From NCBI RefSeq assembly GCF_018127965.1, contig NZ_CP072350.1, positions 1,178,001-1,242,000 on the forward strand: a DNA stretch of 64,000 nt, read 5' to 3'. Below the pieces are notes generated by a model. That model was not told the DNA's origin. It worked only from the letters and a program-made list of their open reading frames with translations, and ran no database searches. The stretch's first letter is position 1; every line of letters starts with the position of its first letter. Shown one piece after another: positions 1 to 64,000 of the stretch. The stretch comes from Prevotella melaninogenica. GTDB lineage: Bacteria; Bacteroidota; Bacteroidia; Bacteroidales; Bacteroidaceae. The position numbers and the translations under genes are program-made.

Positions 1-260
1 TTTACTTGATTAAGTTCCTGATCGGTGAGATTATCACGCTGCATAGTAAACTTAATTGCAGACTGATACTCATCAATCAACTTCTGATAATCCTGGACAC
101 TAATCTTTTTGCCCAAGATTTCTCCAATCTGCTGACGCGCTTCGCCCTTGATTCCATCACACGAGCGAGCTGCATCTCCAGCTAAGAATGCAAACAAGGC
201 AAGACCGATAGCGCCTACCAGTATGCCGCCTTTGCTTCTAATTTTTCCTAATGCTGCCAT
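1..260 (-). CDS. PpiD/SurA-like periplasmic foldase, N-terminal fragment
   Basis: The start codon is at 260-258 and the gene runs off the left edge, so only about 86 residues are visible. The protein begins MAALGKIRSKGGILVGAIGL, a short basic N-terminus followed by one hydrophobic segment, and continues with GEILGKKISVQDYQKLIDEY, which looks like the start of a SurA_N domain. This matches the membrane-anchored PpiD-type peptidyl-prolyl isomerases of Bacteroidales, which assist folding of outer-membrane proteins in the periplasm. It lies downstream of the CNNM-family gene on the same strand, and the whole block encodes envelope functions. The PPIase domain is outside the window, so the assignment rests on the N-terminus and the context. 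Confidence 0.72.
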   Translation of the reverse strand, partial: MAALGKIRSKGGILVGAIGLALFAFLAGDAARSCDGIKGEARQQIGEILGKKISVQDYQKLIDEYQSAIKFTMQRDNLTDQELNQV

Positions 261-360
261 TTTAGATTTATTATTTGATTTTAATTATTCTATTCAATAT
301 GACAAATTGCCCACAAAAATACAAAAAAAAGGGCAAGTATCATAATTTTTCATTCAGAAA

Positions 361-1626
361 TTACTCTGTGCCATTGACTTTTAGCCGTACTAGTTCTATT
401 TTTGTCATGGTGTTCTTGATTATCTTAAACTCGTATTGCCCAACAGTAATGATTTCGTTTAGTTTTGGAAAACTCTGATAGACGTGTAACAATAAGCCTC
501 CGACTGTCATATAATCATCATTCTCTGGCAAATCAAGATTGAACATTTCATTCACCTTGTCAATTTCCAAACGTGCCGAAAGGACATACTCGTTATCATT
601 TATCTGCTTTGCAATATACTTTGTATTGTCATGCTCATCCTCAATGTCGCCGAAGATTTCTTCTACGATATCTTCCAATGAAACAATACCGCTGGTACCG
701 CCAAACTCGTCCACAACCACTCCCAAGCTTTTCTTTTGGATAAGGAAAACCTGCATAAGTTTATGTGCAGCCATCGTCTCTGGCACAAACGGCATTTGTC
801 GGATATGGTCTTTCCAGTTCTTTGGAGAACGGAACATCTCTGAAGAGTGAATATAACCCTTTATATGATCGATATCCCCTTCATAAACAACGATCTTAGA
901 GTTGCCACTTTCTATGAACATTTGCTGTAGTTCTTCGAGTGAGCAATTCTCTTCAACAGCCTTAATCTCAGTACGTGGCACCATGCAATCACGCACTTTC
1001 GTATCTTGAAACTCCAAGGCATTTTGAAATATCTTTACCTCGTCTTCTATTTCATCTTCGTTCTTAGCATTCTCAATAGTACTCTGTACGAGGTGGTCAA
1101 GGTCTACCCTGGTAAACGTACCATCAGACTCTTTCTCGTCCATCTTTACACCAACAAGACGCAAAAGGACTCGCGCAAGAAAGGTTGCAAAGCGACTAAT
1201 AGGCCAAAGAATAATAAAAAAGACATATGCCAATGGGGCAAAAAAAGTTAGTAAGCGGTTAGGATTGCTCTTAAACAAGGTCTTAGGTAAGAACTCTCCT
1301 GTAAAAAGAATGATGAGTGTTGATGCTAAAGTATCTAATATCACACGTGTTGCCGAATCAAATGATGCAAACAGTGTCGTATCAAATATCTGAGCAAAGA
1401 AGATACCATAGATAACAAGAACAATGTTGTTACCTACAAGCATCGTAGATACAAAACCATTCGGATTATTATAATAGATGGTTAGACACTTTTGTGCAAT
1501 ACCATTCTTCTCCTTATCCATCTCCGCAAGAAGACGATTACTTGCAACAAAGGCAATCTCCATTCCTGAAAAGAATGCAGAGAGTACCATTGTTATTATA
1601 ATTCCTATAATTAAATTTATATCCAA
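361..1626 (-). CDS. CNNM/CorC-HlyC family membrane protein (GldE-like)
   Basis: 421 residues. The first ~170 residues hold several membrane segments of the DUF21/CNNM type (opening helix IIGIIITMVLSAFFSGMEIA). About residues 200-330 form a CBS-domain pair (VRDCMVPRTEIKAVEE; LGVVVDEFGGTSGIVSLEDI), and the last ~80 residues resemble the CorC_HlyC domain. The family covers Mg/Co efflux proteins, proteins once called haemolysins, and the Bacteroidetes gliding accessory protein GldE. This neighbourhood (OMP, LptC, this protein, PpiD) looks like general envelope biogenesis rather than gliding. The length is normal for the family. The substrate cannot be read from the sequence. Confidence 0.85.
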   Translation of the reverse strand: MDINLIIGIIITMVLSAFFSGMEIAFVASNRLLAEMDKEKNGIAQKCLTIYYNNPNGFVSTMLVGNNIVLVIYGIFFAQIFDTTLFASFDSATRVILDTLASTLIILFTGEFLPKTLFKSNPNRLLTFFAPLAYVFFIILWPISRFATFLARVLLRLVGVKMDEKESDGTFTRVDLDHLVQSTIENAKNEDEIEDEVKIFQNALEFQDTKVRDCMVPRTEIKAVEENCSLEELQQMFIESGNSKIVVYEGDIDHIKGYIHSSEMFRSPKNWKDHIRQMPFVPETMAAHKLMQVFLIQKKSLGVVVDEFGGTSGIVSLEDIVEEIFGDIEDEHDNTKYIAKQINDNEYVLSARLEIDKVNEMFNLDLPENDDYMTVGGLLLHVYQSFPKLNEIITVGQYEFKIIKNTMTKIELVRLKVNGTE

Positions 1627-1738
1627 TTTCTTATTACTATTTAGTGCGACTTAGTGAACAGTTCCCGTACATGTTAGCCTTAAATCTCTTCCTATATATG
1701 ACAGTTATGAACCTATTTTCTCATCTTCTATGATTGTG

Positions 1739-1804
1739 CTGATGCCCCACACATATCGTGCGAAGGCTTAGCACCAATGGTGCGGAGCACTAATTGCAAT
1801 GCAA
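1739..1804. repeat. 22-bp repeat array, class B, copy 1
   Basis: Three consecutive 22-bp units (1739-1760, 1761-1782, 1783-1804) carry the GCAC/GTGC-type core of class B, for example GCACCAATGGTGC at 1771-1783. The array occupies the 323-bp gap between lptC (ends 1950) and the CNNM gene (starts 1626). I see no gene or clear promoter in the rest of that gap. Confidence 0.7.
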
Positions 1805-1949
1805 TAGATTAATGAAAGGAAAACAACTTGTTGTAAGTAAGGAGTTATAAGGATAAACTTACTAACGCTTAAAACAACACAAAACTATCTATTTAAGAGA
1901 GATTATACATGGTAGGGAAGAATATTTAAGTTTTATCAAACTACAATCA

Positions 1950-2540
1950 TTACTTTTGGTTTACTACAGGACCTTTCATGCTATCGACACGTGTGGTATC
2001 AATAGGCGTAAAAGGAGAACCAGCAGGCGACATAAACTCATTATTAGAGAAGATGCCCCACCCCTTTGTCTGTCGTATCTCGTAATTTGTCATCTGTTCA
2101 TCACTATGGAACCAGTTTCCTTGCAACTCCTTATCAGGTGTCTTAAGGTGTGAATAAGAATATGACCACATCTCATGGTTGCGCTCATCCCAATAGAGTT
2201 CATTGCTATAGAAATTAAGCCCTTGCGCTGTAAGGATTCTTACACGTCCTCTCAGTTCCCAACGACGGTCCTTGTCAAAGTAGACAGCAGAGTCACATTG
2301 AATATAACCTACCACATGTTTCTTCAAGTCAAACTGAGTAAGTAGGATTCCTTTATTGAAAGTCCAGCGTGAAGGCCTTCTATTCTCATTAATTTCCCAA
2401 CGCTCAGTAACAATACGATATTTGATAACGCCTGAATCTGAGATAAGTGTATTGACACCATATGTAGTCATAACCGGCACAGAGTCACGGTCATGAATAG
2501 CAGGAGCTGTATGCTCACGTTCCTCAGAACAGGAAACCAT
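1950..2540 (-). CDS. lptC: LPS export protein LptC (lipoprotein-like N-terminus)
   Basis: LptC spans the periplasm in the Lpt machine and carries lipopolysaccharide from the inner-membrane LptBFG complex to LptA. From the first ATG the protein has 196 residues and opens MVSCSEE, a lipobox-like sequence. The body is a beta-rich LptC/OstA-like repeat (DSGVIKYRIVTERWEI; VHS-type ends such as SHLKTPDKELQGNWFHSDE). The reading frame continues upstream of this ATG for 20 codons, encoding a hydrophobic segment (FKPLFIFIGLVLFTASYA) that begins directly after the stop codon of the upstream OMP gene and contains no ATG, GTG or TTG. The true N-terminus is therefore uncertain; see the finding. The gene lies 60 bp downstream of the OMP gene and is probably co-transcribed with it. 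Confidence 0.82.
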   Translation of the reverse strand: MVSCSEEREHTAPAIHDRDSVPVMTTYGVNTLISDSGVIKYRIVTERWEINENRRPSRWTFNKGILLTQFDLKKHVVGYIQCDSAVYFDKDRRWELRGRVRILTAQGLNFYSNELYWDERNHEMWSYSYSHLKTPDKELQGNWFHSDEQMTNYEIRQTKGWGIFSNNEFMSPAGSPFTPIDTTRVDSMKGPVVNQK

Positions 2541-2600
2541 AGCATAGCTCGCTGTAAATAATACTAATCCAATAAAAATGAATAAAGGCTTGAACGCATA

Positions 2601-3908
2601 TTATTCAACCTTGAACTTAGCAAACCAACGCTCATTGAATGTGAAACCAACGTTGATACGGAACATATTTTCCTTAATCATCCCCGTAACACTCTGGTTC
2701 ACCCACTCTGCACTGATATTCAACATACTACGATTATTGTAAGCATTGAGAATTGGAATACCAACTCCAAGGCTTGCTGAAAGCTCGCGTGGACCATCTA
2801 CACCATTAATCTTCAGATAAGGACTGGCATAGCTAAAACCTGCTCGATAGTGCATACGACTAAAGAAACCACGATAGCGTTCACCCTTACAGTAGTCACC
2901 TCCCAATGTAAACTTATGACGGTCATTGAATTGTCCATCAACAAGATTATAGCTTGTTGTACCATTTACCGTCGTTAATTGTGGGTACTTAAGCTTAGCC
3001 CACTTCTGCAACTGATAGTCAACGCCGAACTTCAGGCGGTTATTATGATTCCACATCAAACCAACTCCGAAGGTATGAGGCAGTTCAAGAGAGTTTGATA
3101 CAACATAACGAGTTGTATCAGAAACGCTTGTCTGTGAATTTGTTGAAATCAAATTACACTCAGCCTCTGTTCCTAAATTATGCCCAAGAGAGTAAGTAAG
3201 ACCCAAGGTCAGCTCATTCTTCTTATCTACAGCATAAGTATATTGTGCACCGAAGTCAACCTTATAGCTCTTTACCTGCGCAGAATAATTCTTTGACAAT
3301 GTATTAACATAACTGTCACTATAGGTATTTGTCGAATTACGATTCAGTGTTCCCCACAAGTAACCAATACTCGCACCAAATGAGAAACCCTTAAAAGGCT
3401 CCCAGCCAGCACCTAAATAAACAAGATGTAAACCACCACTACCATTATAAGCATTGGAATACGTGGCATTTACAGAAGATGTACTTGGGAAAGCATTGAC
3501 ATTTTGAGTGTTACTAAAGTTGTAACCTACATTTGTATAAGGTAAAAGACCAAAGCTAACACCCACATGCTTAAAAGCTCTGAATGACGCAACAACGTAT
3601 TCAATATCAGCATTCTTAGCATTTACCTTATTGCCATTTTCCTCAAAGTTAGTCAACTGAAGGCTAACACCTGCATCAAATATGAATGAAAGAGAGTCAA
3701 CAGAAGCGTATGAAGCAGGGTTCGCATAGTTCACCTGATTACGCTCATGAAATCCGTATGCCAATCCGTTCATACCACGATTAAAACTTGTTGCCTGAGA
3801 TGCCAAAGCACCTAATCCATACTGACTATATGGAGAGTTAGTTCCGCTTTGAGCTGACACCTGTACTGCAAGACCTGCAAGGAACGCTGCTGCAATTATC
3901 TTTTTCAT
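2601..3908 (-). CDS. Outer-membrane beta-barrel protein (FadL/OmpP1-like)
   Basis: I place the start at the ATG at 3908 (MKKIIAAAFLAGLAVQVSAQ), which gives a clean signal peptide cleaved after VSA. A longer frame back to 3947 would add a basic, non-signal extension. The mature protein is rich in alternating aromatic and polar strands (VSFGLLPYTNVGYNFS; FKGFSFGASIGYLWGTLNRN) and ends in an aromatic-rich strand (ERWFAKFKVE), as expected for an outer-membrane barrel of about 435 residues. The N-terminal NSPYSQYGLGALA and the repeated glycine pattern recall the FadL-like OMPs of Bacteroidetes, but the cargo is unknown. It heads the envelope block with lptC downstream. A TAACTTTG -7 box (complement of 3958-3965) lies about 50 bp upstream. 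Confidence 0.75.
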   Translation of the reverse strand: MKKIIAAAFLAGLAVQVSAQSGTNSPYSQYGLGALASQATSFNRGMNGLAYGFHERNQVNYANPASYASVDSLSFIFDAGVSLQLTNFEENGNKVNAKNADIEYVVASFRAFKHVGVSFGLLPYTNVGYNFSNTQNVNAFPSTSSVNATYSNAYNGSGGLHLVYLGAGWEPFKGFSFGASIGYLWGTLNRNSTNTYSDSYVNTLSKNYSAQVKSYKVDFGAQYTYAVDKKNELTLGLTYSLGHNLGTEAECNLISTNSQTSVSDTTRYVVSNSLELPHTFGVGLMWNHNNRLKFGVDYQLQKWAKLKYPQLTTVNGTTSYNLVDGQFNDRHKFTLGGDYCKGERYRGFFSRMHYRAGFSYASPYLKINGVDGPRELSASLGVGIPILNAYNNRSMLNISAEWVNQSVTGMIKENMFRINVGFTFNERWFAKFKVE

Positions 3909-4024
3909 TCGCTTTCTTTTTCTTATTCTGACAATATGTCTAAACAATATATTGGCGCAAAGTTATTAAAAAAAATCTATATTGCAGAAAAACAATAAAG
4001 GATTTTGATTTTTAATAAGCTTTC

Positions 4025-4055
4025 TTTGTGCTCTCATGCTTTTTTACTACCTTTG
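4025..4055 (+). promoter_or_regulatory. Bacteroidetes-type promoter for the DUF4105 gene
   Basis: TTTG at 4025-4028, a 19-bp spacer, then TACCTTTG at 4048-4055. This is an exact match to the Bacteroidetes consensus. Transcription would start about at 4061, next to the ATG at 4064, leaving almost no leader. Confidence 0.75.
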
Positions 4056-4063
4056 CGGAGAAA

Positions 4064-5242
4064 ATGAAAAAGGGATTATTATATATTGTACTGACTTTCA
4101 TCCTGTCTGTTGTTAACGCTACAGCGGGGGCTCAGTCTATGCGTAATCCTGATAGTATTCAGATATCCCTTTTGACTTGTTCACCTGGTAAAGAAGTTTG
4201 GGCACAATATGGTCATACCGCTATTCGATATTACGACAAAGAAAGCGGAGAAGACCTTGCCATCAACTATGGTATTTTCTCCCTCGACCAAACCTACTTT
4301 ATCCCTCGTTTTGTTCTTGGTATGACAGACTATCGCATGGGAGTTCAACCTATGGATATGTTCCTTGCCCAATATAGTTACGAAGGGCGAGGAGTTGTCG
4401 AACAGGTCCTAAACTTATCAGCTGAGGACAAAGAGGTTATACATAAAGCTCTGCAGGAGAATATGAAGCCTGAAAATGTTGTTTATCGCTACAACTACTT
4501 CTTTGACAACTGTACCACAAGGGCACGTGATATGCTCGTCAATCACCTCCATGGAAAGGTTGTTTATCCACCAGCAGAAGAAGATGCAACGTTCCGTTCT
4601 ATGATACATAAATGGAACAACAAATATGAATGGTCACAATTCGGAGAAGACCTTCTACTCGGTGTGAATGCTGACCGTAAGACAACAAAGTCTGAACAGC
4701 AGTTTCTTCCAGAGAACTTAAGAAACGACTTCGATAAAGCTACCTATAAAGGAAAGCCATTAGTAAAGGAAACTAACATACTATTAGATGCTGAAACAGA
4801 AGTGGCAGAACCAGCTTTTCCACTTTCTCCGCTATCTATAGCACTCATATTTGCAGCTATCAGTCTTGTAATGATGCTCTTTAGCTATCGTAGACAGCAG
4901 GTTTATTGGGCGTGGGACTTAGCTTTAATGCTTACATCGGGGCTCATAGGAATAATCTTCTTCATAATGATTTTCTCTCAACATCCATGTGTTAGCTTGA
5001 ATTTCATCCTATTATTCTTTAATCCTTTACCATTGTTCTTCCTTTATAATACAATTAAAAAGAAGAAGATAATATGGTGGAAAATATGGGGAGTACTCAT
5101 CATTTTAGGACTTTTCGGAAGTTTATTCCAAGAAATACCACTGCCAATACTAATTGTGGCATCATTCTTGCTATTACATTGTATAGTACATTTACGGATT
5201 AATAAAGCGGTTACAACAACCGTGAGTAATTCAAAGAAATAA
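4064..5242 (+). CDS. DUF4105-family membrane protein
   Basis: The start is the ATG at 4064 (MKKGLLYIVLTFILSVVNATAGAQ), chosen because it gives a signal peptide and lies just after a consensus promoter; the frame can be extended to a GTG at 4028 but that would fall inside the promoter. The mature N-terminal half (about residues 25-250) resembles DUF4105: DSIQISLLTCSPGKEVWAQY, then YGHTAIRY and YFFDNCTTRARDM, in which conserved H, C and R could form an active site. The C-terminal ~150 residues hold four to five membrane helices. The family is common in Bacteroidetes and its biochemical role is not established. The downstream small secreted protein starts 7 bp after the stop. Confidence 0.75.
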   Translation: MKKGLLYIVLTFILSVVNATAGAQSMRNPDSIQISLLTCSPGKEVWAQYGHTAIRYYDKESGEDLAINYGIFSLDQTYFIPRFVLGMTDYRMGVQPMDMFLAQYSYEGRGVVEQVLNLSAEDKEVIHKALQENMKPENVVYRYNYFFDNCTTRARDMLVNHLHGKVVYPPAEEDATFRSMIHKWNNKYEWSQFGEDLLLGVNADRKTTKSEQQFLPENLRNDFDKATYKGKPLVKETNILLDAETEVAEPAFPLSPLSIALIFAAISLVMMLFSYRRQQVYWAWDLALMLTSGLIGIIFFIMIFSQHPCVSLNFILLFFNPLPLFFLYNTIKKKKIIWWKIWGVLIILGLFGSLFQEIPLPILIVASFLLLHCIVHLRINKAVTTTVSNSKK

Positions 5243-5248
5243 AAGATA

Positions 5249-5617
5249 ATGAATAAATACATCACCGCATTACTTGTCGTTCTTGCGGCAACAGGAGTCG
5301 AGGCGCAGAGCTATCAGTCTGCGCTAAAGATTGCGTTGGGTGATGTCAATATCGAAGATCTTTGCCATAAACAAGCGTTTAAAGGTGTTGAACAGGAGAT
5401 TTTGTCAGTTCTTGAAGCTTTTAAGCAGATTAAAGAAGACGAAGAAATAGAGCCTGCACAAAGCAAAGCAGCCTTTGTGACAGACTTATTCGACAATTAT
5501 TCTATAGCTTTAACATCTCAATCAAATAATAATCAGGAATCACAACTATTCCTTCCTAATCCTTCCTTAAGGACTGGAATCAAGATTCGTGCCCCCAGTT
5601 TACTTCCTTTAGTGTAA
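5249..5617 (+). CDS. Small secreted protein of unknown function
   Basis: 122 residues with a signal peptide (MNKYITALLVVLAATGVEAQ). The mature part is mostly helical and acidic (EILSVLEAFKQIKEDEEIEP) with a polar C-terminal tail rich in N, S and Q. I recognise no domain. It starts 7 bp after the DUF4105 gene and precedes secA by 84 bp, so it is probably the second gene of a two-gene unit. The signal peptide and tight spacing support it being a real gene. Confidence 0.6.
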   Translation: MNKYITALLVVLAATGVEAQSYQSALKIALGDVNIEDLCHKQAFKGVEQEILSVLEAFKQIKEDEEIEPAQSKAAFVTDLFDNYSIALTSQSNNNQESQLFLPNPSLRTGIKIRAPSLLPLV

Positions 5618-5701
5618 TAAACAGTGTTACAAAACATAGATATATAGAAGTAAACAAAGAGGTAAAACCTCTAATATAAATAACAAACTCAATTAGAATA
5701 A

Positions 5702-8700
5702 ATGAATTTCAATAAGATATTAAAGGCACTTTTCGGAGATAAGTCAACACGTGATATGAAGCTTATACAGCCATACGTAGATAAGGTAAAGGCTACATAT
5801 CCAGAGATTAAAGCACTCAGCAATGACGAATTGCGTGCAAAGACAAAGGAAATCCAGAAGTTTGTTCAGGATGCTGGTAAGGAACAACGTGAGAAGATAG
5901 CCGAACTTCGTGCAACAATTGAAGCTACACCGATTGAAAATCGTGAAGCTATTTTCAATCAAATAGATAAACTTGAGAAAGAAGCTCTTGATAACTATGA
6001 GAAGGCTCTCGATGAAGTTATGCCAGTAGCATTCTCTATTGTCAAGGATACAGCACGTCGTTTCTCTGAGAATGAGGAAACAATCGTAACAGCAACCGAC
6101 TTCGATCGTGAGTTGGCTGCAGACCCTTCAAAGGACTTTATCACTATTGATGGCGACAAGGCTATCTACCATAACCACTGGACAGCAGGTGGCAACGACC
6201 TTAAATGGGAAATGGTTCACTATGATGTACAGGTATTCGGTGGTACAGTTCTTCATCAAGGTAAGATTGCCGAGATGGCTACTGGTGAAGGTAAGACCCT
6301 TGTTGCTACCCTCCCAGTATTCCTTAATGCCCTCACAGGTAATGGTGTTCATGTCGTAACAGTCAATGATTATCTTGCAAAACGTGACTCTGAGTGGATG
6401 GGTCCTCTCTATATGTTCAACGGTCTTTCAGTTGATTGTATTGACAAACACCAACCAAACTCTCCTTCACGTCGTAAGGCTTATCAAGCAGATATCACCT
6501 TCGGTACCAATAATGAGTTTGGTTTCGACTATCTGCGAGACAATATGGCAGTATCACCAGCCGACCTCGTACAACGTCAGCACAACTATGCTATTGTCGA
6601 TGAGGTTGACTCTGTGTTGATTGACGATGCTCGTACACCTCTTATTATTAGTGGTCCAGTACCAAAGGGTGACGTACAGATGTTTGAAGAGTTCCAGCCA
6701 TTGGTACAGAGCCTCTATGAGGTTCAGCGCAAGCAGGCTACAGAACTTCTTTCAGAAGCTCGCCACAAGTTGGCTGAGGCACAGAAGAATGCAAACAATA
6801 AAGAGGTTTTCCAGAAGCTTCAGGAGGAAGGATTCCTTGCCCTCTATCGTTCATTTAAGGCACTGCCAAAGAACAAGGCCCTCATTAAATACCTCTCTGA
6901 GGAAGGTATCAAGGCTGGTATGCTGAAGACAGAGGAGTATTACATGGCTAATAACAACCGTGAAATGCCAAAGGCTATTGAGCCTCTCTACTTCGTGACA
7001 GACGAGAAGTTGAACTCATGCGACCTCACAGACAAGGGTACTGCATGGTTGGCTGCACAGGTAAAGGATGACCAGTTGTTCGTATTACCTGATATTACCA
7101 CAGAGCTTTCTGCACTTGAGAAGCAGAAGGATGATAAGGTTATTGATGAGCAAACATATATCGACCAGAAGGATGCGTTGATGGCCCACTACGGTGTTCA
7201 GAGTGAGCGTGTTCATACATTGCAGCAGCTCTTAAAGGCATACACCATGTTTAACAAGGACGATGAGTATGTTGTCTTGAATGGTGAGGTTAAGATTGTC
7301 GACGAGCAGACTGGTCGTATCATGGAAGGTCGTCGTTGGAGCGATGGCTTGCATCAGGCTGTCGAAGCAAAGGAACACGTAAAGGTAGAGGCAGCTACAC
7401 AGACTTTCGCAACGATTACTTTACAGAACTACTTCCGTATGTACCACAAACTTGCAGGTATGACGGGTACAGCTTCCACTGAGGCTGGTGAGTTCTGGGA
7501 CATCTATAAACTCGATGTTGTTGAGATTCCAACCAACCGCCCAATCCAACGTAAGGATATGGAAGACCGCGTTTATAAGACAGCACGTGAGAAATATGCA
7601 GCTGTTATCGACGAGGTTGAGGCAATGAGAAATCAAGGTCGTCCTTGTCTTGTTGGTACAACATCTGTCGAAATCAGTGAGCTTTTGAGTAAGATGCTTA
7701 ACATGCGTAAGATTCCACACCAGGTATTGAATGCTAAGCAGCACTTGAAAGAGGCTCAGATTGTTGCCGAGGCAGGTCGTTCAGTAGATGGTCTTGGTGC
7801 AGTAACAATCGCTACCAACATGGCAGGTCGTGGTACCGATATCAAGCTTTCTCAGGAAGTAAAGGATGCTGGTGGTTTAGCAATCATCGGTACAGAACGT
7901 CACGAGAGCCGTCGTGTAGACCGTCAGCTTCGTGGTCGTGCTGGTCGTCAAGGTGACCCAGGTTCATCAGTATTCTATGTATCACTTGAAGATAAGTTGA
8001 TGCGTCTCTTCGGTTCAGAGCGTATTGCTAAGGTAATGGATAGACTCGGCTTTGAAGATGGTGAGCGTATTGAGAGTTCAATGATTTCAAATAGTATTGA
8101 ACGCGCCCAGAAGAAGGTTGAGGAAAACAACTTCGGTATCCGTAAGCGTTTGTTAGAATATGATGATGTCATGAACAAGCAGCGTACAGTTATCTATGAG
8201 AAGCGTCGTCACGCTTTGATGGGTGAGCGTATCGGCATGGATATCTCTAACATTATCTGGGACCGTTGCGTAAACATCATTGAGAACAATGACTATGAGG
8301 GTTGCAAGGAACAATTCTTGAAGATTCTTGCAATGGAATGTCCATTCACTGAGGAAGAGTTCAATGGTGGTAACACTTCAGAACTTTCTGAGCGCAGTTT
8401 CCAGGCTGCAATGGAGGCTTTCTCACGCAAGACAGAGCGTATCCAGACTGTAGCATGGCCTATCATCAAGCAGGTATATGAGAATCAAGGCGCGATGTAT
8501 GAGCGTATCATGGTTCCAATCACAGATGGTAAGCGCGTTTACAACATTCCATGCGACTTAAAGGAAGCTTACGAGAGCGAGGCTAAGTCTGTTGTTAAGC
8601 AGTTTGAAAAGGTTATTCTTCTCCATATCATTGATGATGATTGGAAAGAGAATCTCCGCCAGTTAGACGACCTCCGTCACTCTGTACAGAATGCTTCTTA

Positions 8701-9061
8701 CGAGCAGAAAGACCCACTGCTCATCTTCAAGTTGGAGAGTGTGAAGTTGTGGGACAACATGATTGACGATATGAACAACCGTACTGCAAGTGTACTCATG
8801 CGCGGTCAGATTCCAGAGATGCAGCCAGCTGAGGACATTCAGGAGGCTGCACCAGAGGAGCATAGCCAGCAGTACAGAGAGGAGAAGGTGGAACTAAATG
8901 ACCCTAACCAGGTTGCTGCAGCACAGCATGACACCCGCGAAGGCGCACAGGAAGTAAACCACACTCCATATCGTGCAGACAAGATGCCACGTCCAAACGA
9001 CCCATGTCCATGTGGTAGTGGTAAGAAATTTAAGAATTGTCATGGTCGCGATATCCGTTAA
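5702..9061 (+). CDS. secA: Preprotein translocase ATPase SecA
   Basis: SecA is the ATP-driven motor that pushes unfolded preproteins through SecYEG. The protein has 1119 residues, longer than E. coli SecA (about 900) but typical of Bacteroidetes. Visible elements are the Walker A motif MATGEGKT (about residues 192-199), the DEVD-type Walker B ([16 protein letters not shown], near 298), an enlarged region from about 345 to 450 in the preprotein cross-linking domain (a helical, Lys/Glu-rich insertion), [12 protein letters not shown] and [14 protein letters not shown] in the second nucleotide-binding domain, and a C-terminal SEC-C zinc finger ([13 protein letters not shown], last ~20 residues) that binds SecB or ribosomes. 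The ABC-ATPase gene begins inside its last 20 bp. Confidence 0.98.
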
Positions 9062-9794
9062 TAACCTTATAAAGAACTTCGGGGATAAGACAGCTGTGTC
9101 TATCCCCGATTTTTGTTTTCCCTCCAACGAGATTATTGGTCTTGTTGGGAATAACGGTGCTGGTAAGACAACGCTCTTCCGTCTGATTCTTAATCTAATC
9201 AAAGCTGACAGCGGTATCGTAAACTTCTGTCTTACTGACGAAAACACCCAACAGGATAAAGCAAATCTTAACAGCAATGTGACTATGGTTTCTCATCTTG
9301 AGGACGCATGGAAAAGTTATATAGCTGCTTATCTTGACGAGAGTTTTTTAATAGAGTTCCTTACGCCAAAAGAGTTCTTTACCTTTATTGCGAAAGTCAA
9401 TAACATTAAAGAACAGGAGCTGGAAGAAAGACTTAACAGTTTACAATCCTTCCTTGGCGATGAGGTTCTTGGCAGAAAAGTATATATCCGTGAACTATCT
9501 GCAGGAAACAAACAGAAGGTTGGCATAGCTGCCGCCCTACTCTCTTGCCCTAAGTTTGTAATCCTTGACGAACCTTTCAACTTCCTCGACCCAAGCAGTC
9601 AGAATCATCTTAAAAAACTTTTGATAGAGTATAAAACGAAACATAAGGCTTCTATTCTCATATCAAGTCACAATCTACACCATACAACAGATATCAGTAA
9701 CAGAATCGTATTGATGGAGAAAGGAGAGATTATAAAGAATATTGATGACGTAACAGAGGAGTCGATAAAGGAGTTAGAGAACTACTTCTTGTAG
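9042..9794 (+). CDS. ABC transporter ATP-binding protein (no permease nearby)
   Basis: About 250 residues from the ATG at 9042, which overlaps the end of secA by 20 bp. A longer frame back to 8973 reads through the SEC-C coding region out of frame and is unlikely. The ATPase core is complete: Walker [10 protein letters not shown] (about residue 36), signature LSAGNKQKV, Walker [14 protein letters not shown] and the switch His in SSHNLHH. It looks like the ATPases of ABC-2-type exporters or of gliding/secretion complexes (CcmA/GldA-like). No permease gene is adjacent; the next gene is convergent. It may work with a permease encoded elsewhere or be translationally coupled to secA only by chance. 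Confidence 0.85.
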
Positions 9795-9811
9795 AGACAT
9801 AAAAATATTAG

Positions 9812-10055
9812 AAACGAATAAGAGGGTGTGTTAAAATAGACACATCCTCTCTTTTTATTTTCTAAAACTTACTCCGTCCACAAAAAGGGTCAACAGTTTT
9901 TATCAAAACAGTCGACTATTTTTCAAAAACAGTCGACTGTTTTTTAAAAAAGGGTTGACGGTTTTTTAAAAAAGGGTTGACGGTTTTCACAAAATAGGTC
10001 AACAGTTTCTTCAAAAAGAGGAAGTGTCTATTTTGACACACCCTCTTATTCGTTT
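9812..10055. repeat. MITE-like element: long terminal inverted repeats around a 22-bp array (class A)
   Basis: The left end (9812-9856) and right end (10013-10055) are near-perfect inverted repeats of about 43 bp (AAACGAATAAGAGGGTGTGT at each outer edge, read inward). Between them six units each carry a GTYRAC palindrome, starting at 9889, 9911, 9932, 9954, 9976 and 9998. The spacing is 22 bp except for one step of 21. The element sits exactly between the convergent ABC-ATPase and ccsBA genes. Its folded transcript could act as a two-way terminator. It encodes no protein. Confidence 0.75.
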
Positions 10056-10103
10056 GTAAGCAACAACAAAAACTAACTTTTCTTGTTCTCATCTATTAGT
10101 GTG

Positions 10104-10176
10104 CTACTACTCCGCACATGTGGTGCTGCAGCCCCGCACATATGGTGCTAATGGTCAACACCATTTGTGCGAAGCC
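10104..10176. repeat. 22-bp repeat array, class B, copy 2
   Basis: Three units at 10104-10125, 10126-10147 and 10148-10169 with cores such as CCGCACATGTGGTG and CCGCACATATGGTG, and a partial fourth. The array lies 50 bp past the class A element, still in the convergent gap before ccsBA. Confidence 0.7.
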
Positions 10177-10222
10177 TTCCTTAACTCTCAATAAACATAT
10201 GAGTACAACACACATGTACACC

Positions 10223-12388
10223 TTAAGCATAAGAATGCATACCACCAAGGATATAGTTGACACCAAAATAAGTCATAAGTATACTAAAGAATGACAGTAA
10301 CATAAAGAGATGATAATTCTTTGGTTTACCTAATGCTGAAAACGAATTGGTGTGCAAGGGGATAGCATAAATCATAAAGGTAATCAATGCCCACGTTTCT
10401 TTTGGGTCCCATCCCCAATAACTTCCCCAACTAATATTAGCCCATATAGCACCAATAAATATTCCTAATCCCAATGTTGTTATGGCTGGATAGAGGAAAA
10501 TCTGTGAAAGAACAGTCAACTGTCGATTAGCAGCCATAACGCTTTCTCGTTTACTATTACAAGTAAGGAAATAGGCTATTGCACTAATAAACGTAAGAGA
10601 GAGAAGCGCGTAAGAAATCATGATGATACTTACATGAATGCTTAATAGCGGACTATTCAACACCGGCATACGTGGTGTAATACTTGGATCCATCTCGCCA
10701 AGATGACTTACAAGAAGCATAAAGCCACTCATGAGTAAACCGAAAGTTGTCATAAGTTGTAGCTTCCTTGTCGTCAAAACAGATACAAGCATGATAAGCC
10801 AAGATAACAGTAACATCGTCTCATAGCCGTTAGCGAGTGGAATCGTACCATTAATAACCCATCTCAGCGCTAACGTAAAGGTAAGAGCGCACCATGAAAG
10901 AGACATTAACCAAGTAAAAAATCTATATCTTTTCTTATGTGCAAGGAATAAGACAGAGAGTAAACCTGCTGTCAAATTAAAGATAAAAAGTATAGTTGTA
11001 AATGGGAAATGATTATAAATTCCTTCTGCTTTAATCACTGTATCAGATGGAATCGTATTACCACCATATCTATATTGATACTTTCTTAATTTCAGAATGA
11101 GCTCGTTCAGCATATCAATCTTCCCCTGTCTGGCAAGCTGCCCCGCTAAAGGAAGAATAGAACGAATATACTGTTGCTGCTCCTTTGGCATATCTTTCGG
11201 ATATCTATCAGTAGGTGTAAACCACTCAACAGTATTACTCTTAGACGTATAAGGGAAGATTCTCAGAGGTTTACCTTGCGTTAGTTCCATCAACAGCATC
11301 ATCTTATCGTCTGTATCAAGCAACTGCTTTGATACATTGTCATTCTCCTGGCTATGTGCATCTTGAAGGTAAGGTCCTAATATATAACCTTGTTGTCCAA
11401 ACAAACTCATAGGAGAAATATATTCGTTTAAGTGCAACTTGTTACGCAGTTCAGCTCCCTTTAGTCTTAAGATAGGTTCCTTCACCCACTCTTGTCCCCA
11501 GAACATAAAGCCCGTTAAAACCTGAGAAGGAGTAAAGTCTTTGTAGCTTTTCTTACCATAAAGTTTTGTGGTAAAGTCGATTGCATACGTCTCTATAGGA
11601 CAAATTCGTCCATTATAAACAATCAATATCTTTCCAAATTCGTCAGCAGTCTGACGTGGTAATGCAGGCTGTGCACTTGCATTCAAACAACCCATCACCA
11701 GTATGATGACAGCTATTGCTTCCTTACGAAGTAAACGTCGGAAGTTTCCCTTAGGGTCAATCAGCATCGCTATAAGCCCGAAAAACAGAAGGGCATAACC
11801 TAAATAAGTAACAGGGATTCCATACGGGTCGGAATTAACAGAGAGATAACTACCTTTCATGTCTTCATCATAGCTACTTTGATAGAGGCGTGTGCCATAG
11901 CCAGAGTAGATATTATTCATTGAAATCTGATACTGTTCATTCTTATCTCCTTGGATAAGTGTGACAATTGATGCATAATCCATTGCAGCCATGTTGCCAG
12001 CATGGTAAGACACAGTAAACTTGTTCAGTTGAATACTGAATGGTAGTTTAGCCTCGTTTCCATCCTTGGTAATATACGTATCTATCGTTTTCCCTTGTCG
12101 AAGATGTACCACACCTTTATTAGAGGTGAGATGAGTTAGCAATGCCCCAAGGAGAATTACGACAAAAGACAAATGTAATGTTATAACAATTGGTCGACGA
12201 ATCTTTCGCTTTAGAAAATAAACAATGCCTGCTGCAGCACCAATAGCCCACAACAAACAAAACCACCACGACCCGAAAATGTTGTCTGAAACATAATCAA
12301 GACTGGTATATTTCCCAATGATTGTCCCTGTTGCCATCACTATAACAAGGAGAACATAAATAATTTCAAGCGTCTTCTTTGTTCGCAT
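10223..12388 (-). CDS. Cytochrome c synthase, fused ResB-CcsA (CcsBA) type
   Basis: 721 residues. System II CcsBA exports haem and attaches it to CXXCH motifs of exported c-type cytochromes. The N-terminal ~230 residues contain four membrane helices and a ResB-like periplasmic part (FVVILLGALLTHLTSNKGVVHL). A soluble periplasmic stretch follows (about 240-465). The C-terminal ~260 residues are the CcsA half, with the tryptophan-rich WWD signature WGSYWGWDPKETWALI and conserved haem-ligating His positions (FMLLVSHLGEMDPS; ALPLHTNSF-like). It is the last gene of a four-gene block beginning with the porin at 16985, and lies 82 bp after a di-haem oxidoreductase gene, whose product is an obvious substrate. 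A stem-loop lies in that 82-bp gap. Confidence 0.88.
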   Translation of the reverse strand: MRTKKTLEIIYVLLVIVMATGTIIGKYTSLDYVSDNIFGSWWFCLLWAIGAAAGIVYFLKRKIRRPIVITLHLSFVVILLGALLTHLTSNKGVVHLRQGKTIDTYITKDGNEAKLPFSIQLNKFTVSYHAGNMAAMDYASIVTLIQGDKNEQYQISMNNIYSGYGTRLYQSSYDEDMKGSYLSVNSDPYGIPVTYLGYALLFFGLIAMLIDPKGNFRRLLRKEAIAVIILVMGCLNASAQPALPRQTADEFGKILIVYNGRICPIETYAIDFTTKLYGKKSYKDFTPSQVLTGFMFWGQEWVKEPILRLKGAELRNKLHLNEYISPMSLFGQQGYILGPYLQDAHSQENDNVSKQLLDTDDKMMLLMELTQGKPLRIFPYTSKSNTVEWFTPTDRYPKDMPKEQQQYIRSILPLAGQLARQGKIDMLNELILKLRKYQYRYGGNTIPSDTVIKAEGIYNHFPFTTILFIFNLTAGLLSVLFLAHKKRYRFFTWLMSLSWCALTFTLALRWVINGTIPLANGYETMLLLSWLIMLVSVLTTRKLQLMTTFGLLMSGFMLLVSHLGEMDPSITPRMPVLNSPLLSIHVSIIMISYALLSLTFISAIAYFLTCNSKRESVMAANRQLTVLSQIFLYPAITTLGLGIFIGAIWANISWGSYWGWDPKETWALITFMIYAIPLHTNSFSALGKPKNYHLFMLLSFFSILMTYFGVNYILGGMHSYA

Positions 12389-12402
12389 CTGTAAGATAAT
12401 AA

Positions 12403-12440
12403 AGAAGAAGATGAGTCCTTCTGAGACTACATCTTCTTCC
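12403..12440 (-). terminator. Intercistronic stem-loop between di-haem oxidoreductase and ccsBA
   Basis: GAAGAAGATG near 12404 pairs with CATCTTCTTC near 12439. On the minus strand the hairpin is followed by TTTATTA. It may be a partial terminator or an RNA-stability element that lowers ccsBA expression. Confidence 0.5.
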
Positions 12441-12470
12441 TATAAATGTTCTTGTTACTTACTAAAATTA

Positions 12471-14168
12471 TTAGATAGAGCGTATGAACTTAACCACTGC
12501 ATCTCTATCAGCCTTAGGCAACTTATAGAACTTCACAGCAGCATTATAAGCCTGACTGTTCTTACTATAAGCATGCCACATGATTGCTTCAATCTCATTA
12601 CGTGCTCGAGCATCATGGAGACGATCTTCTGCACCAGAGTTGATAAGTGACAGACCTCTACCCCATAAAGGTGTTGTACGACACCATGAACCATGAATAT
12701 CATTCTTCATATCCAACTTATGCTGGATAAAGTCTGAATAAGGATAAATCTTCTGGTTAGCATACTTAGGCAACTGCTTATTGCCAATAATCTTAGAAGA
12801 GCCATGGTTGTCTGCACCTGTTGTCCAAGAAGCCTTGTGACAATGCGCACATCCAAGATCGCCAACAAAGAGTTCCTTTCCTCTCTGAACCTCCTTATCA
12901 TTCAAGTTTCTTGCTCGCGGAACGGCAATACCTCTGTGCCAAACCATAAATGCATGATAAGCGTCATCGCTCACCTCTGGCTTGAAGTTGAAGTAAGGGT
13001 TGTTATACAAATCAACATTATCGTTTGGAGAAAGCAAATAGCCTACTGCCTTCTTTATGCCTTCGCGAGTTCCATCGTTATAATAAGGATGTACATAAGA
13101 CGTTGGATTACTTCCATGCTGCTGTATATAATCAATGACATTTTGGTTTTCAGACATTGCTTTAGCCCATGCTTCTGTTGAACAGATGTGCTTGATATCT
13201 GAACGTAAGATATTCAACTCATCCCACAAAGCAACATCATTCTCAAGACAGCCATCAAGTAAGTCGTAATTGAAACGCTTGATGAACTTGTTTCCAAAAT
13301 AATCACTTGCCCATGCTTCAGGCTTCAACTGCTTTGTTGTATTGTCCCAGAACTCTGGATTCAACTCTACAAAGCGTCCCTCTGCCTCATATTGTTTCTT
13401 TAAGTCTTCATTAGAAATAGCATCAATCAAACCAAGACCTTGGAAGTTACATGAAGCTATCAAACGTACTTCGTAGTTGTTTGGCACTGGGTCTGTGTTG
13501 AAAGCAGACTGTGGAATAGCAACAGAAGGATAACGGAGACTAAACTTCTCACCATCAGGGAACTGCATTGGGAGTCCGCTTGGCATTGAAGTAACATCAT
13601 GCCAAGTAATCTTTATTTGCTTTGGATCTACTGGTGGTAAGAATGGCTCTACAGCTTGAAGCATCGTAAAGGTAGTCAACTGGTCAATTGGTGTACCATT
13701 ATTGCTTCCTGGAGCATCAGGTGTATAAACAGAAACAATGTAACCGTTGCCCTTTACTGGGTCCATGTCATTACGGCTATGCCCATGGCTATAACCACCA
13801 GAGTGGCAATACTCACATGAACGACGAGATGCTACAGGGCCCCAACCTTTGTATGGTTCGGTACTAAGGGTGTACTTAGCACTTGCCATCATATCTCCTT
13901 GGTTGAAGAGATCAGTTAGTCCTTGTTCGTCGATAGCTGGTGTGTTGTCCTCATAACCACCTGCTGCGGTATTCTCTGTCGTACCAAGTTTGCCACCTGG
14001 GTACCATTCGTCTGCAGAGAAGTTACCTACTGCCTGACCAATGTACTTAGTCTCAGGCTCTGATGGTTGCTGTGGATTGTCTGGCGTAACATTGTCGTCA
14101 GAACATGCAGCAAACGCAAATAAGAGTGCTCCAGCAAGTAGGTATTTGCTATAGCTGTTGTGTCTCAT
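12471..14168 (-). CDS. Di-haem c-type oxidoreductase (DUF1111/DHOR family lipoprotein)
   Basis: 565 residues. The N-terminus YLLAGALLFAFAACSDD is a lipoprotein signal with Cys near residue 22, followed by a Pro/Gln-rich linker. Two haem c motifs are visible: CEYCH (about residue 118) and CAHCH (about residue 445), with the second in a cytochrome-like domain (ARNLNDKEVQRGKELFVGDLGCAHCHKAS). The length and the two-haem layout fit the DUF1111 di-haem oxidoreductases, which are related to cytochrome c peroxidases and often sit beside imelysin genes. The upstream neighbour is imelysin and the downstream neighbour is CcsBA. Inferred role: surface or periplasmic electron transfer linked to iron uptake. 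Confidence 0.85.
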   Translation of the reverse strand: MRHNSYSKYLLAGALLFAFAACSDDNVTPDNPQQPSEPETKYIGQAVGNFSADEWYPGGKLGTTENTAAGGYEDNTPAIDEQGLTDLFNQGDMMASAKYTLSTEPYKGWGPVASRRSCEYCHSGGYSHGHSRNDMDPVKGNGYIVSVYTPDAPGSNNGTPIDQLTTFTMLQAVEPFLPPVDPKQIKITWHDVTSMPSGLPMQFPDGEKFSLRYPSVAIPQSAFNTDPVPNNYEVRLIASCNFQGLGLIDAISNEDLKKQYEAEGRFVELNPEFWDNTTKQLKPEAWASDYFGNKFIKRFNYDLLDGCLENDVALWDELNILRSDIKHICSTEAWAKAMSENQNVIDYIQQHGSNPTSYVHPYYNDGTREGIKKAVGYLLSPNDNVDLYNNPYFNFKPEVSDDAYHAFMVWHRGIAVPRARNLNDKEVQRGKELFVGDLGCAHCHKASWTTGADNHGSSKIIGNKQLPKYANQKIYPYSDFIQHKLDMKNDIHGSWCRTTPLWGRGLSLINSGAEDRLHDARARNEIEAIMWHAYSKNSQAYNAAVKFYKLPKADRDAVVKFIRSI

Positions 14169-14195
14169 AATGTTTTATAGTTAAATTTACGTTTG

Positions 14196-14233
14196 AAACG
14201 TAGCCTTGTCCTAAAGAAGACAAAGCTACGTTT
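14196..14233 (-). terminator. Intercistronic stem-loop between imelysin and di-haem oxidoreductase genes
   Basis: AAACGTAGCCTTGTC (14196-14210) pairs with GACAAAGCTACGTTT (14219-14233). Only a short T run follows on the minus strand, so a partial terminator or processing site fits better than a full stop. Confidence 0.5.
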
Positions 14234-14271
14234 ATTATTGATATTTACTTTTCAGATTTGCAAGAACCTAA

Positions 14272-15633
14272 TTACTTATCTTTTTGCTGATTAATCCATG
14301 TACCAGCAGCATTAAGAGCTTCGTTCAAGGCATCAACCTTATCAATGCAAGTCTTAACCTGTGGATTACCTGGTTGGTCAATGAATGCAATACCACTCTT
14401 CTTAGCTGTCTCCAAGGCTGCAATTGCTTCGTTAAGAGCACTGTTCAACTCATTGTACTTAGGATAGTTATTGTTCCTCAAGAAGTTCATAATAGAGTAC
14501 TGAGCTGGAGTAGAGATGTTCTCTGTACCACGAACTCCATAGAGTGAATTCTTGATAGAATAGATGTTATCCTGGTAATCTTGGAATGAACGCTTACTGT
14601 AAGGTGACTCGATGTAGTTAGCTGCATCGGCTGCAGTACCAGTACCTGTAGCCTTACGATAAGCTTGACCAAGTTTCTGTGAAGCGACCTCCTCACAAAT
14701 ACCACTACATCCGCCAATAAAGATATTGTTCAGTGTCTCATGCCATGAAGCAAACATACCATTCTCCTTTGTGGCGAACTGTGAATAATCACGATATGGA
14801 ATTAACTTTGCAGAAAGTCCTCTGTGACGTGTTCCATTGACTACCCACATTGCATCAGCAAGCTGGTTCACGTGAGAAGTTGGTATACTTGTACCTAACC
14901 AACCATATTCCAAGAGGTAAGTCATGTTACGGAGGTCACCAGCAACAGCTGCTGCAAAAGCTGCTTCGTTCACTGTACTTACGCTTGTAAGACCTTGTTC
15001 TGTCTCTTTCTCAGCATTGAAGTCTGCTACAGTACGGTTCTTACCATTACGGAAGAGAACGAACTCTAATCCATGGAAACCTAACACAGAGTCGAAATTA
15101 CCATTGTTGTCATAAACATACTTGGCTGGGTTCTCACCATTGATACCAGCAATAACGTTTGCATCATTCAATGCTCTGGTCAACTGGTCATGGTCGAGTG
15201 GCCATGAGTCGATATGAGGGTCGATCTCATTGTCAGAAGCAGCACCATAGAGGAAAGACTCACTCTGCTCCCAATCTCGACGTGCTCCTTTGAAAGCTTC
15301 ACAAGCAGCATCGATGTCATTCTGGGTCAATGTACCAGCTTTACGCTTCTGATAAAGATTCTGGCAGGCCTTATAAAGAATGTCAGACTTCTCTGCTAAA
15401 TCTAAATATGTAGGTTTAACAACTTCATTAATGTAGTTTGCAACAACCTTACCCATCTCTGTTTTGTTCGCGTTTGCTCTACTTTCGCTTTCAGCCTGAC
15501 TTAAAGCATTTTGCTGTTCAGGTGTGAGAATTGTTGTGTTAATAACTTCATCATCATCACTACTACATGATACGAAGCCTGTAGCTAATGTTCCTGCAAG
15601 AAGGAACATAGCAAGTTTTGTTACTTTTTTCAT
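14272..15633 (-). CDS. Imelysin-family lipoprotein (IrpA-like)
   Basis: 453 residues. The N-terminus MKKVTKLAMFLLAGTLATGF ending in VSC is a lipoprotein signal (Cys 23), followed by an acidic SSDDDE linker. The body is the helical imelysin fold; the hallmark GxHxxE motif is present as GFHGLEFVLFR around residue 187. Family members include cyanobacterial IrpA and the EfeO M75 domain, which handle iron at the cell surface or in the periplasm. The gene lies between a porin and a di-haem oxidoreductase gene on one strand, so a role in iron capture is likely. Whether it binds iron itself cannot be told from sequence alone. Confidence 0.88.
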   Translation of the reverse strand: MKKVTKLAMFLLAGTLATGFVSCSSDDDEVINTTILTPEQQNALSQAESESRANANKTEMGKVVANYINEVVKPTYLDLAEKSDILYKACQNLYQKRKAGTLTQNDIDAACEAFKGARRDWEQSESFLYGAASDNEIDPHIDSWPLDHDQLTRALNDANVIAGINGENPAKYVYDNNGNFDSVLGFHGLEFVLFRNGKNRTVADFNAEKETEQGLTSVSTVNEAAFAAAVAGDLRNMTYLLEYGWLGTSIPTSHVNQLADAMWVVNGTRHRGLSAKLIPYRDYSQFATKENGMFASWHETLNNIFIGGCSGICEEVASQKLGQAYRKATGTGTAADAANYIESPYSKRSFQDYQDNIYSIKNSLYGVRGTENISTPAQYSIMNFLRNNNYPKYNELNSALNEAIAALETAKKSGIAFIDQPGNPQVKTCIDKVDALNEALNAAGTWINQQKDK

Positions 15634-15680
15634 TACAATCTTTTTTAAATAATGGTTATTCGATCTTTATTCTTTGTCTT

Positions 15681-16985
15681 TTAAAGGAAGAATCCTTGAT
15701 AAGCGATACCAATATTAATTGCTGGCTCATCATTGTATCCCTTCTTCAGATTACGGTAGTTGTATTCTGCCTTGATAGCAATCTGTGGAATAGGATAATA
15801 GTTAATACCTGTTGCAAGAACGGTTCTATTAGTCCACTGCTTAGTTACAGCATGAATATAAGAATCATAGTGCTCAATATGTCCGAAAACATAAAGTTTC
15901 TGATTGTCTTCACGCAACTTGTGAATCTGAGAGAAAATATCATAACCTACCTCAAACATCATTGCCATTGCATGACTTCCGAAGTATTTACCATTACCTG
16001 ACTCGTATGGCTTAACATACTGAACATTAGGGTATGAGAGCTGTGAAATCTCTTGCGCATTGCTTACATAACCATAGTCAATGTTTCCGCGTGCAATCCA
16101 ATTATACTTATTATAGGTGAAGTCTAAACTACCAAGATAGACATTACCCTTAATCTTCTTCTTCTCTCCCTTCTCACTATCATGTGGAACATTGTTATGC
16201 ATAGCCTGACCAACATAGCCACTAACACCAATACGAAGACCAGGAATAGTATGATTGTCTACACGTGCAAGGAAACCATACTTATTAGCAACCTCGAACT
16301 CGAAAGGACTTGATGTGCCTTTCTGAATCCAGTTAGCACGACTGAAATGATAAGCATCCAATCCAGCTATCATCTGTGCAACATAACTGAAATCGCCTGC
16401 CTTACCCCAGAAAGAAATACCTGTTTGGTGCCATGTACTTGGGAGGATAGTGTTTTCCCCCTCAGGACGATAGACAGTAAAGAAATTTAATGGCTCATGA
16501 TGAGCGTTAACTAAGCCGAATGGCACAACGATATGACCAGCACGGATATTGAAAGCTTTGCTAAATGACTTCTGCAACCAGAACTGTTCGAGTTCAACCT
16601 CACCACCTTTCTCAGTTTCATGTTCGAACTCAATAGCCTCATCTGCCTCGTATTCGATAGCAGAACCAGAGCCACCATGCTCAAATTCAATCTCTGATCC
16701 TACAGACCAACCTTTTCCAAAATCATAACCAAGATAGATAACGGCATGCGGAATATCAAATCTTCCATGGCTTGGGTCCTTCTTATAAAGACCTGGTGTC
16801 GTATAACGATTACCATTATCACTGTAGAAATTGCGAGAATAAGCAGCTTCACCATAACCGCCAAGACTTAACTTATTGCCTTTAGCATGTGTCATAACTG
16901 AATCGGCTGCATTTACTTGTGCATGTACTGCGCTCGTACCAGAAAGGAGTACGGCAAAAGTTATCCCAGATATAAACTTCATCAT
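15681..16985 (-). CDS. Outer-membrane porin of the imelysin operon
   Basis: 434 residues. The start MMKFISGITFAVLLSGTSAV gives a signal peptide cleaved after HAQ. The mature sequence is a beta-barrel with many aromatic strands (LSLGGYGEAAYSRNF; WSVGSEIEFEHGG) and the C-terminal strand NIGIAYQGFFL ends in Phe-Leu. A stretch rich in E and H (about residues 105-140: EFEHGG, EFEHETEKGG) could bind metal ions near the pore. It is first in the block and has a TACCTTTG -7 box about 35 bp upstream. It would admit the substrate that imelysin and the di-haem protein act on. A phosphate-selective-porin-like fold (OprO/OprP-like) is possible. Confidence 0.72.
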   Translation of the reverse strand: MMKFISGITFAVLLSGTSAVHAQVNAADSVMTHAKGNKLSLGGYGEAAYSRNFYSDNGNRYTTPGLYKKDPSHGRFDIPHAVIYLGYDFGKGWSVGSEIEFEHGGSGSAIEYEADEAIEFEHETEKGGEVELEQFWLQKSFSKAFNIRAGHIVVPFGLVNAHHEPLNFFTVYRPEGENTILPSTWHQTGISFWGKAGDFSYVAQMIAGLDAYHFSRANWIQKGTSSPFEFEVANKYGFLARVDNHTIPGLRIGVSGYVGQAMHNNVPHDSEKGEKKKIKGNVYLGSLDFTYNKYNWIARGNIDYGYVSNAQEISQLSYPNVQYVKPYESGNGKYFGSHAMAMMFEVGYDIFSQIHKLREDNQKLYVFGHIEHYDSYIHAVTKQWTNRTVLATGINYYPIPQIAIKAEYNYRNLKKGYNDEPAINIGIAYQGFFL

Positions 16986-17019
16986 TGAGTTATTATTTAA
17001 TATATTTATAACTTGGGTA

Positions 17020-17135
17020 CAAAGGTAGAGTTTTCTGAAGTAAATGACAATACCTAAATCTGTTGAAATTATGTACCTAAGTTATACCATAATACTCAAT
17101 CTTTTATTCAAGTTTTTCACCACATTTAGGTATTA
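17020..17135 (-). promoter_or_regulatory. Promoter and TACCTAA operator-like sites upstream of the iron operon
   Basis: On the minus strand TACCTTTG (complement of about 17020-17027) is a Bacteroidetes -7 box for the porin gene. Just upstream are TACCTAAAT at 17051, TACCTAAGT at 17074 and the reverse half TTTAGGTAT at 17125-17133. Further loose copies (TACCTAT) lie at about 17263 and 17321. DtxR/MntR-type metal repressors use TTAGGT-like half-sites, so metal-dependent control is a reasonable inference. No regulator gene is nearby. Confidence 0.45.
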
Positions 17136-17409
17136 TTGAAAATAATACAAACACCCCATCCATAAATAAACTATTTTTATCACAATGAATGATTAAGGTC
17201 ACAATAATCACGTTTCTGTATTAGACAAATTACATACTAACATCTATTATAATCCTAAAAATACCTATATATATTTATTAACGTACACATTCTATTGAAC
17301 CGTCGTTACTAAAACAAACCATACCTATTTAAGATTTTAAAGGCTATTGGGACTAAAAGGAAGTCTATAAAAAGACATTTATGTAAGGAATTTTTCTTTC
17401 GCAGATTTT

Positions 17410-17519
17410 TATTGATGCTTAATTGGACTCGAAAAGACGCCCTTTTGGCTTGCAAAAGATGCCCTTTTGAGGTCTTATTAACGCCCTTTTGAAGTCCAAT
17501 TAAGCACCTCTTCGCAAGT
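17410..17519. repeat. 22-bp repeat array, class C, copy 1
   Basis: Units at 17432-17453, 17454-17475, 17476-17497 and 17498-17519, with one more upstream from about 17410, each close to AAAAGATGCCCTTTT plus seven variable bases. The flanks also match copy 4 (56061-56170): TTTTTATTGATGCTTAATTG before, and TTTACAAC followed by CTGATA after, so the repeated module is longer than the array. It lies downstream of the membrane-protein gene at 17654. The rest of the 17136-17653 gap is AT-rich with no gene seen. Confidence 0.75.
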
Positions 17520-17653
17520 ATCTTTACAACATACTGATACACTGCAAGTTACAAACAGTCTCAAAAATAGTGTTTTATTCGGTTTTTAAAAGAATATTTT
17601 TGCAATATTTGTAAAGATATTTCCGACCTAAATTTATTGTATAAAGAAGAATA

Positions 17654-18610
17654 CTACTTCGCATAATAATAGGCAGCATAGCTACCTTTTTTATAAGGTG
17701 CAATAAGCCTTAAACCCCGTTTCTTTAGCGAAAGAATCTTGATAGCTTCTTTATAATAACGTGGACGAAGGCTATCTGCTGGGTAATACTGCGGAAGATA
17801 ACGAGCAAAGTCATTAAGATTGCGATCTAACAAGAAACCTGTCAACTGATAGTTAGCTGAATTACGGGTTACTTTATAGAGCACACTATCAGGTTGCAGC
17901 CACGAATGCACCTTTCCAGGGCGCAATGTACTTGCCCCACCCACCAAAGGATAATGGAAAAGACTGTCTGCTAAATGACCTCTACGTGCAACGGCATAGA
18001 TGGTTAGCATAGATGATACAGAATCCGTATGTGGCATTGTCCGTACTACATCCAATGCACCCGCATAATCCTTTTTATCTATCAAAGCCTCAACTTTAGC
18101 ACGTTGATGAAAATATCTATCACTATTACTAAAGAGTCCTATAAACAAGAAAAAGCCAAGAAAAAGCAATAGGTTTATCCAAATCATCTGTGAAAACGGA
18201 CCATAGCTGCGTGATTCTGGCTCATAAGGTTCAAAGCGTTTGACAGCAAACATTACAAAAGTATAAACCAACAATAGCAAAGGAGCTATCCATAACCAAT
18301 TGCCAAACGATACGCTGTCGGCTGTAGGACGAAGGTCAGAGATGATTGTAAGAATAAGAAAAGATGGAAAGTAAGTCAAGCCAAAGCCTCGCTTATTCAA
18401 CTTAAACAATGAGCTTATACCCATTTGGAGTAACTTTAAAGTAAGCGTTATCAACACTGCACCTAACATTGGATCATAGAAGGTTTGCCTTCCTGAAGCC
18501 AAGTGCTGTACTACGGTCATCACATCTGCTTGATAGAAAAACAGATAACAGAATGTGAATGAGCAAAATAGTACTGTGCAAATAGCACGCATAAACTTAC
18601 TTTCCATCAT
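17654..18610 (-). CDS. Polytopic membrane protein of unknown function
   Basis: 318 residues. About five membrane helices fill residues 8-180 (CTVLFCSFTFCYLFFY; LWIAPLLLLVYTFVMFAV; IWINLLLFLGFFLFIGLF), followed by a soluble C-terminal region with TPR-like helices (DKKDYAGALDVVRTMPHTDS). I do not recognise a named family with confidence. Its start lies 4 bp after the stop of glgB on the same strand, so it is translated from the same message. The C-terminus ends KKGSYAAYYYAK. Confidence 0.7.
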   Translation of the reverse strand: MMESKFMRAICTVLFCSFTFCYLFFYQADVMTVVQHLASGRQTFYDPMLGAVLITLTLKLLQMGISSLFKLNKRGFGLTYFPSFLILTIISDLRPTADSVSFGNWLWIAPLLLLVYTFVMFAVKRFEPYEPESRSYGPFSQMIWINLLLFLGFFLFIGLFSNSDRYFHQRAKVEALIDKKDYAGALDVVRTMPHTDSVSSMLTIYAVARRGHLADSLFHYPLVGGASTLRPGKVHSWLQPDSVLYKVTRNSANYQLTGFLLDRNLNDFARYLPQYYPADSLRPRYYKEAIKILSLKKRGLRLIAPYKKGSYAAYYYAK

Positions 18611-18614
18611 AAAT

Positions 18615-20699
18615 TTATTTCTTTCTCAATACTACAGCACTACGAGCTGGTATATAAAGTTTGAGCCAACCTTTATGATCTTTCTCATAAAGAGGGTCGC
18701 TATTTGTGAAATGCTCTACTGTATCATCAGCAAAGCCAAAGCCACCAAACTCTCTGGCATCTGTGTTTAACACTACATTATAAGAACCCTCTGGCACCAA
18801 GAAACCATAATCAGAATAAGAATGTGTTGGTGAGAAGTTGAATACAAAGATTAACTCTCCCCTACTAAATGCCAATATCTGGTCGCCATCATTGTGCCAA
18901 ATCTCTTGGATAGGAGTCTCATTAAACTTCTTCTCACTTGTAATTACCTCCAACATCTTGCGGTCGAAGTCGCCAAGCAAGTGATAACACAACTCCTCGT
19001 TATCAACCAAGTTCCACTGTCGACGGGCATACTTATAACTCCATCCATTCCCTTCACGTGGGAAGTCAATCCACTCTGGATGACCAAACTCATTACCCAT
19101 AAAGTTCAGATAACCACCATTAATAGCAGCAATTGTGGCAAGACGAATCATCTTATGCAGTGCAATGCCACGATGAGTCATCTCTGTCTCGTCTCCCTTA
19201 CGAAAATGCCAATACATATCTGAATCTACTAATCGGAAGATAATCGTCTTATCGCCCACCAACGCTTGGTCGTGTGATTCACAATAAGAAATAGTTTTCT
19301 CATCAGAACGACGGTTCTTTATCTCCCAGAAGATAGAAGAAGGCTTCCAAGCTTCGTCTGGTAACTCCTTGATAGTCTTTATCCAGTAGTCTGGAATATT
19401 CATTGCCATACGATAATCAAAGCCGTATCCACCATCCTTAAACTTAGCTGCTAAACCTGGCATACCCGACACTTCCTCTGCAATCGTTACTGCATTCTTG
19501 TTTACCTCATGGATAAGACAGTTGGCAAGTGTCAAATAACAGATAGCGTTATCATCCTGATGTCCATTGAAATAGTCGGCATAATTGCAGAATGCTTCAC
19601 CTAATCCATGACTGTAATAAAGCATTGAAGTCACACCATCAAAGCGGAAACCATCAAAGTGATATTCCTCTAACCAGTATTTACAGTTAGACAAAAGGAA
19701 GTGGAGAACCTCGTCTTTACCATAATCGAAACATAGCGAATCCCATGCTGGATGCTCATGACGCTCACCCGGATAGAAGTACTGATTAGGATCACCAGCT
19801 AAGTTGCCCAAGCCTTCCACCTCGTTCTTAACAGCATGAGAGTGAACGATATCCATGATAACAGCAATACCATTCTTATGCGCTTCATCAATGAGTGCCT
19901 TCAACTCTTCAGGCGTTCCGAAGCGTGAACTGGCTGCAAAGAAAGAGCTAACGTGATAACCAAAGCTACCATAATAAGGATGTTCCTGAATAGCCATAAT
20001 CTGAATGGCGTTATATCCGTCCTTAATTATACGTGGCAATACCTTCTCACGGAACTCATTATATGTTCCAACCTTCTCCTCATCCTGTGCCATACCAATG
20101 TGACACTCGTAGATCAACAGTGGAGAAGTCTGTGGCTTAAAGGTCTTTTTCTTCCAAACATATGGCTCAGCAGGTGCCCATACCTGTGCAGAGAAGATTT
20201 TACTTGCTTCATCTTGAACAACACGCTGTGCCCAAGCAGGGATGCGCTCACCTTCTCCACCTTCCCAATGTACACGCATCTTATAGTACTGACCATGCTG
20301 CATAGCGTCATGTGGGAGCATAAGTTCCCAATTACCAGTACCCTCAATCTTGTGACATTGATAGGCTTCTTGTTCATTCCAACCATTGAAATCACCAACA
20401 AGATAGATCTCAGTAGCGTTAGGAGCCCATTCACGAAATACCCATCCGTCAGCCGTCTGATGCAAACCATAGTAGTTATGGCCGTTTGCAAAATCCGAGA
20501 GTGTCAACTGACCATTCTGAGTAAGCTGATTCATCTTCCAAAGAGCATGCTCGTGACGTCCACGAATCGCATCCTCATAAGGAGCCAAATAGGCATCATT
20601 CTTAACGAGTCCTATGTGAGACGGCTCCTTCACTTTTGCCATTTTAGCAGAAGTCTTTTTGACTGGAGCCTTCTTTGTTGTGGTCTTTTTTGTAACCAT
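18615..20699 (-). CDS. glgB: 1,4-alpha-glucan branching enzyme (GH13)
   Basis: 694 residues. The enzyme cuts alpha-1,4 glucan chains and rejoins them through alpha-1,6 bonds. A Lys/Ala/Thr-rich leader (MVTKKTTTKKAPVKKTSAKM) precedes a CBM48-like domain (DGWVFREWAPNATEIYLVGDFNGWN), then the GH13 barrel: region I MDIVHSHAVKNE, region II with nucleophile Asp in DGFRFDGVTSM, region III with acid Glu in TIAEEVSGMPG, region IV YCESHDQ. The C-terminal beta domain ends in VVLRKK. The layout resembles eukaryotic-type branching enzymes, as is usual in Bacteroidetes. It sits between a MORN-repeat gene and a membrane-protein gene; no other glycogen gene is in the window. Confidence 0.95.
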   Translation of the reverse strand: MVTKKTTTKKAPVKKTSAKMAKVKEPSHIGLVKNDAYLAPYEDAIRGRHEHALWKMNQLTQNGQLTLSDFANGHNYYGLHQTADGWVFREWAPNATEIYLVGDFNGWNEQEAYQCHKIEGTGNWELMLPHDAMQHGQYYKMRVHWEGGEGERIPAWAQRVVQDEASKIFSAQVWAPAEPYVWKKKTFKPQTSPLLIYECHIGMAQDEEKVGTYNEFREKVLPRIIKDGYNAIQIMAIQEHPYYGSFGYHVSSFFAASSRFGTPEELKALIDEAHKNGIAVIMDIVHSHAVKNEVEGLGNLAGDPNQYFYPGERHEHPAWDSLCFDYGKDEVLHFLLSNCKYWLEEYHFDGFRFDGVTSMLYYSHGLGEAFCNYADYFNGHQDDNAICYLTLANCLIHEVNKNAVTIAEEVSGMPGLAAKFKDGGYGFDYRMAMNIPDYWIKTIKELPDEAWKPSSIFWEIKNRRSDEKTISYCESHDQALVGDKTIIFRLVDSDMYWHFRKGDETEMTHRGIALHKMIRLATIAAINGGYLNFMGNEFGHPEWIDFPREGNGWSYKYARRQWNLVDNEELCYHLLGDFDRKMLEVITSEKKFNETPIQEIWHNDGDQILAFSRGELIFVFNFSPTHSYSDYGFLVPEGSYNVVLNTDAREFGGFGFADDTVEHFTNSDPLYEKDHKGWLKLYIPARSAVVLRKK

Positions 20700-20739
20700 G
20701 GTAGATAAGCTTTATGTTATTTGTTATATTTTGTAAAGG

Positions 20740-21852
20740 CTAATTCGTATAGCGTTTTCCTCCTTCATAATAACCGCTGGCAGTTACTTTACCATTCTTA
20801 TCACGCTCAATGAACTTTCCATCACGGCGGTCATCACGATAGTTACCTTCAAAACGTACACCATCTGCAGACTCCTCAACAGCTGTTCCATTTCTTTTGC
20901 CATTGTGGTAGCTGCCACGAAACTTACTGCCATCAGCATAGTGAATGATGATTAGTCCTTCTAATAAACCATTTCGGAACTGCCCCTCATACACATCCTT
21001 ATTCTTCTTGGTAAGTTTACCCTGTCCGTTCTGCATGTCTTTCTCCCAATAACCTACATAGATATCGCCATTATTCCATGACATTGTGCCATAGCCTGAC
21101 TTAAGTCCTTTAAGGAAATGACCAGAATATTGGTCGCCATTCTTATAACGGAAGATGCCTTGTCCTGTGCGTTCGCCATCTAAATATTCGCCATCATAGC
21201 TTTCGCCATCCTTGAATTTATAGATACCCTTACCATTCTGTAGGTCATTCTTCCACTCTCCATTATATTCATCACCATCAGCATAAATATAAATTCCTCT
21301 ACCTTCCTTTAGGTTATTCACCCAGTTTCCTGTGAATGATGAGCGGTCAGGCCATTTGAAACTGCCATGTCCGTTCTTCATGTCGTTCTTCCATGAGCCT
21401 TCATAAAACGCACCATTGGCAAAGATATACTTTCCTTCACCACTTCTTTTGTCATGGTCCCAGTTGCCAATATACTTATCACCATTGTAATAATACATTG
21501 TTCCCTGTCCCTGCTGATAGTCCTTGTACCATAAACCATCATAACGATTACCATTGGCAAAGTAGTAAACACCTTGCCCATGTTGTTGATCTTGGAACCA
21601 CTGACCTACATATTTCTCACCATCTGCAAACTTATAGGTTCCTTGTCCATGGCGTAAACCTTTCATATAATCGCCTTCATAGACATTACCTTTCTTATAA
21701 GTTGTTTTTCCTTTACCATTAGGTTTACCACGGAACATCTGTCCATGATAAGTTCCTCCATCCTGTGTTGTACAAGTTCCTATCTCTATGTTTTGTGCAA
21801 AGAGACACGAAGGAAGGAGAAGTAACAATATGATGATATATTTATGTTTCAC
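20740..21852 (-). CDS. Exported MORN-repeat protein
   Basis: The best start is the GTG at 21852 (VKHKYIIILLLLLPSCLFAQ), which gives a compact signal peptide; a TTG-like or ATG start at 21912 adds 20 polar residues before it. The mature protein is almost entirely 14 MORN repeats of exactly 23 residues, of the form YxGxWxxxxxxGxGxxxxxxGxx, the last three degenerate. MORN repeats form elongated beta-structures that bind lipids or proteins. The 69-bp DNA periodicity makes the gene a likely site of repeat-number variation. It lies 40 bp upstream of glgB on the same strand. Confidence 0.8.
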   Translation of the reverse strand: MKHKYIIILLLLLPSCLFAQNIEIGTCTTQDGGTYHGQMFRGKPNGKGKTTYKKGNVYEGDYMKGLRHGQGTYKFADGEKYVGQWFQDQQHGQGVYYFANGNRYDGLWYKDYQQGQGTMYYYNGDKYIGNWDHDKRSGEGKYIFANGAFYEGSWKNDMKNGHGSFKWPDRSSFTGNWVNNLKEGRGIYIYADGDEYNGEWKNDLQNGKGIYKFKDGESYDGEYLDGERTGQGIFRYKNGDQYSGHFLKGLKSGYGTMSWNNGDIYVGYWEKDMQNGQGKLTKKNKDVYEGQFRNGLLEGLIIIHYADGSKFRGSYHNGKRNGTAVEESADGVRFEGNYRDDRRDGKFIERDKNGKVTASGYYEGGKRYTN

Positions 21853-22264
21853 GTTTCTCGTTTTTAGTTTATTATAATTAAAATAACCTATATGCAAAGA
21901 TACCGATTTCAACTGAGAACAACAAATTTATAAAACATTTTTAAGCCATGTTCTCAAAATTACGTTTGTAAGCATTTACTTTTATAGAGAAGGAGCGAAA
22001 TCCATTATAAATGATAAAGAAATTTGAACAAAGTGAGGGAGTATGATATTTAAACTAATAGGATAAAGTTCTCTTTTTATAATTAAATTTTCAAGATGTG
22101 TCACTATAAAAAGGCAGACACTTGATTATATCTTATTTCTTTGTAAAAGTATGTTCAAAATCAAACTAATGTCTGCTGTGGGTGATATAATACCTTTACA
22201 ACCTCAAATTGTTATCACTTTGACTATGTTTTGGAAAACAAAGAACATTCAACACAAATGGTAC

Positions 22265-22318
22265 TTACCATCCGCACGAATGGTGTTAAGGCTCCGCACA
22301 ACATGTGCGCATCATCAG
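22265..22318. repeat. 22-bp repeat array, class B, copy 3
   Basis: Units at 22265-22286 (CCATCCGCACGAATGGTGT) and 22287-22308 (GGCTCCGCACAACATGTGC) plus a partial third. It lies between the start of the MORN gene and the end of the orphan transcript. I see no gene in 21913-22471. Confidence 0.7.
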
Positions 22319-22471
22319 AACGTTGAGAAATAACAAGTGGATAGATGCTTTTATACCATTACAACATTACGTAAAACACCACTTCTATATGCTTATAGGA
22401 AGACTTCATCAAGAAAGAATGCTCAACACTCACAACCTGAATGTTTAAATAACACTGCAAAGGAGAGAATT

Positions 22472-22738
22472 ACAAAAGAATTAAAGGGCACAGCAAGTAA
22501 TTTGCTGTGCCCTTTAATACCCACATTTCTGTGAGTTCTTTGAGCTTGACTTTTGGTTCGCGCCTCACGGCGTTCCCCAATCATCTTGCGTCATTGTTAT
22601 CCTTTAATCAATCTCATATTACCTTAACTACACCTATTTTAAATCTAACCTGAACAATCTCTTTTGTTCTACCTTAAAATAATAACTAAAAACCTAAATC
22701 TATTACTACTAACCTAAACAATCTATATTTGTCTTTTG
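22472..22738 (-). ncRNA. Candidate orphan small RNA or leader transcript (~267 nt)
   Basis: A full promoter on the minus strand points to a start near 22738. Transcription would end in a perfect 16-bp hairpin (TTAAAGGGCACAGCAA at 22481-22496 with TTGCTGTGCCCTTTAA at 22502-22517, loop of 5), followed on that strand by TTCTTTTG. The transcript contains a direct repeat (AGATTGTTTAGGTTAG and AGATTGTTCAGGTTAG). It also holds two tiny frames: AAGGATAACAATG leads a 9-codon frame (22594-22565, MTQDDWGTP), whose TGA overlaps a GTG that opens a 32-codon frame (22568-22470). It could be a regulatory RNA, a leader peptide unit or a micro-protein gene. I recognise no family. Confidence 0.45.
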
Positions 22739-22744
22739 ACGATG

Positions 22745-22775
22745 CAAAGGTACAACTGTTTGCGCACACAACAAA
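22745..22775 (-). promoter_or_regulatory. Consensus promoter of the orphan transcript
   Basis: On the minus strand TTTG (complement of 22772-22775), a 19-bp spacer, then TACCTTTG (complement of 22745-22752). This is an exact Bacteroidetes promoter with no annotated gene downstream. Confidence 0.7.
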
Positions 22776-22929
22776 ACTTTTTCACGATTATTTTCAGCAA
22801 AACAACGTTTATTGATATACATCAAGTGAAATAACAAAGAAGGGATATAAAAAAGAGGGAGGAAAGAAGTTGGTTTATAATGAGCAACCACCATAAGTCC
22901 AAAGCTATCTTTTGGACAGAATAAGCACA

Positions 22930-22971
22930 AATAAAAAATGTTGGAACACATAAACTATGCGTTCCAACATT
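22930..22971 (-). terminator. Rho-independent terminator of prs
   Basis: AATGTTGGAAC (22938-22948) pairs with GTTCCAACATT (22961-22971). On the minus strand the stem runs into a T tract (TTTTTTATTTG). It lies 47 bp past the prs stop codon. Confidence 0.8.
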
Positions 22972-23017
22972 ACTACATATTCTTTTATAAAAAAGACTTA
23001 TCTTACGTTATTCCTTA

Positions 23018-23956
23018 TTATATAAGGTACTGGCTTGAGATACTCTCATTGTTCAATACACGCTGAATTGTTTCTGCAAACATATCAGCTACAGAAATCT
23101 GCTTTACCTTTGAGCAACGAGCAGTATATGGAATAGAGTCTGTGAAAACCATCTCCTCCAACGCTGAAGCCTCTACACGCTCAGTAGCAGGACCACTCAT
23201 CACACAATGAGAAGCAATAGCACGTACACTCTTAGCACCTGCCTCCTTCATAACGTCAGCTGCCTTGGTGATAGTACCAGCTGTATCAACCATATCATCA
23301 ACGATGATAACGTTCTTATCTTTCACATCACCAATAATCTGAATTGTGTCAACGACATTGGCACGTGCACGAGTCTTGTTACAAAGAACCAGTGGACAAC
23401 CAAGATACTTAGCGTAAGTATTAGCACGCTTAGAGCCACCTACATCAGGACTTGCTATAACAAGATCCTTCAAATGTAAGCCCTGAACATAAGGAAGAAG
23501 AACACCGCTTGCATAGAGATGGTCAACAGGAACATTGAAGAAACCCTGAATCTGATCTGCATGTAAGTCCATTGTAATCAGACGGTCGATACCAGCAACA
23601 CTCAACAAGTCGGCTACTAATTTCGCACCAATGCTGACACGTGGCTTATCCTTACGGTCTTGACGCGCCCAACCAAAATAAGGCATAACGGCGATAATAT
23701 GACGAGCAGAAGCACGCTTAGCTGCATCAATCATCAAGAGAAGCTCCATAAGGTTGTCAGAGTTTGGGAAAGTGCTCTGTACAAGGAAGACATCCTTACC
23801 ACGAATACTCTGCTCGTAAGAAACGACAAATTCGCCGTCAGAGAAGCGGGTCATCACCAAGTTACCAAGCGGACAGCCAAGGCTGGCGCAGATTTTCTCA
23901 GCAAGGTATCTCGTCTTTGTACCTGAGAATACCAAAAAAGAGTTATTTTCACTCAT
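23018..23956 (-). CDS. prs: Ribose-phosphate pyrophosphokinase
   Basis: 312 residues, the standard length. PRPP synthetase makes phosphoribosyl pyrophosphate from ribose 5-phosphate and ATP for nucleotide, His, Trp and NAD synthesis. Visible motifs are FSGTKTRYLAEKICASLG at the N-terminus, the ATP-binding YFGWARQDRKDKPR, the cation-binding ITMDLHADQIQGFFN, and the PRPP loop VIIVDDMVDTAGTI. The start ATG at 23956 is followed by SENNSFLVFSG, as usual in Bacteroidetes. The ThiE-like gene lies 55 bp upstream on the same strand, so the two may share a message; I see no clear -7 box between them. Confidence 0.97.
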   Translation of the reverse strand: MSENNSFLVFSGTKTRYLAEKICASLGCPLGNLVMTRFSDGEFVVSYEQSIRGKDVFLVQSTFPNSDNLMELLLMIDAAKRASARHIIAVMPYFGWARQDRKDKPRVSIGAKLVADLLSVAGIDRLITMDLHADQIQGFFNVPVDHLYASGVLLPYVQGLHLKDLVIASPDVGGSKRANTYAKYLGCPLVLCNKTRARANVVDTIQIIGDVKDKNVIIVDDMVDTAGTITKAADVMKEAGAKSVRAIASHCVMSGPATERVEASALEEMVFTDSIPYTARCSKVKQISVADMFAETIQRVLNNESISSQYLI

Positions 23957-24010
23957 TTCTTTTAGTTGTTTATATTGATAACGTATAAATCTTTATAAGT
24001 CTCCGCATCA

Positions 24011-24619
24011 TTAACAGAGGGCACGTAACTTACGGAAGTGATTAATGATAGAGCTAAAATTCTGTTCATTATAAATACGAAACTTATCCCATAAGTCGTT
24101 CCGAACCACTACTCCACCAAAGTCAAGCTCACGAAGAATAGGTATATCGTCTATCGTCACACCACCCATTGCATAAACATGTCGACCAAGAATGCCCTGC
24201 CTATAAGCCTCGTCTAATTCAAGATCAGAGAGAACACGCTCTTCTTTTTCCGATTGTTCACGAGGTTGGTGGATATTCTTTAGAAAGACATAGTCCGATT
24301 GTTTCTTCATAGCCTTTAGCTGCATCACATCATCACAAGTTCTACTTAGAGAGCCACGATAGCCACGAGGCACAGCAACACTTGAGTTATCCAAGTGGAT
24401 ACCACCCAAAGAAAACTCATTCTTCATATTAAAATGCTGATGTATTGTGATTTTACGATGATATTCAGAAGGCAAAAGTGAAAGAAGACGTTCCAAATAA
24501 AGTGGGGAAGTATCTGCCTTCGAGATGTGCAGACTATCAAGCCCTTCCTCGAAAAGCATACTCAAAATCTTATCTTCTTCCACAAAATACGTGGACTTAG
24601 TCATGATGACCAGTTTCAT
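24011..24619 (-). CDS. Thiamine phosphate synthase-like protein (ThiE/TenI family)
   Basis: 202 residues. ThiE joins HMP-PP and thiazole phosphate to make thiamine phosphate. The barrel features are partly visible: LVIMTKSTYFVEEDKIL, the KADTSPLYLERLL segment, GGIHLDNSS (the usual GVHLG position), VFLKNI (for the VGVGPIF-type site) and YAMGGVTIDDIPILRELDFG near the end (the phosphate-binding GGI). Several catalytic-site residues of true ThiE are changed, and no other thiamine gene is adjacent, so a TenI-like or unrelated function is possible. A strong promoter lies just upstream. Confidence 0.65.
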   Translation of the reverse strand: MKLVIMTKSTYFVEEDKILSMLFEEGLDSLHISKADTSPLYLERLLSLLPSEYHRKITIHQHFNMKNEFSLGGIHLDNSSVAVPRGYRGSLSRTCDDVMQLKAMKKQSDYVFLKNIHQPREQSEKEERVLSDLELDEAYRQGILGRHVYAMGGVTIDDIPILRELDFGGVVVRNDLWDKFRIYNEQNFSSIINHFRKLRALC

Positions 24620-24640
24620 GCCTTTAGTTTATTTGTATTG

Positions 24641-24672
24641 CAAAGGTAGAGATTATTTCCCATAACTGCAAA
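24641..24672 (-). promoter_or_regulatory. Promoter of the ThiE-like gene, divergent from nspC
   Basis: On the minus strand TTTG (complement of 24669-24672), a 20-bp spacer and TACCTTTG (complement of 24641-24648). The nspC -7 box (24681-24688) lies directly beside it, so the two promoters are back to back. Confidence 0.7.
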
Positions 24673-24680
24673 TTTTTCCT

Positions 24681-24688
24681 TATATTTG
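24681..24688 (+). promoter_or_regulatory. -7 box of nspC
   Basis: TATATTTG ends 4 bp before the nspC ATG, so the message would be leaderless or nearly so. No TTTG is found at the expected upstream distance. Confidence 0.5.
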
Positions 24689-24692
24689 CACC

Positions 24693-25859
24693 ATGAAAAT
24701 AAATCCATTAACATACGCCGAACTCTCTCGCCCAATGTATGTGCTGGAAGAGGAAAGGCTCAGAGAAAATCTAAACCTCATTGCCCACGTGGCAAAAGAG
24801 GCTGATGTTGAGATTATTCTCGCATTCAAAGCATACGCATTATGGCGTACGTTTCCTATTTTTCGTGAGTATATCAAGGCTACAACAGCCTCCTCTCTCT
24901 TTGAAGCTCGACTGGGCTTTGAGGAATTTGGAGCACCCACACACACCTTCTCACCAGGCTATACGGATTATGAAATTGACGACATCGCTCGCTGTTCATC
25001 ACATCTTGTCTTTAATTCATTGACACAATACGAGCGTTTTCACGTACGTGCCAAGATTGAAAATGAGAAGTTGAGTTTCGGTTTGCGTGTAAATCCTGAG
25101 TACTCAGAGGTAGAAACGCTCATTTATAACCCTTGTGCGCCTGGTACTCGCTTTGGAATATCATCCGATAAGCTACCAGAAACACTACCAGAGGACATTG
25201 ATGGTTTCCATATCCACTGTCATTGCGAGAGTGGTAGCGATGTCTTCGAGCGCACCTTAGTACATATAGAAGAGAAGTTTGGCAAGTGGTTCCCTCAACT
25301 AAAGTGGATTAACTTTGGTGGTGGCCATCTCATGACACGCAAAGACTATGATGTTAAACGTCTGATACATGTCTTGCGAGGATTCCGCAAACGCTATCCG
25401 TGGCTTAAGGTTATCCTCGAACCAGGCAGTGCCTTTGCTTGGCAGACGGGTCCACTGGTAGTACAAGTTGTTGATATAGTAGAGGATCATGGCATAAAGA
25501 CAGCTATCCTCAATGCAAGTTTTACCTGTCACATGCCCGATTGTCTTGAAATGCCTTACCACCCAGCCATTCGTAATGCAAAACTTGTCGACGAAGATGG
25601 TTCAGCAAAGGGCGAATATACCTACCGATTGGGTGCCAACAGCTGTCTGAGTGGTGACTGGATGGGTTCGTGGGACTTTGGTCATGCACTGGAAGTAGGC
25701 GAAAACATTATCTTTGAAGATATGCTCCACTACACGACTGTCAAGACAAATATGTTCAATGGTATCAGTCACCCAGCTATCGCCCTACTCCATACAGATA
25801 ACGAACTCGAGATGCTTCGCGAATATACTTACGAGGATTATCGTGACAGAATGGACTAA
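24693..25859 (+). CDS. nspC: Carboxynorspermidine decarboxylase
   Basis: 388 residues. NspC is a PLP enzyme of the alanine-racemase-like fold that decarboxylates carboxynorspermidine or carboxyspermidine in the alternative polyamine pathway. The PLP lysine is K46 in LAFKAYALW. Other family features are PSHQ-type TFSPGYTDYEIDD, GLRVNPEYSEV, the HIHCHCESGSDVFERTL segment, GGGHLMTRKDYDV, LEPGSAFAWQTG (phosphate contact) and the catalytic Cys region CHMPDCLEMPYHPAI. The partner dehydrogenase (CASDH) is not in the window. The next gene (J-protein) begins 60 bp downstream. Confidence 0.95.
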   Translation: MKINPLTYAELSRPMYVLEEERLRENLNLIAHVAKEADVEIILAFKAYALWRTFPIFREYIKATTASSLFEARLGFEEFGAPTHTFSPGYTDYEIDDIARCSSHLVFNSLTQYERFHVRAKIENEKLSFGLRVNPEYSEVETLIYNPCAPGTRFGISSDKLPETLPEDIDGFHIHCHCESGSDVFERTLVHIEEKFGKWFPQLKWINFGGGHLMTRKDYDVKRLIHVLRGFRKRYPWLKVILEPGSAFAWQTGPLVVQVVDIVEDHGIKTAILNASFTCHMPDCLEMPYHPAIRNAKLVDEDGSAKGEYTYRLGANSCLSGDWMGSWDFGHALEVGENIIFEDMLHYTTVKTNMFNGISHPAIALLHTDNELEMLREYTYEDYRDRMD

Positions 25860-25918
25860 TGGCACATTATTTGCTACCTTAAAGACGGTATTAAAACATT
25901 AATTAAGGAAGAAATATT

Positions 25919-26614
25919 ATGGCATTTATAGATTATTATAAGATTCTTGGTGTTGACCGCAACATCCCTCAAAAAGATGTGCGAGCAGCCTATAGAAAGA
26001 GAGCGAAGCAGTTTCATCCAGACTTACATCCAAACGACCCAAAGGCAAAAGCTAAATTCCAAGCATTGAGCGAGGCGTTTGAAGTTATCGGTGATCCTGA
26101 CAAGCGAGCTAAATACGATAAATACGGAGAGCAGTGGCGTAATGCTGAAGCCTACGAGAACGCTGGTGGATTCGGTGGAGCCCAAGGTGGACAAGGTGGG
26201 GGAAACCCATTTGGCGGGTTCGACTTTAGCAGTTTCGGCAGTGACGGAGGTGGTTTTAGCAGCTTCTTCCAAGACCTCTTTGGAGGCGGTGGACGTCGCC
26301 GTTCATCTGGATTCAATACTGGCAGAACACAAAGCCAACGTCCTACAGGACAAATGGAGGCTACTGTCGGTATCGACCTTTACACCGCATTATTAGGAGG
26401 TGAGGTAATCATACAACTGTCAGGAGGGCAGAAACTGAAACTGAAGGTTAAACCATTGACACAAGGTGGAACAAAGGTTCGCCTACGTGGTAAGGGTTAT
26501 GACCGAGGCGATGGCACCTTCGGCGACCTTATTATCACCTACAATGTGAAACTTCCTGACCACCTCACTGACCGTCAGAAAGAGCTGATTGAGCAGATGA
26601 GACGCGAAGGATAA
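25919..26614 (+). CDS. J-domain co-chaperone, short CbpA/DnaJ-like form
   Basis: 231 residues. J domain at 3-70 with the HPD motif (KQFHPDLHPND) that stimulates Hsp70 ATPase. A Gly/Phe-rich linker follows (about 78-125: GGFGGAQGGQGGGNPFGGFDFSSF). After it comes a single C-terminal substrate-binding domain, about 135-231 (EATVGIDLYTALLGGEVIIQ; LRGKGYDRGDGTFGDLIITY). CbpA is about 306 residues with two such domains; what remains here matches the second (CTD II). There is no DnaJ zinc finger. A terminator follows 20 bp after the stop. Confidence 0.9.
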   Translation: MAFIDYYKILGVDRNIPQKDVRAAYRKRAKQFHPDLHPNDPKAKAKFQALSEAFEVIGDPDKRAKYDKYGEQWRNAEAYENAGGFGGAQGGQGGGNPFGGFDFSSFGSDGGGFSSFFQDLFGGGGRRRSSGFNTGRTQSQRPTGQMEATVGIDLYTALLGGEVIIQLSGGQKLKLKVKPLTQGGTKVRLRGKGYDRGDGTFGDLIITYNVKLPDHLTDRQKELIEQMRREG

Positions 26615-26633
26615 TAAGCATATAGACACAACA

Positions 26634-26670
26634 AAGGAACTTTTACTCAATGTAGGAGTTCCTTTTTTTT
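26634..26670 (+). terminator. Rho-independent terminator after the J-protein gene
   Basis: AAGGAACT (26634-26641) pairs with AGTTCCTT (about 26657-26664), followed by a run of T to 26670. Confidence 0.85.
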
Positions 26671-26753
26671 ATCACAAGCATTATCATACAAGCCCATCAT
26701 TAGACCAAAATATCACTTATTCATATTAATAGGTATAGTTATTTGATAAGTGT

Positions 26754-26830
26754 TGACGAACAACACATGTCGTGCTTACCATCCGCACCATTGGTGTTCA
26801 CCATCCGCACCACACGTGCTAAGCATCAAC
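26754..26830. repeat. 22-bp repeat array, class B, copy 4
   Basis: Units at 26754-26775, 26776-26797 (CCATCCGCACCATTGGTGT) and 26798-26819 (CCATCCGCACCACACGTGC). The first two full units are almost the same as those of copy 3. It lies 3' of the J-protein gene; no gene is seen in 26671-27065. Confidence 0.72.
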
Positions 26831-27043
26831 ATATCGATAAGAAAGCGAAAGAAAGAACCTTTTTTGTCACTATAACATAAATAAGAAACTAATGATTAAC
26901 GATTCAAAGTTTGTTGACTTGACAGCATTACAACTCGCATTTAAACATGAGAAATAACACTGAAAAATTGACTCTTACAAAACAACGACTCAATCATTAG
27001 GAAAAAGGAGAAGTCTTACTTCTTTTGTTTAAATATTTTTTAG

Positions 27044-27051
27044 TATCTTTG
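27044..27051 (+). promoter_or_regulatory. -7 box, probably the original GH109-gene promoter, now cut off by the IS
   Basis: TATCTTTG at 27044-27051 lies just outside the left IS end (27066). Transcription would start near 27058, in the target-site duplication. The sequence beyond the IS (28657 on) is a normal AT-rich leader to the GH109 ATG at 28711. The -33 part is poor (TTTG at 27024-27027, spacer 16). Confidence 0.5.
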
Positions 27052-27065
27052 CCTACAAATACTTT

Positions 27066-28656
27066 GTAACTATTCAGCGGTATTGTTCAGTCTGTATTCT
27101 CTCCTCTAAAATCTTCGTATAAAGGCTATAAAGATGTTTTTCTTGCGTATTTCAGTTTTTCTTTGTACCTTTATACCTATGAAAGAGCAGGTTACGGATA
27201 TATCAAAAGTATTACAAGGCATGACGGAAGAGATGCGATTATTGCGTGCAACTGTTAATCAGCAGTATGCCGAGATTATTAAATTGAACCGTAACATAAA
27301 TGCTCTGAACCTTGAAATTCGCAAGAAAGATACGGAACTTATAAACTTACAGGAACGCTTGGCTAAGTATGAAAATCCTGACAAAAACTCTAATAACAGT
27401 AGCACTCCGCCAAGCAAGGAGCGTATAAAGGATGAGGTTATCAGAAGAACGCGAAGCCTCCGTAAGCCAAGTGGTAAGAAGCCGGGAGGACAAAAGGGAC
27501 ATGATGGACACAAGCTGCCTTGCTCTTCCATACCTGACGAGATAATTGATGAGGTACCCAACTATTGTACTCGTTGCGGAGAATCTTTATCAGATACAGA
27601 ACGTGTGCTTGATTATGTGACGCAGGTTATTTCCATTCCAGAGTTGAAGCCCGTAATCAGGGAAATCCGACACTATGTGATGGTATGCAAGAACTGTGGT
27701 GAACGTATTCGGACAGCACCGAGACGGCGGTCAAACAACGTGGTATATGATTCAAGCGTAAAGACCTTAGTGGTTTATCTGAGTGTCGTGCAATTTCTTC
27801 CTTACGGTCGTATAGCAAGTTTTTTGCGTGAGGTATTTGGACTCACTCCAAGCGAAGGTTCACTGGTGAACTGGGTAAATGAGGCAAAGAGAAATGCGCA
27901 ACCTGTGATTGATAAAATTAAAGAATATATCAAGTCATCAGCAGTTGTTGGTTTCGATGAGAGCGGCTTGTACTGTAACAAAAGACTCGACTGGGCATGG
28001 ATTGCACAGACTGTTTATTACACATTGCTTTTCCGTGCTAATGGAAGAGGGTCGAAGGTATTAGCAGACAAGTTTGGCGATAGCCTGGAACGAATGACTG
28101 CCGTTACCGACCGCCATAGCGCATACTTTGCACTCCATTTTCTCAATCACCAGGTTTGTCTTGCACACTTACTCCGCGAACTGCAATATCTCTCAGAGTT
28201 GAACACTGAGCAAGAGTGGTCTGGGAAAGTAACCAATCTGTTCCGTGAAGCCATTCACGAGCGGAATACCAATCCGAACGACGTTATAGACAAGGTATCA
28301 TGGATTGAACGTTTAGACAATCTGCTCAAACAGAATATAGAGGGGCTTGGTAAAAAGTTTATTACGTTCAGAAAAGGCTTGGTCAAATGCAGAGATTACA
28401 TTTTCAATTTCCTCGAAAATCCGATGATACCATTTGACAATAATGGAAGCGAAAGGGGAATACGCAAGCTAAAAATCAAACTGAAGAACTCCTGTGCTTT
28501 TCGTTCAGACTTCGGAGCAGACGCTTTCCTTGAACTTCATTCGATTGTAGAAACAGCTAAGAAGCACGACAAAACTCCATATAATGCGATTCAAGCCTTA
28601 TTTAAGGTTTGAGAAATTGATATGCACTTATATATCTATTATCGCTGAATAGTTAC
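27066..28656 (+). mobile_element. IS66-family element, left copy (1591 bp)
   Basis: The ends are inverted repeats GTAACTATTCAGCG (27066-27079) and CGCTGAATAGTTAC (28643-28656). It is flanked by an 8-bp target duplication AATACTTT (27058-27065 and 28657-28664); 8 bp is the usual IS66 length. It carries a single transposase gene and no tnpA/tnpB, like the one-gene ISBst12-type group. A second copy of the same length lies in inverted orientation at 30376-31966. Confidence 0.93.
27179..28612 (+). CDS. IS66-family transposase (left copy)
   Basis: Start at the ATG at 27179 (MKEQVTDISKVLQGM), 477 residues; an upstream ATG at 27134 adds 15 hydrophobic residues and is less likely. Features in order: N-terminal coiled coil with leucine-zipper-like heptads (about 1-70), basic linker GKKPGGQKGHDGHKLP, a zinc finger of two Cys pairs (CTRCGESL and CKNCGERI), then the DDE core with Asp in VVGFDESGLY, Asp in MTAVTDRHSAYF and Glu in NNGSERGIRKLK. 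The protein appears intact and is identical to the right copy, which suggests recent activity. Confidence 0.93.
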   Translation: MKEQVTDISKVLQGMTEEMRLLRATVNQQYAEIIKLNRNINALNLEIRKKDTELINLQERLAKYENPDKNSNNSSTPPSKERIKDEVIRRTRSLRKPSGKKPGGQKGHDGHKLPCSSIPDEIIDEVPNYCTRCGESLSDTERVLDYVTQVISIPELKPVIREIRHYVMVCKNCGERIRTAPRRRSNNVVYDSSVKTLVVYLSVVQFLPYGRIASFLREVFGLTPSEGSLVNWVNEAKRNAQPVIDKIKEYIKSSAVVGFDESGLYCNKRLDWAWIAQTVYYTLLFRANGRGSKVLADKFGDSLERMTAVTDRHSAYFALHFLNHQVCLAHLLRELQYLSELNTEQEWSGKVTNLFREAIHERNTNPNDVIDKVSWIERLDNLLKQNIEGLGKKFITFRKGLVKCRDYIFNFLENPMIPFDNNGSERGIRKLKIKLKNSCAFRSDFGADAFLELHSIVETAKKHDKTPYNAIQALFKV

Positions 28657-28710
28657 AATACTTTGAACATTAGAATACAAAATTTACCAATAAACAAATA
28701 ACTAAAAACA

Positions 28711-30258
28711 ATGAGTATCAGAAAATCAATAGCTGCTGCGTTTATTCTTGGTAGCTTACTCTTACCATCAAGCGTATCGGCTCAATTCAATTGGCCATAC
28801 AAGGTGACCAATGGAAAAGCTGTAACGGAAGTTCCAGTACGTGCAGCTGGACAGGAAAGTGCGTTGAACATGACGACACCTAAGTTGAAGGTTGTTCGCG
28901 TAGCTTTTGTTGGTTTAGGAATGCGCGGTCATGATGCTGTAGAGCGTTGGACACACATCCCTGGCATCCAAGTAATGGCTCTCTGCGATTATGAGCGCGA
29001 CAGAGCTGAGAGATGTCAAGAATATCTGCGTAAAGCAAGCATGCCTGCAGCCGACATCTACTCTGGCGAAGATGGCTATAAGGAGCTTTGCAAGCGTAAG
29101 GATATTGACCTTGTGTATATTGCTCCAGACTGGAAACACCACTTCCTTGTTGCCTACGAGGCTATGAATAATGGTAAGCACGTTGCCGTAGAAGTCCCTG
29201 CTGCCATGAACCTTACAGAAATTTGGAAACTCATCGATATCTCTGAGAAGAAGCGTCTGCACTGTATGATGCTTGAGAACTGCTGCTATGACTTCTTTGA
29301 GTTGAATTCGCTAAACATGGCACAGAAAGATGTCTTCGGTGAGATTCTTTATGTTCAGGGTGCCTATCGTCATGAACTATCTAAATTCTGGGACGCATAT
29401 TGGAAGAAGGATGCACAGGACAAGTTAGGTTGGAGATTAGATTACAATCAGAAGTTCCGTGGTGATGTCTACGCTACTCATGGCTTAGGTCCTATCGCAC
29501 AGGTTCTGAATATTCACAGAGGTGACAAGATGAATACGCTTGTTGCAATGGACACAAAGTCGGTTAACGGTAAGAAACAGGTTGAAAAGATGACTGGTGA
29601 ACCTTGTAAAGAGTTCCGTAATGGTGACCAAACAACTACCCTTATCAGCACTGAAAACGGAAAAGTTATTGAGATTCATCATAACGTAATGACCCCACAG
29701 CCATACAACCGTATGTATCAGCTCACTGGAACAAAGGGTTTTGCCAATAAGTATCCTTTTGAAGGCTTTGCGCTTTCTGCTGAGGAGATGAAGAAATCAG
29801 GTGTTACTCCATCATCTGACAACCTTTCAGGTCACTCTTATCTGTCACAGGTTGATACTAAAGCATTGATAGAGAAGTATGAGAGTCCTATCGTTGCTAA
29901 ATATGAGAAGCAGGCAAAAGAAGTTGGTGGACATGGTGGTATGGACTTTATCATGGACTCACGTTTGGTTTACTGCTTGCAGAATGGTCTTCCTCTGGAC
30001 ATTGACGTTTATGACTTGGCAGAATGGTGCTGCTTAGCTGAGTTAGGTTCTATCTCTATGGACAATGGTAACATTCCTGTAGAGGTGCCTGATTTCACAC
30101 GTGGAGAGTGGAATAAGGTTAAAGGATTCCATCACGCTTATGCATCTCCTGCTGATGAAGCTCAGGCTGCAGCAGACGCAATGGACTTCACAACTAAGTT
30201 GAAGGAAAAAGGTAAGAAATACTGGGAGAAGGTCGACAAGGCTGCAAAGAAGAAGTAA
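28711..30258 (+). CDS. Secreted Gfo/Idh/MocA oxidoreductase-fold protein, GH109-like glycosidase
   Basis: 515 residues with a signal peptide (MSIRKSIAAAFILGSLLLPS, cleaved near VSA-Q). The Rossmann half starts VVRVAFVGLGMRGHDAV (GxGxxG for NAD). The C-terminal half carries GH109-type segments: VQGAYRHELSKFW, DVYATHGLGPIAQVLNI with the conserved His, and GGHGGMDFIMDSRL. GH109 enzymes hydrolyse alpha-N-acetylgalactosamine by an NAD-dependent redox mechanism, a useful activity on mucin or blood-group glycans. The gene is caught between two inverted IS copies and separated from its likely promoter. Substrate is inferred from the family, not shown. Confidence 0.8.
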   Translation: MSIRKSIAAAFILGSLLLPSSVSAQFNWPYKVTNGKAVTEVPVRAAGQESALNMTTPKLKVVRVAFVGLGMRGHDAVERWTHIPGIQVMALCDYERDRAERCQEYLRKASMPAADIYSGEDGYKELCKRKDIDLVYIAPDWKHHFLVAYEAMNNGKHVAVEVPAAMNLTEIWKLIDISEKKRLHCMMLENCCYDFFELNSLNMAQKDVFGEILYVQGAYRHELSKFWDAYWKKDAQDKLGWRLDYNQKFRGDVYATHGLGPIAQVLNIHRGDKMNTLVAMDTKSVNGKKQVEKMTGEPCKEFRNGDQTTTLISTENGKVIEIHHNVMTPQPYNRMYQLTGTKGFANKYPFEGFALSAEEMKKSGVTPSSDNLSGHSYLSQVDTKALIEKYESPIVAKYEKQAKEVGGHGGMDFIMDSRLVYCLQNGLPLDIDVYDLAEWCCLAELGSISMDNGNIPVEVPDFTRGEWNKVKGFHHAYASPADEAQAAADAMDFTTKLKEKGKKYWEKVDKAAKKK

Positions 30259-30278
30259 ACTCCTATCACCAAAACAAA

Positions 30279-30320
30279 TAAATGCCGTAACGCTAACTGA
30301 GTGTTACGGCATTTATTTTA
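30279..30320 (+). terminator. Rho-independent terminator after the GH109-like gene
   Basis: TAAATGCCGTAAC (about 30279-30291) pairs with GTTACGGCATTTA (about 30303-30315), followed by TTTTA. It stops 5' to 3' readthrough into the antisense side of the right IS copy. Confidence 0.8.
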
Positions 30321-30375
30321 TCCTTTAAAATAGTAAAACGAACCTTTGAGATACAAAGTCTTAAGCACTTTATTT

Positions 30376-31966
30376 GTAACTATTCAGCGATAATAGATAT
30401 ATAAGTGCATATCAATTTCTCAAACCTTAAATAAGGCTTGAATCGCATTATATGGAGTTTTGTCGTGCTTCTTAGCTGTTTCTACAATCGAATGAAGTTC
30501 AAGGAAAGCGTCTGCTCCGAAGTCTGAACGAAAAGCACAGGAGTTCTTCAGTTTGATTTTTAGCTTGCGTATTCCCCTTTCGCTTCCATTATTGTCAAAT
30601 GGTATCATCGGATTTTCGAGGAAATTGAAAATGTAATCTCTGCATTTGACCAAGCCTTTTCTGAACGTAATAAACTTTTTACCAAGCCCCTCTATATTCT
30701 GTTTGAGCAGATTGTCTAAACGTTCAATCCATGATACCTTGTCTATAACGTCGTTCGGATTGGTATTCCGCTCGTGAATGGCTTCACGGAACAGATTGGT
30801 TACTTTCCCAGACCACTCTTGCTCAGTGTTCAACTCTGAGAGATATTGCAGTTCGCGGAGTAAGTGTGCAAGACAAACCTGGTGATTGAGAAAATGGAGT
30901 GCAAAGTATGCGCTATGGCGGTCGGTAACGGCAGTCATTCGTTCCAGGCTATCGCCAAACTTGTCTGCTAATACCTTCGACCCTCTTCCATTAGCACGGA
31001 AAAGCAATGTGTAATAAACAGTCTGTGCAATCCATGCCCAGTCGAGTCTTTTGTTACAGTACAAGCCGCTCTCATCGAAACCAACAACTGCTGATGACTT
31101 GATATATTCTTTAATTTTATCAATCACAGGTTGCGCATTTCTCTTTGCCTCATTTACCCAGTTCACCAGTGAACCTTCGCTTGGAGTGAGTCCAAATACC
31201 TCACGCAAAAAACTTGCTATACGACCGTAAGGAAGAAATTGCACGACACTCAGATAAACCACTAAGGTCTTTACGCTTGAATCATATACCACGTTGTTTG
31301 ACCGCCGTCTCGGTGCTGTCCGAATACGTTCACCACAGTTCTTGCATACCATCACATAGTGTCGGATTTCCCTGATTACGGGCTTCAACTCTGGAATGGA
31401 AATAACCTGCGTCACATAATCAAGCACACGTTCTGTATCTGATAAAGATTCTCCGCAACGAGTACAATAGTTGGGTACCTCATCAATTATCTCGTCAGGT
31501 ATGGAAGAGCAAGGCAGCTTGTGTCCATCATGTCCCTTTTGTCCTCCCGGCTTCTTACCACTTGGCTTACGGAGGCTTCGCGTTCTTCTGATAACCTCAT
31601 CCTTTATACGCTCCTTGCTTGGCGGAGTGCTACTGTTATTAGAGTTTTTGTCAGGATTTTCATACTTAGCCAAGCGTTCCTGTAAGTTTATAAGTTCCGT
31701 ATCTTTCTTGCGAATTTCAAGGTTCAGAGCATTTATGTTACGGTTCAATTTAATAATCTCGGCATACTGCTGATTAACAGTTGCACGCAATAATCGCATC
31801 TCTTCCGTCATGCCTTGTAATACTTTTGATATATCCGTAACCTGCTCTTTCATAGGTATAAAGGTACAAAGAAAAACTGAAATACGCAAGAAAAACATCT
31901 TTATAGCCTTTATACGAAGATTTTAGAGGAGAGAATACAGACTGAACAATACCGCTGAATAGTTAC
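30376..31966 (-). mobile_element. IS66-family element, right copy, inverted (1591 bp)
   Basis: Same length and same terminal repeats as the left copy (GTAACTATTCAGCG at 30376-30389; CGCTGAATAGTTAC at 31953-31966). The flanking duplication is different: CTTTATTT at 30368-30375 and 31967-31974. Each copy therefore inserted on its own. The right duplication contains the stop codon of the neighbouring ATPase gene. Confidence 0.93.
30420..31853 (-). CDS. IS66-family transposase (right copy)
   Basis: Identical in translation to the left copy: 477 residues from the ATG at 31853, with coiled coil, zinc finger and DDE residues all present. Transcription runs toward the GH109-like gene, opposite to that gene's strand. 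Confidence 0.93.
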   Translation of the reverse strand: MKEQVTDISKVLQGMTEEMRLLRATVNQQYAEIIKLNRNINALNLEIRKKDTELINLQERLAKYENPDKNSNNSSTPPSKERIKDEVIRRTRSLRKPSGKKPGGQKGHDGHKLPCSSIPDEIIDEVPNYCTRCGESLSDTERVLDYVTQVISIPELKPVIREIRHYVMVCKNCGERIRTAPRRRSNNVVYDSSVKTLVVYLSVVQFLPYGRIASFLREVFGLTPSEGSLVNWVNEAKRNAQPVIDKIKEYIKSSAVVGFDESGLYCNKRLDWAWIAQTVYYTLLFRANGRGSKVLADKFGDSLERMTAVTDRHSAYFALHFLNHQVCLAHLLRELQYLSELNTEQEWSGKVTNLFREAIHERNTNPNDVIDKVSWIERLDNLLKQNIEGLGKKFITFRKGLVKCRDYIFNFLENPMIPFDNNGSERGIRKLKIKLKNSCAFRSDFGADAFLELHSIVETAKKHDKTPYNAIQALFKV

Positions 31967-31968
31967 CT

Positions 31969-33042
31969 TTATTTCTTCAAAGCTAAATTATAGTTATAAT
32001 ATTCCGTATTACCAGTGATGTCCTCAAGTACTTCTATGAATGGAGGGAAGTTGACATCCTCATGGTCAACAATTCCCTTTGTCTCCAAGATCTGAAGATT
32101 AGAGGTAGGTGCAAGATAAGTATCAAGTTCAAAGAACTGACCACGCCAGATAAAGGTCTTGCGAATCTTGTGGATAGACTGACGATAAGGGTCTGCCTGA
32201 CGCATCAATGATTCATATAGATTATTATCTATCTGTCGCTCAGTAACGACCTGTTCGTTATTCGGTAAGGTCTTCTTAGTTGTACGAACATTAACCGAAA
32301 CACCATTCAGAGTACGACGACGTAGACGCACTTCACTGCGAGGTTCTGAGGTAAGATAGGTCTGTGTAATCTCACTTTCGATAGCATCAGGAATCTCACC
32401 TGTCAATCGAACAATGTATTTACGCTCCTCAACAATCTGCTGTGGAATCTCCAAGACATTAGAAATATCCTGTATAACACGATTAATCTTTGTGTCAAAG
32501 TTCTCGTGATTGTTGATTACACGCAAGTGTGGATGCTCTGACCAAGCCTGAATAACCTTCTTATCAAGTTCGCGTGCAAGCTCAAGTCCTTCCTTACGTT
32601 CAGCATTATTAGCAGTGGTATAGAACTGTTCTGCTCCATCCGCAGCACTCACAAGGTGAAGAACTGCATCATAACGAGCACGAAGTTCCTCGGAAGTTGT
32701 TCCTACACCAGCTGTAATCTCTTTCCACATCTCTGGCTTCATATAAGCAGAGATATCCATTGTACCACGATCACATACTATAATCGTAGGTTTATCAATG
32801 GTCTCAGCCATACGCGTAAACTTATCTTCCAAAGCAAGCTGAACCTCCAATGTTGCCTTCTCTCCTTCATAGAAGAACGCAGCATTATCCGTAAGATAAT
32901 CCATACCCGCCTGAGAGAAGAGCGTTGGAACTTCTGGAATGATAAACACTTTATAACCAAGACTTGAGAAATGCTCAATGATCTTGACAAGTGCTGTCGT
33001 TTTTCCGGCACAAGGTCCGCCGGTAAGTACAATTCGTTTCAT
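31969..33042 (-). CDS. P-loop ATPase fused to a CYTH-like domain (TTD14-like)
   Basis: 357 residues. The N-terminal ~190 residues form a small kinase-like P-loop domain: Walker A GGPCAGKTT (residues 8-16), PEVPTLFSQAG, and IIVCDRGTMD. The C-terminal ~160 residues resemble a CYTH/triphosphate-tunnel fold: VEERKYIVRLTGEIPDAI, then basic and acidic alternating strands (EVRLRRRTLN; TKKTL; FELDTYLAP). This two-part layout is that of the AAA_28/NadR-like proteins related to animal TTD14, which binds GTP and phosphoinositides. Bacterial function is unknown. The right IS copy inserted 2 bp past the stop codon. It lies downstream of rplI, after a terminator. Confidence 0.78.
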   Translation of the reverse strand: MKRIVLTGGPCAGKTTALVKIIEHFSSLGYKVFIIPEVPTLFSQAGMDYLTDNAAFFYEGEKATLEVQLALEDKFTRMAETIDKPTIIVCDRGTMDISAYMKPEMWKEITAGVGTTSEELRARYDAVLHLVSAADGAEQFYTTANNAERKEGLELARELDKKVIQAWSEHPHLRVINNHENFDTKINRVIQDISNVLEIPQQIVEERKYIVRLTGEIPDAIESEITQTYLTSEPRSEVRLRRRTLNGVSVNVRTTKKTLPNNEQVVTERQIDNNLYESLMRQADPYRQSIHKIRKTFIWRGQFFELDTYLAPTSNLQILETKGIVDHEDVNFPPFIEVLEDITGNTEYYNYNLALKK

Positions 33043-33049
33043 AATGACT

Positions 33050-33083
33050 AAAAAATCCCCTCCACCCGAAAGTGAAAGGGATT
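33050..33083 (-). terminator. Terminator of the rpsF-rpsR-rplI operon
   Basis: On the minus strand AATCCC and GGGGATT form the base of a hairpin with an imperfect upper stem, followed by TTTTTT (complement of about 33049-33054). The ATPase ATG lies immediately after. Confidence 0.65.
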
Positions 33084-33128
33084 ATTATCTAACATTACTG
33101 CTTTACAGTGCAAAATGTCAATATAAAA

Positions 33129-33656
33129 TTACTCAGCTGCTGGAGTCTCCTCCTCAGCTACAGGTGCCTCTGCTGGCTGCTCTACTGGAGCCTCCTCAAC
33201 AGCAGGTGCAGGCTGGTTCTCTGCAACAACAGTTACAGGAATCTTAACCTCAACCTCCTTGTGGAAGTGTACAGTAGCCTCAGATGTGCCAACCTTCTTC
33301 ATATCGCGCATTGTAACAATCTTACGATCGATTTCAATACCACGCTTAGCGAGTTCCTCAACAACAGTAGCTGCGTTTACTGAACCGTAAGTTACGCCAG
33401 TAGCAGATACCTTAGTTGCAATAACAAGCTCTACACCATTCAACTGAGCTGCCTTCTTCTCTGCCTCAGCCTTGAGAGCTGCGAGCTTAGAAGCCTGCTG
33501 CTTCAAGTTCTCTGCCAACTGCTTCTTTGCAGATGAAGAAGCGATGATACCCTTACCAGTTGGGATGAGATAGTTACGGCCATAGCCGTTCTTCACATTA
33601 ATGATATCGTTCTTGTATCCAAGACCGATAATATCTTCTTTCAAAATAATTTCCAT
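33129..33656 (-). CDS. rplI: Ribosomal protein bL9 with acidic C-terminal tail
   Basis: 175 residues against about 148 in E. coli. The N-terminal domain is standard (MEIILKEDIIGLGYKNDIIN; VKNGYGRNYLIP), followed by the long connecting helix (KKQLAENLKQQASKLAALKAE) and the C-terminal domain (LVIATKVSATGVTYGSV). After about residue 145 comes a Pro/Ala/Glu/Val-rich tail (PAPAVEEAPVEQPAEAPVAE) with no known role. It is third in the rpsF-rpsR-rplI operon, 16 bp after rpsR. Confidence 0.97.
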   Translation of the reverse strand: MEIILKEDIIGLGYKNDIINVKNGYGRNYLIPTGKGIIASSSAKKQLAENLKQQASKLAALKAEAEKKAAQLNGVELVIATKVSATGVTYGSVNAATVVEELAKRGIEIDRKIVTMRDMKKVGTSEATVHFHKEVEVKIPVTVVAENQPAPAVEEAPVEQPAEAPVAEEETPAAE

Positions 33657-33671
33657 CTATTGACCTCCTTT

Positions 33672-33941
33672 TTACTTCATCAAATCGGTTACGTATGGAA
33701 GGAGCGCAATCTGGCGTGCACGCTTAACAGCTTGAGCCACACGACGCTGATACTTCAAAGAAGTACCTGTAATACGACGAGGAAGAATCTTACCCTGCTC
33801 ATTGAGGAACTTCTTCAAGAACTCGCCATCCTTATAATCGATGTACTTAATACCGCTCTTCTTGAAACGGCAATACTTCTTCTTCTTTGTATCGATAGAA
33901 GGAGCGGTCAAATAACGGATTTCTGATTTCTGCTCTGCCAT
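33672..33941 (-). CDS. rpsR: Ribosomal protein bS18
   Basis: 89 residues. S18 binds S6 in the platform of the 30S subunit. Core features are present: [16 protein letters not shown], the [20 protein letters not shown] segment and [19 protein letters not shown]. The start lies 4 bp after the rpsF stop codon. Confidence 0.98.
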
Positions 33942-33944
33942 GAT

Positions 33945-34289
33945 TTAAGCCTCCTTTTTAGCTGCCCATTTAGCACGACGTTTCTCAGCATAAGCTGCAG
34001 AATACTTGTCCTGCTTAACGGTGATGTAACGAATAACCTTCTCGTCACGACGGAAGCCGGTCTCGAGAGTGTCGATAACTGTTGGTTCTGCGTTGAACTC
34101 CAACAATGCGTAGAAGCCAGATGACTTCTTCTGGATGTTGTAAGCCAACTTCTTCAAACCCCAGGCCTCCTCGTTCAAGATCTCAGCGCCATTGTCGGTG
34201 AGCAGTTTCTTGAATTTAGCGACCGTTTCCTTCATCTGTTCATCAGACAAAACGGGAGTCAAAATGAAAACGGTTTCGTATTGATTCAT
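33945..34289 (-). CDS. rpsF: Ribosomal protein bS6
   Basis: 114 residues. The S6 fold is recognisable: [40 protein letters not shown] and [13 protein letters not shown]. The basic C-terminus ([15 protein letters not shown]) is typical of Bacteroidetes. It is first in the operon and has a strong promoter 60 bp upstream. Confidence 0.98.
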
Positions 34290-34347
34290 ACTACTTAAAA
34301 ATATAAAATTGTGAATTAAATTACATCTGCTTTCGCAAAATGCGGTG

Positions 34348-34379
34348 CAAAAGTACTAATTTTTATGCAACTGACCAAA
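34348..34379 (-). promoter_or_regulatory. Promoter of the rpsF operon
   Basis: On the minus strand TTTG (complement of 34376-34379), a 20-bp spacer and TACTTTTG (complement of 34348-34355). A facing TACTTTTG (34389-34396) serves the small gene on the other strand. Confidence 0.75.
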
Positions 34380-34388
34380 TATTTTTTG

Positions 34389-34396
34389 TACTTTTG
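34389..34396 (+). promoter_or_regulatory. -7 box of the small membrane-protein gene
   Basis: TACTTTTG, 30 bp before the ATG at 34427. No TTTG at the expected distance upstream. Confidence 0.5.
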
Positions 34397-34426
34397 CGCC
34401 AACAAACAGTATATTTACACTTTTGT

Positions 34427-34630
34427 ATGAAAAGATATATCAAATACTTAGGCATTGCAGACATTATTTTAGGTCTGCTCCTGTTCGCACTCCATGTCAT
34501 TCTCCACTTCAATGGAAACGAGCTTCTTTTCGGTGGATTAGCACTGGTATTGAGTGGTGTTGTAATATTTGTAAGGGGAGAACGTTTAGCCTCATTCCAA
34601 TCTTCAAAGGAGGAAAAGAAGGAGAATTAA
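34427..34630 (+). CDS. Small two-helix membrane protein
   Basis: 67 residues from the ATG at 34427 (MKRYIKYLGIADIILGLLLF). The frame can extend to 34340, but that region contains the promoters. Two hydrophobic helices (IILGLLLFALHVIL; LLFGGLALVLSGVVIFV) with a short HFNGNE turn and a charged tail (KEEKKEN). I recognise no family. Position after a -7 box and helix-turn-helix-like membrane topology support it being a real gene. Confidence 0.6.
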   Translation: MKRYIKYLGIADIILGLLLFALHVILHFNGNELLFGGLALVLSGVVIFVRGERLASFQSSKEEKKEN

Positions 34631-34912
34631 CAGGATTTTCCGTTAAATTATGTGGATGTTTTTCATATCGTTTTAAAGAGAGTCGAAGTTAAACATCATA
34701 GAAAAACATAGGCAAGATTGCCAAACTACCTATTTTATTATTACCTTCTGACATAGAAAACCCTTTCTTCTTGTATGTTGATAATTCGCGGATAAAACTT
34801 TGAAAAATCATTACATAATTTCAAATAAAACTTCTATAAATAAGGACAAAAGCACGTATAAAAAGTGAGTCTGCAACCAACAGGAAATCAGTTAGTTATA
34901 AAATAGCACGTA

Positions 34913-35031
34913 AAGAGGTGCTTAATTGGACTTCAAAAGGGCGTTAATAAGGGTCTTAAAGGGCACCTATTGCAAGTCAATTGGGCGTCTTTTAGAAGCC
35001 AAAAGAGCATGTATTGATTTCGAATTGCATG
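34913..35031. repeat. 22-bp repeat array, class C, copy 2
   Basis: Units at 34935-34956, 34957-34978, 34979-35000 and 35001-35022, with a partial unit at each end, opposite in orientation to copy 1 (AAAAGGGCGTTAATAAGGG; AATTGGGCGTCTTTTAG). It fills part of the ~600-bp gap between the small membrane-protein gene and rnz, both of which end toward it. The rest of that gap is AT-rich with no gene seen. Confidence 0.73.
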
Positions 35032-35154
35032 AAAATAGTTTGCAAACATCTACCGCTATAAAAACAAATTGTTTATAAAAGATGGGCAGACATGATAATA
35101 GGTAGATATTTAACCCAAATCGATCATTAGAGCCTAAAAGGCTTTATATTATAT

Positions 35155-35185
35155 AAAAAGGTGTATGCAACCTTTTTTTTATCTA
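35155..35185. terminator. Bidirectional terminator before the rnz 3' end
   Basis: AAAAAGGT pairs with ACCTTTTTTT across a short GTATGCA loop near 35155-35180, with T runs on both strands. It can serve rnz from the minus strand. Confidence 0.6.
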
Positions 35186-35233
35186 ATATTATAGAAGATA
35201 GAATGGCATCAAAACAATTCTCACAAACCTATC

Positions 35234-36148
35234 TTATATATCAAAACTCGCACCTTCTTGTGTCAGGAAAGTATTAGGAAATATTTCTTTCGCTTCATCT
35301 AATAGCTGCTGTTCATTACCATAACGTGCTGAGTAATGCCCTAAAAGAAGTTTTCCAGCAGCCGCATCCCGAGCTACCTGTGCTGCTTGCCGCGATGTAC
35401 TATGCCAATAAAGACGAGCACGATCAGCATCTTGCGCTGCGTAAGTACTTTCATGATAAAGCGTACTTACGTCTTTTACAAGATTATGGAGGGTTTTAAT
35501 GTATCGCGTATCAGAGCAATAAGCATAGCTACGAGCAGGTGCAGCAGGAGTTGTCAGCTTACTATTAGGAATCACATCACCCTCTGACGTTACCCAATCA
35601 GCTCCAGCCTTTATATTATTAATCTGACTGATAGGAATATGATAAAAGTCTATCATGTCACGGCGGATATGTGGTAGCGTTGGTTTCTCACGGAACAGAT
35701 AACCACAACAATCAATACGGTGCTGCAAAGGGATTGTTTCAACCGTCAGACTCCTATCCTCATAAACCACCTTATTCTGCTTTGTATCAACAGCATGGAA
35801 CACTACCTCGAACTCTAAGCCCTGACAAAAAAAGTTCAATGTTTGGTCAAGTATAGGCTCAAAAGCAGCGGGAGCATAGATATGTAACGGAGCCGTACGC
35901 CCTGTCATACCAAAGGTTGAAATCATACCAGGCAAACCAAAACAATGGTCACCATGCAAGTGGCTAATAAAAACAGCTATAATCTTTGAGAAATGTATGC
36001 GTGACCGACGAAGTTGTATCTGCGTTCCCTCTCCGCAATCAATCATAAAAAGCTTCTCCCTAAGCTCAACAACTTGGGAAGAAGCATTATGTTGCAAAGT
36101 TGGTAACGCACTACCGCAACCAAGAATATGTACTTTGAATGGTTCCAT
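35234..36148 (-). CDS. rnz: Ribonuclease Z
   Basis: RNase Z removes 3' trailers from tRNA precursors. Start chosen at the ATG at 36148 (MEPFKVHILGCGSALPTLQH), which is the conserved N-terminus; a start at 36172 adds 8 residues. The protein has 304 residues. Zinc ligands are in HLHGDH (about residues 63-68), in LQHRIDCCGYLF, in YCSDTRY, and in LLLGHYSARY. The flexible exosite arm region is GMTGRTAPLHIYAPA to FFCQGLEFEV. It is followed on the strand by nothing in operon range. Confidence 0.96.
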   Translation of the reverse strand: MEPFKVHILGCGSALPTLQHNASSQVVELREKLFMIDCGEGTQIQLRRSRIHFSKIIAVFISHLHGDHCFGLPGMISTFGMTGRTAPLHIYAPAAFEPILDQTLNFFCQGLEFEVVFHAVDTKQNKVVYEDRSLTVETIPLQHRIDCCGYLFREKPTLPHIRRDMIDFYHIPISQINNIKAGADWVTSEGDVIPNSKLTTPAAPARSYAYCSDTRYIKTLHNLVKDVSTLYHESTYAAQDADRARLYWHSTSRQAAQVARDAAAGKLLLGHYSARYGNEQQLLDEAKEIFPNTFLTQEGASFDI

Positions 36149-36256
36149 ATAGACTGACCAATATCTTTTCATCCCACCCTTTTAAGAGAGGAATGAAAAG
36201 ATTAGCTTTTATATAATAGCCGTCACATTCTCTTTAAAGAGAGTATAGCGAAGAAC

Positions 36257-36814
36257 TTACTTACCTCTTGTAAAGACAAAAAGTCCCGATTTATTCTCTA
36301 ATGACAATGTGTCTGCTCCAAGGCTTTCTACGTCAAAGGTGTCTTTTGACAGAATCAGCTTACCGTTCCATATTTTCCATGCTGTCCATGGATTCTTCTC
36401 AGACTGTAAGCTTGATGTAACGCTTCCTCCTTCTTTTATCTCAAAGTTGCGATCAAGACTACTCCAGTTACCTAACAAAGAGGTAAGATTAATCGCTGAA
36501 CGCATAAAGTTATCACCATACTCTTTATAACCGATAATGGCAAATCGGTCACCATTAATCTTTCCACCTTTAACAACTTCAAATGTGTCATTTGGGTTTA
36601 CAAGATATTCAAGTGTATCACCATGATCGGTAAGCAGAACTATAGAGTTCATACCACCATCCACCATCGTACCATAGATAGTACTATCGTTTGTGGCTAC
36701 AGAGTCCTCAGCCTCTTCAGTTTCAGACATCATAGACTTAGGTTTGCTATCCTTACAAGAGATTACTACAGTAAGAATAAACAAAGACATGATAAAATAA
36801 AAGGTTCTTTTCAT
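36257..36814 (-). CDS. Lipocalin-like lipoprotein
   Basis: 185 residues. MKRTFYFIMSLFILTVVISC is a lipoprotein signal (Cys 20) followed by an acidic linker (TEEAEDSVATNDS). The C-terminal half contains LLGNWSSLDRNFEIKEGGSV, the start of a lipocalin-like beta-barrel common in Bacteroidales lipoproteins. The ligand is unknown. It lies 30 bp downstream of mazG. Confidence 0.65.
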   Translation of the reverse strand: MKRTFYFIMSLFILTVVISCKDSKPKSMMSETEEAEDSVATNDSTIYGTMVDGGMNSIVLLTDHGDTLEYLVNPNDTFEVVKGGKINGDRFAIIGYKEYGDNFMRSAINLTSLLGNWSSLDRNFEIKEGGSVTSSLQSEKNPWTAWKIWNGKLILSKDTFDVESLGADTLSLENKSGLFVFTRGK

Positions 36815-36843
36815 ATTTATACTCCTTAATTTTTATCGTAATT

Positions 36844-37725
36844 TTAATTGTTAGCAGCCTTGGCTTGATTCCATAACTCATCCATTTCAGCAAGAGTTAA
36901 GTCCTTTATCGTAACACCCTTTGCCTTAGCCGCTTCCTCAATATAGTTAAATCGTTTGATAAACTTCTGATTCGTGTGCTCAAGAGCATTATCAGGATTC
37001 AAATGATAGAGGCGTGCTGCATTAATGAGAGAGAATAAGAAGTCGCCAAGTTCTTCTGTTGAACGTTGCTTATCCTCCTTCATCAGCTCGTTCTTCAGTT
37101 CTCCTAATTCTTCATATACCTTATCCCAAACCTGCTCTTTCTCTTCCCAATCAAAGCCAACATTACGTGCCTTGTCCTGAATGCGGTAAGCCTTAATGAG
37201 ACTTGGTAGTGATTTTGGTACACCAGAGAGTACCGAAGTATTGCCGTCACGTTCACGTTGCTTGCGCTGTTCCCATGTTGATTCTACCTGAGAAGCAGTA
37301 TTAGGAGTTGACGCTTGTGCGTTCTTAGCAGCCTGTTCTTCTTCATCTTTGTAAACTACTTGTCCTGCAGCATTAACAACCATATCAGAACGTGTCACGC
37401 TCCAACCCGTCCAATCGATAAAATCATGTCGGAACATAAGTTTGTCAGATTGTGCATTGCAGACATCAGCAACATCGAAGTTCCCCTTTTCTTCACCCAA
37501 TGTAGAATAGAAGATAACATGTTCCATGACGTCTCCAAGTTCTTTACAGATATTCTTTGAGTCATTTTTTAAGAGCGCATCAGCCAGTTCAAAGGTCTCT
37601 TCAATCGTATTGGGGCGGAGGCTTTCATTGGTCTGTTTACTATCCCATGGACACTCCTTTCGGAGTCGTTCTTGAATGTCTAAAAGTCGGGAAAAAGCTT
37701 TCAGTTTATCTTCTTTAGTATGCAA
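36844..37725 (-). CDS. mazG: Nucleoside triphosphate pyrophosphohydrolase MazG
   Basis: 293 residues against 263 in E. coli. MazG hydrolyses NTPs to NMPs, affecting ppGpp levels and removing abnormal nucleotides. Both tandem MazG domains are present: ECPWDSKQTNESLRPNTIEE with EELGDVMEHVIFYSTLGEE-type metal residues (first), and YEELGELKNELM with EELGDFLFSLINAARLY (second). A polar linker of about 30 residues near 130-165 (EEEQAAKNAQASTPNTASQV) accounts for the extra length. A divergent TATCTTTG -7 box (complement of 37788-37795) lies 63 bp upstream. Confidence 0.95.
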   Translation of the reverse strand: MHTKEDKLKAFSRLLDIQERLRKECPWDSKQTNESLRPNTIEETFELADALLKNDSKNICKELGDVMEHVIFYSTLGEEKGNFDVADVCNAQSDKLMFRHDFIDWTGWSVTRSDMVVNAAGQVVYKDEEEQAAKNAQASTPNTASQVESTWEQRKQRERDGNTSVLSGVPKSLPSLIKAYRIQDKARNVGFDWEEKEQVWDKVYEELGELKNELMKEDKQRSTEELGDFLFSLINAARLYHLNPDNALEHTNQKFIKRFNYIEEAAKAKGVTIKDLTLAEMDELWNQAKAANN

Positions 37726-37787
37726 AGTCTTGATGTTTAAAGTTAAACATAAACGTTAAAGTACTCATCAGTGTACTATTATTGATG

Positions 37788-37825
37788 CAAAGATACGCTT
37801 TTTAGGCGGATTTTTTGTACTTTTG
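37788..37825. promoter_or_regulatory. Divergent -7 boxes of mazG and valS
   Basis: TATCTTTG on the minus strand (37788-37795) faces mazG. TACTTTTG on the plus strand (37818-37825) faces valS, 46 bp before its ATG. Neither has a clear TTTG at the standard distance. Confidence 0.55.
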
Positions 37826-37870
37826 CATCGTAATTTTAAAGATAATAAAGAAATAATAATATACGAGACA

Positions 37871-40564
37871 ATGGAATTAGCAAGCAAGTATGATCCACAA
37901 GTAGTGGAGTCTAAATGGTACCAGTATTGGCTGGACAACAAGCTTTTCAGTTCTAAGCCTGATGGCCGCGAGCCCTACACCGTGGTTATTCCACCACCAA
38001 ACGTAACGGGTGTGCTTCACATGGGCCATATGTTGAACAACACGATACAGGACATCTTGGTAAGACGTGCCCGCATGGAAGGTAAGAATGCATGCTGGGT
38101 ACCGGGTACTGACCACGCAAGTATTGCTACAGAAGCAAAGGTTGTGAACCGCCTCGCAGAGCAAGGTATAAAGAAGACTGACCTCACTCGTGAGCAGTTC
38201 CTTGAGCATGCATGGGATTGGACACACGAACATGGTGGCATTATCCTCAAGCAGTTGCGTCGACTTGGTTGCTCATGCGATTGGGATCGTACTGCTTTCA
38301 CCATGGATGATACTCGTAGCAAGAGTGTTATCAAGGTATTCTGCGACCTCTATAAGAAGGGTTACATCTATCGTGGTGTACGCATGGTTAACTGGGATCC
38401 ACAGGCTCAGACGGCTCTTTCTGACGAAGAGGTAATCTACAAGGATGAGCATTCTAAGCTTTATCACCTTAAATACTATGTTGCTGAAGAAGACCAAGCA
38501 AAGGTTGAACGTAAGGATGAAGGCAACGTAATGCATAAGGATGCGAAGGGTTACTATGCTGTTGTTGCAACCACTCGTCCAGAGACAATCATGGGTGACT
38601 CAGCTATGTGTATCAACCCAGAGGACGTTAAGAATACATGGTTGAAGGGTCTTCATGTTATCGTTCCATTGGTAAATCGTGTGATTCCAGTTATCGAAGA
38701 CACCTATGTTGATATCCAGTTCGGTACTGGCTGTTTGAAGGTTACACCTGCTCACGACGTTAACGACCATGCACTTGGCTTGAAACACAGTTTGGAAACT
38801 ATTGATATTTTCAACGATAATGGTACAATCTCTGAGGCTGCTGGCCTGTATGTAGGTCAGGACCGTATGGATGTACGTAAGCAGATATCAAAGGATTTGG
38901 AGGCTGCAGGACTGATGGAGAAGGTTGAAGACTATGATAATAAAGTCGGATACTCAGAGCGTACACACGTACCTATCGAGCCAAAGCTCTCTACACAATG
39001 GTTCTTAAAGATGCAGCACTTTGCTGATATCGCCCTTTCTCCTGTCATGGACGACGATATTGAGTTCTATCCAAAGAAGTATAAGAATACTTATCGCCAC
39101 TGGTTAGAGAACATCAAGGACTGGTGTATCAGCCGTCAGTTGTGGTGGGGTCATCGTATTCCTGCTTACTACTTCAAAGATACAGAAGGCAAGAATGCCA
39201 CCGTTGTGGCAGAAACTACTGAAGAAGCATTGAAGTTGGCACAGGAGATTAATCCTTCAGTAACAGCTGCCGACCTTGAACAAGAGAGCGATTGTATGGA
39301 CACTTGGTTCTCAAGTTGGTTGTGGCCAATCTCTGTCTTCGATGGAATCAACAACCCTGACAACGAAGAAATCAACTACTACTACCCTACCAGCGACCTC
39401 GTTACGGGTCCAGATATCATCTTCTTCTGGGTAGCACGTATGATTATGGCAGGCTATGAGTATCGTGGAAAGTTCCCATTCAAGCATGTTTACTTCACGG
39501 GTATCGTACGTGATAAGCTCGGTCGCAAGATGAGTAAGAGTCTTGGTAACTCACCAGATCCAATCATGTTGATTGAGAAGTACGGTGCTGACGGTGTTCG
39601 TATGGGTATGATGCTCTCTGCCCCTGCAGGCAACGATATCCTCTTCGACGAGACACTTTGTGAGCAAGGACGTAACTTCAATAATAAGATTTGGAATGCT
39701 TTCCGCCTCGTTCAGGGTTGGGAAACGACTGATGCTGAACAGCCATTGGCAAACAAGATTGCTGTTGAGTGGTTCGAAGCTAAGTTGAAAGAAGTGAATG
39801 CAGAAATGAACGAGCAGTTCAAGAGCTATCGTATTTCAGAGGCTTTGATGACTGTTTACCGCCTCTTCTGGGACGAGTTCTCAAGTTGGTACTTAGAGAT
39901 GATTAAGCCAGAATATGGCAAACCAATCGACAAGCTCACCTACGAAGCAACCCTTAAGTTCTTCAATTCACTCTTGAAGATGTTGCATCCATTCATGCCT
40001 TTCATTACTGAAGAGTTGTGGCAGCACATCTATGACCGCAAGGATAACGAGAGCATCATGCGTGACGAACTTAAACTTGACGCACCAAGCAAGGAGGAAT
40101 TGAGCCTTATCGAGGCAATTGAGCAGGTTAAGGCGATTGTCAGCGGTGTGAGAACCGTACGCAATCAGAAGAATATTGCTCCAAAGGTTGAGCTCGATTT
40201 GAACGTAATCGGTCAGAACAACTACGAGGCTTACAACAGTGTAATCATTAAGATGGCTAACTTGAAGGCTATTGAAGTGGTTGCTGAGAAGAGTGGTGAC
40301 GCATCTGGTTTCATGGTTGGTACCGATAGTTTTGCAGTTCCAGTGGGCGACTTGATTGACGTTGCAGCTGAGATTGAGAAGCAGGAGAAGGAGCTCAAGC
40401 ATCTTGAAGGCTTCCTCACAGGTATCAAGAAGAAACTCTCAAACGAGAAGTTCGTAGCAAATGCACCTGAAGCTGTTATCGAACGTGAGCGCAAGAAGCA
40501 GAGCGACTCTGAAGAGAAGATTGCTGCTTTGAAGGCAAGTCTTGAAGAGTTGAGAAAGAAGTAA
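37871..40564 (+). CDS. valS: Valyl-tRNA synthetase
   Basis: 897 residues from the ATG at 37871 ([20 protein letters not shown]); an extension to 37823 would overlap the promoter. Class I motifs: the HIGH-equivalent in [17 protein letters not shown] and the KMSKS loop in [17 protein letters not shown]. The CP1 editing domain is present ([23 protein letters not shown]), as is the anticodon-binding domain. The C-terminus is a coiled-coil arm ([20 protein letters not shown]) ending [12 protein letters not shown]. Confidence 0.98.
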
Positions 40565-40574
40565 TCAATTATCT

Positions 40575-40656
40575 CTTTGGCTAATGGGTTCATTAGCCAA
40601 AGCATTTTAGTACATATAAAAATAAAGAGGAATGCCTTTGCGTTCCTCTTTATTTG
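40575..40656. terminator. Two hairpins between valS and the DUF2461 gene
   Basis: CTTTGGCTAATG and CATTAGCCAAAG pair across a four-base loop (about 40575-40602). AAATAAAGAGGAA and TTCCTCTTTATTT pair at about 40621-40656 with T runs on both strands. The first ends valS and the second can serve both convergent genes. Confidence 0.85.
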
Positions 40657-40659
40657 TTT

Positions 40660-41370
40660 TTACTCATAATCATCTACCACATTATTAATGAAGTCCATCA
40701 TAGGCTTACCTGTCTTACAGATATGTTCTAACTGCTCAACCCAGCCATCGCCCTCGAAGAAGTCATCGGGCACAGACACCCAACAACAATAATCCTTCAT
40801 TCGAAGATACTGAAGATGCTCATAATCTTTTGGAAATCCCTTTGGAACAGTCTTTAAAGCTGCAAGTCCAAAGCCTTTTTTACTGACTTTGTCGTCTGTC
40901 CATTCACCTTCATTAGGTCGTCCAAACAAATCGATAAACTCCTCATTCTCTACATGCTTGAGCCATTCATCAATGTTTGCCATGATTTCATTGCGACATG
41001 AAGTCAATATATTCGTAGGCAACCAATAGCAACCCACAGCAACCAAGCAGTTCCCTGGCTGAAGATGTATATAATAACCGCCTCGCAACGCCTTTCTACC
41101 ACGTGCACAGATATATGCACCCAAGTGGCATTTATACGGACTCTTATCAGGTGAGAAACGTATGTCACGATAGAAACGATAGGTACAATCCTTTGCCGTC
41201 AAGTGTGAAACCTCATCATCAAAGGTTGCCAAACAAGATATTATTTGGTCAACTCCATTCTCGAAATCAGCCTTCACCGCATCGTATTCAGCCTTATGTT
41301 CCTGAAACCATTGCTTATTATTGTTCGCAGCAATACCCTTCAAGAAGTGCATTATCTTCTTTGTATTCAT
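40660..41370 (-). CDS. DUF2461-family protein
   Basis: 236 residues. The family signature is clear: FLKGIAANNNKQWFQEHKAEYD at the N-terminus, YRFYRDIRFSPDKSPYKCHL in the middle, and GGYYIHLQPGNCLVAVGCYW. DUF2461 (TIGR02453) proteins are widespread and uncharacterised; conserved Arg, Asp and His residues suggest an enzyme. It lies 48 bp downstream of nth on the same strand. Confidence 0.88.
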   Translation of the reverse strand: MNTKKIMHFLKGIAANNNKQWFQEHKAEYDAVKADFENGVDQIISCLATFDDEVSHLTAKDCTYRFYRDIRFSPDKSPYKCHLGAYICARGRKALRGGYYIHLQPGNCLVAVGCYWLPTNILTSCRNEIMANIDEWLKHVENEEFIDLFGRPNEGEWTDDKVSKKGFGLAALKTVPKGFPKDYEHLQYLRMKDYCCWVSVPDDFFEGDGWVEQLEHICKTGKPMMDFINNVVDDYE

Positions 41371-41417
41371 AATTCTTCCTATATTATATCCTTTTAAACT
41401 TTTACCTTTTCCGTTTT

Positions 41418-42065
41418 TTACAACTTACTATTCTCCAACAACTTTGGACATATATCATCAAAGGGACAATGCTCGCAATCAGGCTTAGCACTCTTGCAAA
41501 CATAACGTCCATGAAGCAATATCCAATGGTGTGCATCAGAAACCTCCTCGGTAGGGATATTCTTCATCAAATAATCCTCAACCTTACGAGGCGTGTTGGC
41601 TGTTGAAGGAACTAATCCCAGACGATGACTGACACGATAGACATGCGTATCGACAGCAAGTGTTGGCTTACCAAACCACACAGCTTGAATAACATTCGCC
41701 GTCTTACGCCCTACTCCAGGCAACGTAACGAGTGCATTAGGGTCAGAAGGTACCTCACCATCAAATTTCTCAACTAACATCTTCGACATCTCAACTAAAT
41801 GTTTTGCCTTTGAATTTGGGTAAGAAACACTCTTCACATACTCAAATATCTCATCGGCTGTAGCCCCTGCCATCGCCTTTGCATCAGGATAATGACGAAA
41901 CAATTCTGGTGTTATCGCATTGATTCGCTTATCCGTACACTGAGCAGAAAGGAGTGTCGCACAAAGAAGTTGGAAGGCTGAACCAAAGTTTAGCTCAGTC
42001 GAAACATGCCCAACATTCTTGCGAAAATAACTCAGTGCATAATCATATCTTTCTTTTCTTGTCAT
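41418..42065 (-). CDS. nth: Endonuclease III
   Basis: 215 residues. Nth is a DNA glycosylase and AP lyase for oxidised pyrimidines. The helix-hairpin-helix with catalytic Lys is in LVTLPGVGRKTANVI, and the catalytic Asp is in AVDTHVYRVSHRLG. The C-terminal 4Fe-4S ligands are in CKSAKPDCEHCPFDDIC (spacing C-x6-C-x2-C-x5-C). The expected start MTRKERYDYALSYF is used. Confidence 0.97.
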   Translation of the reverse strand: MTRKERYDYALSYFRKNVGHVSTELNFGSAFQLLCATLLSAQCTDKRINAITPELFRHYPDAKAMAGATADEIFEYVKSVSYPNSKAKHLVEMSKMLVEKFDGEVPSDPNALVTLPGVGRKTANVIQAVWFGKPTLAVDTHVYRVSHRLGLVPSTANTPRKVEDYLMKNIPTEEVSDAHHWILLHGRYVCKSAKPDCEHCPFDDICPKLLENSKL

Positions 42066-42127
42066 CTTGTTATAGTATAGTACAGCATAAAATAAACAGC
42101 TCAGCCAATTATCTCAGCCAATAAAAA

Positions 42128-42748
42128 TTATTTTCTTTCTTTTATTACAACATTGTTTCCCACAACAACAATAGCTTGCTGATTTGTAATAATCTTCAAG
42201 GGCAGATGGCTGTTCTTGTTGACAACTTCCCGTGCAGCCTCTTCAAAAGGAAAGCTATCGAAATGTACGACAGGATAGAATCCAACAATGCCAAGACCTA
42301 CAAAGTCCTCCAACTCTGGTGTCAGCGAATAACAATCATCCATACCCTTTGCATATTCAATGTTGGGAGCAAGTATCATCGTTCCAGCAGATTCCCCAAT
42401 ATATAGTTTTCCTTGCTCCACCTGCTCTATGATATACTTGTCGGCACCTGTTTTCCTCAATTCTTGCAAGAGAAAAAACATATTGCCACCCGATACATAG
42501 ATACAGTCGCAGCTTGTCAGGACCTCTTCCATTTCATTCTTACTGCATTGAGTAATTTCCAATTCCTTGATGATAAGTCCAAGAGAATCAAGTGCCACCT
42601 TGGCATCTTCCACATACTGTGTATACGCTTCATGAATGCTTGCTGTAGGGATAAATGCTACTGTCTTGCCCCTCAACGGAACTGAAACGGATTCGGATAA
42701 AATTGAAGCAACATCAGCAAAAGATGAACATAAAAAAATTTTCTTCAT
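42128..42748 (-). CDS. S51-family peptidase (dipeptidase E-like)
   Basis: I use the ATG at 42748 (MKKIFLCSSFADVASILSES), giving about 206 residues, the usual size for PepE-like peptidases. The family carries a Ser-His-Glu type site: the nucleophile Ser is in YIGESAGTMILAP, preceded by CIYVSGGNMFFLLQEL. These enzymes cleave Asp-X dipeptides. The frame stays open upstream to 42955. From a GTG near 42862 it would add a basic, strongly hydrophobic segment (VRCKRYRFIVFLIIILIFIP), and a TAACTTTG -7 box lies just before that GTG. A membrane-anchored form is therefore possible. Confidence 0.8.
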   Translation of the reverse strand: MKKIFLCSSFADVASILSESVSVPLRGKTVAFIPTASIHEAYTQYVEDAKVALDSLGLIIKELEITQCSKNEMEEVLTSCDCIYVSGGNMFFLLQELRKTGADKYIIEQVEQGKLYIGESAGTMILAPNIEYAKGMDDCYSLTPELEDFVGLGIVGFYPVVHFDSFPFEEAAREVVNKNSHLPLKIITNQQAIVVVGNNVVIKERK

Positions 42749-42899
42749 TGATATATTATGTTTTAGAACTTCCCTATCATTAGTACTGTAAACAGTTTTG
42801 ACAGGAATAAAAATAAGTATTATAATTAAGAATACTATAAATCTATACCTCTTACATCTCACGTTTAATACTGCAAAGTTACTAAAAAATAACAGATTA

Positions 42900-42931
42900 T
42901 TTGGTCCTTTCCGAAACTTAATGTAATTTTG
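42900..42931 (+). promoter_or_regulatory. Promoter of the 73-residue membrane-protein gene
   Basis: TTTG (42900-42903), a 20-bp spacer, TAATTTTG (42924-42931), 26 bp before the ATG at 42958. Confidence 0.7.
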
Positions 42932-42957
42932 CATCAGAAATAAAAAACAAATCAATT

Positions 42958-43179
42958 ATGATAACTCCAATGACAGGACTGATTGCACTGCTAATCATTG
43001 CACTGATTGGCTGGGTAGTCGCAGAACTTAAAGACAAGTGCGTTACATTCGTTCACTCTGAAGAAGAGGCTGAGGGCGAAGAAGAAATGAGAGAAGCTTA
43101 CGAAGCACATGGTGGCAGAGAGCTGAATCTAAAAGACTTGCTTGCACATAACAGTACAAACGGCTACAAGTCTATCTAA
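42958..43179 (+). CDS. Small single-pass membrane protein
   Basis: 73 residues. One N-terminal helix (LIALLIIALIGWVVAEL) is followed by a very acidic region (HSEEEAEGEEEMREAYEAH) and a polar tail. I recognise no family. A consensus promoter and a terminator bracket it as a monocistronic gene. Confidence 0.65.
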   Translation: MITPMTGLIALLIIALIGWVVAELKDKCVTFVHSEEEAEGEEEMREAYEAHGGRELNLKDLLAHNSTNGYKSI

Positions 43180-43200
43180 GATTAATAGCAAATAACATAA

Positions 43201-43240
43201 AAGACGGGAATGATATGGTCGTATCATTCCTGTCTTCTTT
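43201..43240 (+). terminator. Terminator of the 73-residue protein gene
   Basis: AAGACGGGAATGATA and TATCATTCCTGTCTT form a 15-bp stem (one G-T type mismatch) with loop TGGTCG, followed by TCTTTAT. Confidence 0.8.
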
Positions 43241-43400
43241 ATATTATATAATGTGGGATTAATCTTCAGAAGTTGGTTTTTATAGGAGTAAAACACATAC
43301 TGCTGTCTTGAAAAATCATTACATAAAAAGGGAGAAAAGAAGCTTCTTTTAACATGAAAACATCAAAAAAGGCCGCATTCGCAACAATCAGAGAATCAAA

Positions 43401-43530
43401 TAGTTGCAAAAGCACATCATAAAAGATGCCTAATTGCATTGCAAAAGGGCGTTAGTTGGCATGCAACTAACGCCCTTTTGGACCTCAATTAACGCCCAAT
43501 TGGAACGCAATTAAGCATCTATTCATTTTT
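43401..43530. repeat. 22-bp repeat array, class C, copy 3
   Basis: Units at 43421-43442, 43443-43464, 43465-43486, 43487-43508 and 43509-43530, with a partial first unit from 43401. The second and third units face each other (GGGCGTTAG then CTAACGCCC), forming a strong hairpin at its centre. It lies between the 73-residue gene and mntH, both of which end toward it. Confidence 0.75.
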
Positions 43531-43577
43531 AAGATGTGAATTTATTTTACAACATTCCACCTTGCAAGACATCATCA

Positions 43578-44840
43578 CTATGATATACTCTCTATCAAGA
43601 GCCATATATTAAGTAAGGTGACAATGCCTGCCAACGAGTAAAGGAAGACCATATTCAACTTACTATTGGCATACTTACCCATCACACGCTTGGAAGATGT
43701 CAGACCGACTTGTAAGAAAACGGTGAAAGGAAGTTGGACAGAAAGGAACATCTGTGAGATAATCAATCCCTTAAATGGGTCACCAATAAAGAATATCATC
43801 AGAAGGGCAATACCTAATGAGAGGACAATTCCAGCAATAGAGTGCGTATCTTTTGCATTATATGACTCACCAAAAAGTCCAGAGAAGATACTACCCGCAG
43901 CCATTCCACTGGTTATCGTACTTGAAATACCTGCTAAAAGTAAGGCAATAGCAAATATATTCGCAGCATTATTACCCAAAAGTGGTTGTAACATTGCTTG
44001 CGCCTGAGACAGTTCATCAACGTGCTGACCATGAGAGAAGAACGTACTTGCTGCCAAGAGAATCATTGCAGAGTTAATAGCCCAACCCACAATCATGGAG
44101 AAAAGAGTGTCGACAAACTCATACTTCAACATGTGCCGGATACGCTCGTCACCCTCCAAATAAATCTCACGACTCTGTACAATCTCTGAGTGAAGGAAAA
44201 GATTATGAGGCATCACAACCGCTCCCAACACACTCATGATGATCAAAAGAGAACCTTGTGGAACAGTTGGAACGAATGCACCCTCAATGGCTGCAGGCCA
44301 GTGAATATCAACGAGGAAGAGTTCATAGACAAACGAAAGGCCTATCATTGACACAAAGCCAATGATGGCACGCTCCATCTTCTTATAGCTATTCGTAAAA
44401 AGCATTATCAACACAGCCACTGTTGTTAAGACAGAGCCTGTAGGAATACTAATACCAAAGAGCATTTGTAGTGCAATCGCACCACCAAGAATCTCTGCTA
44501 AAGAGGTAGAAATACTGGCAAGAATTGCACTCAAGATAATAGGACGGCCTATCCATTTAGGTGCATACTTAACTGCTGCCTCACTGAGACAGAGTCCTGT
44601 CACGATTCCAAGATGAGCAACATTATGCTGTAAAGCTATGAGCATAATCGTCGAAAGGGTTACTACCCATAACAATGCATAGCCATACTCTGAACCTGCA
44701 GCAAAGTTACTTGCCCAGTTACCTGGGTCGATAAAACCTACGGTCACCAACAAACCGGGACCAATAAACTTAAATATATCTAAGGCACCCAACACGCGTG
44801 GGTGGTCCTTACGTCGTAGTTCTTTTAATAAATTCTTCAT
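43578..44840 (-). CDS. mntH: Nramp-family divalent metal transporter
   Basis: 420 residues with about eleven membrane helices. The metal-binding DPGN motif in helix 1 is at residues 38-41 (GFIDPGNWASNFAAGSEYGY), and the helix-6 motif is AVVMPHNLFLHSE. These place it among proton-coupled Mn(II)/Fe(II) importers. It has its own upstream -7 box (TAACTTTG, complement of 44858-44865). No MntR-like gene is adjacent. Confidence 0.95.
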   Translation of the reverse strand: MKNLLKELRRKDHPRVLGALDIFKFIGPGLLVTVGFIDPGNWASNFAAGSEYGYALLWVVTLSTIMLIALQHNVAHLGIVTGLCLSEAAVKYAPKWIGRPIILSAILASISTSLAEILGGAIALQMLFGISIPTGSVLTTVAVLIMLFTNSYKKMERAIIGFVSMIGLSFVYELFLVDIHWPAAIEGAFVPTVPQGSLLIIMSVLGAVVMPHNLFLHSEIVQSREIYLEGDERIRHMLKYEFVDTLFSMIVGWAINSAMILLAASTFFSHGQHVDELSQAQAMLQPLLGNNAANIFAIALLLAGISSTITSGMAAGSIFSGLFGESYNAKDTHSIAGIVLSLGIALLMIFFIGDPFKGLIISQMFLSVQLPFTVFLQVGLTSSKRVMGKYANSKLNMVFLYSLAGIVTLLNIWLLIESIS

Positions 44841-44865
44841 TCTACATAAGTTTTATGCAAAGTTA

Positions 44866-45221
44866 CAATATCTATGTGACAAACTACAAGATGACAAGAG
44901 TTTATTGAAAAAAATACAAACAATTAGGTAGGTGGATTAAAACCAAATCAGTCATTAGACCACAATGTTTCTGGAATTCTTGTTTTTGTGTTGTTTCCTA
45001 ACATCTTTTATTTTCTTGTCAGTTACAATTCTACAACAAAATGAATAATAAAAGGTTAGCACGAAGCGTTAAAATATACTTTGAATGGTCACAATAACAC
45101 CTAAGTTTAAATCTGAGAACCGCTTAAAAGAACTATAAAAAAAAATATACGACTTTATTTAAGAAACCTAAAACGAATCAACAAAATACTGTAAACAAAA
45201 TTACGTAACCAAAAAGTTACT
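44866..45221. other. AT-rich intergenic region, no gene seen
   Basis: No plausible frame, promoter or strong hairpin is visible. The string TCATTAGACC occurs at about 44952-44961 and also at about 26697-26706; related TCATTAGAGCC is at about 35124-35134. Confidence 0.4.
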
Positions 45222-45313
45222 AAAAACAAAAATGCCCTACGCTTCACAGCGATGGGCATTCAATCTCAATAGGTATTAGTTTCTTTAAGGTAAAAAGATT
45301 GTATTCAGGATAA
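45222..45313 (-). ncRNA. Small RNA, Bacteroidales-1-like (~90 nt)
   Basis: A full promoter on the minus strand sets the start near 45313, and a terminator hairpin ends it: AATGCCC and GGGCATT with inner pairs CGCT/AGCG, followed by TTTTTGTTTTT (complement of 45221-45231). The conserved-looking core reads CCTTAAAGAAACTAATACC on the minus strand. The Rfam motif Bacteroidales-1 is described as a short RNA bounded by a Bacteroidetes promoter and a terminator, which is this layout, but I cannot confirm the match. The 5' flank also contains AATGCCCTA, which could compete with the terminator stem. Confidence 0.6.
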
Positions 45314-45319
45314 CGTTTG

Positions 45320-45351
45320 CAAAGATAGGGCATTATTTTTATATGTGCAAA
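45320..45351 (-). promoter_or_regulatory. Promoter of the small RNA
   Basis: On the minus strand TTTG (complement of 45348-45351), a 20-bp spacer, TATCTTTG (complement of 45320-45327). Confidence 0.75.
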
Positions 45352-45603
45352 CTTTTATGCAACTTTTTTATTAATAAAGAAACATTTGTTATCACACATA
45401 CACCTATCGCTGAAAGCCGTTCACATTCACTTTTATTAAACACTTTAAAAAGATAAAGAAAAATGGTTTTATTTCGTTACGGAAAATGTATAAAACATTA
45501 TAAAACATTACTCAGAAAGTATTTTGCAATACTAATTTCAAACTGCATAAAAGAATATACATTATTATTTAGAACAAAGTGCATCATAAACAAGAAAAAT
45601 GAG

Positions 45604-45611
45604 TAACTTTG
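45604..45611 (+). promoter_or_regulatory. -7 box of glnS
   Basis: TAACTTTG, 24 bp before the glnS ATG at 45636. No TTTG at the standard distance. Confidence 0.55.
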
Positions 45612-45635
45612 CAGCATAATAATAAATAGGAAAAT

Positions 45636-47366
45636 ATGACTACGATAGAGAACAACACCAATGAGGAGAAGCGTAGCTTGAGCTTCGTAGAACAACTGGT
45701 AGAGGAAGACCTCGCAAAGGGTAAGAACGGAGGACGTATTCAGACACGTTTCCCACCAGAGCCAAATGGCTATCTTCATATTGGTCATGCGAAAGCGATT
45801 TGCATGGACTTTGGTGTAGCTGAAAACTATAAGGGTATTTGTAATCTTCGTTTTGATGATACAAACCCAAGCAAGGAGAACAACGAATATGTAGAGAATA
45901 TCCTTCATGATATTAGCTGGCTTGGCTTCAAATGGGGTAACATTTATTATGCAAGTGATTACTTTGAGAAGTTATGGGACTTTGCTGTTTGGATGATTAA
46001 GAAGGGCTTGGCATATGTTGACGAGCAGACTTCTGAGCAGATTGCAACACAGAAAGGTACACCAACAACGCCTGGTACAGCATCACCATACCGTGATCGT
46101 CCTATCGAGGAAAGCCTTGCTTTGTTTGAGCAGATGAACACACCAGAGGCTGTTGAAGGAAGTATGGTGCTTCGTGCGAAGCTCGATATGGCTAATCCTA
46201 ACATGCACTTCCGTGATCCAATCATATATCGAATCATTCAGATTCCACATCATCGCACAGGTACAAAGTGGCATTGTTATCCAATGTATGACTTTGCACA
46301 CGGACAGAGCGACTACTTTGAGGGTGTTACCCACTCTATCTGTACACTTGAGTTTGTGCCTCACCGTCCTCTCTATGATAAGTTTATTGACTTCTTAAAA
46401 GAAAGTGATGGCACCGATGACAACCTATCAGATAACCGCCCACGACAGATTGAATTCAACCGCTTGAACCTTTCTTATACAGTAATGTCAAAGCGTAAAC
46501 TTCATACATTGGTTGATGAACATCACGTCAAGGGATGGGATGATCCACGAATGCCAACACTCTGTGGTATGCGTCGTCGTGGTTATTCTCCGGAGTCTAT
46601 CCGTAACTTCATCGATTCTATTGGCTATACTAAGTTCGATGCACTCAATGATGTAGCATTGTTGGAGGCTGCTGTACGTGATGACTTGAACAAGAAGGCG
46701 ACACGTGTTAGCGCTGTTCTCGACCCTGTAAAGCTTGTTATCACCAACTATCCAGAAGGAAAGACTGAGGAGATGGAGGCTATAAACAATCCAGAGAATG
46801 AGGCAGATGGTTCACATACTATCACCTTCTCAAAGAATCTTTGGATTGAACGTGCTGACTTTATGGAGGATGCTCCACGAAAATTCCAACGCTTACGTCC
46901 TGGAAAAGAAGTACGCTTGAATAATGCATACATTATTAAATGTCCAGAAATTGACTATTGTAAAAAAGATACAGAAGGAAATATTATAGAAATCTATGCA
47001 GAATACGATCCCGAAACACGTAGTGGAACTTCTGGAGCAGATAGAAAAATCAAGGGTAAGACTCTCCACTGGGTTAGTGCTGACCACTGCTTAAAGGCAG
47101 AAGTACGTGAGTACGACCGCTTGTTCAACGTAGAGAATCCAGCTGCTGACGAGCGTGATTTCCGTGAGCTTCTCAACCCAGAAAGCCTTACTATACACAC
47201 AGAGTGCTACGTTGAACAGTATCTCGCTGAGAAGAAACCGGGTGATTACCTACAGTTCCAGCGTACAGGTTACTTCATGCTTGACCCAGATACAACAGCC
47301 GATCACCTCGTGTTCAATAAGACTGTTGGCTTGAAGGATACTTGGGCAAAGAAGGCCAAAGCATAA
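45636..47366 (+). CDS. glnS: Glutaminyl-tRNA synthetase
   Basis: 576 residues. Class I motifs: PPEPNGYLHIGHAKAI (HIGH) and VMSKRKL (the KMSKS loop). FRFDDTNP-type acceptor-binding sequence is present as LRFDDTNPSKEN. The C-terminal anticodon-binding beta domains occupy about 350-560. DPTTKPxK-like specificity is that of GlnRS rather than GluRS (RMPTLCGMRRRGYSPESIRN). Its presence means Gln-tRNA is made directly, as in most Bacteroidetes. Confidence 0.96.
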   Translation: MTTIENNTNEEKRSLSFVEQLVEEDLAKGKNGGRIQTRFPPEPNGYLHIGHAKAICMDFGVAENYKGICNLRFDDTNPSKENNEYVENILHDISWLGFKWGNIYYASDYFEKLWDFAVWMIKKGLAYVDEQTSEQIATQKGTPTTPGTASPYRDRPIEESLALFEQMNTPEAVEGSMVLRAKLDMANPNMHFRDPIIYRIIQIPHHRTGTKWHCYPMYDFAHGQSDYFEGVTHSICTLEFVPHRPLYDKFIDFLKESDGTDDNLSDNRPRQIEFNRLNLSYTVMSKRKLHTLVDEHHVKGWDDPRMPTLCGMRRRGYSPESIRNFIDSIGYTKFDALNDVALLEAAVRDDLNKKATRVSAVLDPVKLVITNYPEGKTEEMEAINNPENEADGSHTITFSKNLWIERADFMEDAPRKFQRLRPGKEVRLNNAYIIKCPEIDYCKKDTEGNIIEIYAEYDPETRSGTSGADRKIKGKTLHWVSADHCLKAEVREYDRLFNVENPAADERDFRELLNPESLTIHTECYVEQYLAEKKPGDYLQFQRTGYFMLDPDTTADHLVFNKTVGLKDTWAKKAKA

Positions 47367-47383
47367 CTAAAGTAAAGTAAGAT

Positions 47384-48577
47384 TTGGATATATACTATCA
47401 GAGTGATAAATTCAAGCAAGTCCTTCATAGATATGAAGAATTGCAAAAAGACAACATCAGCGAGTTCCTCGACCCAGAGGAACTGACTGATGTTGCTGAA
47501 TATTACCACTATATTGGTGAGGATAACAATGCTTTAGACGCTATCGATTATGCCACCCGCTTGTATCCAACAGCCACTACTCCACTTGCTTTCAAGGCAC
47601 GTTTAGCATTATTCATAGACGAAGACCCACAACTTGCTGACGAGATAGCAGAGATGATTGTTGACAAGAGCGACTTAGATTATCTCTATCTTAAGGCTGA
47701 AATCATGATTGCTGACAATAAGGCAGACGAAGCAGATGACTTCCTTCAAAGCCAATATGACGAGGTTATCTCACAAGAAGACCGCGAAGATTATATCCTT
47801 GATGTTGCTGCTCTCTTTTCTGATTATGAGGAAACTGAATATGTAGAGAAGTGGTTGAGCCGCTCAACAAAGACAGAAGATAACGATTATAAGGAGCTTC
47901 GTGCGCGTCTTCTCAAGAGCCGTGGAAAGTATAAAGAGAGTGAATCCATCCTCAATGAGTTACTTGATACCAACCCTTATTCTGGTCCTTACTGGAATCA
48001 GTTAGCCCAGAATCAGCTTTTAAGGAATGACATAAAGGACTCGATCACATCAAGTGAATACTCTATAGCTATCAACCCTGATGATGAAGAAGCTATCCTC
48101 AACAAGGCCAACGGACTCTTTACACTTGGGAATTATGAGGAATCTCTGAAATACTACGAGCGTTATAAGAAGCTCTGCCATAATCAAGATACAACTGTCG
48201 TTGATGTTACTATCGGACATATACATCTCATGCACGGCAATGCTTCAGAAGCGCAACGATATTATCATCTGGCATTAGCAGAAACAAAGAGCAAGAGTCT
48301 GACACTCATCCACATTGGTATATCGACCTTTGACAATGGATATGTCGAATATGCTTACAATATCTTTAGTACGTTATTGCTTGAAATGGATGACGATTGG
48401 GACATCGGCTTCGCATACCTTGCACGCTGTTGTTATGAATTAAAGCTAAAAAAGGAGTTCAATATATACTTGCGACAAGCCGTTGAAAGAAATCCAGAGG
48501 AGAGTATAGAGGTACTATCAGACCTCTATCCAGAAGGAACAAGCCCACAAGACTACCCCAGTATTCGTATTTTATAA
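47384..48577 (+). CDS. TPR-repeat protein
   Basis: 397 residues from a TTG at 47384, the first possible start after an in-frame stop at 47378 (LDIYYQSDKFKQVLHRYEEL as translated with the start codon read as Met in the cell). It begins 17 bp after glnS. The protein is made of TPR-like helix pairs throughout (PLAFKARLALFIDEDPQLAD; AYNIFSTLLLEMDDDWDIGF), acidic, without signal peptide or membrane helix. It is probably a cytoplasmic scaffold. It is followed 31 bp later by the DedA gene. Confidence 0.8.
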   Translation: MDIYYQSDKFKQVLHRYEELQKDNISEFLDPEELTDVAEYYHYIGEDNNALDAIDYATRLYPTATTPLAFKARLALFIDEDPQLADEIAEMIVDKSDLDYLYLKAEIMIADNKADEADDFLQSQYDEVISQEDREDYILDVAALFSDYEETEYVEKWLSRSTKTEDNDYKELRARLLKSRGKYKESESILNELLDTNPYSGPYWNQLAQNQLLRNDIKDSITSSEYSIAINPDDEEAILNKANGLFTLGNYEESLKYYERYKKLCHNQDTTVVDVTIGHIHLMHGNASEAQRYYHLALAETKSKSLTLIHIGISTFDNGYVEYAYNIFSTLLLEMDDDWDIGFAYLARCCYELKLKKEFNIYLRQAVERNPEESIEVLSDLYPEGTSPQDYPSIRIL

Positions 48578-48608
48578 CAAACAGAATTATAATTAATAAC
48601 ATATTATT

Positions 48609-49259
48609 ATGAGTTTTATCACATCCATGCTCGGACATCTCAACTATGGTACCATCTTTATTTTGATGCTTCTTGAAAGTACGGTTATCCCTGTACCATC
48701 AGAATTAGTTGTTGCCCCAGCTGCCTATCATGCTGCCGCAGGCAACCTTGATATATGGTTGGTAATTCTTTTCTCCACTTTAGGAGCAGACGTTGGTGCA
48801 ACTATTAACTATCTTGCTGGATGGTATCTTGGTCGCCCTATCATCTATAAGTTTGCCAATAGTAAGTGGGGACACTTGTGTTTGTTGAATCAAGAGAAAG
48901 TTAAAAAGAGCGAACGATACTTCGATGAGCATGGTATGGTGGCTACAATTACTGGCCGTCTCTTACCAGGTATACGCCATCTCATCTCCATTCCAGCAGG
49001 ATTGGCGAAGATGAGCTACTGGAAGTTCTTGCTTTATACTACTATAGGTGCAGCTTCATGGCACACTATTCTTGCACTTTTAGGACATTACATGCACTCT
49101 TTTGTACCAGAAGATCAGCTCCAAGAGAAGATTTTAGAGTATGGAGAGTATATTAAGTTTGGTCTTATCTTCTTAGTTATTGTTGCTTGTCTTTACTTCC
49201 TTGTTAAGTGGTATGTAAAGAAAAAGAAGAACAACAAGAATCATTCACAGCAGGTATAA
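48609..49259 (+). CDS. DedA-family membrane protein
   Basis: 216 residues with about four to five membrane helices. The family sequence is clear: FILMLLESTVIPVPSELVVAPA, GADVGATINYLAGWYLGRP, and the basic FDEHGMVATITGRLLPGIRHLI with conserved Gly-Arg-x-x-Pro. DedA proteins act as lipid scramblases or flippases for undecaprenyl phosphate or phosphatidyl lipids. The C-terminus is basic (WYVKKKKNNKNH). Confidence 0.9.
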   Translation: MSFITSMLGHLNYGTIFILMLLESTVIPVPSELVVAPAAYHAAAGNLDIWLVILFSTLGADVGATINYLAGWYLGRPIIYKFANSKWGHLCLLNQEKVKKSERYFDEHGMVATITGRLLPGIRHLISIPAGLAKMSYWKFLLYTTIGAASWHTILALLGHYMHSFVPEDQLQEKILEYGEYIKFGLIFLVIVACLYFLVKWYVKKKKNNKNHSQQV

Positions 49260-49294
49260 CCCTATATAATAATATTCTACCAAAACACTTTTTT

Positions 49295-49981
49295 ATGACT
49301 TCAAACGAGAAATACATAGAAGACATAGCTAACGAGCAGCTTCTTTCAGATAAAGAAGAACAGGAGTTAGCTGAGAAGATAAAGGTTGGTGATGCAAGAG
49401 CCTTGGAAAAATTGACCAAGGCTAACTTGAAGTTTGTTGTTTCATTGGCGCATCAATACCGTAACCGCGGATTGGGTGAAGACGACCTTATCAGTGAAGG
49501 AAATATTGGTATGATGTATGCCGCACAGAAGTTTGATGGTTCAAAAGGTGTACGCTTTGTAGTCTTTGCGGCTCCTTACATCCGTAAAGCGATGGAGGAG
49601 GCTATCAAAGAGCAGGCAACACTCTATAAACTTCCTAAAAACGAGACAAGTAGATTTGAACAGAAGCGTTCACATGCTATCTCTATTGACCAGCCTGTCC
49701 CTGTAGGCAGCAACAATAACTTCACACTTCAGCATATCCTTGAGAATGAAAATGCCAAGCATGCTGACGAACATCTCAACCAAGAAATCCTCAGTAATGA
49801 AATCCAAAAAGGATTAGATGTACTTGATGAACGTGAGAAACGTGTCATCACCTATATCTATGGATTGACAGGAGCACACTATACGATGGCTGAGATTGCG
49901 GAGGATATGGGATTAAAACGCGAACGTGTACGCCAGATTCGTGACAAGGCTTTACGCAAACTTCATAAGAAGATGAAATAA
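49295..49981 (+). CDS. Sigma-70 family RNA polymerase sigma factor, short form
   Basis: About 228 residues from the ATG at 49295; a longer frame from 49208 overlaps the DedA gene and is unlikely. Regions 1.2-2 (NEQLLSDKEEQELAEKIK; ANLKFVVSLAHQYRNRGLGEDDLISEGNIGM) and 3-4 (DVLDEREKRVITYIYGL; MAEIAEDMGLKRERVRQIRDKALRKL) are present. Region 1.1 is absent and region 3 is short. The sequence is close to the group 1/group 2 type but smaller than Bacteroidetes RpoD (about 287 residues), so it is probably an alternative sigma factor. No anti-sigma gene is adjacent. Confidence 0.88.
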   Translation: MTSNEKYIEDIANEQLLSDKEEQELAEKIKVGDARALEKLTKANLKFVVSLAHQYRNRGLGEDDLISEGNIGMMYAAQKFDGSKGVRFVVFAAPYIRKAMEEAIKEQATLYKLPKNETSRFEQKRSHAISIDQPVPVGSNNNFTLQHILENENAKHADEHLNQEILSNEIQKGLDVLDEREKRVITYIYGLTGAHYTMAEIAEDMGLKRERVRQIRDKALRKLHKKMK

Positions 49982-50005
49982 AAACAGCACAAAGTTGAAT
50001 GGGAT

Positions 50006-51037
50006 TCATCGAATAATAATCGTACGAAACCAGTCACGAAGAACTCCACCATATTGATCTTGGCTATCAGCACAAAGAACTATAACTTGGCTTCCGTCTG
50101 CAAGGCGGGGGCCAAGACACATACCCTCATAGTTAGCAAGATTCTGACGAAGCAGTTCTAATGAGGTTTTCCACGTTGCAACCAAAGTCTTCTGCATATA
50201 CGGACTATCCGCATCAAGTGCTTTTTCTTGACTGATAGTCATAGACTTCGAAGGGTCAACACAATAAATCTTATTCTCTACAAACGAACCAATTTTACTT
50301 GAGGTTACCACGAATTCACGCTCTAAAGCAAGTAATTTTCCATCATCTAAGGCTGCCATTGCTGGTACACCCATTGCATAATTAGACACAGAAGGGTGAC
50401 TCTCCGCAGCATCCATCAAATAAGCATACTGTTCTTGAGGAACAAAGGAGTCATCGAAACTTTGAAAACGAAGTCTATTCTTCACTTGATTCTTTGCATT
50501 AGCCTGTTCTCCATCTGTCTTCAACGTACTTTCAGAAGTCGTCCAAAAACGGTGCGTATGGATATTGTAAGTTAGTGCTTCAAAGCTATAAGCTGGTGTA
50601 GCCGTACTGAAAACGGAGGGAATAGCAAGCCCACGCCCCGTCAGTTTACCATTCATTCCATATTCTAAAATACTATTATCTGCTTCACGGGATATGAACA
50701 ACGTGCTGTCTTTAGGAAAGAAAGCTATGTCCTCTTCATCTTTATTTAACTCGCCCGATGATTGGAAGCCCTCATTCACAATGTCTTTAATATCTCCACT
50801 AACAGAATCTATCTGTATACGAAAGCGAAAGAAGCCACTTTCAGACGTCTTATCAGAAACCACAGCATAGCGATCACCACCCAACCATGTCAACCCACTA
50901 TAGTTTCCTTTAGGAACTGTACGCTGAAAGTAATGCTGTGGATTGAGTCTGACAAGCTGTTGGGCTTGTGCAAAAAGCGTAAATGGAAAACAGAAAACAA
51001 AGAATAAAATATGCTTGAGTTTTAGTTTCATAACCAT
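50006..51037 (-). CDS. Esterase-like phytase-family secreted protein
   Basis: 343 residues with a signal peptide (MVMKLKLKHILFFVFCFPFT, cleaved near AQA). The mature sequence is a beta-propeller: YSGLTWLGGDRYAVVSDKT, SFEALTYNIHTHRFWTTSE, GVPAMAALDDGKLLALEREF and NYEGMCLGPRLADGSQVIVL. These match the esterase-like phytase (PF13449) pattern, in which conserved acidic residues bind Ca. The substrate is unknown. The gene converges on the sigma gene. Confidence 0.85.
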   Translation of the reverse strand: MVMKLKLKHILFFVFCFPFTLFAQAQQLVRLNPQHYFQRTVPKGNYSGLTWLGGDRYAVVSDKTSESGFFRFRIQIDSVSGDIKDIVNEGFQSSGELNKDEEDIAFFPKDSTLFISREADNSILEYGMNGKLTGRGLAIPSVFSTATPAYSFEALTYNIHTHRFWTTSESTLKTDGEQANAKNQVKNRLRFQSFDDSFVPQEQYAYLMDAAESHPSVSNYAMGVPAMAALDDGKLLALEREFVVTSSKIGSFVENKIYCVDPSKSMTISQEKALDADSPYMQKTLVATWKTSLELLRQNLANYEGMCLGPRLADGSQVIVLCADSQDQYGGVLRDWFRTIIIR

Positions 51038-51134
51038 GAATATTTGGTTTTAAGCCGTCTAACAATAAAATCCTTATATCTTAATCAATAAAGTTTTATT
51101 ATATAAGATAAGGTTAATAAACATCCTTCTTACC

Positions 51135-51200
51135 CTTGGCACGTTATGTGCGGAGGCTTCGCACGAGGTGTGCGGAGGGTGAACACCAATGGTGCGGGTA
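51135..51200. repeat. 22-bp repeat array, class B, copy 5
   Basis: Units at 51135-51156 (GGCACGTTATGTGCGG), 51157-51178 (CGCACGAGGTGTGCGG) and 51179-51200 (ACACCAATGGTGCGG), opposite in orientation to copies 3 and 4. It lies in the gap between manC and the phytase-like gene. Confidence 0.7.
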
Positions 51201-51327
51201 CCTAACAAGACACAAAAGAACCTCAGAAAGAAAACAAAAAGTTGGTTAACTCAATCAGACAACAGCCTCCTTAATCGTTAAACACGCTATTAGTACATCT
51301 CACATAGCCCTCTTGTTATAAAAGAGA

Positions 51328-51365
51328 TATGCGTAGGTCTCGTTTATAAAACAAGTACCTACGCA
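51328..51365 (-). terminator. Probable terminator of manC
   Basis: TGCGTAGGT and ACCTACGCA pair around a long loop (about 51328-51365). On the minus strand a T-rich run follows. It lies 34 bp past the manC stop codon. Confidence 0.6.
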
Positions 51366-51398
51366 AGCTTTTAATTTACGAATTCAAATTGAATAAGC

Positions 51399-52466
51399 CT
51401 ATCCTTCTCCTGTAAACTGCTTCAGACGCTGCTCTTCAGAAAGGCGACAAATAAGCAATTTACCATCTTGCTCTGCTACGATATAGCCGTCAAGACCTTG
51501 GATAACGACTTTACGCTCCTCCGTTGTATGAACAATACAGTTCTTACTATCAAACAGATGAACATCTTTACCAATAACAGCATTACCGTAAATATCATGC
51601 TGTGTCTGGGCAAGCAATGAACCCCAAGTTCCTAAATCACTCCATCCAAAGTCGGCAGGACATACAAATATCTCTTCAGCCTTTTCCATAATAGCATAAT
51701 CGACAGAAATATTCTCACACTCTGGATAAACCTCATCTATCACGCGTTGTTCATCGGCTGTATCCAATACATCCATGATACGCTCGAAGATTCTTGCTAT
51801 ACTTGGCTGATAAATACGGAAAGCATTGACAATAGTAGAGGCACTCCAGATGAAGATTCCTGCATTCCAGAAGAAGTTATTCTGCTTGATATATTGTTCT
51901 GCTGTTGGTAAATCTGGCTTCTCACGGAACTGATCAACACGATAAATCTCGCGATTACGCGCTGACGCTGTTGAAAGGTCAGCTTGTATATAGCCATAAC
52001 CCGTCTCTGGACGTGTTGGTTTCATACCCAAAGTAACCACAGCATCCGTTTCTGCAGTAAACTTCAAACAGTTAGAAATAACACGTTTGAACTCTGTTTC
52101 ATTGGTCACAATATGATCACTTGGTGACACCACGATATTAGCCTTTGGGTTTTCTTTCTTGATACGCCAGCTCACGTATGCAATACAAGGTGCTGTATTA
52201 CGACGGCAAGGCTCGCTCAAGATATGATTCAAAGGTATCTCTGGGAGCTGTTCATGAACCAAAGAGACATACTTTTGGTTCGTGACAACCCACACATTGT
52301 CAGAAGGAACAACACCTGCAAAGCGATCATAGGTCAACTGGATAAGTGATCTACCTACTCCTAAGACATCAATAAACTGCTTAGGACAGTCTGCAGTACT
52401 CATCGGCCAGAATCTACCTCCTACGCCACCTGCCATAATGACGAGATGATTATCAGTTTGCGCCAT
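51399..52466 (-). CDS. manC: Mannose-1-phosphate guanylyltransferase
   Basis: 355 residues, a single catalytic domain without the isomerase half of bifunctional ManC/AlgA. It makes GDP-mannose for glycans such as O-antigen and capsule. Signature: VIMAGGVGGRFWPMSTADCPKQF (nucleotide site), VVSPSDHIVTNE, FREKPDLPTAEQYI and SVDYAIMEKAEEIFV, and the GWSDLGTWGS segment. A TATATTTG -7 box (complement of 52496-52503) lies about 30 bp upstream. Confidence 0.93.
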   Translation of the reverse strand: MAQTDNHLVIMAGGVGGRFWPMSTADCPKQFIDVLGVGRSLIQLTYDRFAGVVPSDNVWVVTNQKYVSLVHEQLPEIPLNHILSEPCRRNTAPCIAYVSWRIKKENPKANIVVSPSDHIVTNETEFKRVISNCLKFTAETDAVVTLGMKPTRPETGYGYIQADLSTASARNREIYRVDQFREKPDLPTAEQYIKQNNFFWNAGIFIWSASTIVNAFRIYQPSIARIFERIMDVLDTADEQRVIDEVYPECENISVDYAIMEKAEEIFVCPADFGWSDLGTWGSLLAQTQHDIYGNAVIGKDVHLFDSKNCIVHTTEERKVVIQGLDGYIVAEQDGKLLICRLSEEQRLKQFTGEG

Positions 52467-52592
52467 AACTTATTATCAAAAAATTAATATGATTGCAAAT
52501 ATACAAATAAAAATGAATAACGACAATTATTAATGTCGCTTTTTCTTTTTAGTGGTACAAAGCAAGGATTACTGAGTAATAAAGCTATAAAA

Positions 52593-52922
52593 TCAGAAAT
52601 CAAACAGATTTAGACTTCTATCTTCAGCAGGCTTTTCTTTAGGAGTTTCTACTTCGTCATGAAACTGAAGAATCAGTTGTTGAGATAACTGATTATTCTC
52701 ATTTAGCCTATAAACTCCTTTCCTACTCTTTTCTATAAGAGAGTTGCAAGACTTACTATTCTTCAAGAGATACGTCTGTACATACTTGTGTACGTCTTCT
52801 TGATTCAATGAATTGAAAAGAGAATTACAAGCATTAAAAACATGACGGGAGACTTTCTGAACTGAAAGTCCCTCGTTTCCTGCTTCAGCAAGAACCCGTA
52901 ATATTTCCTTATCGTATTGCAT
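52593..52922 (-). CDS. Small winged-helix-like protein
   Basis: 109 residues. The N-terminal half resembles a wing-helix DNA-binding fold (EILRVLAEAGNEGLSVQKVSR; VQTYLLKNSKSCNSLIEK; RKGVYRLNEN). The C-terminus is an acidic tail (ETPKEKPAEDRSLNLFDF). I do not recognise the family. It lies 64 bp downstream of the other small winged-helix gene on the same strand. Confidence 0.55.
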   Translation of the reverse strand: MQYDKEILRVLAEAGNEGLSVQKVSRHVFNACNSLFNSLNQEDVHKYVQTYLLKNSKSCNSLIEKSRKGVYRLNENNQLSQQLILQFHDEVETPKEKPAEDRSLNLFDF

Positions 52923-52986
52923 ACAAAAAGGGAGCCTATACCTTAATCATACAGACTCCCCCTCCTGTGTATAATAATTACTCTAA

Positions 52987-53280
52987 TTATGCAAGAGCAA
53001 CTTTGTCGTTTTCACCTTTAACTTTGCCCTCCTTAAAGAGCCAACCAATGCCAAGATAAACCTCCTCAGTGCTAATATTAGCAGCCTTAGCAATCTCAGC
53101 AACTGTCAAAGCCTTGGCTTCAGCGGCAAGAGCATTGTAAACATCGCCAGCCTTAAAACCGACATTCTCTGCATTAATAGCTACAACTGACTTCTTAGCA
53201 GGAGCTTTCTTAGCAGGAGCCTTCTTTGCTGCTTTAGGAGCAGACTTAACTTCTTTCTTTTCTGTCATAGTTTTACACAA
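52987..53280 (-). CDS. Winged-helix protein with Lys/Ala-rich N-terminus (DUF2582-like)
   Basis: 97 residues. The N-terminal 35 residues are an unstructured basic region (KAAKKAPAKKAPAKKSVV), like histone H1 tails. The remaining ~60 residues form a winged helix (VGFKAGDVYNALAAEAKALT; EEVYLGIGWLFKEGKV). DUF2582-like proteins are common in Bacteroidetes and probably bind nucleic acid. Two -7 boxes (complements of 53341-53348 and 53395-53402) lie upstream. Confidence 0.8.
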   Translation of the reverse strand: MCKTMTEKKEVKSAPKAAKKAPAKKAPAKKSVVAINAENVGFKAGDVYNALAAEAKALTVAEIAKAANISTEEVYLGIGWLFKEGKVKGENDKVALA

Positions 53281-53509
53281 TTAAAGTATTGTTCAAGCAA
53301 TCGAATAATTATTTATATGTATCAATCTACTTAAATAATGCAAACATACAAAAGAGTTGTTAGCTTTCTTCTGGTGAATGCTATTTATTTGTTGCAAAAG
53401 TACATCAAATATTCCAATGTGTCAAATACTTACGACGAAAAGTAACAGATAATGAACGCTTTAACTCCTTCAGCGACATTTTATTGACTTAAGTCAACCC
53501 AAAAGAGTG

Positions 53510-55267
53510 TTATGCCTTCAAATCTAACTTGATTTCCAATTCGTCCAACTGCTTCTGATCAATAAACGAAGGAGCATCCAACATGACATCACGTCCACTA
53601 TTATTCTTAGGGAATGCGATACAATCACGAATTGAATCGAGACCTGCCATGATACTTACAAAGCGATCAAGACCGAAAGCAAGACCTGCATGAGGTGGTG
53701 CACCATACTTGAAAGCATTCATCAAGAAGCCAAACTGTGCCTTAGCACTCTCTGGGGTAAAGCCGAGAACCTCAAACATCTTCTCCTGCAACTGAGTATC
53801 GTGAATACGAAGTGAACCACCACCAACTTCGATACCATTGCAAACAAAGTCGTATGCCTTTGCTCGTACCTGCTCTGGATGCTCATCCAACAACTTGATA
53901 TCATCAGGGTTAGGCATTGTAAATGGATGGTGAGTAGCCATCAAACGCTGCTCTTCATCACTCCATTCGAACAATGGGAAGTCGACAATCCAAAGACACT
54001 TAAATACGTTCTTATCGCGAAGTCCTAAGCGATCGCCCATCTCAAGACGCAGAGAACAGAGCTGAACTTGTGTCTTTCTAACGTTGTTACCAGAAAGAAT
54101 CAACACAAGGTCACCATCCTTAGCACCTGTTGTTTCCCTAACTTTCAGCAACTGCTCCTCTGTATAAAACTTATCGATAGAACTCTTAATAGTACCATCT
54201 GCATTGTACTTAATGAACACAAGGCCCTGAGCACCTACCTGTGGACGCTTCACAAAGTCGGTCAATTCGTTAAGTTGTTTACGACTATAGTCAGCACAAC
54301 CAGGAACAACAATACCTCCAATGTAAGCAGCCTCATCAAATACAGAGAATGAACCTGTACCCTTCAAGTCGTCCATCAACTCTACGAACTCCATGCCGAA
54401 ACGCAAGTCTGGTTTATCAGAACCATAACGCTTCATAGCATCATGCCACTTCATCTGCTCCAACTTAGGAAGCTCTACACCGCGAATCTCACGGAAAAGA
54501 TGACGTGCCATCTCCTCAAACAGATTGATAACATCATCCTGATCAACGAATGACATCTCACAGTCTATCTGTGTAAACTCTGGCTGACGGTCGGCACGCA
54601 AGTCCTCATCACGGAAACACTTAGCAATCTGGAAGTAGCGATCAAAACCCGCAACCATCAACAACTGCTTCAATGTCTGTGGACTCTGTGGGAGTGCATA
54701 GAACTGACCTGGGTTCATACGTGATGGTACAACGAAGTCGCGTGCACCCTCTGGTGTTGAACCAATGAGGATAGGTGTCTCAACTTCCATGAACTGTGCA
54801 GCATCGAGGAAGTTACGAATAAGAATCGTCATGCGGTGACGTAATTCCATATTCTTGCGCACAGCCTCACGACGAAGGTCTAAATAGCGATATTTCATAC
54901 GGAGGTCATCACCACCGTCTGTGTTATCTTCAATTGTGAAAGGAGGAGTTTCTGAGCTACTAAGCACCTTCAACTCCTTAGCAATAATCTCTATATCACC
55001 TGTAGGAATCTTGCTATTCTTACTCTGACGCTCATTAACAACACCCTTAACTTGGATGCAATATTCACGTCCTAACTTGTTAGCTTCGCCACAAAGGTCT
55101 GCATTATCGGCCTCATTGAAAACTAACTGGGTAATACCATAGCGGTCACGAAGGTCGACAAAAGTCATACCTCCCATTTTACGTGCGCGCTGTACCCATC
55201 CAGCGAGGGTCACTTCCTTGCCTGCATCCGAAAGGCGCAGCTCTCCACAAGTATTTGTTCTATACAT
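53510..55267 (-). CDS. aspS: Aspartyl-tRNA synthetase, bacterial type
   Basis: 585 residues. OB-fold anticodon domain at the N-terminus ([40 protein letters not shown]). Class II motif 2 is [18 protein letters not shown] and motif 3 is [20 protein letters not shown]-type insertion lies between them, marking the long bacterial form. A TATCTTTG -7 box (complement of 55356-55363) lies 89 bp upstream. Confidence 0.97.
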
Positions 55268-55513
55268 ATCTTATTATATGTTTATTATATTTCGCTTCTG
55301 CAATTATCCCCAAAAGGGAAATCAAACGTAATTGTTTGGTTTTGATAATCTCCTGCAAAGATACGAACTTTAAATTAAAAATGGGAAACACCTTATAAAA
55401 ATATAAAGAAAGTTCTGTGGAATTATTGTTAAGTCTGCTATATGAAAGGCGTTAAAATAACAATATCTCCTTAATTATTGTGAAATTTTAATGAAACTAT
55501 AAACTTTCTCATT

Positions 55514-55521
55514 ACTTTTGC
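55514..55521 (+). promoter_or_regulatory. -7 box of the DUF1573 gene
   Basis: TACTTTTG, 36 bp before the ATG at 55558. Confidence 0.5.
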
Positions 55522-55557
55522 ATCGAACTTAATAAATATCAATTAAACAAAGACGAC

Positions 55558-55944
55558 ATGAAAAAGTTCTTATTAATGACAGTGATGTTAGTTTTCGGAC
55601 TGACATTTGCAGTAGCACAGAATCAGGCAGAAATTAAATTTGATAAGGTAACTTACGACTTCGGTACTTTCTCTGACGACAATCCAGTGCACAAGACAAC
55701 ATTCACTTTCACCAATGTTGGCAAAGCTCCATTAGTGATTAACCAGATTGTTGCAAGTTGTGGTTGTACTATACCAAGCTATGATAAGAAACCGATTGCT
55801 CCCGGTCAGAAAGGTACGATTGATGTGACGTATAACGGAACAGGCAAGTTCCCTGGACACTTCAAGAAGAGTATTACCGTACGCACAAATGGAAAAGTAG
55901 AAATGACCCGACTATATATAGAAGGTGTCATGACTGGTAAATAA
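55558..55944 (+). CDS. DUF1573-family secreted protein
   Basis: 128 residues. Signal peptide MKKFLLMTVMLVFGLTFAVA, then an immunoglobulin-like beta-sandwich: EIKFDKVTYDFGTFSDDNPV, TFTFTNVGKAPLVINQIVAS, SCGCTIPSYDKKPIAPGQKG and KSITVRTNG. The two Cys in CGCT are conserved in the family. The protein is abundant in Bacteroidetes but its function is unknown. Confidence 0.9.
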   Translation: MKKFLLMTVMLVFGLTFAVAQNQAEIKFDKVTYDFGTFSDDNPVHKTTFTFTNVGKAPLVINQIVASCGCTIPSYDKKPIAPGQKGTIDVTYNGTGKFPGHFKKSITVRTNGKVEMTRLYIEGVMTGK

Positions 55945-55960
55945 AACAACAAATTAAAAT

Positions 55961-56008
55961 AATAGAGCCAACTTTTACGCATCTGTAAAAGTTGGCTCTA
56001 TTGTTTTG
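55961..56008 (+). terminator. Terminator after the DUF1573 gene
   Basis: ATAGAGCCAACTTTTAC and GTAAAAGTTGGCTCTAT form a 17-bp stem with loop GCATCT, followed by TGTTTTG. Confidence 0.9.
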
Positions 56009-56060
56009 TAAACACTGAACAAGCAAGTGTTTTGTAATAAAAAATCACAAGCTCTATTTT

Positions 56061-56170
56061 TATTGATGCTTAATTGCATTCGAATTAAGCACCAATTGGC
56101 TTCTAAAAGATGCCCTTTTGGAGTCTAACTAACGCCCTTTTGAACCCTTATTAAGCACCTTTAAGAACGC
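56061..56170. repeat. 22-bp repeat array, class C, copy 4
   Basis: Five units at 56061-56082, 56083-56104, 56105-56126, 56127-56148 and 56149-56170, each 22 bp exactly (for example GATGCCCTTTTGGAGTCT and TAACGCCCTTTTGAACCC). It lies between the DUF1573 and FHA genes, both ending toward it, and shares flanks with copy 1. Confidence 0.78.
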
Positions 56171-56279
56171 TACTTTACAACAAACTGATATACTGATAGT
56201 TACAAAGTCGATCAAAAGACGTATATTCTTAGGCTTTTAAGAGTAAATTACCCCAACTTTTGTAAAGTATTTTCACAAC

Positions 56280-56813
56280 TTAATCTTCATCTGGAGTATG
56301 AAGAATAATACTTGTGGCACCAATCGTAAAGAGCGTACCGCCTTCAATAACACGACGTTCACGGTCTCCAAGAATCACATTGTCAACAAACGTACCTGTA
56401 TAAGAAGGACCATCACGCAACACATATTGCAATTTTCCATGCTTATTCTTACTAACAGTAATAGAGCAGTGCGTCATGTCAACACTTGGGTCAACTGTCT
56501 CAATCGGACAGTTAATTGGATTTCCCTTCATATAACGTCCGATGACATTTTCACCCATCTGTAGAGGAATTACTTGGCGGAAATGAAAGACATTCTCAAT
56601 CACATGAAGAGAGCCATACTTGTTCTCTGATTCTTCATCTGCAGGAGCATCGTTTTCCTCTTTTTGTGTCTTACGAAGTTTAGAAACTCCTATACGGATT
56701 CCAAACTCCTTACTACACTGAGGACACTGGAAAACAAGACGTTGTCCCGACTTATATTTTGTCTCATCAAAAGTTATGAAGTTATCACACTTCGGACATC
56801 TTACACGCTTCAT
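56280..56813 (-). CDS. Zinc-ribbon plus FHA-domain protein
   Basis: 177 residues. The N-terminal ~45 residues hold a zinc ribbon (CPKC and CPQC), a linker rich in E and N follows, and an FHA domain fills about 75-170: GENVIGRYMKGNPINCPIE, the conserved Ser-x-x-His as MTHCSIT, and NVILGDRERRVIEGG. FHA domains bind phosphothreonine. This fusion suggests a signalling adaptor. No kinase gene is adjacent. Confidence 0.88.
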   Translation of the reverse strand: MKRVRCPKCDNFITFDETKYKSGQRLVFQCPQCSKEFGIRIGVSKLRKTQKEENDAPADEESENKYGSLHVIENVFHFRQVIPLQMGENVIGRYMKGNPINCPIETVDPSVDMTHCSITVSKNKHGKLQYVLRDGPSYTGTFVDNVILGDRERRVIEGGTLFTIGATSIILHTPDED

Positions 56814-57002
56814 ATATAATAAAAGTAATTTTAATAAAAATGCCCCTCACCTCAGAAGAGGATAAAGAGGCTCTCATGGAGAAACATACAAGGCTAAACA
56901 TAAATAAGCAATGAAAAGCCTTCTCTCTAAACTTTATTGTATTGGATTCTGTGTGAAAGAAAAATATATCTGCCCTACCCTTTCATTGTATGTGAGCCTA
57001 TC

Positions 57003-57998
57003 TTACTTTCCAATTTCTATCACCCAAGCTTCCTTAAAATCTGTAGTTTTATTGATAAACTTCATCTTTTCATAAGCTTCCTTTTGACTTGAGAAATAGC
57101 CATAAAGAACCTTTATGCTTTCAGCTCCTTCATAGACACGCGCATCAGAAAGTCCACTCTTTTGCAATTTATGTACAAAAGCACGTGCATTACTTTCTGT
57201 TACATGGCTTGCCATAACGATTGCCCAATAATGAGAAGTAATAGTAGGAGTTGTCTGCTGCAACTTAACACCTGACACTTGATTAGTAGGAGTTAATGTA
57301 TTTAGTTGCTGAGAAGCATTTGACGTATCGTCAGAATCGAAGATATTATAAAGAACTCCGCTCTTTATTTGCTGTTTATCATTTGCACCTTGACGGTTAG
57401 AACCAGGGAAGGCAACAAGGAAGACCGCAGTAAGGAAGACTGCTGCAGCAGCTACATTGCGCACTGCACGCATACTGATGCTAAGACGTTTATTCGCAGT
57501 ATCTGAGTCATCAACAAAGACAACACCCTGCTTTTGTGTCTTAACCTCAATTGTTGTAGGTGCAGACTGCTTCTCAGTAACAAACTTTGTGAAGTTAAAG
57601 CTACTCAAACCATAATACAATGGCGTGAGAATACCACTTTCAAAAGGTTCAAACTCTAAATTACCTTCACTATTTCTTGATAGACTTCCAAGGTCATTTA
57701 GCTCAAATAATCCTTCCTCATCTAATGCTTGATAAATCTCATCAACCTCTTTTTCTATCTGTGCTAAAGCCTCAGGATAGCTTAATTCATAGGCATCAAC
57801 ATAAGATTGTACCAACAAAGAGTCGTTCATTCGCAACTGTGCATTAAAGCCAAGTGTGCGATAAGGTGGCAGAAACAAGCCATCCTGCTCATCATATCTT
57901 GCTGAAACATGATGGGCAACAAAGCCACCTAAGCCTGGGACAATAACACAGTCATTCTCCAACAGAAGTATCTCTATATGTCGGTCGAGTTTTATCAC
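57003..57998 (-). CDS. HU-CCDC81-type and SPOR domain membrane protein
   Basis: 331 residues from the GTG at 57998 (VIKLDRHIEILLLENDCVIV). The ATG at 58034 adds 12 residues but overlaps the likely -7 box (TAATTTTG, complement of about 58004-58011), so a leaderless GTG start fits better. About residues 1-155 resemble the paired bacterial HU-CCDC81 domains (CVIVPGLGGFVAHHVSA; EGLFELNDLGSLSRNSEGN). A membrane helix follows at about 190-205. The C-terminus is a SPOR domain (YWAIVMASHVTESNARAFVHK; ESIKVLYGYFSSQKEAYEKM) that binds denuded septal peptidoglycan. Inferred role: link between DNA or cytoplasm and division-site wall. Confidence 0.85.
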   Translation of the reverse strand: MIKLDRHIEILLLENDCVIVPGLGGFVAHHVSARYDEQDGLFLPPYRTLGFNAQLRMNDSLLVQSYVDAYELSYPEALAQIEKEVDEIYQALDEEGLFELNDLGSLSRNSEGNLEFEPFESGILTPLYYGLSSFNFTKFVTEKQSAPTTIEVKTQKQGVVFVDDSDTANKRLSISMRAVRNVAAAAVFLTAVFLVAFPGSNRQGANDKQQIKSGVLYNIFDSDDTSNASQQLNTLTPTNQVSGVKLQQTTPTITSHYWAIVMASHVTESNARAFVHKLQKSGLSDARVYEGAESIKVLYGYFSSQKEAYEKMKFINKTTDFKEAWVIEIGK

Positions 57999-58105
57999 GT
58001 TTGCAAAATTAAGTAATTTATTTGGAAGTGGCAAGTCCCCAATGTTAAATTCTTATTTGAATAATGAAAAAGGGAATAATCCTTCCGATAATCGATAAAA
58101 CTTAC

Positions 58106-58113
58106 TATCTTTG
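58106..58113 (+). promoter_or_regulatory. -7 box of rfbC
   Basis: TATCTTTG, 23 bp before the rfbC ATG at 58137. Confidence 0.5.
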
Positions 58114-58136
58114 CAATAAGAACTAAAAATAAAGCT

Positions 58137-58691
58137 ATGGAGTTTATTAAGACAGAAATTGATGGCGTTTGGATTATTGAACCTAAGGTATTCAATGACG
58201 ACAGAGGTTATTTCTTTGAATCATTCAAACAGGCTGAATTCGACAAAAACGTTGGTTATCATGTTGATTTCATACAGGACAATGAGTCTAAATCAAGCTA
58301 TGGTGTTCTGCGTGGACTACATTACCAAGAGGGCGATACCGCACAGGCTAAGTTAGTGCGTGTCATCAAAGGTAAGGTAGTTGATGTGGCTGTTGACCTT
58401 CGCAAGAGCTCACCTACATTCGGAAAGTATGTTATGGTTGAGCTGTCTGACGAGAATAAGCGTCAGTTCTTCGTACCACGTGGCTTTGCACATGGCTTCC
58501 TCGTTCTTTCTGATGAGGCAATCTTTACTTATAAGGTGGACAATGTTTACTCTCCACAGACTGAAGCAAGCCTTCGTTGGAATGATGAGACTGTAGGTGT
58601 TAAGTGGCCTATCGATGCAAAGGATGTCATACTTTCAGACAAAGACCTTAACAAGGGACTGTCTTTGAAGGACGCAAAAGTATTTGAATAA
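58137..58691 (+). CDS. rfbC: dTDP-4-dehydrorhamnose 3,5-epimerase
   Basis: 184 residues, cupin fold. RmlC converts dTDP-4-keto-6-deoxyglucose to the L-form in dTDP-rhamnose synthesis. Signature: DDRGYFFESFKQAEFDKNVG, VLRGLHYQEGD (catalytic His), VVDVAVDLRKSSPTFGKYV, and FVPRGFAHGFLVLSDEA. The other rml genes are not adjacent, which is unusual. The next gene starts 103 bp downstream. Confidence 0.96.
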   Translation: MEFIKTEIDGVWIIEPKVFNDDRGYFFESFKQAEFDKNVGYHVDFIQDNESKSSYGVLRGLHYQEGDTAQAKLVRVIKGKVVDVAVDLRKSSPTFGKYVMVELSDENKRQFFVPRGFAHGFLVLSDEAIFTYKVDNVYSPQTEASLRWNDETVGVKWPIDAKDVILSDKDLNKGLSLKDAKVFE

Positions 58692-58794
58692 ACACCAAAA
58701 TCATTTACAATATCGGGCGCAGTGATAATGCGTCCGACATAACAAATTTATTTACGAACGTACAATCGGAGCGTTCGACTATGTATCAGTAAAG

Positions 58795-59586
58795 ATGAAA
58801 CAGAAGTTATTTGTCTGCATATTAACGTTACTGGTTCTTTTAACGGCTTGCCACAATCGTGGAGCAGATTATCAACAGCAACACGAAGACAAGCAGGCTA
58901 AAGAGATGTTGCAGGGCTTATGGACCAATGGAGAGAACAGTGATCCTGCTATGTTGGTAAAGGGAGATAGCATCTTCTACCCTGACTCTGCAAGTATGCC
59001 TGTACGCTTCTGGATTTATCAAGATACAATCTACCTGCAAGGTCAAAACATTCACGGCTATAAGATAGAAAAACAGGCTGCTCACCTACTGAAATTTGCC
59101 AACCAAAATGGTGATGAAGTAAAGTTGATTAAGAGTAATGATAAAGCGCTCTATTCAGCCTTTAACTATCATGTTTACGCTATGAACACCTTCTTGGAGC
59201 AATCACAAGATACCGTTATCCGTACAGACTTAGGATATTTCCAGAGTAAAGTTCATGTACAAACGACCTCCGACAAGGTGGTTAAGTCGACTTATAACGA
59301 TAACGGAGTAGAAGTTGACAACATCTATCTTGATAATGTTGCATTATTGCGATTGTACAATCATGGTACTCCTGTCTTCGCACATGACTTCCGTAAGCAG
59401 GAGTTCCAGTCGCTTATCCCTAAGAGTTTTCTCTCTCGTAGCATCCTGCGTAAGATGTATTTCACGCATGCTGATGCCAAAGCACTCTACTATTATGTTA
59501 TTATCGGAATCCCTGATGCCGCCACAACATACGTTATCGAACTGAGAGTAACTCCTGACGGAAGAATGAATAAGAAGTTAAAGTAA
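58795..59586 (+). CDS. Lipoprotein of unknown function (DUF4738-like)
   Basis: 263 residues. MKQKLFVCILTLLVLLTAC is a lipoprotein signal (Cys 19). The mature protein has beta-rich segments (DSIFYPDSASMPVRFWIYQD; TDLGYFQSKVHVQTTSD) and resembles DUF4738 lipoproteins of Prevotella. The function is unknown. A terminator follows about 45 bp later. Confidence 0.7.
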   Translation: MKQKLFVCILTLLVLLTACHNRGADYQQQHEDKQAKEMLQGLWTNGENSDPAMLVKGDSIFYPDSASMPVRFWIYQDTIYLQGQNIHGYKIEKQAAHLLKFANQNGDEVKLIKSNDKALYSAFNYHVYAMNTFLEQSQDTVIRTDLGYFQSKVHVQTTSDKVVKSTYNDNGVEVDNIYLDNVALLRLYNHGTPVFAHDFRKQEFQSLIPKSFLSRSILRKMYFTHADAKALYYYVIIGIPDAATTYVIELRVTPDGRMNKKLK

Positions 59587-59631
59587 TATTGATTATCACT
59601 GGCAGATAATCAAAAGAAAAACAAATGCATA

Positions 59632-59672
59632 TCCGCACTTAGTTACGTTTGTGATTAAGTGCGTTTTTTTAA
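59632..59672 (+). terminator. Terminator after the lipoprotein gene
   Basis: CGCACTTA pairs with TTAAGTGCG, followed by a T run (about 59665-59672). Confidence 0.8.
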
Positions 59673-59812
59673 TATTACCTAATTAAACTGGAAGAAGAAA
59701 AACACTATATAAGATACTATTTATAAGACGCTTACGTCTTCCTTATCACAAAGAAACCCATGCCAATCAGATAACTTTTGCACACTTCTCGACGATAAGT
59801 TACCTTTATCCT

Positions 59813-59900
59813 TACCATAAACTTGTGTGGTGTTAAGCCTCCGCACGTATAGTGTTAAGCCTCCGCACCATATGTGCGGAGCACCCGCACAATAAGAGAA
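59813..59900. repeat. 22-bp repeat array, class B, copy 6
   Basis: Units at 59835-59856 (CCTCCGCACGTATAGTGTT), 59857-59878 (CCTCCGCACCATATGTGCG) and 59879-59900, with a partial unit before. It lies between the lipoprotein gene and the SMC operon; the rest of 59673-60194 is AT-rich with one TATATTTG -7-like box at 60033-60040 and no gene. Confidence 0.72.
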
Positions 59901-60194
59901 AGATATATATAAGTTCATCTATTACTATCTATTTCACACGAATATACCGATAAAAGGACATGTGCATGGTGTGTTTACCATAAGTTACTCAGATTTTATC
60001 AAGAATTAGCAACATTGTTCAAAAGTAATTATTATATTTGTATCTGTTTTAATACCTAAAGTATAAGATGCTGGTCTGAAAGCAAACAGATTCTTATCCA
60101 TACAAAACTGATGTATTAAGAAATCTTGCTAACTTCCACCTTATTCAATAATAAAGTCAAAGACTATCATACTCTTGATATATAAAACAAGCAC

Positions 60195-61394
60195 ATGGAC
60201 ATACTGTCACACTTTAGAACAATAGAAGAGCTTACTAAAACACTCTCACGCGAACAGCGACTACTGAGTGAGATGTTTGAAAAGCGAAAACTGATAAAGT
60301 TCCCCAAAGGAATAGCACTGGAGTTGGTCGGCGGAAACGAGAGTCGACTAAGTAGGCTCATTGATTATGGTGTAGTGGTAGAAACGGGCAGTTCTCTTGA
60401 AATAGAGAGCGACTATCTTAATTTCTTCGAGGAGGTACTAAACGTGAATGAGGAAATAAGTGTATTAAGTGTGCAGGAATGTATCAACACACTAAAGGAG
60501 CATATCACTTATTTCCTACAAGAGACAAACGTAAATCGGAAGGCTGGCTACCAAGATAGTGTACGCCAACTCTTAAAGAAGACTGCCTTTAGAACGTTGA
60601 AAAATGTGGTGGACTTGAAACGAAACATGGACAACACCTATAAGCAAGAACCAAACTATCTCAACAAGAAAACGAAACTCCAGAATCTTGATGAGAAAAG
60701 TCATAGCATACGCTCGATGATACGTGAATGTGAAAAGCTAATGGACAATGAGCAAGCTTTCTTCATTATGGCCAATGATCCACACATGGCTAAAACTTGT
60801 AGCAATGTAAGACACGATTTCGTTGAAGCCTATCATGCACTGATGGAGATAGATAGACAGATTATTGTCTATATCAATCAAATAGACGAACAGAACCAAC
60901 TTTACAAGAAGATACGCAAATTAAAGTATCTGAAAGACCAAGTTCTCATCAAGACAGAAACTAATATTACACAAGTATTAGAAGATAACAATCCGCTATG
61001 GATGGAGTCTCGGCAATATAGTAAGATACGTCTTTCATTGGAGGCATTAAGAGAGAATGATGAGATAGCAAAGGTTTTAAGGAGAATAGCAGAACGTAAT
61101 GGTATACAAAAGACGTCACGAACAGAGGCAGAGCCACTTACAAAGGAAGACTTAGAAGAACAAGTACAACTTCTGAAAGAGATTGATCCTACTGAAGTGT
61201 GGAATGCCTTTGCTGCATCAAGCTACAATCTCTTTGAATTTATCCTCAGATACAACTACACGACAAAACGTGAAATAGAAGAACATGCAACCCTCTTTTG
61301 TCAACTTGTCATCCTACATTCTGACGAATGTAAAATGACTGGAGAATATGCAACTTACCAAAACATTGAATATCCAATCATCTATGCGAAATAA
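60195..61394 (+). CDS. Kleisin/MukF-like subunit of a Wadjet/Mks-type condensin (JetA-like)
   Basis: 399 residues. The protein is almost all helical with coiled-coil stretches, starts MDILSHFRTIEELTKTLSRE and includes NDPHMAKTCSNVRHDFVEAY and a helical C-terminal third (KVLRRIAERNGI; EATLFCQLVILHSDECKM). I do not see a named domain clearly. The assignment rests on size, helical character and position as first of three genes with overlapping ends, the last an SMC ATPase. This is the order of JetA-JetB-JetC in Wadjet and MksF-E-B in Mks systems. The overlap with the next gene is 11 bp. Confidence 0.6.
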   Translation: MDILSHFRTIEELTKTLSREQRLLSEMFEKRKLIKFPKGIALELVGGNESRLSRLIDYGVVVETGSSLEIESDYLNFFEEVLNVNEEISVLSVQECINTLKEHITYFLQETNVNRKAGYQDSVRQLLKKTAFRTLKNVVDLKRNMDNTYKQEPNYLNKKTKLQNLDEKSHSIRSMIRECEKLMDNEQAFFIMANDPHMAKTCSNVRHDFVEAYHALMEIDRQIIVYINQIDEQNQLYKKIRKLKYLKDQVLIKTETNITQVLEDNNPLWMESRQYSKIRLSLEALRENDEIAKVLRRIAERNGIQKTSRTEAEPLTKEDLEEQVQLLKEIDPTEVWNAFAASSYNLFEFILRYNYTTKREIEEHATLFCQLVILHSDECKMTGEYATYQNIEYPIIYAK

Positions 61395-61941
61395 CACTCA
61401 ACGAATATATGAACGATTAATCCGCGGAGAATTCCTCTCTGTTGACAGTTCTGACAACTCTATCCGCCATCTATACGATGACTTAGAAGAGAACTTTGAA
61501 GATTATGCAGACTACTTTAAGGAGATTGGTCTACAATTAGAACAAGGCAATGGTTACTTCTACTTCTCTCGTATAGGGGAAGGAAAACAAGCTATAGAAC
61601 AGAAGTTAGAGAGTTTCTCTAAGTGGCTTGACTATCTTGACTTCCTTAAATGCTATAACCAAGCATTCTCTGCAGGCTACCAATTTCGTAAAGGACATCT
61701 GGTAGAACAAATCAGTTTAGATATTGAATTGAAGGAAAAAGCTAACCACCTGTTTAAAAAGTATGGCGCAGGCTCAAATCAAGAGATAGTGAACAAACTA
61801 CTCCAAGAGATGCAAAATATGGGGTTTGCTGAATGTGTCAATATTCAAGATGAGACTTTTAAGATAACCTCTGCATTCCGTTATGCTGAGGAATTGGTTA
61901 ACATGATTCAAATAGCTAACGAAGATGAAATACCTGAATAG
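61384..61941 (+). CDS. MukE/MksE-like subunit (JetB-like)
   Basis: About 185 residues from the ATG at 61384, which overlaps the previous stop codon by 11 bp; a start at 61348 would overlap further. The sequence is helical with winged-helix-like pieces (RIYERLIRGEFLSVDSSDNS; GNGYFYFSRIGEGKQAIE; KKYGAGSNQEIVNKLLQEM). MukE/JetB-type proteins are two-winged-helix subunits that bind the kleisin. Identity is inferred from position and fold character. Confidence 0.6.
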   Translation: MRNNTQRIYERLIRGEFLSVDSSDNSIRHLYDDLEENFEDYADYFKEIGLQLEQGNGYFYFSRIGEGKQAIEQKLESFSKWLDYLDFLKCYNQAFSAGYQFRKGHLVEQISLDIELKEKANHLFKKYGAGSNQEIVNKLLQEMQNMGFAECVNIQDETFKITSAFRYAEELVNMIQIANEDEIPE

Positions 61942-64000
61942 AATCATATTTATCAATAGCGCTAATATCCCCTATGCTGAAATTTCAGTAGATGGTAATG
62001 TGCATTTCACTGGGACACAGGGTGTAGGAAAGAGTACAGTACTAAGAGCACTACTGTTCTTCTACAATGCCGACAAGCATAAATTGGGTATTCAACAAGG
62101 CCAGAAGTCGTTTGATGAGTTCTATTTCCGCCAATCTAACTCGCATATCCTCTATGAGGTAATGCGTGATAATGGAGCGTATACCATATTAGTCAACCGA
62201 TACCAAGGACGTGCTTCTTGGCGCTTTATTGATGCACCATACCAAAGGGAGTGGCTCATTGACAATGATAAACAGGTATTAAGTGACTGGGTGAAGATAC
62301 GTGAACGTATTGATAAGAATGTGAGTGTATCGGCAAGAATCGACTCAGGGGTGATGTTTAAGGATATCATCTTTGGTAATACACACGACCATAAGTTTAC
62401 TCGCTATGCCTTAGTACAGAGTTCCCACTATCAGAACATACCCCGAAGTATTCAAAATGTATTCCTTAACACGAAGTTAGATGCTGACTTTGTGAAGAAT
62501 ACTATCATCCAATCAATGGCTGACGAAGACCACCCTATTGATTTACAAACGTACAGAAGACTGGTAACAGACTTTGAAAGGGAATACGATGAAATAGACT
62601 GTTGGTTTCGACAGACACGTGATGGGAACTATCCCGTCCGCCAGCAAGCACTGAAAATAGCTGAACAAGGCCGTAAGATTGTTGCGTTTGATCAGCAACT
62701 ACTTGATGTATGGCACATGCTAAACTATGTTGTAGCAGATGATAAACAACAAATACCACTATTGGAAAGTAAACTTTTAGATGTAAGAAACAATATTGAG
62801 AAAGAGAGTAAACGTCAGAAGGAACTTAAAGCAGACTATGACAAAGAAAAAGACTCACTCAATCAAGACCTTGGTGGGAAGAATAGTAAACTGAAAGAGA
62901 TAGCAGAGAAACGGAAGTATTTTGATGCTATCAATATAAAAGAAAAGGTTGCTCTTAACGCTCGTGAGAAGTCATTAAAGTATGAGGCGGATGAGAAAAA
63001 AATGCTATTGGATGATTTACTCAAAACGAATGCTTCAATAGCAGAGAAGTATAATATCGCCAAAGCGAAACTTGAAAATGCTCATCAAGCATTTATCAAT
63101 AGGCAGAGAGAGACTTTATATACAAAGCAAACAGAACTACAACAAGAACGTAATCGCTATGAAGAAGAACGCTCTAAGAACAGAAACCTGGTTATGAATG
63201 CGTATCGTGCTTGGTCACTCGAATCCAAAGAACGTCTTCACAGTCTTACTGCTGAACAATATAGAGCTGACAGTAGAGTTAAAGAACTACGCCAATGGCA
63301 CCCTAAAGAGAATGATATCAAGCTGATAAAGGAGCAGCTGCTGCAATTAGATATCAATGAAAAGGCTAATAAGGCACAGCAGACAACTGTTAGGGTTCAA
63401 ATAGAAAAGCTGACTAACGAATTCGAAATGAAAGAGGCTGAATTAAAACAAGCCTCTTTGCAGGAACAAAAACGATTGGAAGATAATCGCGCGATATGCC
63501 GTAATGAGATTGCAAGAATCAACGACTTGCTGTCACATCTGGATGACTCGCTGTATCATTGGTTGTGTGAGAATGCTGAAGGGTGGGAAGATACGATTGG
63601 AAAAGTTGTAGATGAAGAACGAATACTCTACACCCAAGGACTTGAACCAACATTAGACTATAATACAAACAACTTATTTGGTGTAAGACTCAACTTAAAC
63701 AACATTGAGTCAACTCACCGTACTCCTGATGAGTATCGGACAGAGAAAAAGATATTAGAAGAGCGCCTTCAACTTCTGAATAGACAGTTATCACAACAGC
63801 CAATAACCCTTCAAGAGGAAATATCTAAACTCGGTAAGAGGTATGGTAACCTACTTAAACCATTACGTCAGGAGGCTACTCAGCTAAGAGTGGAGGCTGA
63901 TCAAATACCTACAAAGAGACAGGACCTGCAGAACCAACGACATAAATTAGAGATGGAAGAGCAGGAAATAATCTCAAGAGAACAAGAGTTACGTACACGT
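61925..64000 (+). CDS. SMC-like ATPase (MksB/JetC-like), cut by the right edge
   Basis: The ATG at 61925 overlaps the previous gene by 17 bp. The frame stays open for 692 codons to the end of the window. It begins MKYLNRIIFINSANIPYAEI, has a Walker A motif GTQGVGKST (about residues 30-38) and then long coiled-coil sequence (about 240-480 and 570 onward, rich in K, E, Q). Between them lies a compact region (YHWLCENAEGWEDTIGKVVD; NLFGVRLNLNNIEST), which could be a hinge. The signature motif and Walker B are beyond the edge. This is the motor of the presumed DNA-loop-extruding complex. Confidence 0.75.
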   Translation, partial: MKYLNRIIFINSANIPYAEISVDGNVHFTGTQGVGKSTVLRALLFFYNADKHKLGIQQGQKSFDEFYFRQSNSHILYEVMRDNGAYTILVNRYQGRASWRFIDAPYQREWLIDNDKQVLSDWVKIRERIDKNVSVSARIDSGVMFKDIIFGNTHDHKFTRYALVQSSHYQNIPRSIQNVFLNTKLDADFVKNTIIQSMADEDHPIDLQTYRRLVTDFEREYDEIDCWFRQTRDGNYPVRQQALKIAEQGRKIVAFDQQLLDVWHMLNYVVADDKQQIPLLESKLLDVRNNIEKESKRQKELKADYDKEKDSLNQDLGGKNSKLKEIAEKRKYFDAINIKEKVALNAREKSLKYEADEKKMLLDDLLKTNASIAEKYNIAKAKLENAHQAFINRQRETLYTKQTELQQERNRYEEERSKNRNLVMNAYRAWSLESKERLHSLTAEQYRADSRVKELRQWHPKENDIKLIKEQLLQLDINEKANKAQQTTVRVQIEKLTNEFEMKEAELKQASLQEQKRLEDNRAICRNEIARINDLLSHLDDSLYHWLCENAEGWEDTIGKVVDEERILYTQGLEPTLDYNTNNLFGVRLNLNNIESTHRTPDEYRTEKKILEERLQLLNRQLSQQPITLQEEISKLGKRYGNLLKPLRQEATQLRVEADQIPTKRQDLQNQRHKLEMEEQEIISREQELRTR

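What the first reader, a model, noticed from the sequence alone, without database searches (positions are those of the whole stretch)
1739..59900. Eleven intergenic arrays in three sequence classes share a 22-bp unit length
Arrays at 1739-1804, 9881-10018, 10104-10176, 17410-17519, 22265-22318, 26754-26830, 34913-35031, 43401-43530, 51135-51200, 56061-56170 and 59813-59900 are made of degenerate units. Unit boundaries that I aligned by hand fall at 22 bp steps (one 21-bp step, in class A). The classes have unrelated cores (GTYRAC; GCAC-N-GTGC; GCCCTTTT/AAAAGGGC), yet the same ruler. Every array lies 3' of at least one gene or transcript; five lie between convergent genes. 22 bp is about two helical turns, so cores would lie on one face of the DNA. 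Possible meanings: arrayed protein-binding sites, a mobile or recombination-derived repeat, or transcription-end structures.
Basis: seen in the sequence. Interest (0 to 1): 0.75.

Follow-up and report, generated by a model that had tools for sequence, protein, structure and literature searches.

The report
Evenly spaced 22-bp Prevotella DNA arrays
Prevotella chromosomes carry many short intergenic DNA arrays whose units recur every 22 bases although their sequences differ between species, and in the sampled part of this genome two unrelated kinds never share a gap between genes and sit about 6-7 kb apart, which suggests an unrecognised chromosome-organising system.

Summary
All 11 arrays are present. 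Intergenic lag-22 word matches are about 12 times the shuffled level (514 vs 43.9±8.1), and the excess recurs, with different unit sequences, in other Prevotella species and relatives. Class B (CAC-N5-GTG every 22 bp) has 274 site pairs in this genome. Against a collinear sibling its half-sites show 0 of 288 substitutions, its centres 10.4%: strong purifying selection. Class C is not a simple tandem array but a fixed-order ~255-bp element with 11-bp A/T phasing, in young copies inside an ISL3-type MITE. Class A is the inside of a 222-bp IS1182-type MITE absent from the sibling. In 984 kb sampled, B and C never share an intergenic region (0 vs ~14 expected); in two contiguous stretches they are jointly evenly spaced (~6-7 kb; CV 0.42-0.49 vs ~0.8). 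RNA signatures are absent or weak. Best reading: phased dyad sites for DNA-binding proteins, acting as interchangeable, evenly placed chromosome-architecture sites; the protein is unknown. Closest known: PINSR of P. intermedia and BrickBuilt of P. gingivalis; what I read of those papers reports neither the ruler, the selection nor the spacing.

The parts
1739..1804 (.). class B array (CAC-N5-GTG units, 22-bp steps)
   Evidence: present in sibling genome
9823..10044 (.). 222-bp IS1182-type MITE, 27-bp terminal inverted repeats, absent from sibling G169
   Evidence: 6 full copies of 222-223 bp found in the genome, each with 22-bp units inside
9881..10018 (.). class A array (GTYRAC core, A/T flanks) inside the MITE
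10104..10176 (.). class B array, 3 units
22265..22318 (.). class B array, 2 units; sibling G169 has exactly one more 22-bp unit
26754..26830 (.). class B array, 3 units
34798..35058 (+). class C element (core 34913-35031)
43306..43566 (+). class C element (core 43401-43530); one unit in inverted orientation, which makes a perfect palindrome
51135..51200 (.). class B array, 3 units
56018..56278 (-). class C element (core 56061-56170)
59813..59900 (.). class B array, 2 full units plus partial ones

Best explanation
The arrays are DNA-level binding platforms. Dyad-symmetric sites recur every 22 bp (two turns at 11.0 bp per turn), so bound protein dimers line up on one face of the helix. One such platform sits roughly every 6-7 kb in the intergenic DNA, on both replicons, one per region. 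Classes B and C are two interchangeable kinds with different base recognition; the task they share is most likely chromosome architecture (anchoring, wrapping or topological management of the nucleoid). Site sequences drift quickly between species, probably together with their proteins; the spacing of units does not. Some arrays (A, youngest C) travel inside MITEs. Shown: ruler, dyads, selection on B half-sites, exclusion and even spacing in the sampled DNA, MITE carriage. Inferred: protein binding, architectural role, co-evolution.
For: Lag-22 excess in this genome, over the mean of other lags in 7 of 8 same-genus genomes, and in 80 loci of Prevotella and relatives pooled: 888 vs about 90-290 at most lags from 15 to 60, 459 at lag 21. 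Dyad symmetry above a column-permuted null in 105 of 116 arrays, means 0.594 vs 0.471. Class B half-sites: 0/288 substitutions (arrays picked in G000) or 1/294 (picked in G169), against 142/1730 and 100/1555 for the same trinucleotides in other intergenic DNA; centres 25/240. 18 of 18 B and 16 of 17 C arrays found at the orthologous place in the sibling. Class C core: A/T fraction 0.89-0.98 in four of eleven phases, spectral peak at 11-11.25 bp. B and C combined spacing CV 0.423 vs 0.784±0.132 in 224 kb, 0.487 vs 0.817±0.10 in an independent 420 kb. No shared intergenic region in three non-overlapping sets, expected 4.9, 5.4 and 4.0. C enriched between convergent genes, 21 of 45 vs 23% of regions.
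Against: No binding protein identified and no experiment. Class turnover between species and MITE carriage are also what selfish repeats show. Once B-bearing regions are excluded, avoidance of B by C within 3 kb is marginal or absent (P 0.04, 0.17, 0.12). B alone and C alone are only weakly regular (P 0.017-0.13). The class C core changes at 6.7%, about 40% below its flanks (11-12%), but above the 5.9% of other intergenic DNA. Lag 22 was the top lag in only 4 of the 8 genomes, and four smaller same-genus samples showed no clear excess. In the P. falsenii repeat the A/T spectrum has no clear 11-bp peak.
Confidence: 0.45

Rival explanations
1. Selfish minisatellite-bearing MITEs and their remains, with no host function; the 22-bp step comes from the mobile element's own transposase-binding sites.
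For: Class A is a 222-bp MITE with 27-bp inverted repeats, present here and absent in the sibling, and an IS1182 element in the sibling has the same kind of ends. Young class C copies lie in a ~586-bp element with 23-bp inverted repeats; of 18 paired elements (17 loci) 6 showed an 8-bp target duplication, and the ends resemble the genome's own ISL3 element. BrickBuilt of P. gingivalis is such a MITE (PMC4596501).
Against: Class B has no conserved flanks (by eye) and its half-sites are frozen while centres drift. B and C positions are conserved, exclusive and evenly spaced.
Confidence: 0.2
2. Class C (and its counterparts) are strong DNA-gyrase sites: phased A/T blocks wrap the DNA right-handed around the GyrA C-terminal domains.
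For: Period 11-11.25 bp, above the ~10.5 bp of free DNA (10.5 recalled); the E. coli gyrase motif is 130 bp with 10.75-bp GC periodicity (PMC6379681, passages); enrichment between convergent genes; even spacing near known domain sizes (domain sizes recalled).
Against: Base-specific conservation in the core, species-specific sequences, no distinct cleavage centre recognised; class B (44-66 bp of dyads) does not fit; the P. falsenii repeat lacks a clear A/T period.
Confidence: 0.15
3. Ordinary operator arrays of one or a few global transcription regulators controlling neighbouring genes.
For: Palindromic half-sites under selection with near-neutral centres look like dimeric operators.
Against: Hundreds of sites, many between convergent genes with no promoter expected there (14 of 43 B, 21 of 45 C); one per intergenic region, exclusion between unrelated classes, even spacing.
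Confidence: 0.15
4. RNA structures: 3'-end hairpins, terminators or small RNAs.
For: Units are palindromic; most arrays lie 3' of some gene. Within arrays, wobble-type mismatches fall on one strand slightly more often than chance (194 vs 182.8±4.6), which shared ancestry of units could also give.
Against: RNAalifold of 29 class C copies gives only -4.35 kcal/mol over 267 columns; wobble-type mismatches 62 in the sense and 71 in the antisense direction; the only Rfam matches on an array, two on class A, are far below the gathering scores; arrays between divergent genes.
Confidence: 0.05

Closest known systems
[quoted passage not shown] 2015, PMC4755523; abstract, section 3.4 and passages seen)
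   Same: Intergenic, 177 and 184 copies, about three-quarters of positions conserved between two strains, absent from most strain-specific mobile regions, function unknown. A ~190-bp repeat in P. falsenii, a species PCR-positive for PINSR, has a 22-bp internal ruler and an end GAAAAATATTTACG like that of class C.
   Different: Class C has different unit sequences and ~255 bp, and young copies carry MITE ends (PINSR has none). Section 3.4 does not mention a 22-bp period, selection or spacing. That the P. falsenii repeat is PINSR is my inference from species, length and abundance; the published consensus is in a figure I could not see.
BrickBuilt MITE of Porphyromonas gingivalis (Klein et al. 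2015, PMC4596501; abstract, one section and passages seen)
   Same: Intergenic MITE with an internal tandem array of about two helical turns per unit; closest analogue of class A.
   Different: 23-nt unit, 19 copies, 1 to 22.8 repeats per element; class A is 22 bp (with a 21-bp step in the 222-bp copies) and the 6 full copies found are all 222-223 bp.
E. coli REP/BIME-2 and the gyrase motif (PMC6379681, passages seen)
   Same: Dispersed intergenic palindromes, some bound by gyrase; helically phased GC content in the gyrase motif.
   Different: REP units are longer and not on a 22-bp ruler (recalled); no even-spacing rule in the passages seen.

Membership tests
MITE (class A) | Terminal inverted repeats matching an IS | tested here: met
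   27-bp repeats; both ends of a G169 segment with an IS1182 transposase (NCBIfam NF033551, 448 bits, cut-off 270) carry closely similar repeats
MITE (class A) | Presence/absence at orthologous site, several copies | tested here: met
   222 bp here, 25 bp in G169; 6 full copies found
MITE (class A) | Target-site duplication | tested here: inconclusive
   Flanks of the window copy are inverted rather than direct, as if inserted in a hairpin loop; no clear duplication seen
MITE (class C, young copies) | Terminal inverted repeats and target duplication | tested here: met
   63 TIR-like sites vs 0 with the reversed control; 18 paired elements in 17 loci, 16 with the C core, 6 with an 8-bp duplication, one with 7 bp, the others with none or shorter
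MITE (class B) | Terminal inverted repeats / conserved flanks | tested here: not met
   No shared flanks seen in 26 arrays (by eye)
PINSR | Sequence match to the 188-bp consensus | not testable with these tools
   Consensus only in a figure; species-based inference
PINSR | No terminal inverted repeats | tested here: inconclusive
   Young class C copies have them; many others match the reference over the core only
BrickBuilt | 23-nt unit | tested here: not met
   22 bp
Gyrase strong site | Gyrase cleavage in vivo | not testable with these tools
   needs Topo-Seq
Gyrase strong site | Helically phased A/T and G/C over ~130 bp, period ~10.75 bp | tested here: inconclusive
   class C core phased over 110 bp at 11-11.25 bp; class B arrays are much shorter
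Structured RNA | Conserved, covarying fold | tested here: not met
   class C, 29 copies

The most novel reading that the evidence does not exclude
Prevotella and its relatives have a chromosome-organising system of a new kind: evenly spaced intergenic platforms built on an invariant 22-bp (11.0 bp per turn) ruler, whose base sequence is free to drift between species while geometry and chromosomal spacing are kept, with unrelated sequence classes standing in for one another along the same chromosome.
Probability: 0.35. Interest if true: 0.92.

Novelty: new variant of a known kind. Interest (0 to 1): 0.8.

Why it matters
If the arrays are architectural sites, they give a map of about 460 evenly spaced candidate anchor points (92 in 644 kb, scaled to 3.22 Mb) on a two-replicon genome in a phylum whose nucleoid organisation is little known (recalled). 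A ruler without a conserved sequence is a sharp, testable case of geometry being selected while base recognition turns over. It would also offer a common explanation for PINSR and BrickBuilt-like repeats; the PINSR paper leaves the function open.

Tried and rejected
RNA: Rfam on the window (E up to 1) gave three matches, two of them on class A and all below gathering scores; RNAalifold of class C weak; sense-strand wobble test negative. 3'-end function: contexts close to the length share of intergenic DNA, except C in convergent regions. A/T exchange (minor-groove reading only) as a general rule: A-T mismatches between units are not enriched, ratio 0.74-0.82. Class C end motif as a general companion of arrays: an array beats a control with probability only 0.59. 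A second 22-bp indel against the sibling (win 99850) is not in an array, so only one 22-bp unit difference is shown. Phage or plasmid origin: one class C element found nothing in plasmids or phages and a 35-base piece of its consensus nothing in viral contigs; the class B pattern hit 65 viral stretches, one place per contig except two places in three contigs, which I take as chance and did not inspect. Region 9795-10222 against plasmids: nothing. Other families of the order: 14 loci from 14 genomes pooled gave 23 at lag 22, within the 6-73 of lags 15-49; one array, in G058; little intergenic DNA was held. Same-genus extras: G009 11 vs 18.8 (swamped by a 14-bp repeat, though two 22-bp segments score), G035 1 vs 0.56, G032 0, G034 no readable bases. 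Orthologous loci in relatives showed other arrays near two genes, too few to test positional conservation. Literature: searches in the open-licence PMC set listed no paper on a 22-bp ruler in Prevotella; most papers of subscription journals and all preprints are outside that set. A gene between two class C pieces in G029 (L037) proved to be an IS-like frame by eye, not an element's own gene.
Full report
Setting. The window is C2:1178001-1242000 of a two-contig genome of 3.22 Mb, 99.95% complete. Its ribosomal protein S6 is 98% identical to that of Prevotella histicola, the nearest named record listed, so the host is a Prevotella of that group (inference).

Check of the observation. Intergenic 6-mer repeats at lag 22 number 81 in the window, every other lag 22 or fewer. 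In 464 kb (window plus twenty 20-kb stretches; 85 kb intergenic) the count is 515, with most neighbouring lags at 50-70 (127 at lag 21) and 226, 163 and 74 at lags 44, 66 and 88; coding DNA shows no excess. Dinucleotide shuffles give 43.9±8.1, maximum 67 of 40, against 514. De novo, 42 segments score 14 or more at lag 22, against 0-7 at the other tested lags under 32; multiples score too (16 at 44, 7 at 66).

Class B. Units are CAC-N5-GTG-N11. Distances under 120 bp between stricter hits (RCAC-N5-GTGY) are 22 (37 cases), 44 (11), 23 (1) and 45 (1). Genome-wide the pattern CACN5GTGN11CACN5GTG occurs 274 times, its reversed control never. Among 150 genomes of the genus 39 have at least one match: G000 274, G169 267, G148 42, G011 18, G160 9 (nearly all one array), the others 1-4; the control reached 25 in G032 and 6 in G113. 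A class-B-like array is also in P. histicola (L091). I saw no shared flanking sequence in 26 arrays.

Class C. Profile searching showed that these are not independent tandem arrays. I kept 29 copies in 464 kb (hits of 74 bits or more, one per place; weaker, opposite-strand and overlapping hits of the 63 rows dropped). They share a fixed order of units and a ~255-bp extent from GAAAAATCATTACAT to GTGAAAATAGTTTACAAA. In the alignment, gaps inside the 110-bp core occur in one copy only (L017, two); the rest lie outside the core. The core reads as 11-bp blocks, four A/T bases and seven mixed ones: A/T fraction 0.98, 0.89, 0.95, 0.96 in four phases and 0.23-0.66 in the rest; spectral power 2.7 at 11 and 2.8 at 11.25 bp, shuffled 0.24. 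In the window copy at 43396 one unit is inverted, which makes a perfect palindrome. RNAalifold finds almost no conserved RNA structure.

Mobile carriage. The youngest class C copies lie in an element of about 586 bp with 23-bp terminal inverted repeats. 63 such ends (up to 3 mismatches) occur in the genome, none with the reversed control. In the loci held, 18 paired elements were found in 17 loci (two overlap in L221), 16 with the C core; 6 have an 8-bp target duplication, one 7 bp, the rest shorter or none. The genome's own ISL3-family element (10 profile matches, nine with a 412-aa frame) ends in GGTTCATCCGACATTT and GGTTCTTCCGGAATTT, like the element's GGTTCTTCCGTTAAAT. Many diverged copies match only over the core. 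Class A is inside a 222-bp element with 27-bp inverted repeats; six full copies of 222-223 bp were found, each with about six or seven units. A G169 segment with an IS1182 transposase has closely similar repeats at both ends. At the window site G169 has 25 bp instead of the 222.

Comparison with a sibling. G169 is collinear over 224 kb; chained blocks are mostly 94-97% identical, one short block 82%. 18 of 18 class B and 16 of 17 class C arrays have a counterpart at the orthologous place; the midpoint of the remaining C fell in an alignment gap although the element itself aligns. For one other C element only 145 of 261 positions aligned. No B or C array lies in the five G000-specific segments over 1 kb, 15.8 kb in all, where two or three would be expected by density. 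In class B the CAC/GTG positions show 0 substitutions of 288, centres 25 of 240, linkers 23 of 330; other intergenic DNA 1888 of 32099, coding 6229 of 172703. Because arrays were picked by intact half-sites, I repeated it picking them in G169: 1 of 294. The same trinucleotides in intergenic DNA outside arrays, picked the same way, change at 142 of 1730 and 100 of 1555. One class B array differs by exactly one 22-bp unit. In class C, core positions 26-136 change at 126 of 1884, 1-25 at 47 of 400, the left part 156 of 1437, the right part 58 of 484: a milder constraint, and the core is not slower than average intergenic DNA.

Spacing. In 224 kb there are 18 B and 17 C arrays. Their combined gaps average 6.35 kb with CV 0.423; placing the same number at random in intergenic regions of 150 bp or more, weighted by length, gives 0.784±0.132, P 0.0002 of 5000 trials. 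In an independent 420 kb (29 B, 28 C): 7.1 kb, CV 0.487 vs 0.817±0.10, 0 of 4000 (4 of the 29 B lie outside such regions). In the sibling's orthologous 228 kb: CV 0.40 vs 0.82 (not independent). B alone and C alone are weaker (P 0.09 and 0.07; 0.017 and 0.13). B and C never share an intergenic region in three non-overlapping sets (224 kb, 420 kb, 17 x 20 kb); expected 4.9, 5.4 and 4.0, P 0.001, 0.0005 and 0.0045. Beyond this one-per-region rule, avoidance within 3 kb is weak (P 0.04, 0.17, 0.12). Arrays outside regions of 150 bp or more were dropped (4 B in the 420 kb; not counted for the third set). Class C is over-represented between convergent genes, 21 of 45 against 23% of regions; B 14 of 43.

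Beyond this genome. In samples of 20-60 kb from eight same-genus genomes, lag 22 exceeded the mean of other lags in seven: G016 61 vs 3.6, G024 35 vs 6.4, G010 50 vs 4.3, G026 110 vs 7.7, G003 32 vs 4.4, G004 29 vs 7.1, G012 7 vs 1.4. It was the top lag in four of them; in G004 and G012 lag 44 was higher, and in G003 lags 16, 44 and 32. In G028 it was absent, 1 vs 6.0. Four smaller same-genus samples gave no clear excess (see Tried and rejected). In 80 loci around S6 (Prevotella, Hallella, Segatella, Hoylesella, Xylanibacter and others, many of them metagenome assemblies), pooled lag 22 is 888, against 459 at 21 and 259 at 23, with 457 and 400 at 44 and 66; 50 segments score 14 or more at lag 22, against 2-7 at lags 18, 19, 20, 23, 25 and 26. 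They lie in 37 of 80 loci; two segments are spurious (an N run in L109, a GT run in L101), which leaves 36 loci. Unit sequences mostly differ between species by eye, though class-C-like units recur in several. Of 116 cleaned arrays (42 from this genome, 74 from others), 105 exceed a column-permuted null for dyad symmetry. In 14 genomes of other families of the order there was no pooled excess. In P. falsenii a ~190-bp repeat (324 first-look candidates, 40 scored, all 40 near full length) has lag-22 identity 0.49 in its 12-copy consensus, 0.46 at 44 and 66, and 0.21-0.33 at the other lags computed, and ends in GAAAAATATTTACG; its A/T spectrum has no clear 11-bp peak. I infer that this is PINSR.

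Interpretation. Frozen half-sites with drifting centres, exact phasing, dyads and no clear RNA signature point to DNA-binding dimers on one face of the helix. One-per-region exclusion between unrelated classes and even joint spacing point to a shared, position-sensitive task. Regulation of single genes, RNA ends and pure selfishness each leave some of these facts unexplained. An architectural role is therefore my best reading, but no protein and no experiment stands behind it. A gyrase version for class C is attractive because its period exceeds 10.5 bp, as in the E. coli motif (10.75 bp; PMC6379681, passages), but it does not cover class B.

Known before. PINSR (PMC4755523; abstract, passages and section 3.4) and BrickBuilt (PMC4596501; abstract, passages and one section) are the nearest published things I found; a third paper (PMC5771137, passages) mentions BrickBuilt in annotating P. 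gingivalis genomes. In what I read none reports a 22-bp ruler across species, selection on half-sites, or even spacing.

Noticed in passing
window 9811-10056: The class A MITE is flanked by inverted sequence (gaaacgaataag / cttattcgtttg), as if inserted in the loop of a terminator hairpin; some other copies have partly similar flanks.
   Followed up: partly
window 45229-45424 (-): Sub-threshold match to Rfam BTnc060, a Bacteroides small RNA (77.3 bits, gathering 228.9, E 3.2e-10).
   Followed up: no
window 27067-28656 and 30281-31966: An IS66-type transposase gene absent from the sibling, and a second region that differs between the siblings and shares the same end repeats.
   Followed up: partly
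L252, about window -3954: 59-bp hairpin-like insertion (CCCAAATCGGTCATTAGAGC...GACCGATTTGGG) present here and absent in G169; similar ends occur in other indels.
   Followed up: no
window 20740-21912 (-): Protein with 8 MORN repeat stretches.
   Followed up: no
L081 (G053), L069 (G028), L088 (G009): Other repeat periods: 23 bp in G053, 65-66 bp in G028, 14/28 bp in G009.
   Followed up: no
class C flanks, 17 loci in 224 kb: Flanks of class C diverge at 11-12% between siblings, about twice the intergenic average of 5.9%.
   Followed up: no
L004, L009 class C elements: Full elements come in two main lengths, about 586 and 652 bp; the longer form holds a partly duplicated 66-bp stretch.
   Followed up: no
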